64,000 nucleotides of DNA from Neoscytalidium dimidiatum. Taxonomy: Eukaryota > Ascomycota > Dothideomycetes > Botryosphaeriales > Botryosphaeriaceae. The stretch's first letter is position 1. Each line of letters begins with the position of its first letter. The position numbers and the translations under genes are program-made. Below are positions 1 through 64,000 of the stretch, one piece after another. The stretch is taken from positions 3,906,001 through 3,970,000 of the forward strand of contig CM074696.1 of NCBI GenBank assembly GCA_037367355.1. The letters are read 5' to 3'. Below the pieces are notes generated by a model. It saw only the letters and a list, made by a program, of their open reading frames with translations, was not told where the DNA came from and did no database searches.

Positions 1-1533
1 GAGAAGTCTGGGCTTTGGGCGTTTTTCGAGAGACAGAAGTCTTTTGACGCATTCTTCTTCGACCACACCTCTGTGCTTGAGAACAGATGGACAACAGGCC
101 TTCAGCTGTCCTTCTACAAATTGAGCGGGGGAAATTCTTCATCTTCAGCAAGTCCACACGGACTCGATCTCGATTTTGCACGAGAGATGATCGGTTTTCG
201 ATTCAACGGAGACTTCTTTGATCGCTACTGGACTTGTCATCTCATAGGATTTAGCTCCCCAAATCGCGGGAAGTTAAAGCGGTCAGCACTGAACGATGAG
301 ATCAAGGATTTCTGGGAAGACACAGCCCCTCCAGAGCCAGACCGAGATTCGGAGACGACTTCAAGCCAGAACGACATGACCTCTTCAAATACCAAACGGA
401 ATTTAGAGGCGATTGACAGTGCCAAAGGCGCGGCAATTATGGGGATCCTTCAGAGCCAGAAGGATAAGCGAAGCAAACGATCTTGGCAGCAACGAAAAGT
501 CCTGGAGCTTATATTGTTCGACGAAATGATTGAAAAGGTCACCGAAAGCGCCGAAAATATTTTTCAGAAGATCAGACAGCTCGCACCAGAAGAAATGGGT
601 GGGGGCAACGAAGACAACCAGGAACTGGGGGCTCTCAAGGACAAGATCGGCTTTTCGAAAGTCGACAGCTGGAGTTACTTCTCCTTGACTCAGAGATTGG
701 AGACAGCGCAGCAGGTTCTCGATGTTGTCGCAGAAGATTTGGACAAAACACTCTCGACCATACAGAGTTGGAATGATCGTGAAAATGACCGTGGAAAAGA
801 AAGGCCAAGGTGGACAGAGAAAGATGAGAAAAATCATCGGTCTGCACTTCGGAAAATGGTGATCTCGAACACGCAAAAAGTTCGCCAGCTCCAAAGGCTT
901 CAGACCAGGATGCGAACTCTCAGCGAAACTTTTTCCAAGAAGCGGGACCAAATTCGGGACGACATTAGCTTTCGTGGAGCTGAAGACACTCGCTACTTCA
1001 CTTACGTCACCGTCATCTTCCTGCCGCTAGGATTTGCTGCCAGTGTCTTCAGCATGGGCGGGGCACCGGGAAACAAATTGATTATCCAAATGGTCATAAC
1101 GACAGTGATAACTTTCATTGTAACGGCTTTCGCTTTGTGGGTTAGCATAAAGAGATGGGGCGATGTGAAGAAACAGACGGGCCGTATGCTTTCCAAGAGT
1201 GCTGGGAAGGGACTTAACGAATCACTCAATCGACAACCTCGCTCTCCTCTCATGAAACCAGCAGAGCGTACACATACCCCGCAGTCTGATAGCATCTTCA
1301 ACACCGACTCAAGCAGGTTAAGTTGCGTCAACGAGAGAAGCGAACTCAACATGGGCACGAGCAACCAGAAACATCGCATGGCGGGGTGGTCGCCAAGAAG
1401 AAACTTCAAGAACGCTTTCCAAGAGGTGGAGGACGAGAAAGAGCATCTCGGTTTCAGAGAGCATCTCAGGGAATTGTCGGAGAAGATACGAATGCGCAAC
1501 GCTCCCAAAGATATCGAGGAAGGAAGGGAGTGA
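1..1533 (+). CDS. CorA-like metal transporter family protein, 5' partial
   Basis: The frame is open from the first base, so the gene starts outside the window; the GTG at 73 is not a credible start. The visible product is about 510 residues. Most of it is soluble and helical, with charged stretches and a Q/R/L-rich helix (TQKVRQLQRLQTRMRTLSE). Near residue 335 come two membrane segments: YFTYVTVIFLPLGFAASVF and, after a short loop, IIQMVITTVITFIVTAFALW. The TxIFLPLGFxxSxFxM layout is that of the C-terminal pair of helices in CorA-type Mg2+ channels and their fungal relatives. In true CorA the first helix ends in GMN; here the equivalent reads SMGGAP, so ion selectivity is doubtful. A basic, low-complexity tail of about 130 residues follows. 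Family assignment is fairly sure; transport activity is inference. Confidence 0.72.
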   Translation, partial: EKSGLWAFFERQKSFDAFFFDHTSVLENRWTTGLQLSFYKLSGGNSSSSASPHGLDLDFAREMIGFRFNGDFFDRYWTCHLIGFSSPNRGKLKRSALNDEIKDFWEDTAPPEPDRDSETTSSQNDMTSSNTKRNLEAIDSAKGAAIMGILQSQKDKRSKRSWQQRKVLELILFDEMIEKVTESAENIFQKIRQLAPEEMGGGNEDNQELGALKDKIGFSKVDSWSYFSLTQRLETAQQVLDVVAEDLDKTLSTIQSWNDRENDRGKERPRWTEKDEKNHRSALRKMVISNTQKVRQLQRLQTRMRTLSETFSKKRDQIRDDISFRGAEDTRYFTYVTVIFLPLGFAASVFSMGGAPGNKLIIQMVITTVITFIVTAFALWVSIKRWGDVKKQTGRMLSKSAGKGLNESLNRQPRSPLMKPAERTHTPQSDSIFNTDSSRLSCVNERSELNMGTSNQKHRMAGWSPRRNFKNAFQEVEDEKEHLGFREHLRELSEKIRMRNAPKDIEEGRE

Positions 1534-2104
1534 CGAAGCTCGAAATTTTGAAAAATCTTTGAAATTTTCTATGTTTCCTTCATTCATATCCAAAAAATGG
1601 TCCTACATACGTCACTTATATTGTAGTTTGCTCGTTAGTCAGAAATTTATTAGAAGTGCCAGCAGTTTTGAAACAAGCACGTAATCAATTGTATCGAATC
1701 CACAGTCAGGCTATATATATGAGGAGTCATATCTTTTGCCTATAAATGTTCCTCACAAAGCGGACTTTACGCGCGACAAGGAATGATAGGAAGCAGAGCA
1801 AATGGAATACCATGACCAAATTACCAGTCAAACACACTATGTCATACAGGAAAACAGGAATCTCTCATGCAAAGTGTGGAGGACAGTATTAAGGCCACTA
1901 GCCACCACTGTAACAAGTGCGGCTTCGTACTCTTTCAGCTCGATAATATTAGAGCGAAGCATTAAACCCCCGTCTCACGGTGCACCCATTCGAGCGACTG
2001 AAACACCCAACATGCGGACATCCTATTCTTCCAGAATACGCTTGTCACTAGGAGCCAACTCCAAGAAGTCCATAATTCCTCCCCTAATGGCGTTCTCTCT
2101 AGTG
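1534..2104. other. Intergenic, convergent 3' ends
   Basis: AT-leaning spacer between the CorA-like gene and the convergent minus-strand gene. I see no gene or RNA here. AT-rich runs and a short TATATATA tract are compatible with 3' untranslated sequence. Confidence 0.5.
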
Positions 2105-2851
2105 TCACTTCTCCGCCGCCCTACCCTCCTTCTTCCGGTCCTTCGCCTTCCGCACCTTGTACGCGGCCTGATATTCCGCCTTGCGAGCATCAGACTTGGC
2201 CTCCTGCTCCGCAAGCACGGCATCAAACCTTTCACGGAGCTCCCCATGCCTAGCAAAATAAGCCTCAAATGCATCCTTCTCGGGAAGCGAGCCCTTCCGC
2301 ACGTGGAACGCCACGCTATGGAGCACGTGCTTCACCAGACGATCCTCCTCACGCAGGCATTCCCAAACGGCAGCGACTTCCTCCAAGGTGAAGACGTGAT
2401 CGCCGCTGATCCTGAAGATCAGCGTCCGCCACTGGTGCACCGTGGGGTGGACGTCGAGCGCGATCGCCGCCGCGAGGCATCTGATCCTCCGGTACAGACC
2501 GCTTGGCGGATTGAGGTTCTTCAGCTCCGGAGCGGTGCACGCCTGATGCATCTGGTTGATGAGGAAAGAGATGGCCTCGTGCTCGAGTGGGAGGGAGCCG
2601 AGGGACACGGTGTGCGTGTGGTTGGCGTTGGCGCTTCCCTTGCCGTTGGGTAAGCTGTTGAAGATGTCGCGGATCTTGCGGGAGAAAGTCTTCAGCATGC
2701 GTAGCGGGATATTTGAGATCTCCTCCTTATGGCCTGTGGCTGGGTTATCCCACGTGAGCGTGATTTGGCGGCCCATGGTAAGATCCACCCCTTGATCCAT
2801 GCTCAGGCCTACAAGTGGGGTGCGGACTGGGAGACTTTGATTTTCGCTCAT
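2105..2851 (-). CDS. Uncharacterised fungal protein, paralogue of the gene at 43.8 kb
   Basis: Intact 248-residue frame from an ATG at 2851 to a stop at 2105; no intron is needed. I do not recognise a named domain. It begins with a beta-like segment (RQITLTWDNP), then a serine/asparagine-rich linker, then a helical core containing QMHQACT and a RCLAAAIALDV stretch. It ends in a Lys/Arg/Glu/Ala-rich helix. The same order of landmarks (ITIKWTDP, QMRAACT, CFVALRALGV, charged tail) occurs in the plus-strand gene at 43,791-44,744, so the two are diverged paralogues on either side of the RIP block. The layout loosely recalls fungal BTB-like proteins, but I cannot support that. Probably soluble; no signal peptide or membrane segment. 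Confidence 0.68.
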   Translation of the reverse strand: MSENQSLPVRTPLVGLSMDQGVDLTMGRQITLTWDNPATGHKEEISNIPLRMLKTFSRKIRDIFNSLPNGKGSANANHTHTVSLGSLPLEHEAISFLINQMHQACTAPELKNLNPPSGLYRRIRCLAAAIALDVHPTVHQWRTLIFRISGDHVFTLEEVAAVWECLREEDRLVKHVLHSVAFHVRKGSLPEKDAFEAYFARHGELRERFDAVLAEQEAKSDARKAEYQAAYKVRKAKDRKKEGRAAEK

Positions 2852-4371
2852 TCTGTTTGTGTTGTAGCGGTCTTGTAATTCTTGTAGTTGGGTTTAGTTG
2901 TGTTCTTTGTTTTAGTGGTTGAAGTGTTGGAGGTAAATGTAACCCTTGTGGACGATTGCCGTGCGGGTTTTAATTACTTTCGGTGTGTGATATGTGCAGT
3001 AAGGTTAGAGATCAGGCATCTGCTGTAGGATGGATTAGCTATCGGGCTAGCTTGGAAGCGAGTCGTTGCGGAAAGAAGAACAATTCTGTAACAATAAGAT
3101 TGGGCATGTATCGTGCAGAAGTGATCAAAGTGTTAAGAGTCCACAAAGCGTGAAAGTCAGCGCAAGCGCACGCATATTTGATGAAAGTTGGACGTGCGAC
3201 CCATCAGCCAAATTGCATACTGGCTTTAGACTAGCAAGCTGGTTTCGTGATTTCAAAACCGATGATGTTTACCGCCATAGCCACCAGGCTGGCCTGTTCA
3301 CCTAGATGCCGGATACTGGAAAAAGCACTCACAACATAGCGGAGCGCCAAAGCCTGCTATCTTATAACTACGATGGGAGGCACTTGTGCTTACCTGTAGG
3401 ACAAACTGAGATTGTTCTTTCAATTCTACTGAATGCGGTTTGAAGACTCCTTCGAGCAAGTTCCCGAGGATTTGACGTTGAAATTTTGATATATGGGACG
3501 AGAAGTAGACTTGTTTGTGAGGCATACTAAGCCATACTTTTCTTTTTCTTTTTATTTCCATCATCGATGATTGAAGCAACTGCATATGAAGGTAGGAGTC
3601 TGCCATAGACGTATCCTCAGCATTATATTTTACCTACAACACACCGTATTCAGACAGAGCTGAATTTTGAATCATTTCTTGTTGTTATATGCTTACTATA
3701 ATTATATTTTTTTTAGTAGACAGGCAAAATTACACGTGAACTGTTCAGTAATAATATCACGGAGAAGTCGGTTATTGTAGATAATGTTATCTTAGCATCA
3801 GCTATTAATGGATCGCTTCGTACGCTTTGGTCCAAGACGTGCTTCCCTCAGAAAAGCGCTGGCTAGAACCTGAGTATTCTTACTTTTCAAAGCAAGCTCG
3901 ATCAAGCCTGGAAAGAGGCCATACAAGCGTCAAGCAAATGCAAACATGTGACGATTCGTGAAAATCTTATTGGGAGGTGAATAATCATCTTAGATCCCAC
4001 TGATCGACTAGCTTCTCTCCCTAAGCAATCCACATTTCCGGAGTATAGTACTCAGTGGGGTCATTCTCGTCATCATCTACCCCACTGCATGGTGACGAAG
4101 TCAGCGTAGTTGATGCTGGCAACTAAAATTCAGTCGAAGCGCTGGTGGCTCCAGAAAGAGCGCACGCATACGATGCTGAGGGAGTTGAGAGCGGTGTAGG
4201 TGGCCACGGTACGGGAGAACATATTATTGTGTTAGTTTACTGTTCTCAATTTGGTGGGAACACGAGGAATAGACACACATGCCAAGATAGAGCTGTAGGT
4301 AGTAGATGCCCCGCGCTTTGTAAGTCGTGAGCATCTGATTAAATACGTACCTAACCGCATTTTCGTCGATA
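2852..4371. other. Long intergenic stretch without a supportable gene
   Basis: About 1.5 kb of AT-leaning DNA with only short, unconvincing frames. Around 4,000-4,210 the minus strand reads a few short peptide-like stretches (for example ending NDPTEYYTPEMWIA before a stop) that may be the tail of a decayed gene, but they cannot be linked into a product. Confidence 0.4.
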
Positions 4372-6184
4372 TTATTGTGCATGCTGAGGTTTAGCTGCAA
4401 TATCCCCGCACATTTTCGCAGTCATAACCGCTGACAATCTCAGGGGCCAGTCAAAGACAACAAAGAACAAAAACTCCTGAAGTCGGCAGCGCACACAAAC
4501 AGTGGTACCAAATTTCGGCTCTCGTTTGTTGTCTCTCAGAGCTAGCGACGTATTGTCAAACATAGCGCGATCTGTTGATTTGAATTGATTTGCTCTCACT
4601 AAAGTCTTACGGTACAAATTTCTTGTCCCCTGGATTTCCTCAGATCGGCCACGCAAGTTCAAATACATCTCTCCCGCGCTCATCCTGAACCAGGCCGATC
4701 CAAATGAAGGTCCGCAAGATCTCCCGTATCTCCGGCCACAGCCAGAATTGCGGTGGAGCATCTGGAAACTCACAGTTGAACAAGCAGTCTTTGTATGCAG
4801 CCGGAAAGTGGACGTATGATAACCGAATACCTCGCCACTGCAGGAAGATACTTGCACAAAAAATCGAATAGCTTCATCAAGCGAGCCGGTTTTGAACTCC
4901 ATGCCCATGAGGCGATACATGATAGAAGCCATGGTGTCCAGAATGACGTCTTTGGGGAGCTTTGTTTTGGTCTCGGCAGCGAGGTTGACCTTGGAAGAAA
5001 AGTCCTCCATCATATTCCGCGCCGTGAGGTTGCTGTCAACACCATTAAGGAACTTCTTCCAGCCATGTAGCTGCCTCTGGTCAGACAAGTCGCGTTGTGG
5101 ATACGGTGGCAAGGACTCTATAGATTTGTCACGGAAGAACAGCGGCCTCGTTCCGTGGTGAAGCGCCAATCCTGAATCAGATGGTAGGACTCAATCAGTA
5201 TATCGCAGGCATGTGGTGTTGAATAGCTGCATAAGTACTAATGAGAATACGTACCTGAGCAGCTCAATGAGCTGTTTCTGATTGTTCCTGATGGCCATCA
5301 TGCCGCCTCTCAATTCGACGATCTTACAAAGTCCTGCCATGTGATGTGCCACTGCTTCGCGTTCCCCAATTATGTGCGTATGTATGGCCAGAGCCAAGGC
5401 CAAAAATGAGGTCATATCGGACAGCTTTACTTTATCTTCCTCATCCATTAATCTCTCACGTAGGAGGCGGACTGCCTTTGAAAAGTGCCGTGATAGCGGT
5501 GGGCTTGGAGTATAGCTTTGTCGGTTCGAGAGTCTATGGAAGTAAGTTTGCGTAGTAAAAACCACGGTATGTAGGTATGCAGCATCAGAAGTTAAAGGCT
5601 CAAGCCACATTCTACGGTCTTTTTCACGAAAGTCAATACACTTCTCCAGAAGTTATAAGGCCCGCTTTGCAATGGAGGAGACTAGTCGTTACTTCCGAGT
5701 CAGATTTGTGAGTTTTAGAGAAGTAACGTTGCTGTGAATCGCAATAGCCGTGAGGAGCAACTTACACTGTAGAACAACGGCAACTTGAGATGGCTCTATG
5801 GTATCTGCAAAGCGGATTAGAAAAAACTCAGAGCCAACGGGGAATGTCAGGGAAAACTGTGGCGGCCAACAGGGTTGGAAGAGGCACGGGCTCGGCAGCT
5901 CCATCAATTGCCGAGGCGGCGCCTGTGCTCTTCTTGTCGTCGGATTTCCGTGTTGGATTTTTAGTTTTCCCCCGGTTCTTTCCTAACATCACATGGCTTC
6001 GGATAAGCTTCCGCGTATCTTGATCGGCCTTGTTCAAGCCAGTGGCTATAATGAAAGGCATGTCGCCTACTTCCACAATAGTTCCGTCACATTTGAGCCC
6101 TTGTACTGAAGATTTCGAATATCGAATGACGGTTGCATCTGTCTTTGCAAAAGGAGATGTAACTGGTCTTGTTGTGGGAGCCAT
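4372..6184 (-). pseudogene. Decayed Fungal_trans_2 (tachykinin-like) regulator
   Basis: Pieces of one fungal-specific transcription-factor-like protein lie in order on the minus strand but in changing frames. At 6,184-5,830 an N-terminus carries RKLIRSHVMLGKNRGK, the basic motif typical of fungal tachykinin/Fungal_trans_2 proteins. At 5,907-5,760, in another frame, is FPVGSEFFLIRFADTIEPSQ. After a plausible GTAAGT intron, 5,640-5,270 gives MWLEPLTSDAAYLHTVVF and AHHMAGLCKIVELRGGM. At 5,169-4,800 is ALHHGTRPLFFRDKSIESLP. A further shift near 4,790 leads to EFPDAPPQFWLWPEIREIL. The order matches the family, but a stop before LLEKCIDF and at least two frameshifts prevent a continuous product. 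These proteins often regulate accessory or secondary-metabolism genes; no such cluster is visible here. Some shifts could be unrecognised introns. Confidence 0.62.
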
Positions 6185-6384
6185 TGATTCAAAAGACCAA
6201 ACATTCTGTAGGAATGATATGGGAGTCGAATACTACAGCGCTATGAAGCTGTAGGCCGAAAAGAGCTCCTGGGTACTCGGATTTAGAGAGGATGCAGCAG
6301 GGTGAGCGGCAGAATTTGCGTGGCCCTTCTTCCTAGATTCCCTTGTTTCGGACTTGGAAGTGCGCACGTACAAGACGGCGCATA

Positions 6385-6812
6385 TCAAGCAGATGTCATA
6401 GATGGCTGCCTAGTGCGATCTCCGGCAATACCAGCGTGATATGTATCCCAAAGCCGATATAGAAGTCTGGCTCGTCGATTTGGCCGCGTACGACTCCATT
6501 CAAACCTTCGCTCAACGAGTAGAAAACGAGCCCACTCGCCTCGATATTGTCATTCTCAATGCTGGAATCGACAACTTCCAGTTCAGGACTGTTGCAAGTA
6601 CCGACGGAGCTTTCATCATCGGCTACAACATCCATCCGTGAGTATTAGTTTTCTAACACCATCTCGATTGACTCCGTCTGACCTTGGAATGATCTTACCA
6701 GATTCAACTCGATACTCTACACAGCAGAAGGGGATGAGGCCATAGACAGACTATGGCAGGAGATGCTTGACGAGTTCTCGTTCGCCAATGTCAGGGATAT
6801 TCTTGGGATCAT
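6385..6812 (+). pseudogene. Truncated short-chain dehydrogenase (SDR) remnant
   Basis: The first part (about 6,441-6,640) reads YPKADIEVWLVDLAAYDSI and TRLDIVILNAGI, the dinucleotide-fold end of a classical fungal SDR including the NAG motif. A consensus-looking intron (GTGAGT at about 6,641 to CAG before 6,702) follows. The next exon reads straight into a C-terminal SDR segment, EAIDRLWQEMLDEFSFANV. The middle of the enzyme, including the catalytic serine and the YxxxK motif, is missing, as is the N-terminal glycine-rich loop. I read this as an internally deleted pseudogene on the plus strand. Confidence 0.6.
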
Positions 6813-7164
6813 GAGCGGACATAGTCTCGACACCCAATTCATTGTTGCAAGACAATTTGTCCAGTTTAGCTTTCCACGCGTCTCTTTCATGTCTCAACCC
6901 TATATAACCTATTCTATTCAATAAGCAGTCATGAAAACTCTGGTTCAAGCGAATACGTGTTCCCTGTTCTGACGCGCTCTTTAAATGAAACGAAGGCCGC
7001 TGTGCTTGTAAATCCTCAGATATCGGAGCCAGCGCCTTCTGATTGTCTGCAGTTTTCCAGTTCGCGCTGAAGTAGAACTGCCAGTACAAACGAAGACGTG
7101 ACACCGCTCTGTGCTCCTTGATCAATCGTCCACGACAGCAGCGCGAAGCGCGGCATGCACGTCC
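6813..7164. other. Intergenic
   Basis: Short spacer between the SDR remnant and the 3' end of the bZIP gene. No gene seen; it probably holds the bZIP 3' untranslated region. Confidence 0.4.
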
Positions 7165-9270
7165 TCACGGCGAAACCCTGGGCCGCTGCCAATACATGTG
7201 GCGTGCCTGATAAGCCCTGTCGTGACTGTCAGCCATGGTCCTCCCGAAGCTGGAGAAGTCCAAAACGTTACTTTTGATAAGTGTGTCCAAATCTACCATT
7301 GCCGTGGTCCGATGCCCTGCTGCGAAATGAGAATCTTCGCTTATTGTCGGAGTCCCTTCTTTGCGGGGTGGCCAATTGTCTGCCAGCCATGGCGTGGAAA
7401 AATTGCAGAACCGGTCCCAATCTTGGTCACTGAGCTCATCAGCCGGCTGAATGGGCGCAACCGGCGCGCCATCAGCGGCAGCAGCCACGCACACACCCTG
7501 CTCCTCAGCGATAGTATCAGCATGGTAGCCTCCAGCAGCCTCGTAACCACCAAATCCTTCTCCGACACCAGACGCGCGCATCTCCTGCCATCCAGAGCTG
7601 CCGACGAGATCCGCATACTGCAAGCCTCGCCCCCGCACCGCTCCCGCAGACGCGTCCACCACACCTCCCTCCCCAAACCACCCGCCAGTAACCCCGTCCA
7701 GCACCGCAGCATCAACCTCCACCACCGACGCCCGCGCATCGACCCGGATCCCCAGCGCCCTCAGGTAAATCTCCACATCCCGACTATCGAACCACACCCC
7801 CTGGTAATGCCTCAGATCCGCGGCCAGCTCCGGCGTCAGCCGCAGCCCCACCGCGCGCAGCCTCTCCCCCGCGACCCGCACGTTCTCCTCCTGCGTCCGC
7901 GGCCTGATCCCCGCCAGCAACCCGCCCCCCACGAACGAAGAAGCGAAATGCAGCCCCGCGCCCCCGACGCCCAGCGCCATGCTCGCCGACGGCGCGAGCG
8001 CGCGGCGCGCGAGGGCGGCGCGGAGCTTGGACGCGAGGGTGGGCGGGGCGCAGAAGTGGCGGCACAGGCGGAAGACGCGGGCGTGCTCGGCGGGGCGCAG
8101 GCGCGCGGTCGCGAGGAGGTGGACGCTGCGCTCGACGTTGGCGCGCTCGAGGCGGTTGGCGAAGGTGAGCTCGAGGTGCGAGTGCGTGAAAGGGGGTGCG
8201 GGGTTGGCGAAAGAGGCTAGGGGCGGAGCGGCGGTGGTGAGGGTTTCGTCGTTGGGATATTCGTTTGCTTCGGCCTCTTTTTCTTCGTACTCCAGGGTCA
8301 GGCCAAAGGGGAGCTCTGGGGTTTTGATCTCGTTCTGGGGCGCGTCTGATGCCGTTGGATAACATAGCGGCGGCGGTGGTGGGTTGGAGAGAACGTAGAT
8401 ATCTGAGCCGAGTATCTTGGTTTCGGCCCCAGGGAGCGGCCTGGGAGCTCGCAGGCGTCTGTTCTCCTTGCCATGATCATCTGAGTTTACGAAGGCTACC
8501 GTGCCAAGCAGGTCTATGATCTGGGAGGCGGTCTTTTCCAGTTCCGATTCGAGATGCGGCTGGCAGGCGAGTAGGCCGGAAACTTTTGCGCGGTCCCTGA
8601 AGTGAATGAAGCAATAATTCATGTCGGTTGCTAAGGACTTCAGCTGCGCAACCTTTCCTTGTAGCTGAGAGATTGTCCATTCTTTTCTCTTTGCATGTGC
8701 TCGTTGTGCTAGGCGTAGTTGCGTACGACGGCGCTGTTCGAGTGTCAGTCAGCCTACTGCGATGTTGATGGTTCGGCAAGGCAGTAGTAAATCTCAAACA
8801 CCCACATGCTAGAGGCAGAGCCGGCCAGAGCAGGATTTCAAGTGGCCAGGGGAGGAAAAGGAAAGCTTAACGAGCGAAGCCAAAGCTGATGATTACGAGA
8901 TGCAACGACAGCAACTCACTTCCTCAGGCGTCTCATCATCTCGCGCATTCAGTAGGGGCCTTCCCCTCTTCTTTCTAATTCCGGGCTTCGGACCGACACT
9001 AGTCCTCCCAGAGCCTTGAGACCAGTCCATTTCTGCGGTGACGTTACAGCGACTGTGTATCGGCTGCGGAGCGGACCACGTGGCTCTGTTATCGACGAGA
9101 GCCTCTTCTTGACCCGAAATACCGCAACTCAGACTGTCACCTCTTCTTTTCGAAAGACGACAGCACGGCTCAGGTGCGGACTCGCAGATGACGACAGTGC
9201 GCGTAGATCCCCGAGGCGAGATGCTTTGGATGTCGGACATGGCAGTACTTGCCGGGTAATAAGTCGCCAA
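7165..9270 (-). CDS. bZIP transcription factor (two exons)
   Basis: Spliced model: exon 1 9270-8920, intron 8919-8734 (GTGAGT...CAG, 186 bp), exon 2 8733-7165, giving 639 residues. The splice joins DETPEE directly to RRRTQLRLAQRAHAKRKEW, a complete bZIP basic region. A leucine-zipper-like helix (TISQLQGKVAQLKSL) follows. Just before the basic region is KKRGRP, a short AT-hook-like motif common in this fungal bZIP type. The long C-terminal part is Ala/Arg-rich, strongly GC-biased and contains SRDVEIYLRALGI, resembling the C-terminal conserved block of related regulators. An alternative start is the ATG at 9240. Nuclear, DNA-binding role follows from the family; targets are unknown. The plus-strand frame across 7,111-8,220 is an antisense shadow. 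Confidence 0.82.
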
Positions 9271-10008
9271 CCTGGATGATCTGATCTCCTGGACGTGGGG
9301 GCAAAGATGGGAATGAGAGAGGTCTTAATGGGCCGACAAAACCCGACACTTCCGAGGCCACGACTGAAAGATGTCATGAGAAGTCCGTCGAGTAGCGGAG
9401 GAAATGGATGAATATCCTCGGCTGTTGAATAATCGCTCGGGAGGCTCCTTTAGGGAAAAGGCGAACCTGGCTACTCTGGCCCGAGATATTGCCGGTAGGT
9501 ACGTACACACCACAGTCGCAGACAATGTACATACAAGCATTCGACTTTTGGCGAGACTACCCTCTGACCGATCCTGAAATCGACCAGGCCAATACGACTT
9601 CAATGTTCAACGAATGAAGCCGTATAAATTATCTCTCGTGCTTGGGTCACGAGTACAAGCAGCATTCGCCAATGGTGAGGCAATTAGGCAGGCCACCACA
9701 GTCTAGGTTGACTTTTTGTTCACCCAAATAGGCGCTGTTCAGCAGGAAATATGTTAATCATACCTGCAGGAGGTGACGAGCCTGAGGGTTGTTAAATGTG
9801 CCTTTAGCCAGAAGTAGGATGGCGAATCACGCAAGGTACTTTCGAAAGTCAACAATGAAATCATGCTTTCAAGGCACCTCAGTCTGATCAAGGAGCTATG
9901 AGGGCTCCTCGGTCAAGCTACCCAGACAGGTGGCACGGCCCAGGTGACATGATCAAGACAACCTATTTGCCTTAGCAATCGGAGATCCTGATGACGAGGT
10001 CGTGGTCG
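9271..10008. other. Region upstream of the bZIP gene up to the RIP block
   Basis: Normal-composition DNA (CA and TG present) with no convincing gene. The last 60 bp (9,948-10,008) are open in the frame that continues into the esterase pseudogene across the empty insertion site; see the findings. Confidence 0.45.
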
Positions 10009-10013
10009 CAACC

Positions 10014-10220
10014 TATTGAACTAAATGGTCGATGGGGTGCTATATTAAGCAGTAATGATAAGTAGAATAAATAAATTGGCATGCTGGTAAAAAATACCGA
10101 ATAAGGGTAATTATATATATTTAGTATACGCTAATAAATAAGCGAAATTAGTAGCGGAATTAAATATAAAAAGAATATACTATAGTAATAAAACGACGAC
10201 TATAATACTAGTATTTAATA
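10014..10220. repeat. Left LTR of the outer element (207 bp)
   Basis: Begins TATTGAAC and ends GTATTTAATA. It aligns over its full length with 40,652-40,858. Inverted termini TATTGAAC / GTTTAACA fit an original TGTT...AACA. The first 75 bp keep CA and TG; the rest is RIP-converted. Confidence 0.88.
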
Positions 10221-10548
10221 TACCCTCTTCGTAAGATATATAGAATCTTATAAAAAGACCGTAGAGAGCTTACTAAAAGCTTATAGAAGTATTATAAGTA
10301 CGTATTAATAAATAAAATTAATAATTTTATAGTTTTCTAGGTAGTTAGAAGCGTAAAGAACGAAAAAATAAAGAGTATAGTAGTAGAAAGATAGTTATAT
10401 AACGTAATATCTATATAGAATACTAGTAAATAAGATACTAATAATCTTTATAGAGGAAAGAAAGTTAATTATAGAGTAAGAATAGTAAATATATAAAGAA
10501 CGTTTTCTACTAGACGGTTAGTAAAAACGTAACGTCTAAATATAGTAG

Positions 10549-10550
<2 letters not shown>

Positions 10551-10578
<28 letters not shown>
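10551..10578 (+). repeat. (TTTA)7 microsatellite, possible LINE tail
   Basis: Seven perfect TTTA units. On the minus strand this is (TAAA)7, and it lies just beyond the 3' side of minus-strand LINE sequence, so it could be that element's simple-repeat tail. Confidence 0.55.
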
Positions 10579-10580
<2 letters not shown>

Positions 10581-11384
10581 GTTTTTATATAAGCTAAGCT
10601 TATAAAAGACGGCTAGTCTACTAACGTATCTAGTCCGGTATTTCGACCGGGGTTTTTATTCTAATTTTCTTCGAGAAGAAGTCTAGAAATAGTAGAGGCT
10701 AAGCTAGTACTTTTTAGAAAGAAATAAGAAAATAAGTAGAAGAGTAGAAGGAGTAGAGAATAACGCTAAGAAAAATAGAAGAGGATAATTCTTTATAGAG
10801 AGAGACTAAAGTTAGTTTTTTAAAAGTATATATTTAGGCTTCTATCGAAGTAAGTTCTAATAGTTACTTTCGAGTAGCTATTTTAGTTATCGATAAAAAG
10901 CTTAGAAGAGTCTTCCGTCTATCTTTAATATTAAAAATAAGGTCTAGAAAGGGGTTTTTTATTTCTAGACTAGTATATATATTTTCTCTTTTAAGTCGAT
11001 AATTTTTATAGTCTAGAATTAGATACCGAGGAGTTTATTTAGCCGTATTATTATATAGATAATAGTTAGAGGGGCTTAATTCGAAGCGGTTTAAATAGAA
11101 TTTAAAGTAGCTATATTCTATTTTAAGCTAGTAAAATACGGAGCTAGTTTTTCTTTTCGTAGAGAGGTCTATTAGCTTACGTTTTATTTTCTAGTTAAAC
11201 CGCCGTAGATAAAACTCTTTAAAGGCTATTTTCTCTTACTTATTCGCTATTTTTTACTATAAATTAATAAAGTCTACTTACGTTAATATTCTAAAGAATA
11301 CGTAGCTAGTAGATTTATTATTTAGGTTTATTTTATAGGCGTATTTAGCTAGGAAATCTACTTCTTTATTACTACGTATATTAG
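10579..11384 (-). mobile_element. LINE 3' portion with RNase H remnant, RIP-mutated
   Basis: Minus-strand reading at about 11,384-11,320 gives SNKEVDFLAKYA, matching the conserved GNExAD.LAK part of LINE RNase H domains. The rest to 10,579 is unassigned 3' sequence. The sequence is interrupted at 11,384 by the minus-strand Ty3-type element and appears to resume at 19,507, where joining the two sides gives an in-frame RNase H stretch across the target site. Confidence 0.5.
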
Positions 11385-12119
11385 TATATATAACGACGGG
11401 GCCTCTACTACTAGACTTCGGAGTTACCTAGTAGATTTAGTTTTATTAAAGGGTTTACCTTAAAGACGAGGAAAGAAGAGCGATAATAGAATAAGAAGTT
11501 ACGTAACGTAGAAGTTTAGTAGGTCTTATTATCTCTAAGTTAATATAGTATTAAATTAGAACTTTAAGTTTAACTATAAGAGTTAAAAATACTATCTAGT
11601 GAGCGTATTTATATACTATAAGAAAGCTATAATAATCTAGACCGATACTACTAGATTAATACCGTTAGATTAATAGTATTAGATTAGGGGATTTAGATTA
11701 GATTAATCTAAGTAGATCGTATAGCTATTATATAATACGAACGCTTAAGTCTAATTTCTAGTTTCTAACTTCTAATAGTACTAGTAGATAATACTATTAC
11801 TATATTTTTATCTTATAGTACTTACTCTTATCGGCTTTCTATTTTCTACTTATATAGTCTCTTATCTTCTATAAGCTTTTTATTAGACCGTATCTTCTTT
11901 CTAGCTACTATATCTATAGGCGTTCTTTCTATATAAGCGGTAGTTATTATCTACTAGTATTTTCGTACGCGCTACTATCTCGTACCTCTAGTCTTTTTAT
12001 ATAAGACTAAAGAGCGCAGCTCTATAAGACGTAGAGTCTTTAAGGCTCTACAACTTATTCTCTTATACGGGCTTACGATTCTTATAATTATAAAGCCTAT
12101 ATATTTAGAATTTATAATA
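11385..12119 (-). repeat. 3' LTR of copy 1
   Basis: About 731-735 bp. The inner end is TTTATAATA at 12,119; next to it the minus strand carries the purine-rich tract expected before a 3' LTR. The outer end has four extra bases (TATA) relative to the other LTR copies, so the start is 11,385 or 11,389. Confidence 0.78.
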
Positions 12120-15100
12120 CTATCTTCCTCTTTAGAGATCTTTAGTTTAAAGATTCTTCTATTTCGTCTATATCTTACTTTTTTTTTCTTTCGTTCTCTT
12201 TTTCTTTCTATAAGCTCTCTACTATATCTTTAAAACGTAAATATAATTTATAGAAGGCTAAGCGTAAGTCTCTAGATATAAAGATTAACTTATTAGATAT
12301 CGTAATATCTATATTCTATTCGTAGTATTTATTACTAAATACTTATCGAAAGATAGAGAAGCTAGAGATAAAATATTACGTAGCTCTAGATTTTTCTCGT
12401 TATAGCGAATACTACTACGCTAGTTATACTAGTTATAATACTAGCGGTTTAGAGAATTCTAATTATTTGTTCTTTCTTAGTTATCTTATATAACTACTAA
12501 CTTCTTTTCTAGTTAAACGCCTTCGGCGTATCTTAGATAGAACGTATTCTAAACGTACTATCTTTAAAAATTAGCTCTAGAAAGTAGCTTCTAGATTATC
12601 TTATACTAAGAGGTAATAGAAATTACTCGAGCGTTATACTATCTTAATACTATAACGTAAGTCTAATATAATTAATATACTTAGAAAGTTAGAGGCGTTA
12701 GAAGCTAAAAATCTAGTTAATCTTAAAAACGCCGAGGGAGAGCGATTAGTAAAGCGTATACGTAGCGACGTCTTAGCTAACGCTATTATAAGTCTATTCT
12801 ATTCTATTAAATCGCCTAGTATTAGTTCTACTACTACGCCGTCTAAGAGTTCTAAGCTAGTCAATTAGACGCGATAGTCTTCGTTTTCTAATTTTAATTT
12901 TAGGTCTTTTATTTTTAACGAGTCGACGGTATTAGTTAATCTAGATTTCGGCGATAGAACTTATTAATAAGTTATTTATATCTATTATAGTTTTCTAGCG
13001 ATTTCTAGATATTATTTTATTCTTTCTTCTATTTAAGAAGGTATTAGAATTAACTATCGATATAGCTACTATTAAAGACTTTCTCTACTTTCTAGTCTTA
13101 GTTTTCGTCGGCGTCTAGATTTTCTAAAAGTATTTTCTCTATATAGATTATAGTTTTAGCGTTCTTTAGTACTAGTTCTAGAAGAGATATATAAAAAAAT
13201 AGGGTATATCTATATTATTTCTAGTAATTTAAGATAAAAGTTAACTTTTCTAATTCTTTCTTTAATTTAGAATAGTTCTATTTTCTTAAAATCTAGCTTA
13301 TTATTTAGTCGCCTTATTCTAATATTTTTTCTAAGAAGGTAAACTTTATTCTTCTTCTTTAGCTACGATATCTTCTAATACTATTTATCGTAGTATTTAT
13401 CTATTTATAGGGCTATAAATTCTAGATCTAGATATAGTTATTTATAGAGTATCTTTAGCTAGTTAGCTTTAAGAATTTCTTTTTAGACTAATAATTTACT
13501 TAATATCGGTTCTTTATAGGCTAATAGCTTATAACTATAATTAGCGTAGAATAGTAATTCTTATATTACCGATACTTTAGAGCTATTATACGCAAACTAA
13601 ACTAATAATAGTAATTCTATCTAGTTATTCTATACGTAGTTAAGATAATAGCGTAGATATTATTCTAACGTCTAATTAGTTCGTTTTATTTATCCGTCTA
13701 TTTATAGATATATCGTAGTTAAGAGCTTATATTTTACTCTAAGTTATTTAATAAGAGTCTACTAGAATCGTAATATAAATAGTTTATTTTTATCTAATAT
13801 AAGTTCTTTAAGTAGTCTATAGTTACCGAGAATAGTTTTTAGAAACGTATATATAAGATCCTCTATATTTACCTTCTTTAAATATAGTAGGTAATACGTA
13901 TATTTTATTATTCTATCTACGATAATTAGTACTAAATTATATTTAACTTTAATAAGTAGTTCTTTTAACTTAGATAGGTTCGTAATAAAATCTAGCGAGA
14001 TAGATTACTAAGAGCGCTTAGATACCGGTAATAGCTAGAGTAGTCTATAAAGTATATATCTTACTATCTTACTTTAAATATAAAGATTATATTATATAAT
14101 TATCCGCTAGACTATTCTTTTAAGCTTTAGAAAGTAGTAATTTCTTATAATCCTCTTAATCGTTTTATCGGTTTCTTAGTAACTATATACTAGAGCCTTA
14201 TATATATCTTTTATAAGTTCCTTCTATAGTTTTACTAGAACGTAGATTAATTCTAAAAATAGAATTATTCCTTCTACGTCTTTAGTTACTTAGAGGTTAT
14301 TTTCTAGATTTCTAATTTCTTATATTATAGCGTCTTTTATATAAGCTTTTTAAATTCTATAATCTTATTTATAGCTTTCTAGGCGTATCGCTAAAGCTAC
14401 TAGTCTAACTAAGATAAGCGACTTTCTAGGCTTCTTCTTTCTATTATATATAGCGGAGATCTAGCGCCTATTAGATATAAAAAACTCGTCTTTTTATTCT
14501 ACTAGTATTATTAGCTATAGTTCTCGCTTTTCTTTTATATAGTCGGCTCTTTTACTTAGTATATCTACGCGAGTATTCTCTAATTCCTTTTAGTAAATAA
14601 TCTTTATATTATAGAATACTAGCTCTTTAATCTATCTAATCTATCTTTAGTTTAGTTCTTTCGTAGTAGTAAAGTATAAAAGGTTTTTATAGTTATAATA
14701 GACTATAATCTAGTACTTAGCTTTTTTAAGATAGTATCTCTATTCTTTAAAGATTATAATAATAGCTAGAAGTTCTTTATTATAGATATTATAGTTCTTT
14801 TCTAGACCTATTATTTTTTAAGAGTAATACGCGATAGAATATAGTTTATCTTACTCGTCTAGTTAGCTTAAGACTACTTTAATAGCGTAGTCTAATATAT
14901 TAGTTTCTACTATTATAGATAGATTAAAATAGAATAGTTCTAAGACTAGTACTTCTATAAATATTTATTTTAGTAAATTGAAAGTATTTTATTATCTTTC
15001 TCTCTATATAAATCTATATTTCTTTTTAGTTAGATCTATAAATAGAGCTAATATCTTTATATAGTTTAGAATAAACTTCTAGTAAAAGTTAGTAAAGCTA

Positions 15101-16189
15101 AAAAAAGATTATACTTCTTTAATAGTTTTTAGCGTAGGCTAGTCTCTTATCGTATTTAGTTTCTTTTTATCTATACTAATATATTCTAGAATAATAACGA
15201 ACTCTAGATATTTAGTTTTCTACGTATACTATTCGTTCTTATTAGAAGCTATCTAGAGGTTTTATTTCTTTAATATCTATAAGACTTTATATACGTACTT
15301 AGTATATTTCTTAAGCGTTTCTAAGTATATTAGAATATTATCTAGATAGGCTAGTACGAATATATTTAAGTATAGTCGTAGTATATTATTAACTAGGCTC
15401 TAGAACGTAGCTAGTATATTAGTAAGCCTAAATAGTATTACTATATACTCGTAATATCTAAATCTTATTTAGAAAGCTATTTTTTATTCTTCGCCTTCTT
15501 TTATTTAAATAAGATAATAATCTTTTCTAAGGTCTAGCTTAGTAAAGTAGTTAGCTTTTCTTAATCTATTCTATAATTTATTAATATATAATAACGAATA
15601 TTAGTTTTTTATTATAATATCGTTTAGTTATCTATAATCGATATAGAGATAGAGCTTACTATTTTTCTTAGATACGAATAAAATAGGATATCCGGCTAGT
15701 AATATAGAAGATCGAATATATTCTCTTTCTAGATTCGTTTCGAGATACTCTCTTAGTACTTTAGCCTCGTTTTTTAAAAGAAAATAAATAGGCTTAAATA
15801 TAGGCTACGTCTCTAGTAATAGAGATATCTTATAGTTTTATAGCTTATATTTAGATAAAGATTCTTTATCTCTTTCTTAAAATAGTTTAGCGTATCTTTA
15901 GAATTCTAAAGATACTTTCTCTAGTCTCGTAGTATTTTCTATTATATATATCTAGTTAAGAATTCTATCTAGCAAGCTATACCTCTTATAGATTCTCTTT
16001 AAATAGTCTTCTCTAAGTAGCTAGAGAGTATTAACTTCTAGAGCTCGTTTTCTAATCTATACTATAATTCGGCGTTCTTATTTTAAGCTAGGCTTAATAT
16101 AGGCGACGTAAGCTTATTTTTCTTATTTTTTTATACGTAGTAGGGCGTTAAGAAATATCTCTTTAGCCTCTATTAGATATTTTTAAAAT

Positions 16190-16340
16190 AGCTCTAGCTC
16201 GTAGCTCTTTTAGCTTTAGCTTTTTAGCTTTAGCTCTTAGCTCTAGCTTTCTAGCTTTAGCTCTCGTTTCTAGCTCTTTAGTTCTAGCTCTTAGCTTTAA
16301 CTCTTTAGCTCTAGCTCTAGACTCTAGCTCTCTAGCTCTT
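16190..16340 (-). repeat. GAGCTA/AAGCTA low-complexity coding repeat in copy 1
   Basis: Irregular tandem TAGCTTTAGCTC/TAGCTCTAGC units. It is the inverted counterpart of the array at 34,486-34,665, between protease and reverse transcriptase. Confidence 0.75.
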
Positions 16341-18773
16341 TTACTTTAAGGTTTACGAGATATCGCTTATAGTTATCTTTTAGAAATATTATAGTTTCTA
16401 TACTCTAGCTAATATATAGATTATAGATTTTTAACTAAGATATTCTAAAGACGATATTATAGTTTAGGCTTATTATTACGTCTAGATTAATTCGTTCTTT
16501 ATAATCTCTAAGAGTTATTTATATTTAACCAGTCTTAATTCTTATCTACTTCTTATTATATTCTATTAATAACCTATTAAATATATTAAGTTCATAGAGG
16601 CGTTTCTTAGATTAGAATAGTAAGTTATTCTTTCTAAGAAATTTAGAATCTATAAAATTTTCTTATACTCTACTATTAATTATTATTAACGTAGTAGTTT
16701 CTTCGATAGTAACTAGTACTTCTAATAGCGTTTTAAGTTCTTTCTATTTATAAGATATTTTATTTAATATTAAGTATATAATCTAGTTAAAAAATCTTCG
16801 TATTAGTTTCTTCTAAAGTTTCTAGCTAGAAGAGCCGTCTAGTTTTTTAATATCTTATAGCGTATATACTTATTCTATTCTTTAACTAGAATTAGAGCTT
16901 TTTTCTACTAAGTCTATTATCTCTATTTAATCTTACGTTTCTAGTAGATTTATTTATTACGTATCTAGTATTAAAAAGTTAGTTTACTATATTTTTTATT
17001 AGGTATTTATTATAGAATATTATAACTCCGCGTAGCTATATTATAGTAGTAGAGAATATAGACTATATCGCATAGAGACGTAAGATCTTATTACTACTAT
17101 ATTCTTTAGACTTCTTCTTTAAGCTAGAATACTACCTTGTTAGCTATTTTTAATAGCGATTTCTTTTAGAAGTACTATACGTCGTTCTTAAAAAATTATA
17201 AACTAAGTTTTCTATTCTTTATCTAGTACTATTATAGTAGTAGATTTATTCTTAATCTTAGAGTCTAGTAGATCGTAAAGATATAATTAAATTTAATATT
17301 TCTTATATCTTTATACTAGTTTAGATATTCTATAATCTAGTTAAGTATAGCCTAGTTCTACTATTATTTAATAGTTTCTATCTTATTAGACTCTAGTATA
17401 CTATTATATAGTTTTTTAATTTTACTATTTATAAGATCTTTATTAGCTAGAAAGTATCTTTTAATATCTTTCTTTATAGCCTCTTCTAATTTTCGAAGTA
17501 TTATATTAAGTCGTTGTAGCTTACTAGAATACTACTTTATAGCGTTTTTATCGCTCTAGTAGATAGTATAATTATTATCGTAATACGCTATCTAGCTTAG
17601 AGCTATATAGTCTACTATCTTTATAGCGGTAATTTCTTATAGCGCCTTTTATTTCTAGATAGCTACTATTATTTTCTATAACTCTTTCTTTAAGTATTTA
17701 TATTCTATACTTTATTTATCTCTATATCGAATATATAGTTCTTTTTTATAGAGCTCTTTTTCTTTCTTACTCTATTTTCTTTTCTTACTTCTATTATTAT
17801 CGTTCTTCTTATTCTTACTTTTATCTTATTAGACTATATTATCTATTTCTATAGCGTCGCCTTTTTTCTAAGTATAGTAAGGCCTAGCTTATCTTAAGAT
17901 ATTAGCGTTATACTCTTTCTTATCGAACTATCTCTCTATATAACGCTTATCTATAAGTAGAGCTAGCTTAATTATATCGTTAAGAGTTTCTAGTTTTTTA
18001 TAGTATATTATAGCTTCTTTAATCTTATTTTTTAGCTCTAAGTAGTAGAAGATATATAGCGTAAAATTAAAGTATCTATCTACGAGATATACTACGTCTT
18101 AGAATTTAGCTATATAATTCTATATTATTTCTTTCTATTTTAGACTTATAAGGGTTCTAGTAGCTAGACGATTCTTATTAACGCCGCTAAAGACTATCTT
18201 AAGCTACTTTATAAAGTTTTAGTAGTTACTAAAGATTATTAAGATTACTTTAAACTATAAATATATAGGTTTCTTCTAGTACTCCCACTTAAAAAATTAA
18301 AACTATTATTCTATTAATTCTCTAAGGTAGATACTAGCGTATAGAACTTATTTAGCGGGGCCGGCGAAGTTATCGTATATAAAGTATATATAGTTATTTA
18401 GCTATATAATAAAGACTTAGATCTTTTTTTAGTCTTCGTAGTATAGGTCTAGCTTTAAGATCTTAATCTTAATAGCTAGTAATAGAGCTAGTATCTAGAT
18501 AAACTAAATATATAGAATTATATTTTTATTTTAAAGTTCTAGAATTATATTAAGTAGCTTCTTATTAGTCGATATATTAGAGTATTAGTTTTCTACTACT
18601 ATACTATATTACGGTAGTTACTACGAGCCTAGAATATTCTACGCCTCTTATACGTACTTACTACTAGATACGTCTACTATAATAGCTAATACTATTAGTA
18701 CTTCTTAAAGTAAAAGAATACTTTCTATTTTCTAATTAAATCGCTTTCTTTCTTATAAGGATAGTAGTTAAAG

Positions 18774-19506
18774 TATAATAACGAGGCCTCTACTACTAGA
18801 CTTCGAAGTTATCTAGTAGGTTTAGATTTATCGAAGGATTTATCTTAAAGATAAAGAAAGAGAAGTAATAATAAAATAAGAAGTTATATAATATAGAAGT
18901 TTAGTAGGCCTTATTATCTTTAAGTTAATATAGTATTAAATTAGAACTTTAAATTAACTATAAGAGTTAGAATATTGTCTAACGAGCGTATCTATATACT
19001 TTAAGAAAGCTATAATAATCTATTAGATAGTAGAGAATAGTTAGTATCCTCTATTATCTATACGTAGTAGAGGATAGCTATAATCCCTTGTTATCTAATA
19101 GATTTAATAGATTCTACGTAATCTAGGCGCTAAAGCCTCTTTTCTAGAATCTAACTTCTACTAGTACTAGTAGATAATATTATCGCTATATTTTTATTCT
19201 ATAGTATTTATTCTTATCGCCTTTCTATTTTCTATCCGCGTAGTTTCTTATTCTCTACGAGTTCTTTATTAGACTATATCTTCTTTCTAGTTACTACGCC
19301 CGTAGGCGTTCTTCTCGTACGAGCGATAGTTATTACCTACGGGTATTCTTATACGCGCCGTTATTCTATATTTCTAGTCTTTCTATATAAGACTAAGAAG
19401 CGCGGCTCTACTAGGCGTAGAGTCTTTAAAGCTCTACGGCTTATTTTCCCGTATAGGCTTATAGCCCTTATAGCTATAAAGCCCGTATATTCTAAGATTT
19501 ATAATA
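18774..19506 (-). repeat. 5' LTR of copy 1
   Basis: 733 bp, TATAATAACGAGG at the inner end and ATTTATAATA at the outer end. It aligns with the LTRs at 11,389, 31,329 and 38,725. Just inside, the minus strand reads CTTTAACTACTATCC, identical to the corresponding site in copy 2 and probably the RIP-altered primer binding region. Confidence 0.8.
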
Positions 19507-21480
19507 GTTAGACCGCTATATAGCTATAGATAGATTTTATATATATAGAGTCTATAGCTACGTAGCGGCCTCGCTATAAATCTATATAAAAAGAAAGCTA
19601 CGTACGCTAGCTTTACTTTAGTACTATACGTATTCGCTACTAGTAACGTATTAGAGCTATCTTAGAGGATTCTTAAAAGCGTTATTTAATAGAAGTATAT
19701 TTTTCTTCTTTACTCTTTTTACTACTACTCTTCTAACTTCTATAGCTTTTTCTAAATTAATTTTAATCTTCTTTATTCTTATTTATCTTTCTTTAACCTC
19801 TTCTTTTTTAATCTCCCCCGCTTTTATAATATCTCGTAGTCGCTTCTTTAACCGCTCTTTTTTCTACGCTAGTAGCTTTAGAAATACGCTATCTAGTTAT
19901 TAAATTAGCGCCTTAAACGTTAATTCTACTAAAGTAATAGCTTAGATAAATATTAATATTTCTTTAGCTTAGCTTACTATAGTAAGATTAGAATTAGTAA
20001 GCTAGCTAACTTATAGCGTTCTTTTTAGATACTTAGTATCTCTCTATCTAGTTATACTAAGCTAACGTTAATTCCTTCTAGCTAGCGCCTCGCTAGTAAT
20101 TTATTTCGGACTTTAAAACTCGTAACGTCTAAGCTAAGCGAGTCGCTACTAAAGTAGTAGTTCTTTTTTAGCGATCTTCTTTTATCTTTCTTAATAAGAG
20201 CTTATTTTAGCTTTAATATCTTTTCTCTAGCGTTTACGTCTAACTCTTTTACTTCTATACTAGAACGTTAGTTAATCCGTCTTAAGTTTATAATCTTTTC
20301 TACTCTTATTAATATTTTAGATAATAAGAAAAATAAGTACTATAGTAATAAGAGAGATAAAAATAAGAAGAAGAAGAAAAAGATACGCGCGCTCTAGCGT
20401 AAGCTAGCTAAAGATAAAATAGCCGCGGATATTAAAAATCTAGTAGATATAGAGTATCTTAGAAATACTCTAGATATTAACAGCCTATTATTATCTTCTC
20501 TAGGCTCGTAGTTTTTTAGTAGCGGTATTCTATCTTCTACTAAAATAAAAATAGAGGTTAAGAATCTCTACTAGACTATTCTATTAATTAGCTTAATACT
20601 AGAGTTTAGCTAAGCTTATATTAACTATCTTAGTAGTAAGCTTATTTTATAATAGATTCTTAATTTTACTAACTCGCTAAATCTTGCTCTCTAGTCTAAT
20701 CTATACGTGCCCGTCTATATATGTTATCTATAATAGTAGAGTAACGCTAAAAAGGCTAGTAAGGCTATTAGTAAGTAGATAAAATATCTATTTACCGTAT
20801 ATAATTATAGAGTATTTTTAAAGTACTTTCGCTACGTTTACTATAGTAAAAGCTATAATAAGGTATATAATATTTACTATTAGGTTATTTAGGTTCGTTA
20901 GCTAACTTAAAAATTCTCTTTTTTTTTAAATTTCCCTCTAGTTCTACTAGGCGTTAAATATATTCTTCTTTATCTATAACTACGCCTTTTTTAGCGTCTA
21001 GCTAGCGGGTAATAATATTTTCTATACTAGTTAAGACGTTAATAGTGTACTAGTATATATTTAAAAGATCTATAATATCTATATATTCTAATCTTATATA
21101 ATAGCTAACTAGATTTAGAGTAAGAATAATATAGTAGCGTACTTTTATAACTAGATCGTAAGCTAGTAGCTTAACCTCGCCTAGTATTAAATAAAATATT
21201 CTTAATACGCTTATAGATAGTTTATACTAATCTATAGTATTTTATAGAAGGATTATAGCTTAGTTAGTCGGCGTACCGCTAATAATCTAACGGTTAATTA
21301 TAACTTTAAGAAGAAGTATTTAGATTAGCTAATATTCTTCTTATCGTCTAGAACGTTCTAGATATTACGCTAGATATAGTATAAGAATATAGTATAAAGG
21401 TATTTTTTTTATTTATTATTATAGGTTAGAGTTATTTTACTTTTTAACTATATTTTTATAGCGGGTTATAGTATTTAGTA
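19507..21480. mobile_element. Unassigned RIP-mutated transposon sequence
   Basis: No LTRs recognised. The first part may continue the LINE RNase H on the minus strand. Around 20,300-20,900 the plus strand reads unusually openly for this block, with a lysine-rich stretch (NKRDKNKKKKKK) followed by ADIKNLVDIEYLRNTLDIN. A Tyr/Ser/Lys-rich segment near 20,800 could be a RIP-altered Cys/His cluster (Cys to Tyr by G-to-A). It could be a Gag- or ORF1-like protein of another element. Family not determined. Confidence 0.3.
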
Positions 21481-24400
21481 TTATAGATTCTCTTCTTTTT
21501 TTTCTTTTAGTTATATTCTTATAAAAGTTTTACTTATTTTCTTAGCGTTTATCTAGTAGTAATTAATAGGTAACTTTATTTAAGATTACTCTATACTTAA
21601 TATACTATTAAAACTAACTATTATAATTTCTACTTAGCGCTAGAATATCGCCTATACTAATATAAGAAGTATAAGAAATAGAAGAATTTTTTAATAACTA
21701 ATAATACTTTCCTACTATTTTACTATCTTATTAGCTTTCTACTAGCTCTTTCTACCGCTAAAGTTCTACCTCTAAGTTTACTTCGCTCTACGCTTATTTC
21801 TTACGCTAGAAGAATACTTTAGATTTTTTTAAAAAGATTCTTTCGCCGTACTATCTTTTCTTATTAGCTTAGTTAGAAGATTAGTTTTATTTATTAGCGA
21901 CCTTACTTACTTATACGAAAGCTATATTATCTCCGCGTTTAAATATCGCTCTTTATACGCCTATAATAACTTTTAGTAATTATTAAGTTCGCTTTTAGCC
22001 TTCTATTTATTATATTTAGCTAGCTAGTCTTTCTATTTAATAAGATATTACGCGCTATTAGCTCTTTAATAGTAGACTATAATTGCTTCTATCTTTTACT
22101 ATTTACTATCTTCTAGCTCTTTTACTACTAAAGGCTAGAATTCTAATTAGATAAAGTATTTCTTAAGTAGAGATATATAGAAGACTAAGTAGAGCCGCGA
22201 TATAGCTATCGAGAAGTCTAGCTTATAGACTACTTTTCTAATACGTTCTAAAACGTAGAATAGTTTAAAATACTTAGAGTTAAGTTTCTTATAAAGTTGC
22301 TTTATATAAATATTATAGGCTAAGAGTAGAATTTTATTACTAATTATAAATTACTTTACTAGCTAATAGCGGTTATAGTATTTTACTTAGATTTTTTAGA
22401 TAAGACGTAGAGCGTCTACCGCTCTTACGCGGGTTTCTCGTAAATAGTAAATATAGCTTTAGGCGGCTACCGCTCTTAACGCGAAATCGTTAAAGCTTTT
22501 ACTACTATTCTCCTCTTCTATTACGTTTTATTTTAAGACGTCGTTAAAGAAGTTTAGTAGTACTTCTAGAGCGAGCTTAATAGAGGATATTTTTATCGCT
22601 AAATATATCTTACTATTATACGTAAACGAAGCGCTAGATAGTAGATAAGCCTAGTTAGATTACTTCTAGTAGATAAAGATTCTTAAATATAACTTAAGCT
22701 CTTAGTTTTAACGTTTCGTTTATCTATTCGTTTATAAATAGAAGACGATATTTATCTTACGTCTAATAGCTAGATAGAAGTAAAAGATCTACTAGTATTC
22801 GCTAGTAAAGACGCTTTCTCTATTTAATATAATACTATCTAGTATCTTAGCCCGCGAAAAGATATAGTACTCTAGAAGTTCTCTTAGCGTAATCGCGTTA
22901 ATTATCTTATAGATAGAAAGATAGTAAACGTACTTAATAAAGTAGTTTATTACTACTAGTACTATATTATAGACGTTACTATAGAAATTAACTAACTTAA
23001 ATAAATTTATAATAAAATCTATTAAGTAGTAACGCTAGGCCTTTCTAAAGATAGATAAGAACTAAAGTTTATTATATAATTTATATTATTAGCTCTTATA
23101 TCTTTAATATATATTATATAATTAGATATACGAGTAGACGTTTCTATAAAAGTTAGTCTAGTCGTATTTTCTACGAATAACCTCCTCTATATAATTAATA
23201 TTATAGTATCCTACTAGCTAGTTATTATAGTTTCGTAAAAGAATCTTCTTCTTTAAAGATATATAGTTAGAGACGATAACTTATCTATTCTATTATAGAA
23301 TGCCTTTCCCGTTAAAGTAAAAATCTACCGGCCTAGCTTTCTAGCGTTCTTCTAGCGCTTTCTAGATAGCTTTATAAAACGAATTTTATACTTAGACTAT
23401 CTAAATTAACTTAAAAAGAAACGTTAAAGGCTTAGTATACGCTATTTTAGTAAGCGTAGCTACTATTACGTCTTATTATAATATAAGGCTTTATATTAAG
23501 CCTACGCTAGTAAATACTACTACGATGCTAGTAATATTAGATATAGAAAAGTTACTATTATTAACTTAGCGGCTAAGTATAACTAAGATATTCTTAGTTA
23601 ATTAGGTCTTAAGAGAAGTAGCTAGTTTCTTACTAAAAGAGCGTAGTCTAAGCTCTAATACTTCTACTAGTATAATAGCGCTAGAAGTCTCTCTAGACTT
23701 TTTTATTTATAACTTTTATTATAACGTAGATAGTATAACTTTAAAATATACTCTTTTAATATTATTTTTAAAGCTATTAACGTAATTTAAACGCCTTAAA
23801 AGAGAGTTTATAAGATTCGTCTTATCTAACTTATATTTAATTTAAAAATTAAACTTAGTAAGCTCTTTAGTATAGTATATCTAGCGCGGAAATAGTACTT
23901 TAATAGTTATAAAGTAGCGGAGGTTATTATAATCTAATAAGACGCGGGTTATCTATATTATATAGATAAGATAGTAGCGCTATTCTTTAAAGTACTATTG
24001 TTACGGCACAGTCGCCCAGAAAGGCGGATAACGAAACCCTACGACTACTCACCGCCCACGTGACCAACTCGGGGCCTAACTCGGCAGAATACCTACCGAC
24101 ACTGATGCACCAGACCACCGCACACTCGCTCAGCAAAGCTCGGACCACCGATCAGTACTGATCAGTGGGTTAACATTACAGATCACTACTGATCGTACCG
24201 ATCACTCCATGTATATAGACCACACTCATTTATCGTAGTTAGGACCCTCGTGGTCAACTTGTCAATTGATTCCTACCCTACTATTGTACGAACCTCCCCT
24301 GCCTACCACTGTATTGGCCCCTAGAAAGCCCAAGCTGCCTGACGACGCGCCTCGACTCCCCCAGAAAGAGTCCCGGCGTAACAACTATACTATTACTAGT

Positions 24401-27400
24401 AGTTTCTTATCGTATATATTATAGTTAAACTTTATTCTTATAAACTTCTAACTATAGTACGCTATTAGAAGCTAATAGGTCTATCTATTCTACGTCTAAT
24501 ACGACTATAAAAGAATACTAGTATACGCTATATTTAATACGTCTATAATAAGTATTAGTAGTAGTAAAGAATTATAGTAGCGAAGAAGAGACGGTTATAA
24601 AAATACGTCGCGTAGATAGCGAAATATCTATTATATCTTCTTTAACTACTATTACGGGCGATACTATCGCGTAGATTCTTTTTAGAGTCTCTTCTATAAA
24701 GAGCTTAGAGATTACGCCGTAGCTTCTTTTAGTAGGCGATATAAAGGCCGCGTAATCTCTAAGTAGCTCTAAATAAATTTTCTATAAAAGTTAGCGAAGC
24801 TAAAAAATACTTAAATATTATAAAAATAGATTAGCTTAAGCTATTCTTAAACTATCTAAATTTACTTAAAGTCTATAACTACTTTCTAAAAAGTAATAAG
24901 AAATTCTAGAAATTCTATTTATATTATATAAAAGATATACTTAGAGAGCTTATAATAGAGTTTCTATTTATAAAGTCTAGCGAGGATTTACTTTATATCC
25001 GCGATATACTAGCGTTCGTTAAGAAAGTAAATTAGAATATCGTCTAGATAGATAATATAGATTCTATCTACTAATAGTTCTAGTACTATATAAATATAAT
25101 ATTAGAAGGTTACTAGCGCGTTTATAAGCCTAAATAGTATAATATTATATTTATATAAATTAAAACGCGTCTTAAAGGCTATTTTCTACTTATTATCTTT
25201 TTAGATATAAATATAGTAGTATGCGTTACGTAGATCTAGCTTAGTAAATACTTTCGCCTCGTTTAACTAGTTTAAAAGCGTATTAATAAGTAGTAGTAGA
25301 TATTAGTCTTTAATTATAATATAGTTTAGACCGCGGAAGTTAACGTAGAGGCATATAGTATTATCCGCCTTAAATATAAAGAGTACGAATACGTCTATAA
25401 GCGACTTATTTAGTTAGATCTATTCTTTTATAAAGACTTTGTTAATATATTCGCGGAGAATCTATAACTTCTTTTAAGAAAAATTATAGATTAGAAGTTA
25501 AAGTAGCGTTTTATTAGCTTCTAACTTAATAGTATAGTTATATTAGAAGTATAATACTAGTATTAGATTCTACTTATCTAAAAAGATATTCTCGTCTTCT
25601 TAATAGAGGGCTAAAAGCTTATTCTTCTTAATAAAGCTTACTACTAGCTATAAAATTATATCTAGTAGCTAGTTTATCTTAAAATAAGGCGTATAAACGG
25701 CGATTAGGCGGCGTCTAGTCTTCTATATCTCTTTTTACTTAGATTCTATAGGCTAGTTAGAGTTTAGATTTTCTTCTATCTAGGCTTCTTTCTCTTCTTC
25801 TTTTAGAGATACGCTAGCTAGTAGCTAACTTAGCTTCTAAGAAGTAGATACTACTAGTTATAGTATATACTCTAGAAGATAGAGAGCGTATACTATTTTA
25901 CCCCGCTTAATAGTTACGATAAACTATTAGATTAGTATAATAATAAAACGCGACGCGTTAGTAGTATTCTATATAAACTTTCTAGTATAAAAAGAGATTA
26001 TAAGATTCGTCTTCGCTAGCTAATTCTACTCTAAGACTAGATTATAATCTATAAAGAAGGCGCTTTAAAAGTACTAGAAACCTATTATATATATAACGCT
26101 CTAAAAGTTAGTAGTAGTAATTAATAGTAGATATAAATTCTAAATCTTTATAAGATTATTATTAAGAAAGTATATCTATAGTCTATAAGTCTTCTTAAGC
26201 GTATATATAATAGTAAGACGTTTAACTAGAGTCTAGTTAATAAGATTTAATTAATATCTACTATTATATAGTATATATAGAAGAGAAGTATCTTCTACTA
26301 TTCTTTTAAATCTAATATTAATAACTATTCTCTTTACTATTTCCTCTATATATAGTTCTAAGCGTAGCTAAATTAGCTTAGCTATAAGGACTTTACTTTT
26401 TCTATTTAGAGCTTATTATCTCTAAAGAAGTCGCTCTTTTTAGATAGACCGTTTTTTCTATAGAGGCTCTACGGAGGCCCGGCGTCTCTATAGAGTTAGC
26501 TAGGCTCTTTAGTAGTACTTCTTAACTCTCCGTCTTTAGTAGATTAAGGCTTCTTTTTTTTATCTTCGTATAAAGTTCTTAAGAAGCCGTTTTAGCGAAT
26601 ATATTTACTTAGCTTTTTACTAATAGGCTTATCGCCTACCGTCTAAACGGTAGCTAAGATTTATTCTACGCGGTAAATCTTAGCAAATATATCGTCGACT
26701 ATCTTAATCTACTTTATAAACTAAAGCTTATAAAGCTTTAGATAGAGCTTTAAAGTAATATAAAAGAACTACTAGTTAATCTACTAGTTCTTAATCTTTT
26801 AGTAATAGATAAACTATTATTTAAACTATTATATATAGGCTAGAAAGCTATTAAACTTCTAGCCCGGCCTTATAATATAAGTATAATACTTAACTACGTT
26901 ATTAAAGCGTTTAACTATAGAATTATAAATAATATTCTAAAGTATTTACTTAAACTTCTTCTATAAAAGTAGACCCTTTATTTTTTCTTCGCTTAGACGG
27001 CGATACGCTTTCTATATAAGATTTAAACGTAGGTCTAGGCTTTATATAGTCTACTATATACGCTATTAATAGTCGTAGTCTATATAAATAATTTCGAACT
27101 TATTCTCTACTATTATAATCTACTTATTAAAGGTCTTTTAGATCTTTATCTTAAGCTTTAATAGCTTTATCTTTACTAGCGCTTTAAGCTACTTTTTACT
27201 TTAGTCTTCGCTAGCGCTCTTTAGCGATACGCTAGCTAGCCGCTATTTCTCGAGCGTAAACGCTTATTAGAGTACGCGAAGTATCTTTAAAGTCTTCTAA
27301 AGTCTCTATATTCTCTTAGAATTACTAGTAAGGTCTAAAGCCTATAGTAGCGCTAATAGATTATCTTTATTATTTTTTAGAGTATATCTAGAGTAGATAC

Positions 27401-27700
27401 TTTAAGCGTTATCTTAATACTAACTTTACGCGTTATTAAAGCCGGAGATACTAGCTCTTAAATTAATTTTATTAGGGTTTAAAGCTTTTAGTAGTATTAA
27501 GTCTCTTTACGTTAGTATAAAGAAGAAAACTATTAGATCTTCTTTAAGAATATCTATAGGCTCTATATCTATATAATCGTTAGCGGGCGTATAGAAGTTT
27601 AAAAGAAGTTCTAAAAAGATTTCTTTAGTATTAGCTTAATAGAACGCGTATAAATAATAGCGAGAAGATATCTCTAGCGACTAGCCGTCTTTTCTCTAGT
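21481..27700 (-). mobile_element. Second, different Ty3-type chromodomain retrotransposon, RIP-mutated
   Basis: Minus-strand motifs in order from high to low coordinate. Gag-like sequence lies at about 27.3-26.5 kb. The reverse transcriptase has LYVNFRGLNYIIIKD near 25,353-25,310 and FTKLDLRNAYY near 25,240-25,210. The integrase core has ILDSIILNRESVFTSEY near 22,850-22,800, and its C-terminus ends FYISLLKKYF near 22,150. A chromodomain-like YLIKxKDxLAKYNK segment is near 22,050. A purine-rich tract on the minus strand at about 21,510-21,485 probably marks the start of the 3' LTR. The two LTRs could not be aligned, so the ends are uncertain. It differs in sequence from copies 1 and 2. The 385-bp solo LTR interrupts it after the RT. 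Confidence 0.65.
23999..24383. mobile_element. Un-mutated 385-bp solo LTR inserted in RIP-damaged DNA
   Basis: Begins TGTTACGG and ends CGGCGTAACA, with perfect TGTTAC/GTAACA inverted ends. It is flanked by an exact ACTAT target duplication (23,994-23,998 and 24,384-24,388). Its composition is normal, with many CA and TG dinucleotides, unlike the sequence on either side. It holds a TATA-like TGTATATAGA near 24,211 and a perfect 14-bp palindrome GATCAGTACTGATC at 24,150-24,163 followed by related half-sites. A complete element must have inserted after RIP had damaged the host element, then recombined out, or a lone LTR-sized element was inserted. Confidence 0.92.
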
Positions 27701-27929
27701 AGAAATTATAATTGAATCGAATATAAAAACCGTATAGTAGATAGAGAGTTAATAGAGAAATAAAGAACTTATATTTATAAATAGATAATTCGATAGAGAG
27801 GAGGTTTTAGTAGGCTAGCCTTAGTTAAAGTTTTATCCTCCGCTTAGCTACTAGAGTTCCGCTAGCGATACGTTGGTAGTCTTCTTTCTACGTTAGTCTC
27901 TAGCTATTTATCTATCTACGAGCCGGCGT

Positions 27930-30900
27930 TTAATAATAAATTAGAAATAGTATTAGTAAAATAGAGCTTTCTTATAATATATCCGTTTCTATATTACTAA
28001 ATTCTTTTATATTTCTATTAAAACTAAGGCGTAATTATTAGAAATTTAAGAAAGTTCTAATCTATACGAATAGATTAGTTAGAAGCTTTAGCTTTCTTAA
28101 AATACCTAGAAGTTATTCTTACGTAATATAATTATATACGCCGCGTACGTTTAGAAATAGCGTAGATATTTTTAACTTTATCTTTTAGTCTTCCTTTACT
28201 AAATTCGTAAGAATAAAGTAGATATCTATAGCGGATTTTTTAAGTCTTCTCTTTATTTAAATAGAGTAGATTAGATTTATAGTTTCTACTAGAAAACTAA
28301 GGCGTTTAGCTATTACTTATTCGAGTACTTTTTCTAGATAATTTAATAAAGAAATAACCCTATAAGTCTTTAGATTTACAGAATCTAGCTTATTAGATTT
28401 CTTTAAAATTATCTTTATTACTTATCTCTAGTACTTTAGATAGTATCTATATTTAAATAGATTTAAATAGATAAAATAAAAGGCTTTAGAGGATACTTTA
28501 TAGGCCTAAATTATAATCTATTAAGATATTAAATTAGGCCTAGGTATAGTTTCTTTTATTAGATTTAAATACGTTCGTTTAAGCTCTATTTTATCTAGAA
28601 TTAGCTACTTTTAGCTTAGATCCGGCTAGTAGTTTATCTAGTTATTTTTAATTTATACGTTAGAAGAAGATAGAAATAACGTTTTTTTTAGCGCGAAGCT
28701 TTTTCCCTTCTAGCTATCTTATAGTAGGCCGTTTTTAGCCCGAATCGATAGGATTTATTCTATCGGGCGGTATTTTATATAGGCTATTACTTTAAAGATA
28801 GTTTTAGGAGTATTTATACTTAGAAATAAATTCTAGTAGTCCTATTTAGCTTTTTAAATAGAGAAGAAGTATTTGTTTTAGGTTTTTAGAAAGTCTTACT
28901 TATTTACGAGCTCTAGCGAGCGTTATATAAGCCGCGTTAGTCGTTTAAGATTTCCTTAAGCCTCTATTAAAGTAGAATTCTACTAGGATTTAGCTTAGGC
29001 TAACGAGGTAGTTTTTAGAATAGCTTAGTCCGCTACTTATTATATAAGATTAGTTAGAGATTCTCCTAGTTTTTCTAATAGAAAGACTTCTTTCGAGCGG
29101 TCTTTTAGAATCTCTAAGCTAAGATCTTTATTCTCTTCTTCTAGAATAGCTAGTTATAAGCGTAGCTTTTCTATAAAGTTTAAGGCTTTTTCTTTAAAGA
29201 CTTTAGAGAATTTCTCCTAATTAGTCTTTTCGTAGTTAAATCTAAATTACTTAGATTTCTTCTAGTTTATTCGTTTATTTAATTAGATTTAAAATAAAAT
29301 AGGGAAATAGTCGAATCTAATAGATTCGAGTATTTACTAGTTCGTTATTTTATTTATTAGCTCTCGGCTAGAGAGCGTTAGATCTATTACTATAGGTCTA
29401 TCTAAGTTTAGCTAGTAGAAGATACCTTCTTCTAGCGTATTTAGTAGGTCTAGGTTATTAGATTTAATCTAATTAATTAGGGCAAAGGCCCCGTTTAAGT
29501 AGGAGAACCTTAGGTCCTACTATAGGTAGTAAATATTAAAGTTCCTAGCTATAATACTAGGGAATTCTAGCTATTAGTAGCCTAGAATACGTTCTAGTAT
29601 ATAGGGGGAATTATCGGTTCCTTATTCCTTTTAGTTATATAAATTAAAGAGATAGAATTAGTTTTTTTCCTCTATTATTTTTAGAACTATTAGGTTAGGG
29701 AATTTAGTTACCGTAGAGTTATAGTTAATATCTATTTCTATTAGATAACGAAATATATATACTAACGTACGCGGTCTTTCCGTTAGAAAATAATTTAGTA
29801 GAATTTAAACGAACGTAGGGTAGTTAACTAACCGTCTTTCTCTAAGATTTTTAGGGTTTATTAGCTACGGTTCTTATATAAGAATTAGGCTAATTTTAAG
29901 GTCGATTACTTTAGATAGAAGGCTCTCTATAGCTAGAGTATTTCTATTTAAATTAGCTTAAAATACTCTTAGTTTATCTATAGATAAAAGAAGTTAGTTA
30001 ATTCGAGTTAGAATAGTATTAGTATCGTATACCTTTAGAGGCTTTATAGCCTATAAATTTATACTTATACTCTCTTATAAGGTACTTCTTTTTATAGATT
30101 TTATATATAGAAATCCTCGTATACTTTACCGTTTCGTATCTATTTTTAAGGTAGTTATAGTATTAAATTCTCTTAGAAATAATCTGTACTTTCTCTATCT
30201 TATAGCTTATTTTATATATAAAAAGGCGGCTATTAATAGCCTTTTTCTATTCTTTTTCGATATAAAACGAGACTATAATAGATCCCGTAGATTAGTTTTC
30301 TTTTTTCTTCTTTAAGGTAGCCTAGTAGGGCTTTCTAATAGAAGATAAACTTACGTTAAAGATCTCTATTTCCTTCTTAATAAAGAAGTCGATTAGAATA
30401 TTCTTAGTTTTCTACGTAGAAATTCTATAGATAATAACCTTATACTAGACCTTAACTAGTTTTAAGTTAGAATTAGGAAGGACTTTTCTAATAATATTCT
30501 CTTTTTCTAAGAGAAATTAGCTAGTATAGCCTTCGGTACCTATAATTAGAATATTTTCCTTAAATAAAAAAGAAGTTCTTTAGATAACGGGTTTATTTAC
30601 GAATTTAACTTCCGTAAAAGCTAGGTTTAGTTTTTATTAGAGCTAGATTCTATTAAATTAGTCTCGTAGGCTATTGTAAAAGACGGTAATTTATCTATCT
30701 TTAATAGACGTTAATTTTATAAGCTTCGATATTGTTTTTTTAGTTAGTTTTTTATATAATACGATTATAAAACCGTTATTTAGAACTAAACCTACCGCTA
30801 CTAAGGCGTAGAAGATAGGTTTTTTTACTAAGACTAGCTAGCTAGGCTAGGACTTTCCTATAGTTATTATAGAAGTAGCTCTAAGGTTCCTTATTTTATT

Positions 30901-31328
30901 TAAGAGCGTACGAAATACGTTCTTAAATATACGGACTTCGATAGCGAGAATTAACTTAGTAAAATCGATTTTCCCTTTTATCGTATATTCGTAGAAGATA
31001 GTAAGAAGTTCGCTAAGGTTATTAGCCTTAGACTAGTTATCTTCGAGGTTAATTACCTTAATAAGATAGTTAAACGCGGCTTTAATATATTTCGCGGAGG
31101 ACTTTAGTTTTAATTCCGGTATATACCGGGTTCTTTTCTTAGGACGGTATTCGAACGGGTTAATACCCGTAGAGATAGACGAGAAGAAGAGTCTTTTTTC
31201 TAGAGTTAGCGTAGACTCTACTATTATCGTTACTTATTTAGAGTCTTTTAGCCTTCTAGATAGTAGTATTATTTTATTATTTTCTATCTTAATATTATTA
31301 ATACTACTAGAACCCGTAGTATTTAAGA
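27930..31328 (-). mobile_element. LINE ORF2 (endonuclease and reverse transcriptase) and upstream part, RIP-mutated
   Basis: Minus-strand motifs in the right order for a fungal Tad-like LINE. An endonuclease segment IDLTLSSRELINKI is near 29,393-29,350. The reverse transcriptase has SYRVISLLNYLEKVLE near 28,370-28,320, LFLNVRGVYNYIT near 28,163-28,121 (the LFLDVxGAFD motif with RIP substitutions) and YFTNTISNLLLNAG near 27,980-27,935 (the QGSPLSPxLF region). The catalytic FADD part that should follow is missing below about 27.93 kb, where sequence related to the second Ty3-type element begins. Upstream, 30.3-31.3 kb may encode ORF1. The plus-strand Ty3 copy interrupts it at 31,329. Confidence 0.58.
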
Positions 31329-32054
31329 TATTATAAACTTTAGAATATACGGGCTTTATAGCTATAAGGGCCGTAAACCTATATAGAAAATAAGCTAAAA
31401 AAGGATCCTACGTCTAATAGGGCCGTATTTCTTAAACTTCGTACGGGAAGACTAGAAATACGAGACGACGGCGCGTATAAAATACTAGTAGATAATAACC
31501 GTCTATATAAGAAGAACGCCTACTAGCGTAACGACTAGTAAGAAGATATAATCTAATAAGAAGCTTATAGAAGATAAAAAATTAAGCGAATAGAAAGTAA
31601 AAAGACGATAAGAGTAGATACTATAGAATAAAGATATAGCGGTAATATCGTCTACTAATACTAGTAGAAGTTAAATTCTAAAAAAGAGGCTTTAGTATCT
31701 AAGTTACGTAGAATCTATTAGATCTACTAGATAATAAAGAATTATAGCTATCCTTTATTACGTATAGATAATAGAGAATACTAACTATTCTCTACTATCT
31801 AATAGATTATTATAGCTTTACTATAGTATATAAATACGCTCGTTAGATAGTATTTTTTAACTCTTATAGTTAAACTTAAAGTTCTAATTTAATACTATAT
31901 TAACTTAGAGGTAATAAGGCCTACTAAACCCCTATATTATATAACTTCTTATTCTATTATTACTTTTCTTTTCTCGTCTTTAAGATAAACTCTTTAATAA
32001 AATTAAATCTATTAGATAACTTTAAAGCCTAGTAGTAGAGGTTCTATTATTATA
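31329..32054 (+). repeat. 5' LTR of copy 2
   Basis: Begins TATTATAAAC and ends ATTATTATA, followed directly by CTTTAACTACTATCC, the probable altered primer binding region. Aligns with 38,725-39,449 in the same orientation and with both copy 1 LTRs in inverted orientation. Confidence 0.85.
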
Positions 32055-34485
32055 CTTTAACTACTATCCTTATAGAAAAAAAAGCGATTTAAATAGAAAA
32101 TAGAAAGTATTTTCTCTCTCTAAGAAGTACTAATAGTATTAGCTATTATAGCGGACGTACTAAGTAACGAGTACGCGCAAGAGGCGTAGAATACTCTTAG
32201 CTTATAGTAACTGCTATAATATAATATAATAGTAGAAAACTAACACTCTAATATACCGACTAATAAAAAGCTATTTAATATAATTTTAAAACTTTAAAAT
32301 AAAAATATAATTCTATATATCTAGCTTATCTAGATACTCGCTTTACTACTAGCTATTAAGATTAAGATTTTAAAGCTAGATCTATACTATAGAGACTAGA
32401 AGAAGATCTAAGTCTTTATTATATAGCTAAATAACTATATCTACTTTATATATAGTAACTTCGCTAGCTCTACTAAATAAGTTCTATATACTATTATCTA
32501 CTTTAAAGAATTAATAAAATAGTAGTTCTAATCTTTTAAGCGCGAATACTAGAAGAAACCTATATATCTATAGTTTAAAATAATCTTAATAATCTTTAGT
32601 AACTATTAAAACTTTATAAAGTAGCTTAAGATAGTCTTTAGTAGTATTAATAAGAACTATCTAGCTATAAGAACTCTTATAAGCCTAAAGTAAAAAGAAA
32701 TAATCTAAGACTATATAGCTAAATTCTAAAACGTAGTATATTTTATAGATAGATACTCTAACTTTACGCTATATATCTTTTACTACTAAGAACTAAGGGA
32801 CGAAATTAAAGAAGCTATAACGTACTATAAAGAACTAGAAACCCTTAATAATATAATTAAACTAGCCCTACTTATAAATAAGCGTTATACGAAAAGATAG
32901 TTTAATAAGAAGAAGTATAACGCTAATATCTTAAGATAAGCTAGGCTTCGCTATATCTAGAAAGAAGGCGACGCTATAAAAATAGATAATATAGTCTAGT
33001 AAGATAAAGATAAGAATAAGAAGAACGATAATAATAAGAGTAAGAAAAGAAAATAGAGTAAGAAAGAAAGAGAGCTCTATAAGAAAGAACTATATATTTA
33101 ATATAGAGATAAATAGAGCGTAGAATATAAATATTTAAAGAAAGAGTTATAGAAAGTAGCGGCGACTATCTAAGAATAAAAGGCGCTATAAGAAATCGCT
33201 ACTATAAAGATAGTAGACTATATAGCTTTAAGCTAGATAGCGTACTATAACAATAATTATACTATCTACTAAAGTAATAAAGATGCTATAAAGTAGTACT
33301 TTAGTAAGCTACGATAACTTAATATAATACTTCGAAAATTAAAAGAGGCTATAAAGAAAGATATTAAAAAGTACTTTCTAGCCGATAAAGACCTTATAAA
33401 TAGTAAAACCGAAGAACTTTATAATAGTATACCCGGATCTAGTAAAGTAGAAAATACCAAGTAATAATAGAATTAGGCTATACTTAATCGAATTACGGAA
33501 TATCTAAATTAATATAGAGATATAAAAAACGTTAAATTTAATTATATCTCTATCTATTAGACTTCTAGATTAAAAATAGATCTACTACTATAATAGTATT
33601 AGATAAAGAATAGAAAACTTAGTTTATAATTTTTTAAAAACGACGTATAGTATCTCTAAAAGAAATTACCCTTAAAAATAGTTAATAAGATAGTATTCTA
33701 GCTTAAAGAAGAAGTCTAGAGAATATAATAGTAGCGAGACCTCGCGTATCTACGCGATCTAGTCTATACTCTTTATTACTACGATATAGCTACGTAGAGC
33801 TATAGTATCCTATAATAGATATATAATAAAAAATATAGTAAACTAACCTTCTAATACTAAATATATAACGGATAAATCTATTAGAGATATAAAATTAAAT
33901 AGAAATAATAGACGTAGTAGAAAGAAACCTTAATTTTAGTTAAAGAATAGAATAAGTATATCCGCTATAAGATATTAAAAAACTAGACGGCTCTTCTAGC
34001 TAGAGACTCTAGAAGGGGCTAGTACGAAGGTTTCTTAACTAGGTTATATACTTAATATTAAATAGAATATCTCGTAAATAAAAAGAACTTAAAACGCTAC
34101 TAGAAGTACTAGTTATAATTAAAAAAACTACTACGCTAGCGATAATCGATAGTAGAGTATAAGAAAATTTTATAGATTCTAAATTTCTTAGAAAGAATAA
34201 CTTACTATTCTAATCTAAGAAACGTCTTTATAAACTTAGTATATTTAATAGGTTATTAATAGAATATAGTAAGGGCTAAATAAGAATTAAGATAGGTTAG
34301 ATATAAATAACTCTTAGAAACTATAAGAAATAAATTAACCTAGACGTAATAATAAGCCCGAACTATAATATTATCTTTAGAATATCTTAGTTAAAAACCT
34401 ACGATCTATATATTAACTAGAGTACGGAAACTATAACGTTTCTAAAAGATAACTATAAGTAATACCTTATAAATCTTAAAATAAA

Positions 34486-34665
34486 AGAGCTAGAGCTAGA
34501 GAGCTAGAGCTAAGAGTTAAAGCTAGAAAGCTAGAGCTAAGAGCTAAAGCTAGAGAACTAGAAGCTAAAGCTAGAAAGCTAAGAGCTAAAGCTAGAAAGT
34601 TAAGAGCTAAAGCTAGAGAGCTAAGAGCTAGAGCTAGAAAGCTAGAGCTAAGAGCTAGAGCTATC
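34486..34665 (+). repeat. GAGCTA/AAGCTA low-complexity coding repeat in copy 2
   Basis: Irregular tandem of GAGCTA, AAGCTA and GAAAGCTA units about 180 bp long, between the protease and RT regions, rich in Glu/Leu/Lys codons. Confidence 0.78.
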
Positions 34666-37600
34666 TAAAAAGTATCTAGTAAAGACTAAAAAGATATTCT
34701 TTAACGCCCTACTATATATAAAAAAATAAGGAGAATAAGCTTATATCGTTTATATTAAGCCCGGCTTAAAATAAGAACGCTAAATTATAATATAGATTAG
34801 AAAGTAGACTCTAGAAGTTATTAAGCCTTAGTTACTTAGAGGAGACTATCTAAAAAGAATCTATAAGAGATATAGTCTACGAAATAGAGCCCTTAACTAA
34901 ATACGCGTAATAGAAAATACTATAGAACTAGAGAAAGTACTTCTAAAATTCTAGAAATACGTCGAACTATTTTAAGAAAGAGATAAAGAATTATTATCTA
35001 AGTATAAGCTATAGAACTATAAAATATCTCTATTACTAGAAACGTAGTCTACGTTTAAGCCTATCTACTCTCTTTCTAAGAACGAGGCCGAAGTACTAAG
35101 AGAGTATCTCGAGACGAATCTAGAAAGAGAATATATCTAACTCTCTACGTTACTAGCTAGATATTCTATTCTATTCGTATTTAAAAAAAATAGTAAGCTT
35201 CGTCTTTATATCGATTATAGATATCTAAACGATATTATAATAAAAAACTAATATCCGTTACTATATATTAATAAATTATAAAATAAACTAAGAAAAGCTA
35301 AATACTTTACTAAGCTAGACCTTAGAAAAGGTTATTATTTTATTTAGATAAAAGAAGATAAAGAATAGAAAACGACTTTCTAAATAAGATTTAGATATTA
35401 TAAGTATATAGTAATATCTTTTAAACTTACTAATATATTAGCTACGTTCTAGAGTCTAGTTAATAATATACTATAATTATATTTAAATATATTTATACTA
35501 GCTTATCTAGACGATATTCTAATATACTTAGAAATACTTAAAAAATATACTAAGTACGTATATAAGGTTCTATAAATACTAGAGGAATAGAACCTTTAAA
35601 TAACCCTAGATAAGAGTGAATAGTATACGTAAAAAACTAAGTATCTAAAGTTTATTATTATTCTAGAATATATTAGTATAGACGAAAAGAAACTAGACGT
35701 AATAAAAGACTAGCCTATACTAAAAACTATTAAAGAAGTATAATTTTTTTTTAACTTTACTAACTTTTACTAGAAGTTTATCTTAAACTATATAAAGATA
35801 TTAGCTTCGCTTATAGATCTAACTAAAAAGAAATATAAATTTATATAGAGAGAAAGATAATAAAATACTTTCGACTTACTAAAATAAATATTTATAGAAG
35901 TATTAGTCTTAGAACTATTCTACTCTAACCTACTTATAACGGTAGAAACTAATATATTAAATTATATAATTAGAGTAGTCTTAAGCTAGCTAGACGAGTA
36001 AAATAGACTATATTCTATCGCGTATTACTTTTAAAAAATAATAGGCCTAAAAAAGAACTACGACGTCTATAATAAAGAACTTCTAGCTATTATTACGACT
36101 TTTAAAGAATAGAGATACTATCTTAAAGAAGCTAAGTATTAGATTATAGTCTACTATAACTATAAGAACCTCTTATACTTTACTACTACGAAGAAATTAA
36201 ACCGAAGATAGATTAGATAGGCTAAAGAATTAGTATTCTACGATATAAAGATTATCTATTAAAAGAAATCTAAGAACGCTCGCGTAGATACGTTAAGTAG
36301 AAGAGCCGACTATATAGAAGAGAAGCTAAAATGATAACCGGTAATACTAGTAGAGTAGAGAGACGGGTCTTTTATATCTACTAGCCGCTAAATCTCCGCT
36401 ATATATAATAGAAAGAAGAAACCTAAAAAGTTACTTACTCTAGTTAGGCTAGTAGCTCTAGCGATATACCTAGAAAGTAATAAATAGAAATATAGAATCT
36501 AAGAAGTCTATACGGAAGACGCTATAGCGTAAGAAATTAAAAATCTAGAAAATAACCCCTAAGTAACTAAAGACGTAGAAGAAATAATCTTATTTTTAGA
36601 ATTAATCTACGTTCTAGTAAAACTATAGAAGAAACTTATAAAAGATATATACGAGGCCCTAGTATATAGTTACTAAGAAACTAAGAAGATAATTAAGAGG
36701 ATTACGAGAAATTATTACTTTCTAGAGCTTAGAAGGATAGTCTAGCGAATAGTTATCTAATATAATCTTTATATTCGAAGTAAAGTAGTAAGATACGTAT
36801 TCTATAAACTACTCTAACTACTACTAATATCTAAGCGCCCTTAGTAATCTATCTCGTTAGATTTTATTACGAACCTATCTAAGTTAGAAGAACTACTTAT
36901 TAAAGTTAAATATAATTTAGTACTAGTTATTATAAATAGAATAATAAAATACGCATATTATCTACTATATCTAAAGAAGATAAACGCGAAAGATCTTATA
37001 TATATATTTTTAAGAACTATCCTTAATAATTATAGATTATCTAAAGAGCTTATATTAAATAAAGATAGACTATTTATATTATAATTCTAGTAAACGCTTA
37101 CTAGATAACTTAAAGTAAAATATAAGCTCTTAACTACGATATATCTATAGATAGATAGATAAATAGAACGAACTAACTAGACGCTAGAATAATATCTACG
37201 CTATTATCTTAACTATATATAGAATAACTAGATAGAATTACTATTATTAGTCTAGTTCGTATATAATAGCTCTAAAGTATTAGTAATATAAGAATTATTA
37301 TTCTATACTAATTATAAGTATAAGCTATTAACCTATAAAGAGCCGATACTAAGTAAATTACTAGCCTAAAAAGGGATTCTTAAGGCTAACTAGCTAAAGA
37401 TACTCTATAAATAACTATATCTAGACTTAGAATTCGTAGCTCTATAAATAGATAAATACTATAATAAGCGGTACTAAAAAGTACTATAGTTAAAGAAGGA
37501 GAATAAAGTCTATCTTTTTAGAAAAAATATTAAAATAAGGCGACTAAATAATAAGCTAGATTTTAAAAAAATAAAACTATTTAAAATTAAAGAAAAAATT

Positions 37601-38724
37601 AAAAAAGTTAACTTTCGCCTTAAATTACTAGAAACGATATAAATATACTCTATTTTCTATATATCTCTCTTAGAACTAGTACCGAAGAACGCTAAAATCG
37701 TAATCTATATAAAAGAAATACTTTTAGAAAATCTAAACGCCGATAAAAACTAAGATTAGAAAGTAGAAAAGATTCTTAATAGCGGCTATATTAACGGTTA
37801 ATTCTAATATCTTCTTAAATAGAAAGAAGAATAAAACGATATCTAGAAACTACTAGAAAACTATAACGAATATAGATAACTTATTAATAAGTTCTATCGT
37901 CGAAATCTAAATCGACTAATATCGCTAACTCGTTAAAAATAAAGAATCTAAAATTAAAATTAGAAAATAGAGACTACCGCGCCTAATTAACTAGCTTAGA
38001 ACTCTTAAGCGGCGTAGTAGTAGAACTAACGCTAGACGACCTAATAAAATAAAATAGACTCGTAATAGTATTAGCTAAGACGTCGCTACGTATACGCTTT
38101 ACTAATTATTTCTTCTTAGTATTTTTAGAATTAATAGAATTTCTAGCCTCGCGAGCTACTTTTAAACGATTTAGCTTCTCTAACTCCTCTATAGTTATAG
38201 CCTTCTTAAAAAGTATTAAGTAGACGCAATACTTTAAGAGATTCTTCTACCGCTCTAAACGAGATAAATAAGCTATTATAGCTTATATAGCTTTATAAGT
38301 CTTCTCCCGGTCCGTATAAACTTTAGTACGAGCTCGATCTAGACGATTAACTAAGGGTAAGCGTTAGTAATAGTAAGAGAAGATAAAGAAAGAACGAATA
38401 ATTAGCGGCGTTAAGACCTCCCCTATTATACGCGGTACGTCCGCGACGCGCGTACTCCTTATAGCGAGAGAAACTCTTAAAATTTATCCGGTATTCTATA
38501 GATTCCCCCTAAGAAGATAGAAGTAAATAAGAAGAGTAAGAAATAAATATTATATAGTTCTTACGGTTAATACGCTTATTTAGAAGAACCTATTTAGTAT
38601 ACTTATATTTTAGAGATATCGCGGAAGTCTTATTAGAAGAAAAGAAGAAAGAAATAAATAGAAGTCTAAGATATAGATTAAACGAAAGAATCTTTAAGCT
38701 AAAGATCTTTAAGAAGGAGAATAG

Positions 38725-39449
38725 TATTATAAATTTTAGAATATACGGGCTTTATAGCTATAAGAGCCGTAAACCTATATAGAAAATAAGCTAAAGAAGA
38801 ACTCTACGCCTAGTAGAGCCGCGCTCTTTAAATTCTATACGGGAAAACTAGAAATATAAGACGATAGCGCGTACGAAATACTAGTAAATAGTAACCGCCT
38901 ATATAAAAAGAACGCCTACGGGCGTAACGACTAGTAAGAAAATATAGTCTAATAAGAAGCTCGTAGGAAATAAAGAATTAAGCGGGTAAAAAGCGGAAAG
39001 ACGATAAGAGTAGATACTATAAAATAAAAATATAGCGGTAATATCGTCCGCTAATACTAGTAGAAGTCGAATTCTAAAAAAGAGGCTTTAGCGCCTAAGT
39101 TATATAGAACCTACTAGATCTACTAGATAATAAAGAATTATAGCTATTCTCTACTATATATAGATAATAGAGAATACTAACTATTCTCTACTATCTAATA
39201 GATTATTATAGCTTTACTATAGTATATAGATACGCTTATTAGATAGTATTTCTTAACTCTTATAGTTAAACTTAAAGTTCTAATTTAATACTATATTAAC
39301 TTAGAGATAATAAGGCCTACTAAACTTCTATATTACGTAACTTCTTATTTTATATTACTTTCTTTTCCTCGTCTTTAAGGTAAATTCTTTAATAAAATTA
39401 AACCTACTAAGTAACTTTAAAGCCTAGTAGTAGAGGCCCCGTTATTATA
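38725..39449 (+). repeat. 3' LTR of copy 2
   Basis: Begins TATTATAAAT and ends GTTATTATA. A purine-rich tract, AAGAAGGAGAATAG, sits immediately upstream as expected for second-strand priming. Confidence 0.85.
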
Positions 39450-39454
39450 TAAGA

Positions 39455-40334
39455 ATTTAATAACTATTAGTATAGTTAATAGTTAAATAGAAGTTAAGAA
39501 GCGTAGAGAGTCTAGAGAATTTAAAGAGTTCGAGAAAGGATTTTCTTAAGTTTCTATACTTTTTCTAGAGAAAAGAAAAGATAGAAATAGAAAATAAGAC
39601 TAGAAAGAAATCGCCGGCTTTAATTTTATCTAAACTAAGCTATAAATAAACGAATTTTAGGCGAGAGCGGGGAATTTTCTTAGTTACTTTCTTCTAAGAA
39701 GTAACTAAAGCGTTTTTAGCGGCTATTTATTTAAGCTTTTCGCTTATTCTCGGTTATTTTTAGTTCGTTTAGATATAGAGGTAGTAAAAACTCTACGTAT
39801 ATAGGCCGCGAAAAAGAGGTAGAGTAATAAGAAGAAGATAGTGCTTTTTCGCCTTAAATTTAGATACGTAAACGCGCTCTAAATCTAGTATAACTTAGTA
39901 TAAAAGTACGCGTAGATATTCTTCGTTAGTTCCGTAATTTTAATATATTTTTAGGTTAATTTAGAAATTTAGTAGGGGTATAGAGGTAGAAGACGGCGAT
40001 TTAACTTAATAGAGTCTCTTTTCTACGTAATAACGTAGTAGCGCGTATAGCTATAAAGTTAAGATTTAAGAATCTAGCTAAGAGAATTAAGAGCTTTTAA
40101 TAGATACTAGTCTTAGCGCTTTTTCTTAAGGTTAAGTTCGGTGGTTTTAGGGTCTTAGTAGAAGTATAGAGGTAGAGAGAGATAATTTAGTCTAACGAGG
40201 TCTCTTTTCTATATAATAGTATAATAGCGCGTATAGCTACGAAGCTAAGATTTAAGAATCTAGCTAAAGAAATTAAGAGCTTTTAATAGATATTAGTTTT
40301 AGCGCTTTTTCTTAAAGTCGAGTTCGAAGATATA
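39455..40334 (-). mobile_element. Probable 5' region of the interrupted LINE
   Basis: Removing copy 2 and one TAAGA joins 31,328 to 39,455, so this stretch is continuous with the LINE. Being upstream on the minus strand, it should hold ORF1 start or 5' untranslated sequence. No protein motif is recognised. Confidence 0.42.
39972..40332. repeat. Tandem repeat, two copies, period about 186 bp
   Basis: A unit running from ATAGAGGTAGA through GCGCGTATAGCTA and AGAATCTAGCTAA to GCGCTTTTTCTTAA occurs at about 39,978 and again at about 40,165, with scattered RIP-type differences. Confidence 0.75.
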
Positions 40335-40651
40335 GATAAGACGTCTTACTTATTAGGGCTAGATAGTATAACTAATATATATAAGGCTATTATAGCGTAT
40401 ATACTAGTATTTAACTAGCCTTATATAGTATAATCCATACGTAAAGAAAGCGTTTCTTAATAAAATAACTAAAGAGCTTTATACTTTTAGATTTAAAGAA
40501 GATATACGACTCTTAATTAAGTACTTAAATACTAGGTAGTAGTAGTAGTAAAATATACTGATACTATTATATATATTATTATCTAGATACTATAAGTTAA
40601 TTTATATATATATTACTTAAAAGATATTAATACGCGAGCTAGGCTTATAAC
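40335..40651. mobile_element. Interior sequence next to the right outer LTR
   Basis: RIP-altered DNA of unknown family between the tandem repeat and the right 207-bp LTR. It may be interior of the outer element. Confidence 0.35.
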
Positions 40652-40858
40652 TATTAAACTAAATAGTTAATAGGATACTATATTAAGTAGTAATAATAAG
40701 TAGAATAAATAAATTAGTATACTAGTAAAAAATATTAAATAAGGGTAATTATATATATTTAGTATACGCTAATAAATAAGCGAAATTAGTGGCGGAATTA
40801 AATGTAAAAGGAATATACTATAGTAATAAAACGACGACTATAATACTAGTGTTTAACA
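40652..40858. repeat. Right LTR of the outer element (207 bp)
   Basis: Begins TATTAAAC and ends GTTTAACA, exactly the same length as the left copy. Differences from the left copy in the first half are all G:C to A:T in this copy; in the last 70 bp the direction reverses, this copy keeping the un-mutated bases. Confidence 0.88.
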
Positions 40859-42240
40859 CAACCTTAGTAGCTAGGGGCATGCCTACAATTATAGTGAGCA
40901 TGAACTACAGGCTCGCAGGCCAGAGGTATCTGACGAACAAGGAATTGTTTTAAGTTGGCCTCGGGAACTTCGGTATACACGACCAGAGAATGGCTCTCTC
41001 CTGCATTCAGGAGTGTTATGGCAGGTACGCTTAGCGCGGCGCTAGCGCCGCTGGGTAGTTTGGCTCCTCCGCTCTTTCAGAGACGGAACAGACAACAACA
41101 ACAACGAATACAGATGCATACGAGGTTTTGCTCCAACAAGGAGAATATTGCGTGCCTCGGAGGTGACCCGGATCGTGTGACCATTTCCGGTGAGTTTGTA
41201 GGTACCATGTCGGTGGGCTCCCACTTGCTGGCCAATGCGGATCAAGGCGATGCAGGAAGATCTTTCAGCGCTGCGGTTGCTCAAAGCGGTGGTCCATTCA
41301 TTCCTCTCACTACTCCAAGCCTGGCCTATGTGGATGCTGTTTATCCGAGCATTTCAGATGCCGCCGGCTTTTCCAGCGCAGAAGATACGTTGGCCTGCTT
41401 GAGAACGGCACCTGCAAACACTCTCGCTGCCGTCCTCGGCCGGCATAGCTGGCCCCCGTTCCAGACGGCATTACTGTCGCCACAAACCCTGCACTCGCGC
41501 TCGAACTTGTAATTTCTCCGCCGTTCCTCTTCTCATCGGTGCCAATACCAACGAGAGAACGTCTTTTTATCGCTCTGTTGGCATCGGAGTCAATAACACT
41601 GCCCAGTACGGAGCATTATTCGAGGCCAACCCATTCGACAACCCAACCTTCGAGCTCTTAGTACAGCAGTATACCGCCCTGGATCTTTCCAAAGAACTTG
41701 GCAGCGTGAAACCTATGGCAGGGAGTTCCCTCGGCTCTCAATATGGACGGGCTTCTGTGTTTCTTGGAGATTACGTGTTCATTGCGGGTAGGCGCATTGC
41801 TTCCGAGATATGGGCACAGAGCGGCCTGCCCGTGTACAGCTATGGGTTCAATACCATGCCTGCCGGAATCCGGCCTTACGTCTTTGGCGCTGCACACTTC
41901 CAAGAGATTCCCTTCGTTTTCGACAACACCTCCGGCGCGGGGGGGAACGTCGATCAATTCGCCGTAGATCTCCCAGAGCGGAAGGCTCGGTACGAAGATC
42001 TTGCGACGCTGATGTGGATCAGCTTCGTGAGCACACAGTCGCCGAATAACCATGGTGGTAAGTTTCATGTTGGCTTCCTGCCAGTTACACTTACCACTCA
42101 ACGTCGGTATTAGTAACCATCTTTAGCAATACATAGCCTGTTTACTCTTTAGCTAATCCTACTAATATGCTTTTTGATGGTAACACTACATCGTACGTGG
42201 AGAAGGATGGCTGGAGAACAGAACCTATTCGTACGATGAG
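40859..42240 (+). pseudogene. Type B carboxylesterase pseudogene, 5'-truncated and multiply disrupted
   Basis: Alpha/beta-hydrolase family. In order: LVARGMPTIIVSMNYRLAG (oxyanion region) right after the outer LTR; a TAA at 40,951-40,953; VGLGNFGIHDQRMALSCIQE; a 125-bp insertion (41,014-41,138); NIACLGGDPDRVTISGEFVG. In the last of these the nucleophile elbow GESAG has become GEFVG: the catalytic serine codon is TTT at 41,195-41,197. Then AAVAQSGGPF and, after frame changes near 41,450-41,530, PLLIGANTNERTSFY. FLGDYVFIAGRRIASEIW follows, then GAAHFQEIPFVF with the catalytic histidine intact at 41,895-41,897. After a likely intron from about 42,056 comes a last piece, SYVEKDGWRTEP. It cannot make an active enzyme. 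The N-terminal 100 or so residues are not found left of the block. Confidence 0.85.
41014..41138. mobile_element. 125-bp TG...CA insertion (solo-LTR-like) in the esterase
   Basis: Begins TGTTATGG and ends CTCCAACA. It is flanked by exact AGGAG duplications (41,009-41,013 and 41,139-41,143). Removing it plus one AGGAG joins CIQE to NIACLGGD in frame, exactly as in intact esterases, so it is a genuine insertion. It contains a 16-bp palindrome, GCGGCGCTAGCGCCGC, at 41,036-41,051. Too short to name the family; it could be a very small solo LTR or another short element. Confidence 0.8.
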
Positions 42241-43544
42241 AGCAAGTGCTCCGAGCTGGTGGTGGTTTGTACGCGCAAGCAACGCACTCGAAAGTCACGA
42301 CCGCTGGTCAAGATACTCGAAAATAACTATAATGAGATGGCCTTGAAGCCAATCTTAATGGATATCATGGATGTATGAATACGTTTACGCTCCAACAGAA
42401 AATCGTAATACCGAATACGACACTGTATTAAGCCGACATACTAAACAATTCACCCCTTTGCATGTTTAATTCATAACTGTGAACCGTTATGTGCCATATC
42501 ACGGCCCAAATCAGACATGAAACCGGCTGACTTCTTGCGTGGAGTGGCAGATCTATGCTTCGGCCAGTCAGGCCCACAATGTCGAATTAGATGTGGGCAG
42601 AACACATTGTGATGAAAGCTTGCCACGTGGAAACTTCATTGGCGAGTTTCATTTGTGAACACCTCCATATCGAAGAACCCCTCATGAAGCTCTTCGGACT
42701 CTGCAGTGAGCCCAAGGACGAATGTGCAAGGCTGAGTCAACCCGAGGCTTTACGGGCACATTAATTACTTTAGATCGGATATCCCACCGCTTTCGTTCGA
42801 TGTGGGTGCCTGAATAATCAAGGTAAACGTATATCTCTAGACTGAGAATTCTTGGTGCCGCATAACATTTTTGACGAGCTGGAACAGTAAGATTGCTATC
42901 TCAGTCGAAAGAAGGAGTAACTAAAGTCTTATGCTCACGAATTCCCATCAACGTCAGCTTTGGTACCGCATGGACGTCTTTCGCTATCAGCTCTTGCATA
43001 GGTAGGTCTGATATGGTAAATGCCTTTATTTAGAATTAACACCAGACCGAACTGCATTCACACACGTGCATGTGAACTTATGCCAGCTGGTGATGTGAAA
43101 TTGCTGCTAAAGCGTACAAAACCCCCTATGTGAATGACCTAGAAGTCGCAAATTAGTCTTTGAGCTGGTGTTTAGCGTCTAAAAAAAAATCACATGTAGT
43201 GTGTGCACACGTATAGAATATTGCAGCTGACCACCAACCGGAACAATTTTGCTCAGAAAACACCTCTTGACCGTATTCTTTACTATCACCAGGACCTCAT
43301 TGGGGCTATTTAACCTGCTTTCTTCTTGTGCAAGTTCCTCTCCTTCTCTTCTACAATGCTCCACCCTCCAGTTCCAAGAATTTGAGCGTGCCTCCCAAAA
43401 CGCTTGTCCACGAAACGTCAGCAAGAATACAAAGTCGGCCAACTGCTCCGTCCTATCGCTCACAACACCTCTCGATGTACGTGAGCTATTCCAACACATG
43501 AGCACCTTACTTCAGAACCATCTCTATCCTTGAGCAAAGCCTCC
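42241..43544. other. Intergenic without a supportable gene
   Basis: About 1.3 kb of normal-composition DNA with only short, unconvincing frames on both strands. Nothing recognised. Confidence 0.4.
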
Positions 43545-43800
43545 ATCTTCAAAGTCATACCTCTTCCCGTATCAACTTCCCAAAACCTTCGCAGCTCGCT
43601 AACCCCCCGGAACCAATCCAGTCAAACATCAAAAAAAAAACCCTTTTCCGCAAGAAAACACCATGGCGCCTCATCTTCAAAGTCATACCTCTTCCCGTAT
43701 CAACTTCCCAAAACCTTCGCAGCTCGCTAACCCCCCGGAACCAATCCAGTCAAACATCAAAAAAAAAACCCTTTTCCGCAAGAAAACACCATGGCGCCTC
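43545..43800 (+). repeat. Perfect tandem duplication, 2 x 128 bp, spanning a start codon
   Basis: ATCTTCAAAGTCATACC starts at 43,545 and again at 43,673, and the units read identically, including a run of ten A. Each copy ends with ACACCATGGCGCCTC. The ATG in copy 1 is at 43,663 and the ATG in copy 2, at 43,791, starts the gene. Confidence 0.93.
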
Positions 43801-44744
43801 CACGCGACCGCCCCACGTCCACCTCCCCGCTCGCAGGCATGCCCCTCCACGCCAAACGCGCCCTGGTCGAGACGACCGACAAGATCACCATCAAGTGGAC
43901 GGACCCGCGCAACGCCGACGAACAGCACGCCGTCCCCGGCGTCCCCAAGCCCATGCTCCTGGCCTTCTCCGCGCCCGCCCGCCACCACTACGGGCCGCGC
44001 AACGCGCGCAACGTGCCCTCCTCCGCGGCGCGCACCTACGACCTGGGCGCGCGGCCCACGCTCGACCCGACGGCGGTCCGCTACGTGCTGGGCCAGATGC
44101 GCGCGGCGTGCACGACGCGCGGGCCGCGCGAGCTGGCGGCGTACGGCGGCGGCGGCGGCGAGGACAGCGTGCTGCGGCAGCTCAAGTGCTTCGTGGCGCT
44201 GCGCGCGCTCGGGGTGCGGTGCGCCGAGTACGCGTGGCGCGGGGCGCTGATGGACGCGATGCGCGGCGCCGGCGACGCCGTCACGGGCGCCGAGTTCGTG
44301 CTGCTGCACCGGGCGTTCGGGCTCGACGGCGAGCCGCTGCTGCTGCGGCACGCGCTCGGCTGCGTCGCGCGCGCGGAGCTGCGCGGCGAGGTCGAGCACG
44401 TCCCGGAGACGGCCAGGATCAACGCGTACGTGTACGGCGGCGAGGGCGGCCCGGAGCTCGCCGCCGCGAAGAGGGCGGTGGAGGCGGAGTGCGGGCGGCG
44501 CGCGGAGGAGCGCGCGGAGAGGGAGAGGGCGTGGCGGGCGCGCGAGGAGCGCAGGCGCGAGCGGAGGGAGCGGAGCGAGGGGCAGGGGCGGAGGAGGGCC
44601 GAGCGCGAGGAGCGCGCCGCGAGGTCGGCGGAGAAGCTGGACAAGGCGAGGGCTGGGGAGAGGGTCTTGAGCGAGCGCGAGGTCGAGGCGTTGACTCGCG
44701 GTGAAGCGCCGAAGGTTGCGACGCTGTCGAAGAAGCTGCGTTGA
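43791..44744 (+). CDS. Uncharacterised fungal protein, GC-rich paralogue of the gene at 2.1 kb
   Basis: 317 residues, no intron, very GC-rich. Landmarks shared with the minus-strand gene at 2,105-2,851: ITIKWTDP near the N-terminus, QMRAACT, CFVALRALGV, then a helical segment and an extremely charged Arg/Glu tail (residues about 230-290) that probably forms a long single helix or coiled coil. No named domain, signal peptide or membrane segment. The start at 43,791 is chosen because homology begins soon after it; the duplicated ATG at 43,663 is in another frame (128 is not a multiple of 3) and opens a reading frame overlapping the first part of the gene. Likely soluble; function unknown. Confidence 0.7.
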   Translation: MAPPRDRPTSTSPLAGMPLHAKRALVETTDKITIKWTDPRNADEQHAVPGVPKPMLLAFSAPARHHYGPRNARNVPSSAARTYDLGARPTLDPTAVRYVLGQMRAACTTRGPRELAAYGGGGGEDSVLRQLKCFVALRALGVRCAEYAWRGALMDAMRGAGDAVTGAEFVLLHRAFGLDGEPLLLRHALGCVARAELRGEVEHVPETARINAYVYGGEGGPELAAAKRAVEAECGRRAEERAERERAWRAREERRRERRERSEGQGRRRAEREERAARSAEKLDKARAGERVLSEREVEALTRGEAPKVATLSKKLR

Positions 44745-45210
44745 GGGGGCGCGCGCACAGGGATTCGTGGTATCATGGGAGGGGATGGGTTCTTCGTCGC
44801 TGCTTTTCGGAGGCATAGCATGAAAGGATGACTGAGCGGTGGGAAGTGAAGTGTGTGTTCACTACCAAAAAAGGGGGTGCGGTTTTTGCTCAGCGCTGGA
44901 GGGAAAAGATTTTACGGGTTTGGGACTTCACGGTGGCATCAGGTTCCGGACGGATAGCTTTGATTTTTCTTTCTCCTCTTGCTCAGCAGGTTATCGACCT
45001 GCAAGACAACCCAGCAGTTGGGATGATAGTTGCGTTGCAAAACGTGCGGACACACTATTCTTTCTAAAAGAAAGCAATTCATAGTAACGAAGCACTCCTC
45101 TTCCTTTTCACGATGACAGGGGCCAAGTGATGAAGTTGTAAAATGTATGAGCTTTGAAGCCAACCCTGTCGTTTTCGGTGTTCCCCCAATATCCCCAAAT
45201 ACTTCATGCC
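44745..45210. other. Intergenic, convergent 3' ends
   Basis: Spacer between the 3' end of the GC-rich paralogue and the 3' end of the MFS gene. No gene seen. Confidence 0.45.
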
Positions 45211-47015
45211 TTAGTACACATACCTGAAATTCTCATTCTCCCAATCCGTCAGGTCTCCAAACGCCGTGGCATCCAAATCCTGCACCGTCCGCCCCTCTCC
45301 AAACTTCCGATCCCTCTTCTTATTCTCCCAGCTCAGCATCGCCCTCAACACCAAAACCAGCACCACCTCCAGTAGGTGGCAGAAAATCATGCTCCAGATT
45401 CCCAGCGGGTATGTCGGCTGCTGCTCCGTCTTGAAGAGGAATGGGCCGGCAATGTTGCCCGCACAGTAGCCGAGGAAGAGGCAGGCATTGGTAACGATCT
45501 TCTTCGTGTGGCCGGCAGTGTTGCCGATGCTGAGAGACAGGATGAGGACAAACGCGGCGTTGTACGGGCCGGTGAGGTAGTAGCACCAGAGGCGGCCGAC
45601 GTGGTGCTCGAGCGGCACGAAGCGGAGGCCGAAGGTACCGGCGATGTTTGGGAGGAGGTAGAGGATGATGAACCAGCAGCGCGTATTCTTCTTCAGCTTG
45701 TTCGCGTAGTAGTCGTTGAGGTAGACGCACGAAAGGATGGACAGTGCGATCAGGACGCCGTAGGGCATCTGGAGGAGTGTCGTCACCAGGGTCGAGTATC
45801 CGAACCCCTTGATGATGATGGTGCCGAAGTTGGATATTCCGCCGTTGGGCGTGTTGCAGACGACGCCGAGGATGAAGAACATGTAAGTCTTGGGGTCCTT
45901 GAAGGCTTCGACAGCTTGGTACATCTTGAAGTGCTTGTTCTCCACGCCGGTTTGGTTCTCGCGCAGGCGTTCGACGGCCAGGCGCTTTTCGTGCGTGCTA
46001 AGCATGGGTGCCGTGACGGGGCTGTCGGGCAGGAAGATGAACATGACGATTCCCCAAGCACTGCAGAGAGCTGTAGTCAATTAGCGGCTGGGTAATTCCT
46101 TAGACATTGCTCTGCTCACCTCCGATGATCAAAAACTCGTACTTCCAGGACGCCAGCGCACCTCGGATCTGGCCGATGCCATAGCCGAGGAGACCACCCA
46201 AGGCGATACCGAAGCCGTTTGCGGTGTACCAGAGACCTATACGGACGGGCTGTTGCCTCCTCGTGTACCACATGCAAGTAATCAACATGAAGGCTGGATC
46301 AGCGCAAGCTTCCGCAGCCCCTGACAACGCGCGCAGGACTGCAAGCGTCGCAAAGTTCTGCCAACGCGTTAGAGGATATGACGATGGCAGTTCTTATACA
46401 AGGAAGCGAGCTTACGTGGGCAGCAGCCTGTGCCATCAGCAGGACGCCCCAAAGGAAAATGTTGAACCCCAGATACTTCCCCACCGGAAAGCGCTGCAGC
46501 ATGAAGTTCGTCGGGAACGCCCAAGCCAGGAAGCCGAAGTAGAATATACCTGCGCAAAGCGATTGTCAGTTCACGGGCCACCTTCACGAAGTGAGCCCCG
46601 AGCACTCACTGGAGAGCCAATTATATTCCGTCCCCTGCAGATCCAGGTCCTCTCTGATGCCGAAGATGGCGGCATACGACAACGTCGTTTTATCGATGTA
46701 GAAAAAGGCGTAGCAGACGGCCAAGTACGGCAGGATCATGAAGTCGATCTTGCGCACGAGACGCTTCTCCTCCTCCGGGTCGTGCGGCTCATGCACCTCG
46801 GCCGGGTCGCGGAACAAGGCCATGGCGGCGTCGCCGTCGCCGCGCGAGAGCTTCCACTTGCTCGCGGTGGCGGTGGTAGACGGCGAGATGGGCGAGGCGA
46901 CCTCCTGGAGGACGGTGCCGCCATCCTTGCCGTCTGCCCGGTCGCAGCTGTCGCTTGGAGGAGACGCCGCGGGCTGGTCGTCCGCAGGCGGACTCGCGCT
47001 TTTGGAGAAGCGCAT
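45211..47015 (-). CDS. MFS transporter, anion:cation symporter (allantoate permease-like) family
   Basis: Four exons: 47015-46610, 46549-46416, 46357-46120, 46070-45211. The introns are 60, 58 and 49 bp with GTGAGT/GTAAGC/GTGAGC donors and CAG acceptors, giving 545 residues. A cytoplasmic N-terminus ends in EEEKRLVRKIDFMILPYL, typical of Dal5-like permeases. It is followed by TTLSYAAIFGIREDL, FYFGFLAWAFPTNFMLQRF (with the family's loop motif) and then the rest of the 12 expected helices. The central loop contains RLRENQTGVENKHFKMYQ, and the second half includes GYCAGNIAGPFLF. Members carry small organic anions such as allantoate, nicotinate or pantothenate across the plasma membrane; the substrate cannot be told from sequence. 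An in-frame ATG at 47,114 is an alternative start. The gene looks intact. Confidence 0.86.
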
Positions 47016-48197
47016 TGTTCTCGGACTTTTACTCTTCTGATGGACGGAGCCTGATTCAGTTCCTACGGCCTGATCAATTGCCGAGGCTTGGGACGGCGGG
47101 AGGCGCAACGGCAAGCTTCACCAAGCGCGGCGAAGACGTCTCGGCAGGCGTGTTTAACAGCAATGCACAAAAAAATTGATGAAGCCTAGATAGTAGGGAG
47201 GGAGAGGGAGAGAATTAGCACCGCAGCGCGCCCGCGAGGCCAGGGAAAACAGGCAGATTATAGCTCTCGGACTTGTTGAGGCGGCTGCACACCCTCGCTT
47301 GCCGGGGAGAAAGCCGGTGCATGCTGCAGTAGCATTTGCCAAGTTGAGATCGACTGCGATGTGCTCGAGTTGGCTTCGGCGAAGCGTCGTTTGGTAAGCC
47401 GAGGGCGACATGACGGGCGGAAAAACAGGCTGCTCGGTGGATCGGTTTCCACTTTTCTTTCCCCACGCTTGAACGGCTGTGTGATGCGGGGGAGCGTGAG
47501 ATGGCGGCGGGGGGAAAGCTGGGGATGGCGAGAGACCGACCTCGCCATTGGCCCGTTCCGTCGCCGCGCTGTGCTGCGTGACGCAAGGATTCGGGAAGCT
47601 GTGCTTCTTGCCGCGCTCTTCGGTTGCCAGCTGGCGAAGGCATCCCGTCGACGGACGTGCTCCGATTCTGGCGGAACCCGAGCCGCACGCTGTCATGCAG
47701 CTGCTGTTTAATTCGACCTACAGAGAGACCCGGCGGGACTTCAGAAAACCTTGCTCAGTCTCAGCGTAGCAGCAACCATCCTAATCCTTCTTCACTCACA
47801 GAGCTCGATAACGCCTTGTCAGTTTTTGTCTTCCTCTGAAATGCCGTTTTTGTGAAAGCTACACATGTCCCGGCCTGGTCCGCTCATTGACATAGCTTAC
47901 TCTCCTTCCTCACAAGGACAAAGAACCGAAAGCCAGACATCATTCGTAGCAAAGGACCAACCGATGCCAGTGACGCTTGACAGAAAGAAAGAAAAAAAAT
48001 ACCAGATAAACTATAATTATACTCATACTCTTCAACACCCAACAACATCCCGGCATGCGCATACCATCCCCAAGCAAAACAAACAAACAAAAAAAAAAAA
48101 ACGACGATTCAATAATCCCATACCCCATATTCCCCCAAACGCACCACCCATGCATATGCCACCTAAAGAAAACCGATGCACCCACCCTTCCTTCTTT
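47016..48197. other. Promoter region of the MFS gene and 3' flank of the SIP3-like gene
   Basis: About 1.2 kb of non-coding sequence. A CCAAT box on the minus strand at 47,547-47,551 lies about 530 bp upstream of the MFS start. An A-rich tract near 48,089-48,101 is next to the SIP3-like 3' end. The plus-strand frame running from 47,865 into the next gene is antisense. Confidence 0.4.
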
Positions 48198-51100
48198 CTA
48201 CCTCAGCCCCACGACATCCAGCCCCTCCAACGCCCTCCCGCAATCCCCACAATACCCTTCCCACCACTCGACCACCGCGTCGATCCCGCCCTCGGTCTGA
48301 TTCCTCTTCCTGATCATGTCGCCCACGCGCTTACACCGCACGTTCTCATCGAGGACCCAGTTCTCCCACTCCGCCTGCAGCACCTCGCGCTCGACCCGAT
48401 TGACCAAGCGCATCGCAACGAGCAGGTCGTGCCTGTACGCAGCGAGGTTCTGCCGCGTGCGGTGCAGCCGCGTCGACGTCGCGCGGGTCGACGGCGTGAT
48501 GTGCGGCGCGAAAGTCGACGCGTACGGCTGGAAGTCCGAGGAGTCCGGGTTGCTCAGGAGATGCATGAAGGTGTGGTGGCAAGAGTTCTGCAAGGCGCCC
48601 TCGTCGCCCGCCCCGCCGCCACTCGTGCGCGCGAGGCCGATGCCGAAGTCCGCGGCGATGGTGTCGTTGACGAAGACCTCCTCGATGTCGCGCAGGTAGA
48701 CGGCCTTGCTCATGACGACGTCCGGGCCGACGCCCAGCCGCTGCATGAACTTGCCCGCGCTGCGCTCCTGCCACCAGCCCCACGTGTCGCGGTAGCTCCA
48801 CAGCAGGTTCATGCCGCCGCTGAGCGCCAGAAGGGCGAGCAGGAGCGTGTGCGCCGTCAGCACCTTGCCCAGCGCCGCGAGCACGCCCGTCAGCGCCGCG
48901 ATGACGGTCGAGATCCAGTTGGCCGCCATGGCGCGGCCGATGTCGAAGAACATGGAGCCGAGAGTTCTGCGCTGCAGCTTGAACCTGCGCTCCTTGATCG
49001 GCGCGGGTGGCGCCTCCGCTACCTGCACAACCTGGTTCTGCTGCCCGATGTAGCCGAAGATTTGAACCGCCTTGCGCGTGCGGCTGGCCCGGCCCAGCCG
49101 GTCAACCTGGTCGGCGATGATGTCCGTGAGGTCCTGCGCTTCAAACTCCAAGTCTTCCAGCGCCTGCCGCTCCAGCATGCTCTTGATGAAGACCGGCTCA
49201 CGCTTCCACTCGAGCTTGGTGTACACGGCCAGCTTGCAACGAGACTTTGCCACATGCGTGATGATGAACTTGCTGACGAGGACGAAGTCCCTGGAATAGG
49301 GAAGGTACCAAGGCGTTTTCTTGTCCGCGACGACATAGCAGAGGTGATCGTTCAAGACCTCGATGACTTGATAGTCGCGTACGAGGACTGGTGAATCAGG
49401 GGTCGCGCGGTACTCGAATTCGCGTCTGTGTAAGCCGCCTCCGTTTTGCTGCACCCAAGGACCCTGAACGATTGTCTGAGGCCAGCGTTCCCGGAATAAT
49501 GTCTGGAAAACTGCGCTCTTGTCGCCAAACATGACGTGGAAGAGAGCCTTGGCACTAATGTCAAAATCACGCTCGATCGCGACCTGCACCATGCCCTGCG
49601 GCCGATAGACGACCGGCTGCGATGGTAACTTGAACCTTGTTGGTTTCCGGGTTAGGGAAGTTGTGTTCGTGAAAAGGTCTCCATCAATGCGAAGACCTGC
49701 CTTGGACATCGTATCACGGCGGGTGGGGCCCTCAATGGGCGTATCGACGTTAGATATGTTGTCCCAGCTTTCCATGCTGGGGCTTTCAGCGCCATTACCC
49801 TCCATTCTAATGAGAGTCTTGATGATATGCTCCAAGTCCTCAGGCTCGTCGGAGTTACAGTTGCGGACGAGGTAGTTGAAACGCCTTTGAAGAAGCTTCA
49901 GCGGTTCAAGAAAGACCTTGACTGTCACACGAGCATAGTCATTCCCCTCCTTCAAGTGAACAAACAAAAAGTCGCAATCGCGGCCAGGAGCTCCGGTAAC
50001 CTCATCAATGTCTCTGAGGCTAAATCCAGTGACGAGCACCAGGCCGAGATGGTTGCTGAAGAAGTAGATATTCGAGGTTGTGATGTATACACGGCCAGGG
50101 AATTCTTGTTGGTCATTAGGGTTCCAAGTAGCTCTGAAGACAAGAGCAACCTTCTCATCAGGAGGGACGTTGGGGAAGAGCAACCGGAATTGAGCATCCT
50201 GAGCCCTGAGAGCCAGTGGATACCAGGCTGGATACTCGTCTGCTGATGAGGATGGGCGAGATGGGAGTTCGAGTCTCGTCATGGACGGATCAGGGGTCAA
50301 GCTGGCACTTAGGGTCTTGCGATGCTTCGAAACGGGGAGCGGCGAGGTTCCGGGGGTCGAGATATCCTTGGTAATATCAGAAAGAGAGTCGCTAATGTCA
50401 GCACTTGTCACAGAACGCATCACGGGACTAGGGGGTTGAGAGACGGAGTGGCCCCTGACGGACTTGATCTCCCCTCTCTCAAAGCGATTGACGTAACCCC
50501 AGTTGGTCGAGCCCCAAAGGTTGGCCAGAATTCCGGAAGGCATGGAGCCATCTTGACGACTGGCGCCAAATCCTCGTTCGCCACTGATGAGAACGGCGGT
50601 CTTGCTTAGGTTCGTGGGCGCGGGCGGGTTAGCGAGGGTCGACGGCGCTAGGGTACTGAAGGGGACAGCTGCGGAACGGGCTTCGGCTGATAGCATTGGC
50701 GAACTGGACTGCGGCGCTACTGGAAGTAAGTTGTGAATATTGTGGCTGACTGAAATGAGACCGGCTATGCCTGTCGAGGGACTTGGCGAAGAAGGCATAC
50801 TACTGAGCTGCGGATTGGCTGTTGTTCTCCTATGGAGGTCCAGTTTTTGAATGATCCTGGCGGCATGATCACGGCCACTACTCTCTCCCTCCCTCTCACC
50901 GGAAAAGTTTCTTCTCCCGGTAATATCGAAGCTGCTCCGCGTCGCGAGGTTACCCATGTCGGGGCTGGATATCGGCAAGGTATCTGCGTGCTTGAGTTGG
51001 GAGAGTTCGTCGCTTCCGTGCGGGTTGTGGTCTCCGGTTCGGGCGGCGAATTCAGGGGCAACGGGCGGGCTGATGGCAAAGGCGGCGTCGACGGACGTGG

Positions 51101-52427
51101 TGGCGGTGGCCTCTGTACTCGCGGGATCTTCCAAAGCCTTGCGTTTAGCAACTTCGAACGTCGCAATCCAATCCATCAGCTCAGCTTGACTTTCAGCTTG
51201 CAACATGTTGGTCTTGTCTTTCGTCTTAACCTCAAAGCAGAACCTGCGCTCCTCCTGGAATGCAGGTCGCACACCGCAGAGCAATACTCCAACCTTCTCC
51301 GACTCCTCCACCGCGCCCGAACGCGGGCCGTGGACCAACCAACCAAAGATTCCATTTCTCAGGAAGAACCATCTCCGAACCCAGACTGTCCTGGCGGGCT
51401 TGCCAGTGATTGTCCTCTCGAACAGCCAGCTTTGCTTCTCTGACTTCTCCGGACCGGGTTTCGCGGGGGATTGAAGAGAGCCGTGCGATCCGATATACGG
51501 AACAGTCGAAATAGCGTAGTCGTCCAGTTCACGCGATGGGCGGACGCCAGACTCGGCGCTATCCTCGAGCTGTTTCCTGGCAAGGTGAAGCTCGCGCTTG
51601 AAGACTCTCTCGCTATTCTCCATCTCCTTGCTCCAGCCCTTGACGCGTTCTATCTCCGTGGAGTATTGCGTGAAGACCTTATCGGTGGCTTCCCTAACCG
51701 CCTTCATCTCCTTCCACCGCTCCGAGAAGACCCTGACCAGAAGCTTGTCCAACGCAGTCCGGATTTGAGGGGCCATGATGCAGAAGTCCATAGAGGCCTT
51801 GATGTAGGCTTTCCTGGCCTCGTGCAGCTGGAAGGCTTCCTCACGAAGCGACGAGGGCTCCTCAGACTTCTTACGTCCGGCGTAGCGCGCAATCAAGCCG
51901 TCGAATTGTTTCTGGGTGGAGTCCAGCGTGCGGCGCAAGTCCTTCAGGGCGCGCAGGTCTGTCTGCAGGAAGGCTCTGAGAGGCTCAAGAATGGTGAAGT
52001 CTGTCCTCTTGATGCTCTTGATGGTTGCCTGCCAGAACTCCCTGGCTCCGTCGCTGTAGCGCTTGACGGCAAGCAGCGTGTAGTCGTGGTCCATGACGGC
52101 TTCGGAGATGAATTGCGGGGGCTCGGAATTGGCGATGAACGCGTTCACGGTGTTCTCGAGGTTGGAGACGTCCTGGACGAGCTTGCCCGCCGCCTTCACG
52201 TAGTTCTCCAGCCATCGCTCGATGAGGTCGATCTGTTCGCCGAAGTGCAGGGCGGTTGCACGGAAGGTCGGGCTGTCGAGAGCAGCTTCTTTTAAAACGA
52301 CGGGACTGTCGGGAGCGCATTAGCAGTGGCGAAGGGAGGCCGGCGGAGGGCATGCATACATCAGGCTCAGCGGCTTTCCCACCGGCGTCAGCGCCGCCGG
52401 GACGGGTAGTGGCTGCTCCTCAGCCAT
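48198..52427 (-). CDS. SIP3/Lam-like protein: BAR, PH, GRAM and VASt domains
   Basis: Two exons: 52427-52360 and 52305-48198. The 54-bp intron starts GTATGC and ends CAG, giving 1,391 residues. The splice joins KPLSL to IPVVLKEAALDSPTF and keeps frame. Approximate domains: N-terminal helical BAR-like region 35-270; PH domain 312-411 (QSWLFERTITG...VRRWFFLRNG); Ser/Pro-rich linker; GRAM domain 727-838 (FPNVPPDEKVALVFRATW); VASt/StART-like domain 928-1088 (VAIERDFDISAKALFHVMFG, TPWYLPYSRDF); hydrophobic hairpin 1154-1194 (VIAALTGVLAALGKVL, LLLALLAL). This order is that of the yeast Sip3/Ysp1 (Lam3/Lam1) group, ER proteins at contact sites with the plasma membrane that transfer sterol. That role is inferred from the family. 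Divergent from KRI1, start to start about 600 bp. Confidence 0.9.
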
Positions 52428-52862
52428 GGCAACGCGCGCAAAACGATCAGAAGAAGGGTCAAGGCGCGAAGAAGGAGGTAGTTCAAAGCAGCATGGCGAC
52501 GGGTGAGGTTCAATGTCGCGCGACTGGAGATTCACGGGGGGGGCGGGGGGAAATGCGGCGGGAGGTGTCCAGTGGATTGGCGAGTGCACGTCACAGACCC
52601 CGAGCGCAGCGACAGATCATTTCGGCCAAGCCAGACCCCGAGAGCGGAAGGCAATCACACGCCGCGGGCACGCGCTCGGTCGAAAGCGCGTGGTTTGCAG
52701 CTCAGGAGGCGCGCTTCGGTGGCCGTTAGCGACGAGAGACTGGTGTTTCAACAAAAATGATTCTACGGGCGAGTTTGTTTTGAATAGCGTTGGTAGCGCG
52801 CATACATAGCTCTAGATGAGGAGCAGCGCGGCGGCAGAGGGCGGCGAACTGCCAGGCGCTCG

Positions 52863-52894
<32 letters not shown>

Positions 52895-53026
52895 GAGGAG
52901 GGCGCTAGTCCCCGATCAGGGAAGGCCAGACCCCGAAGCCTGGCCCGAGTGTGCGGCATGTCTTGAACTTTTTTCGAGACCGCAGCCCGCGAGCTCTCTC
53001 ACCCGCAGCACCATCCGCCCTCGGAA
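52428..53026. promoter_or_regulatory. Bidirectional promoter between the SIP3-like gene and KRI1
   Basis: 599 bp between the two start codons. GC-rich, with a G-run near 52,537-52,557 and a (GGC)n repeat. No clear TATA box was recognised for either gene. Confidence 0.55.
52863..52894 (+). repeat. (GGC)n trinucleotide repeat
   Basis: Ten or so uninterrupted GGC units in the shared promoter, about 130-165 bp upstream of the KRI1 start. Confidence 0.85.
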
Positions 53027-55032
53027 ATGGCCAAGCACGCCCCCAACGCTGACGCCGGCCGCCCGGCAAAGCGCGCAAAACTTCTCTTGGACGATGACGA
53101 CGAGGCCTCGTCCTCTGCTGCCGACGAGGTCACCTTCAAGATCAATGAGGAGTTCGCTCGCCGCTTCGAGTACAACAAGAAGCGCGAGGAAAAACAGCGA
53201 TGTATGTCCGACGCTTTGCATTCCACCCACAGGTACTAACCACCCGGGAAGTGGAGGAGAAGTATGGCAAGAACACATCTACCAAGGACGGCGACGCCGG
53301 TTCCGACGAAGAATCATCCTCCTCCGAAGATGAAGACGACGACGCCATGCTGGCTACCGAGGCCCTCGACGCTGAAATATCCGCCACTCTCAATGCTATC
53401 CGTAGTAAAGACCCGCGCGTCTACGATGCAAGCGCCAAATTCTATTCCGACTGGAATCCTGAAAACTTGCCCACCAACGAGAAGAAAGAGAAGGCCGTTA
53501 CGCTGCGAGACTACCATCGACAGAACCTGATGGAGGGTAAGACGGATTTTCATGACGATGAAGAGAGGCCTGCACTTCCCTATGCGCGGGAACAGGAGGC
53601 TCTGAAGAAGGAGCTGGCCAGCGCTGCCAAGGCGGAGAACGATGAGAGCAGCTCTGACGATGAGGACTTCCTTGTTGCCAAACCGAAAAAGGATGGCGAT
53701 GCTGCCTCTGCCGCCGCGCCTGCTAAACCCAAGAATGTTGAGCTCAATATCGAGGAGGCCGACAAAGACCCTGAGAACTTCCTCTCCAACTTCCTGGCGT
53801 CCCGTGCCTGGACTCTCGACACTGATAAATTCGCACCGCTCGAATCCGACGACGACGAGGAAGATCGTCGTGCCGAAGAGTTCGAGTTTGCATATAACAT
53901 GCGCTTCGAAGACCCTGCCACCGCCAACGAGAAGTTGCAGACATTCGCTCGTGACGCGGTAGCCAAGACTTCGGTGCGTAGGGAGGAAAAGAGCGCGAGG
54001 CAGAAGCAGAGAGATAAGGAGCGCGAGAGGAAAGAAGCACTCAAGCGTGAGCGGGAAGAAGAGAAGGCTCGTCTGCGGAAGCTCAAGATCGAGGAGATGG
54101 AAGATAAGATCAAGATGATCAAGGAGGCAGCAGGTCTGAGCGGCAAGGAATTCAACCTCGACGAGTGGAGGGACGTCCTCGATGCAGACTGGGACGATGA
54201 CCGTTGGGATCAGGAGATGCAGAAACGCTTTGGCGATTCTTACTACGCTGAGAACGAGGGCGTTGAGTCCGAGTCTTCTGATGATGATGGTGGCGAGGGG
54301 AAGAAGAAAAAGAAGAATAAGAAGAAGCCAAAGAAGCCAACCTGGGACGACGACATTGATATCAAGGATATTGTCCCTGACTTCGAGGACGAAGAGGATA
54401 AACCTGACTTTAGCCTTTCGGACGCAGAAGAGGATGAGGAAGATGGAGGCGTTCAACTTCCCAACGGCGATGCGGAAGAGTCCGAGGAAGAGACCACCTC
54501 GAAGAAAAAGAAGAAGTCCAAGAAGGATGATGTGGAAGCCAAGCGCGCTGCACGGAGAGAACGCCGCATCATCGAGAGCTTGGTCGACCAAAACATCGAT
54601 GTGGAAATGGCCGCCAAGCAGACCGAGAGTGGACCCATGAAGTTCCGTTACCGCGAGACCTCCCCAACCACCTTCGGTCTCACGGCCCGCGATATCCTCC
54701 TCGCGGACGACTCCCAGCTCAACCAGTTCGCAGGTCTCAAGAAGCTGGCGGCATGGCGCGACCCTGATAAGAAGAAAAAGGATAAGAAGAAACTTGGCAA
54801 GAAAGCTAGGCTCAGGCAGTGGCGCAAGGAAACGTTCGGTGATGAAGAGGGTCCGAAATACGGATTCGGTGACTATGTCAGCAAGAAGTACAGTGAGCAA
54901 GGCTTGCCTATCCAGGCCCCTGCTGATGTGCAGATGAAAAATGCAGGCGAGGACGATGTGGATATCAGAGAGGGTAGTAAGAAGAAGAAGAAGAGAGGGA
55001 AGAAAAGGAAGGCGGCTGCGGGTGAAGAGTAG
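53027..55032 (+). CDS. KRI1: Kri1-like ribosome biogenesis protein
   Basis: Two exons: 53027-53201 and 53252-55032, giving 651 residues. The intron starts GTATGT, contains the perfect branch site TACTAAC and ends AAG. Splicing there gives KKREEKQRLEEKYGKNTS, matching the conserved Kri1 N-terminal block; an earlier CAG acceptor would not keep frame. The middle is very acidic and lysine-rich (DDDDEA, SSSEDEDDDA, KKKKNKKKPKK) with a long charged helix around residues 300-360. The C-terminal conserved block is present: KFRYRETSPTTFGLTARDIL, then LAAWRDPDKKKKDKKKLGKK. A basic tail, KKKKKRGKKRK, is probably nucleolar-targeting. In yeast Kri1 works with Krr1 in the nucleolus on 18S rRNA processing and 40S assembly. 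Intact. Confidence 0.9.
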
Positions 55033-56076
55033 TTTGACGATACCACTCATGTAGGGAAAATTGCACAGCTAGTCCGGTTCATTTCCCATTTCTTCATGTG
55101 AGCTCGATGCCTCTGATTGGCTATTTATCGGGACTTATTCTTTATGGGTATGTGAAGTTTCGTGATGGTTAACGGTACACACTAACGAAACTTATACCGG
55201 AAGTACTGAGGAACACGAGTATATACGAGCATACTCTTACTCTTAATTGTCGCAATCAGGGGCCTCAGACATGCCATTGAGAGCCAAACTTGTGGTTCCA
55301 CATACCGCTAAATGTAGAGCGAAGAGCGCGCTTAATCGAAGCGACGGCTTCATACATGCGAAGAGAGACAGAAATTTTATAATCCCGGGACATACACTCT
55401 CGCAGTCTAATAATCAAGTGAGAAAGAAGCTCTTAGCAAAGAAACCAGACATCAGAGCACCATCCAGCTAAATGGATAGAGAAATAAGAGGATGGAGGGG
55501 GGGAAGCTCTTGGGGCGCTCATAGATCCTCTTTGTTCACCACCTTGCAATGTCACATCAACATGAGCACAGATGCGCACAGCAAGACAACTCAAATGATT
55601 GCAATAACAAAGCCATCTCTACCTACGTATTACAAGTGTATTCCGTCAGTTGTCGGAAAGTAGTAAAATTAGCAGCTTGAAACAATATGTTTAACCAGGA
55701 CAACGGATTACTCAATGTCGTAAGTGCACTAGGACAAATGAAGCATAGCTCCGACCTCCGCAAGGCCACAACTACATGTTTGTTGAAGGTGCGCATTTGA
55801 TCAAATAGCCAGGTAGATCACGTATTATGTCTGTCCCTCTAGGTGATGATAACAGAGCAAGCGAGGAGTGACACCCTTCGCATGTGTTTCAAGAAAGACG
55901 CAGCTTTAGCATGTCAAGACCACAAAATGGACGCAAACAATCCAGATGCTATCCAATACATTGCAAGCATCAACGCACCTCTAGCCTTGGCGATACCGAA
56001 CAATCCAAAAGACCCCCTACGCTATGCTATGCTCATGATCATCATAAAGCCATAACACATTCCCGACCCGGCCATC
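55033..56076. other. Intergenic, convergent 3' ends
   Basis: About 1 kb between the 3' ends of KRI1 and the TBC gene. Only short spurious frames; nothing recognised. Confidence 0.45.
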
Positions 56077-58660
56077 CTATCCATTACTCACCCCACCACC
56101 ACCACCCACCTCATCTAAATCAAAAATCTCCCTCCTTGGGACCTCCTTCCCTTTCCTCCCTGCCTTGCCATTACCACCGCCACCACCTCCTCCCCCTCCT
56201 CCTAACGGCCCCATAAACTCATCATCCGTATCCCCGAATAAGAACGCCCTATCCCCACTCCCACCGCCACTGCCACTCCCCTCCGAGCTGCCCGTATCGC
56301 CGCGCTTACTGTTTGCACCGCTTCCAGGCTTATTGCGGCGCCTCTCGCGCTTTTCCAAGGGTTGAAAAGTGCTCAGGGGCGAGGCAGCGGCAAAGCTGGA
56401 AGCAGGAGTGGTATCTGGTTCCTGGCCAAGCATCCACGAGAAAGACGATGATGCGAGGCTGGGGCGGTTGGTGCTGCGGGATGCGGAAGCGCCCGAGCCC
56501 TGTGCGACGTTACGCGCCGAGGTCTGCGAGGAAGAAGAGGCTGAGGATGAAGAAGGCGGCAAGTTCGTGTTGCTCTCGGAGCCGCCGGGAGCGGAGGTGG
56601 TGGTGGTGGCTGATTGCGGCACAGTCGTTGGCGTGGCGTTCCTGCTGATGGGGGCGGAATCCGATACCTTGTCTGCGGTCGCCGGAGCGGTCCGTCCTGT
56701 GGTTGCATCGCTGCTGGTCTCGCTGGATGGCACTGACGGCTCCACGCTTACTTCTGTCAAAGTCTGCGTGGGGGCCGGCTTCTCCACAGGGGCCGGATCG
56801 TCTTCCGGAAGCGGGATGCTCGAGTCTTCGAGGTAGACTTGCATGACCTGCACCTTCGCGATCGCCAGGCTTAGGGCTTCCACGGTCTTCTTCTCAGACC
56901 CTTTCCCATCTAATGCATCTTTCTGGCAGTCCCACAACTCTGCCACAGACTCCTCGATCATCTTTGCAAGGGCCTTGTTGCGTGCTTCTAATGCCTCGAT
57001 CTTCCGCATCAATGCTGCACTCTCATCTGCTCTACCAGCATCCCCAGTGATGAGTTGTCTGAAATTTGGCGTGTTACGTCCTGATTGTATACCTTGGACA
57101 TTCTTGCGAAGGTCACCGACAGCGTCTCTAATGGTTTTGTTAACGCCCCATTTTTCGCCTCTTTTATACATGCCTCGAGCTGCATCCTGAATAATACCCT
57201 CGATACTTCCTGAGGGAGATTTTGAATGAGAAGAGAATCTAAAAGGAGAAAGCTGCCTCTCGGGAGGGAAAATCTGGTCTTGCGGAGTTTCCGGTCGCTG
57301 CTGACTAGGACGAGCCGGCGCTCGTCCAGTATACTTTTGGATGATTTGGCTTGCAGTGTCCCAGTTGAGTTTTGCCTTCAACTGTACAGCATCTTGAACA
57401 AACGTTCGTGGGGGGTCTTGTTCTTTTGGTTGGGGGTATCGAAGCAAAATTGTAATGGCCATGTTTGCATCAGAGCTTAGGAGATCCCAACGGACGCGGA
57501 GAAGCATGGCTATGCAAACGTAGTCCATGATTTCCAGAGATGGATCAGTGGCGAACATGAGATCCCACATTAGCAGGACATCATCGAAAGGGAACTCGCG
57601 GCCGTAATCTCATCCATCGCCTACGAATATCAGCGAATCAGGCCAACAGCCACGACGACTTCAAATACCGGGCAGTGCAAGACCTACATCAAAAACATTT
57701 GAGGAGCGACCTCGATTTCCTTCAGATGATCTGCAAGCTCCGGGTCGGCTTTTGGGAGGAGCTTCTCGAAGATATGGCGGCACTTGGCAAGCATTGGCGA
57801 GTCGTTTGACTGCTTGGTCTTCGAAGGCTCGTAGAAGGTCTTCGCATTCTGCATGACCAGACCAAACAAGGTGAAGGTATCATGCTCGATAAAGTGCGAG
57901 TCGCACAGGTCAAGCAACAGGTCTTTGTGCTGTGTGCGATGGTCCACGCCTGCCTCTTTCGGATCTACAGCATCCCTCTCCACCACCCATAGTATCGGGG
58001 CCAACACTTCATGCATGCCTTGTCTGTATCCAACATCCTGGTTCAGTTTGCAGAATATGAAGAGAATATCGAGCATCATCTTCTGGGTGTCCGGCTGGCG
58101 GAAATAGGTGTTGTCGGGCATGCAACGGTCGACATCCTGGAAAATCTCGGCGCGCAGGGCCTCATCTTTGCGGAGAGCAACCCAGGGGACTTTCAAGGCT
58201 TAGTCAGAGGTCATGCACCACCGCGGCAGTGCTGGCGAGCGGCGTGGTAGATGACGGGAACGTACTTCATCGCTCTCGCTCAGTGGGTCGAGGGCCGACT
58301 CGAGCTCGTCCGGTTCTCGATAGCGCGCAGGAAGTGCGACCGCAGGAGTCGTATACGGAGCGCGACTCGGCAAGGGTGGAGGGCCATTCTGCGCGGTTCA
58401 CGTTCTCGAACAGGAGGAATGCCTGCAGGTACGAGCTTAGCTGTGGTCGGTTCCGGCTTTGCTGCTAATCGGCGACTCATGCGGCGCGCAGAGAGTCTAT
58501 TTCAACCTCCTTGCCTCCTGTGTATTCCTCGGTGGCGGTTACTAACCTTCCAGAGCACAGAACGCTGGCCGCGCTAGAGCCGTCGGTGCGGATTCCAGCC
58601 CGACGGCGGAGCGCAGGTCGGCGAGGCTCTGGGCCTGTTCAAGCAACTCCCAGGACGCTC
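56077..58660 (-). CDS. TBC-domain Rab GTPase-activating protein (TBC1D5-like), frame broken in 5' part
   Basis: The TBC catalytic region is clear at 58,196-57,684: EIFQDVDRCMPDN, then CKLNQDVGYRQGMHEVLAP, containing the YRQGMHE glutamine-finger motif. The next exon carries GREFPFDDVLLMWDLMF, then a Ser/Pro-rich tail, a coiled coil (RKIEALEARNKALAKMIEES) and a poly-Gly stretch near the C-terminus. Upstream exons are recognisable: ELLEQAQSLADLRSAV; RSVLWK, with donor GTTAGT, joining AFLLFENVNRAEWPSTL; and SRSVYDS. They stay in frame only if several small gaps are assumed (see findings). RabGAPs of this type switch off Rab7-like GTPases on endosomes. The 5' end is not resolved. Either sequence errors in a GC-rich region or early pseudogenisation. 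Confidence 0.72.
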
Positions 58661-59438
58661 TGCGCGTGACGACGTGTCAGGAGCTGCTGCAAATGGGCGG
58701 AGCGCGTCTGCTTACCCTCGCGTCTCGAGCAGATCTCATTCTCAGGGCGTTGACGGGGTTTGCGGTGGAGAAAGAGGGCAGATGACGTTGGTCGCGTCGG
58801 TGGCAGCCCAGCAGCCCACTCGGCGGTCAGGCCCTCCGCACGCGCTTCTCGCTAAAACATCCGCCCTGCCTACATCGTCATACCAAACACCTACCCGCCA
58901 CTCACTGCTTACCTGATTCGGCAATCACGGACATGACCATCAAATCGACCCAGAAATCTAACTCTTCGGGACTCCCACTATCGTCACGAGGAGCCTCGAA
59001 AACTTCAGCGATTCTAGGCCAGCACAAGAATTTCTTTGACTTGTTCTTCTATCCCAGCCACCAAACATGGATCCTGACCTTCGACATCTCAAAACCCTCT
59101 AGCTCTTCGCTGGAGCTTACAATCCTGACAATAACCAGCACATGGCGCGTCTCTCATTCTTTGTGTCCATAATGCGAAACCATAGACCAAGAAACCTTTG
59201 TTGCGACGTGAGCAGTGCTATTTCAGGAACAAAGCATTGTCCCGCCCTCTCTCTTTGTCTCCCACCGGTCATATCTCTTCCTCAGGTGTATAAGTGTGTC
59301 CAGTCTGTCTTTTTTACTGTATCTTGATGCCTCCAGCCTAGTAATAGCGTGCGATCCTGTCCTTGTATCCATTTCCTTTCCTACTTGTTAATTCGCAGAG
59401 AGATTTGGGACTGCAGGCAGTCAGGTAAGTGAGCAGTA
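58661..59438. promoter_or_regulatory. Shared upstream region of the TBC gene and the HEXXH gene
   Basis: Divergent intergenic stretch. A 79-residue plus-strand frame at 58,933-59,172 has no recognisable features and is not called. The start of the TBC gene may extend into the left part. Confidence 0.4.
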
Positions 59439-60497
59439 ATGACGGTAACGACTAACAACACCTTTATACCGCAAGGGGAGAGCAAATTTGAACAGCTCTT
59501 CAAGAAGGCAGTAGAAGAGAGGACGAGACTCCAAAGCGTCTTCGAGCTCCACTCCAACGCGATTCCCAACCTCACCAACCCGATTCATCCCCTCTTTCGC
59601 CGTTCCAACTTTCCATCGGCCAGCCTCTACGAGTACGATGGCATGGAGCTCGCTCTCCGTCTGGCCTCCCTATGGCTCACCACCGAACCACTGCTCGACT
59701 GGTGGGTCCATGCCGCATACGATTTCGAAGTCCCGCATCCACGGCGCGCTGACAAGTTAGTCCTCGAGCAGGGCATGAAGTACGACAAGAGCCACACAGC
59801 CGTTGTGCAAGCAGCGCTGGCCAACCTCGCCGAGTTCGTCGACTTCGACTTCGACATCTTCTCCGGCTTTGTAAGCTGCGCTCGCTCGCAATGGAACGAA
59901 TCGCGGCGAGCGCCGGTGGCGGACGCGCACCCCTTTTTCCAGGCCACCAACCGGCAGGCGAAGCGGGTGCTGGTGAAGCTGCACTCCCACTTCAAGACGT
60001 ACGCGCGGGAGGCCTTCTTCCAGGACGCACTGGACGGGCGGCTGCGTTACTCGTTCTACCTGGCAGCCGTCATCACCCACGAGATGTGTCACGCATTCAG
60101 CATGATGAAACGTAACAGCACCGACGAGCCTTACTTCTCGCCCGGCGCACCGCGAACCGACTGGGGCCATGCGTGGGAGATGGAGACGCTAGGCGGCGAG
60201 ATCAACCCCTGGCACCCGTCACAGATGGCACCGACCGTCACGCTGATGGCCGCCGACTGGGTGGAGAAGAGGAACCAGAAGGTCAACGGAGGGCTGGCCT
60301 CGTCGGTCGTCCCCATGGACTGGATAGCCAGGTGGTTCCGCCGAAAGTTCTGGAGCGAGCTGCGGAAGGGCGCGACTGCGTTGCCCGCCCGCCTGCGAGC
60401 TGCGAGGTCTGGCAGGGCAGACCGGCGTGGATATCTCATCCGCGACGAGATTGACCTGTATGCGCAGGGAATCCGAGACCTCGATTGCCTCGCCTGA
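59439..60497 (+). CDS. Uncharacterised protein with HEXXH zinc-protease motif
   Basis: Intact 352-residue frame, no intron needed. A helix (RYSFYLAAVITHEMCHAF) carries HEMCH at residues 214-218, in the hydrophobic setting typical of zincin metallopeptidases. About 30 residues on is WGHAWEMETLGGEINP, which offers glutamates (247, 249, 254) or His244 as a third zinc ligand, as in gluzincins. The N-terminal 200 residues are helical with Trp/Asp-rich stretches. There is no signal peptide, so it is probably intracellular. I do not recognise a named family; peptidase activity is inference from the motif and its surroundings. GC-rich codon use is similar to its neighbours. Confidence 0.75.
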   Translation: MTVTTNNTFIPQGESKFEQLFKKAVEERTRLQSVFELHSNAIPNLTNPIHPLFRRSNFPSASLYEYDGMELALRLASLWLTTEPLLDWWVHAAYDFEVPHPRRADKLVLEQGMKYDKSHTAVVQAALANLAEFVDFDFDIFSGFVSCARSQWNESRRAPVADAHPFFQATNRQAKRVLVKLHSHFKTYAREAFFQDALDGRLRYSFYLAAVITHEMCHAFSMMKRNSTDEPYFSPGAPRTDWGHAWEMETLGGEINPWHPSQMAPTVTLMAADWVEKRNQKVNGGLASSVVPMDWIARWFRRKFWSELRKGATALPARLRAARSGRADRRGYLIRDEIDLYAQGIRDLDCLA

Positions 60498-63405
60498 GCT
60501 GTCGTGCATACAGCGCAGCCGCGGCACGAAGAGGAAGGTAGGTTGGAGAGGAGATGTCGATTCGGGGTATGCCTCCGCGAAGGAGAAGAGGCCGAGGAAG
60601 ATAGCCGTAGAAATCGGTTTCGCACAGCAAATGGCGGACCAGTGAAGCCGAAGAAGGTGAGGATCGACGACTCATGAGCGGAGAGGGGTCGAATATCTAT
60701 TTAGAGGGAAGGTGGTGATTTGCTGTTACATTCTTGTAAGTACCGGCCGACGCACCAACAGTGACAGGGTCATTTTGTAGAGTTCCTAGTGGCCAGTGTA
60801 ATAGTGATCTTTCCTGCGTTTGAGTTGGCTAGACCGTCCATCGTGGTTTCATCACATGCGAGCTTCCTGATATTTCCACCCCAATCCACGCCACATCAGG
60901 ATGACTGGGTCTTCAGCACTTCTCCACGGCATCATGAGCGCCTTCAGACTTTTCTCTATGTAGTCTTGCCTCCGATACTTGTTGATCGTGCAGAATCATG
61001 CCCTGTATCCTCATCTCCGCGCACACTTCTCCACAACGAAAAACCAGGGTTGCATTGGACCGGCAGCCCCGGCAGCATTGTTGGTAGTGATTCTTAATTG
61101 CGCAGATGTGCGCGCTGCTCGCGTGCCGTCCACTTGGTTGATGAGCTGTGCACCTATTTCCGGCAGCTCCCTCAACCTCATCAGGACATGCAGCCGCAGA
61201 AGGCCCTCGCGACCTCCCTAACGCCGTCCCCTTTCCCAATTTCAGGTCCAAGCAAGATACCGCTCGCTCCCTGACAAGGTGATTGGCAAGGTGTCTCGGC
61301 GCACGAGAAGCACACGCCAACCAACACAAACCCCCTCCCCCAGTTCCCGGAAACCTTCGTATTGACGAGCCGTGCCGCTGCGACCGCCATATCGGGAACG
61401 CTGCGGAAGGAGCAAGCAAGGGCGACTGGCATCGGATCATCGCTCGAAAGGCGTCATGCAGAAAAGCAGACGCCATGTCTTTCCCAAGCACGCGGGAGAA
61501 ACACCAACACGGGGATTACGGTTGTTATATCCGCGATGCCCCAGATTCATCAATCCGGACTCCGCTGGGTGGAAGCGTACTCCGACTTTAGTATGGTCGG
61601 CACGAGCTCAGACCTAGCGCAAAAATCTTTCCTACTCCTCGGCCGTTCGGGGCCAGGGGGGAAAAGGCCAGTGCACGGGGCAAGGTCGCAGCATGTCCTT
61701 CCATCGCGATGTCGAGTCGGCAGAGCCAAATACAACGCGGAAGCACACAAATCGGCGCACCCACACATTCGGACCACTCTCGGCAAAGCACAGAGCGCCC
61801 GACTCGGAACTTTCGGGAGGATCGCGAGGAGGCCCTAGGTTGGGTGGGGTGGGGTGGGGATAAAGGGCAATCAGCAAGAGAACGCAGACGCCATTTTCAC
61901 ATTACTCATGCAGTTACCCGAACAGGCATCCGACAGCCCTAAACACAGACGCGCAAAGCGCGCAGCAGCAGCAGCAGTAGTATTCAGATCTGTAGACATT
62001 AGTAGACGAAGGAAGAGCCTCATTCCTTCGTCAGCGGGAATGACGACGCGAGTCCGAGCAAAAAATAAAACCAAAAGGATCCCGAAGACGATGCTAGCCA
62101 GCATGGACGCGTGATTGAGTTGACAACGGCGTACATATCTTGGCGGATATTGCGTATACATGCGGGAGAGCGTGCGCATGCGCTTTTAAAATTTCCCCCC
62201 CGACTTGTCATCGGCGGCCTGCTCCATCCTGTCATGACCGTACGTGCGGATGACGATCCGGGCGTGCGTATGTGCGTTCGCGGCCGAATCCTTCGAAGCC
62301 GTTCGATTCGCTTAGATCAAAGCCGCGTTGGGGTCCAAAGGTAGGTCAGAAAGGTCGTGATCGTCAGCCACGTTTTGGACGCGCCGGCAGATGGAGAGGC
62401 GAGGCGGATGCTGGGACGTCTCTCAGCATTCCATTTCGCTCGCATATGCACGGCGTGAGCATCACTGCATGCGCCTCCCGTTCGTGCATGACAAAGTCAG
62501 AACTATAGCCCTCCCTCCCCCATCGTGAGGCTTTTGCGCAGGAATCGCCGCGATCATCAACGCGCGACCCATCGAAAGGTCTCCAGTCAGTCTCTCCTCA
62601 TTCGTGAGCGAAAGGAATGTCAAATGGATTCGAAGGTGCGTCGGCCGACGGACGACGGAGCGCGGGGCTTGCGTGGGATTCTAAGCTTATCGCAGAATCA
62701 GGACCGGTGGGCGTGCGCCATGCCACGTTCTTCTGGCATGGGAAAGGATAAAAAAGTTGCGGCTTGCCGTGATGTTATTTTTGGCTCATACCACACATGC
62801 GCATGTGGAGTACGCCCGTTTATCCTGCCCTTTGTGCAACCGAAGGAATCGCCCGTTTCTTCCTGCAACCCTAGCCGTCTGCTGATGTCATGCAAGTCGC
62901 GACAATTTCATCCGAAAGGCGACAGCACTCTCGTTACGCGCGGCTGCAGCTGCCAATCAACAAAAGCCTGAATGCACCTTTCTCTGCTTCACCCGGCTCC
63001 GTAAAATTCTGATGTTCACTTGCAGCTGCGTGTTTCTGGCGAGGTGGCGAGTGGCAAGCTACATCTAGCTGGCCCAGTTTCTCTAGAATTGGGGAAATAT
63101 GTGCTACCGAAATGTTGCTATATATATATAGGGGCGAAAGAGGAAGATGAAAAAAAAAAAAAGGAAATGAGATAGTACAGCAAACGAATGCATCCAAGCC
63201 ATATCTTGGTGTCGCAACTAGAACGCTTCTAAAATTGTTGGGGACAAAGGAGATTCGTGAAGCTCAGTAGCGACCGGTCTAGGAGTGAAGAATGGAAAGT
63301 TGAAGTGTACCACCAAACCTAGCTGTTACCTCTCAGCTCTTGAAGAAATAGTCGTTACTCTCATACTTGATGCTTCTTTTTCGCTTTTCTTTGCTTTTCA
63401 AGACA
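60498..63405. other. Gene-free stretch of about 2.9 kb
   Basis: Mixed-composition DNA with many short overlapping frames on both strands, none with recognisable sequence. It includes a GGGGT run near 61,845-61,860, a TATATATATA tract at about 63,119-63,130 and a run of 12 A near 63,150. No tRNA, rRNA or transposon recognised. It may be long untranslated or regulatory sequence. Confidence 0.4.
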
Positions 63406-64000
63406 TCATCGCGAGTCTCTCCGCTGCCTTGCTTCCATCCACTGTCTTTCTAGCTCGGCAGCGCGGCGTGCTGCCGCTCTGCGCTGGTGGCTCTGTGCTT
63501 CCCACTGGCTCTGTGCGTAGTCGGGTAGTTCCTCTTCGGGCGGGATGCCGTACTCTTCCTCTTCGTCCTCCATCGCTCGGAGTGCCTCGGCTAGTGCGGT
63601 GGAGGAGGGCCTTGCAATGTTGGAGCTCCGTTGCATGGAGTAGGAGGAGGACTGCCCAAAAGGTTGCTGAGGGATCGGCTGGGAATAGGAGGTCGTTTGC
63701 TGCGACGGCGGCGCTCGTGGCGCATAGTACTCTCTGTAAAGGACCTGGCTCAGGGGCCGCTGACGGACGGGAGAGAAGGGATCGAAACCGCAGGTTGCTT
63801 CGGCGAACCGGTGGAGCTCTGCGTCGTCGTCGAAGGCGGTGCTTGGCCTGCGCTGGTCCTGAGAGCCGTGGTTCGGCGAGCTCTCCCACGGTGCGCCGGG
63901 ATAGGTGCGTGCTGCACGAAGAGGGGAGCGGAGGCCCTCGCCGGCGTGAGAAGAAGAGCGCGGGCGGTCGAGGGGAGACACGGGATAGAAGTACTCTGGG
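63406..64000 (-). CDS. Uncharacterised low-complexity protein, 5' partial
   Basis: The minus-strand frame ends at 63,406 and is open through the right edge of the window; the ATG at 63,981 is internal or one possible start, since EYFYPV precedes it in frame. The visible 190 or so residues are Ser/Pro/Gln/Arg-rich with RPLSQVLYREYYAPRAPP, an acidic segment (EDEEEEYGIPPEEELPDY) and an Arg/Glu helix at the C-terminus (RRAAELERQWMEARQRR). No named domain. Probably disordered, soluble; function unknown. Confidence 0.5.
   Translation of the reverse strand, partial: PEYFYPVSPLDRPRSSSHAGEGLRSPLRAARTYPGAPWESSPNHGSQDQRRPSTAFDDDAELHRFAEATCGFDPFSPVRQRPLSQVLYREYYAPRAPPSQQTTSYSQPIPQQPFGQSSSYSMQRSSNIARPSSTALAEALRAMEDEEEEYGIPPEEELPDYAQSQWEAQSHQRRAAARRAAELERQWMEARQRRDSR

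Follow-up and report, generated by a model that had tools for sequence, protein, structure and literature searches.

A 30.8-kb AT-rich block of Neoscytalidium dimidiatum that very probably grew within a single copia-type retrotransposon insertion

Analysis of a 64,000-nucleotide stretch of the Neoscytalidium dimidiatum genome (contig CM074696.1, positions 3,906,001 to 3,970,000, forward strand; hereafter the window) revealed a 30.8-kb gene-poor, AT-rich block with a carboxylesterase pseudogene at its right edge. Remnants of an LTR element, designated O, occupy both ends of the block and enclose parts of a LINE-like element (X), the LTR elements A, D and B, and a solo LTR (E). The features are as follows:

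10009..10013, no strand: left copy of the target duplication, CAACC (5 bp; sequence match and LTR-pair 5-mer comparison)
10014..10220, minus: left LTR of O (207 bp), the 3' LTR when read in coding orientation (alignment)
10221..10550, minus: part of the O interior (element positions 208-586) that lacks about 49 bp following interior base 74 (family alignment)
10551..11384, minus: tail end of X, (TTTA)n, a LINE-like element inserted in reverse (copy comparison)
11385..19506, plus (orientation relative to B, not coding strand): A, an LTR element some 8.1 kb long, its LTRs at about 11,389-12,119 and 18,774-19,506
19507..27937, plus (nominal): D, LTR element without its left ~0.9 kb; right LTR about 27,722-27,937 (216 bp)
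23999..24383, no strand: E, 385-bp solo LTR within D, GC 0.53; target duplication ACTAT at 23,994-23,998 and 24,384-24,388
27938..31328, minus: middle part of X, ending in the left TAAGA of B's target duplication
31329..39449, minus (relative to A): B, 8,121 bp, a relative of A in opposite orientation; target duplication TAAGA
39450..40343, minus: 5' end part of X with a 172-bp tandem duplication (39,969-40,140 / 40,155-40,326)
40344..40651, minus: O interior, element positions 5,126-5,435, running up to the primer-binding site near 40,639-40,651 (family alignment)
40652..40858, minus: right LTR of O (207 bp), the 5' LTR when read in coding orientation (alignment)
40859..40863, no strand: right copy of the target duplication, CAACC (5 bp; sequence match and LTR-pair 5-mer comparison)
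40861..42062, plus: carboxylesterase pseudogene without its N-terminal ~165 residues; similarity starts at the target duplication

The AT-rich block begins and ends exactly at the LTRs of O. As reported in the first-pass annotation, both LTRs measure 207 bp, lie in direct orientation at these coordinates and are flanked by CAACC, all of which is exact in the window sequence. They align without gaps, with 186 of 207 positions identical, and all 21 differences are transitions. Composition shifts sharply at the LTRs, from a GC content of 0.49 and 0.51 in the outer 300 bp on either side of the block to 0.25 and 0.22 in the two O remnants. The left flank, searched as a repeat, matched only itself. 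The termini originally proposed, TGTT...AACA, occur in neither window copy: the left LTR reads TATT...AATA and the right TATT...AACA. All 46 listed LTR rows start with TATT; 38 of them stand for separate loci and 8 are shorter duplicates, which include a row from the window itself. TGTT is at best the pre-RIP state.

Dinucleotide ratios carry a RIP signature in every part of the block other than E. TpA/ApT is 1.56-1.96 in these parts versus 0.63-0.67 in the flanks, and (CpA+TpG)/(ApC+GpT) is 0.00-0.18 versus 1.24-1.28. CpA depletion, TpA enrichment and copies that differ by transitions only are the marks of DNA mutated by RIP, a fungal defence against repeated sequences that depends on meiosis and on its own machinery, and we infer that RIP was the mutator of the block. 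E is nearly un-RIPped.

Genome searches with the O LTR, scoring the best 40 of 79 candidates each, placed the window's repeat at no fewer than 38 further loci, and next to it the element's interior lies on the side expected; some matches stopped a few bases short of the end, which was then extended by position. These family copies bear out the LTR ends read from the window and a 5-bp target duplication, which is also seen around a solo LTR (L046, GATGA on both sides). Twenty-two LTR pairs on the same contig and strand, paired by contig, strand and order, span 5.6-47.6 kb. The outer 5-mers are identical in 20 of these 22 pairs, which were formed by hand before or together with inspection of the 5-mers; they are one transition apart in one pair (GCTAA/GCTGA) and unrelated in another (CAAAA/CATGC, C6:1791395-1813093). 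Crossed comparisons between pairs gave 0 matches in 462. Five pairs are bare copies of 5.64 kb, and 15 are filled copies of 11.8-47.6 kb with the same ends. Further O ends were kept out of the set because they had no obvious partner or had interior on both sides (C3:3844388, C22:1806, C11:1645690, C21:2722, C7:283105, C3:1486889, C2:4163315, C8:507858, C3:515764, C39, C31, C5:108245, C2:660384 and others).

LTR-to-LTR differences were transitions only in all 21 pairs compared (C1:331348-336992, one of the 22, was left out here): 3,751 aligned sites hold 401 transitions, no transversions and no gaps. Crossed LTR comparisons (n = 420) average 1.88 transversions plus gaps. This pattern suggests founders that are young relative to ordinary mutation. 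Dating by LTR divergence was set aside because the observed differences are RIP-type transitions. The transitions-only pattern of the window pair recurs with 6 of the 20 other LTRs on either side, and taken alone it is weak evidence.

To the right of the block, a weaker piece of the carboxylesterase pseudogene extends to 42,223; a protein search with the esterase ORF gave no match at E 0.001. The N-terminal part is absent from the left flank, and the first ~150 residues of four esterase paralogs, compared with the whole window, gave no match above 24 bits. Since the esterase is cut at the target duplication and its N-terminus is absent from the left flank, the joined flanks yield no evident intact ancestral gene: the alignment gains only three aligned residues, and its scores rise from 58, 87, 60 and 53 with the right side by itself to 61, 92, 63 and 55. 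A block-interrupted esterase gene was therefore rejected as proof of an empty site.

An esterase remnant cut at the boundary of LTR and target duplication, with its missing part not across the block, would also fit two separate insertions of the same family, joined by ectopic exchange or deletion and flanked by CAACC through coincidence. The mismatched 5-mers of C6:1791395-1813093 indicate that exchanges between O copies happen, and the right CATGC of that pair equals the left 5-mer of the C3:1486889 copy, as exchange would give. However, a 5-mer matches by chance in only about 1/1,024 cases, the crossed comparisons yielded no such match, and no orphan esterase N-terminus was seen within 10 kb of the listed O ends (48 matches, inspected by eye). 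Two joined insertions thus appear improbable. The earlier description of the block as one insertion footprint grown from within agrees with the matching target duplications in 20 of 22 family pairs, the transitions-only LTRs and the clean insertions of B and E; very probably, the 30.8-kb block is one insertion, later enlarged or reduced internally. This single-insertion reading predicts an empty allele with the junction ...GTCGCAACCTTAGTAG..., in which one CAACC would lie between ...GTCGTGGTCG on the left and TTAGTAGCTAGG on the right.

Complete O copies are about 5,642 bp long and copia-like, with coding remnants. In Ty1/copia elements, integrase precedes reverse transcriptase, and the primer site is complementary to an internal part of the initiator tRNA-Met. 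The reverse strand of copy L066 holds a Pol_BBD-like piece at 1,194 (E 1.1e-4, below the cut-off), SH3_retrovirus at 2,091 (E 1.9e-9, above the cut-off) and RVT_2 at 3,246 (E 0.002, below the cut-off), which places an integrase-type domain before the reverse transcriptase. In copy L040, CCGGGCTCATAAC adjoins the LTR as a putative primer site of initiator-tRNA type. Its 13 bases also occur in four tRNA-like 3' halves of the same genome, a tRNA reading made by eye, as ARAGORN called no tRNA-Met at these halves. Together with two short, direct LTRs and a 5-bp target duplication, these features liken O to Ty1/copia; it differs in that the window copy keeps just about 1.05 kb and that the copies whose GC was examined are RIP-degraded. 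An intact coding region was sought in L022, L028, L047 and L066, which yielded just short stop-free pieces.

In the window, O lies on the minus strand and retains element positions 1-586 and 5,126-5,642. Both interior ends of the family are in place, one after the left LTR, starting with a polypurine tract at 10,221-10,232 (minus strand), and the other before the right LTR, where 10 of 13 primer-site bases are kept and the remainder are transitions. Positions 587-5,125 (~4.5 kb), searched for within the window, are absent, and the gap sits between two X ends without a duplication. The outer element had been described as small, its interior perhaps only some 650 bp long; given the length and coding remnants of complete family copies, the window copy is a remnant, and its short interior is a secondary loss.

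Terminal-repeat retrotransposons in miniature (TRIMs), as characterized in part of one account (PMC4717578), resemble the window copy in their short LTRs and short interior, and differ from the 5.6-kb O family with its coding remnants. A TRIM identity was rejected, as a family with pol remnants is not short and non-coding. An element already small at insertion (interior about 640-690 bp), with X entering its internal junction, would account for the ~640 bp to which the interior remnants sum, but it requires X at the exact 586/5,126 junction. Position 586 is joined to 5,126 in none of the fetched copies, the followable 5' sides pass 586 or break elsewhere (479, 1,070-1,388, 2,426, 3,684 and others), and just two pieces of a complete O copy match the window. 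We consider such an element very improbable and retain secondary loss.

Within the block, B lies in X and E lies in D: their empty sites in other copies of X and D hold exactly 5 bp, and TAAGA flanks B at 31,324-31,328 and 39,450-39,454. A is not a clean insertion, having X on its left and D interior on its right. LINEs are marked by a tail that is A-rich or a simple repeat, by target duplications of variable length and by a reverse transcriptase. X has a (TAAA)n tail and, at C7, a duplication some 9-14 bp long. Pfam gave no match for five pieces of X nor for two plus-strand pieces, and no credible match for pieces of A, B and D, which are classed as LTR elements and, we presume, have an integrase-like look.

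A founder insertion of the 5.6-kb family O, followed by growth from within, is very likely to explain the block. Flanks of O ends have a GC content of at least 0.38 in 25 of 26 cases on the left side and 20 of 21 on the right; in contrast to these GC-equilibrated flanks, those of X tails are AT-rich in 16 of 20. A copia-type O would have inserted on the minus strand into gene-rich DNA, duplicating CAACC, and would then have been mutated towards AT by RIP. X may next have entered O in reverse orientation, after which B, D and A would have entered X or D, the solo LTR E sitting in D. Along the way O would have lost 4.5 kb, X about 1.24 kb and D about 0.9 kb; for X and D the simplest route would be recombination between two A copies in direct orientation, of which one lay in X and the other in D. 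We infer both the order, O before X before the remaining elements, and these deletion mechanisms.

Fungal AT-rich compartments are usually drawn by composition. In Epichloe festucae, AT-rich blocks consist of RIP-mutated repeats with complex nesting and a sharp border to gene-rich DNA, and transposition into existing repeats was suggested; the portion of that report drawn on here describes the blocks by composition and nesting and names no target-duplication-flanked founder as border (PMC6218096). The genome "fissures" of Pyrenophora teres (PMC5915480) and the AT-isochores of Leptosphaeria maculans (PMC4210507) are, in the corresponding portions of those reports, variable, situated between syntenic GC-equilibrated DNA and mosaics of truncated, RIP-degenerated transposable elements. 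Compared with these accounts, the outermost element is here identified and bounded base by base, and a single genome holds both bare and filled members of its family. Nested RIP-mutated blocks are known already; the addition here is a founder family that can be named and that occurs bare as well as filled.

We tentatively propose, as a possibility somewhat short of an even chance, that the AT-rich blocks of this genome are systematically founded by one copia family: a copy would land in gene-rich DNA and undergo RIP, the AT-rich copy would become a landing site for other families, the borders would be founder LTR ends, and the copies of 5.6-47.6 kb would form a growth series that can be ordered and dated. 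Bare O copies would be the natural starting point for such growth. If the borders coincide with the LTR ends of a founder that can be named, each block can be given a birth site, an empty allele to be expected and an order of events inside it. It would then become testable whether blocks start when an element inserts by chance into gene-rich DNA, and whether further insertions are attracted by RIP-mutated DNA or simply tolerated there.

We compared the window (C2:3,906,001-3,970,000) with the 43.76-Mb genome, assembled in 40 contigs. GC content per 1 kb was 0.23-0.37 across 10,014-40,858 versus 0.42-0.71 in the rest of the window. The LTR pair of the outer founder retrotransposon, O, which the first-pass annotation had placed at both borders of this AT-rich block as 207-bp direct repeats, was borne out: both copies measure 207 bp and align without gaps, with 186 identical positions and 21 transitions.

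Genome searches returned at least 79 candidate O LTR copies (the best 40 of 79 scored in each search), from which 38 loci besides the window were fetched. Left-side ends account for 26 of these, mostly followed by YACCCCCTTCGT-like sequence; one that has no such sequence, L015, was placed among them by its position in a pair. Right-side ends number nine, with CGGGCTTATAAC-like sequence before eight of them and CGTAACAAC before the ninth (L032). Two single O LTRs, L040 (C2:4163315-4163522) and L045 (C8:507858-508064), have interior sequence at both sides, which suggests tandem O copies sharing one LTR, and the remaining locus, L046, is a solo LTR with GATGA at both sides. The left repeat of the window is of the left-side-end kind and the right repeat of the right-side-end kind, matching what one single element requires. 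All O LTR copies listed start with TATT, so that the termini in coding orientation are TG...TA instead of TG...CA; either all these copies have undergone repeat-induced mutation towards AT (RIP), or the real end of the element is non-canonical.

Twenty-two O LTR pairs were built from copies on the same contig and strand, a few ends being uncertain by up to ~20 bp. These pairs range from 5,642 to ~47,590 bp: five measure 5.64 kb, another two 6.1-6.4 kb and the other fifteen 11.8-47.6 kb. The outer 5-mers were identical in 20 pairs; of the other two pairs, one had GCTAA/GCTGA and the other CAAAA/CATGC. No identical 5-mers occurred in 462 crossed comparisons. Within 21 pairs (right LTR partial, 151-157 bp, in 11), LTR alignments contained 401 transitions, 0 transversions and 0 gaps over 3,751 aligned sites. 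Crossed LTR comparisons (n = 420) averaged 1.88 transversions plus gap runs, with none in 116; for the window pair alone this test is weak, as 6 of 20 other LTRs per side likewise lack any transversion or gap. The one clear mismatch of target duplications lies at C6:1791395-1813093 (L025, L057); its right 5-mer, CATGC, recurs as the left 5-mer of an O copy at C3:1486889 (L041), whose far end was not found, as if the C3 and C6 copies had exchanged halves.

At the right flank of the block, an ORF at 40,955-41,509 matches COesterase (E 1.4e-12), and similarity to four paralogs in the same genome extends from 40,861 (40,876 in the fourth) to 42,062, with a weaker piece to 42,223. This remnant occupies several frames and contains at least one stop. 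Similarity begins at the codon with the ACC of CAACC, where each of the four paralogs has a threonine. The first ~150 esterase residues matched nothing above 24 bits elsewhere in the window, and the left flank occurs only once in the genome. Either the esterase was already truncated at the target-duplication point before O arrived, or a deletion removed its N-terminal part just outside the duplication, or the two window LTRs derive from different insertions. Against this last account, two 5-mers would agree by chance only about once in 1,000, and 21 of the 22 pairs behave as single insertions; because of this, the earlier one-insertion reading, with CAACC as target duplication, very probably holds for the block.

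The proposed reading of the founder as a small element with a ~650-bp interior was not supported. A complete O copy at C7:721,201-726,842 measures 5,642 bp, with AAAAG at both sides; relative to it, the window keeps positions 1-586 (10,014-10,550, with ~49 bp missing) and 5,126-5,642 (40,344-40,858), and blastn at word size 9 found no further pieces of it in the window. Locus L066 carries coding remnants antisense to the LTR order adopted here, namely Pol_BBD-like, SH3_retrovirus and RVT_2-like in that order, with SH3_retrovirus above and the other two below cut-off. Sequence beside the right-hand O LTR matches a stretch within a tRNA whose anticodon is CAT (13/13 in L040, 10/13 in the window); ARAGORN made no call of these tRNAs. 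By this domain order and strand and by the tRNA match, O is of copia type and lies on the minus strand, its right LTR being the 5′ LTR.

Between the O remnants, the block is filled as follows.

Elements between the O remnants (window coordinates)
10,551-11,384; 27,938-31,328; 39,450-40,343: X, LINE-like, opening with (TTTA)n, a (TAAA)n tail in reverse
11,385-19,506: A, long LTR element, X to its left and D interior to its right
19,507-27,937: D, long LTR element, carrying E
23,999-24,383: E, 385-bp solo LTR in D, ACTAT at both sides, 0.53 GC
31,329-39,449: B, long LTR element within X, TAAGA at both sides

The same X element lies in O on C7, between ~9-14 duplicated bases. In the window, the missing 4.5 kb of O falls between two X ends with no duplication, and may have been lost by a deletion accompanying X insertion or by recombination of two X copies. 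Empty sites were found for B (X halves separated by exactly 5 bp in copies on C27, C30 and C31) and for E (D halves overlapping by exactly 5 bp in copies on C5 and C26). For A, D continues further left in L009, L023 and L063, and the place of A and D is taken by 1,242-1,244 bp in four further X copies. Most simply, an A copy in X would have recombined with an A copy in D, with loss of the intervening stretch; the LTR identities of A (77% over the aligned part) and B (88%) fit such an exchange, RIP noise being large. E is matched over its full length at 22 other places, with 96-100% identity in 21; five older copies show 80-84%. Its GC content stands out amid fully RIP-mutated DNA. In Neurospora, the RIP length threshold is near 400 bp, and E may be below such a threshold or too recent.

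GC content was at least 0.38 in the 300 bp outside 25 of 26 O left ends and outside 20 of 21 right ends (8/9 over 300 bp, 12/12 over ~350 bp). In the 300 bp past the X tail, it was at most 0.35 in 16 and 0.50-0.54 in 4 of the 20 best-scoring full-tail copies (C35, starting at query base 11, omitted), a sample picked by similarity to a RIP-mutated query and thus possibly biased. This fits a picture in which founders landed in gene-rich DNA and followers entered AT-rich DNA for the most part.

Epichloe festucae (PMC6218096), Pyrenophora teres (PMC5915480) and Leptosphaeria maculans (PMC4210507) are known to have nested AT-rich blocks mutated by RIP. The portions available of these papers, and of those on A. 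flavus AT elements (PMC9910759), on Pseudocercospora (PMC13041039), Zymoseptoria tritici (PMC9970103) and Botryosphaeriaceae genomes (PMC8336260), contained no block bounded by its founder's target duplications; one may exist in print, the subscription literature being mostly uncovered. The nested AT-rich block is a known kind, of which this is a well documented new case, and the O founder family makes the growth of such blocks testable.

The right part of the window carries a Kri1 gene, whose closest named matches are in Macrophomina phaseolina (83%), Lasiodiplodia theobromae (79%), Neofusicoccum parvum (79%), Diplodia corticola (77%) and Botryosphaeria dothidea (83%, partial protein). As these genera make up the Botryosphaeriaceae, the host probably belongs to that family. 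Inside the esterase remnant, a short repeat at ~41005-41146 alone draws ~100 of 118 protein-level genome matches; it may be a small mobile element lying within genic sequence. Two neighbouring direct copies of 133-134 bp, 99% identical, lie at 43539-43800.
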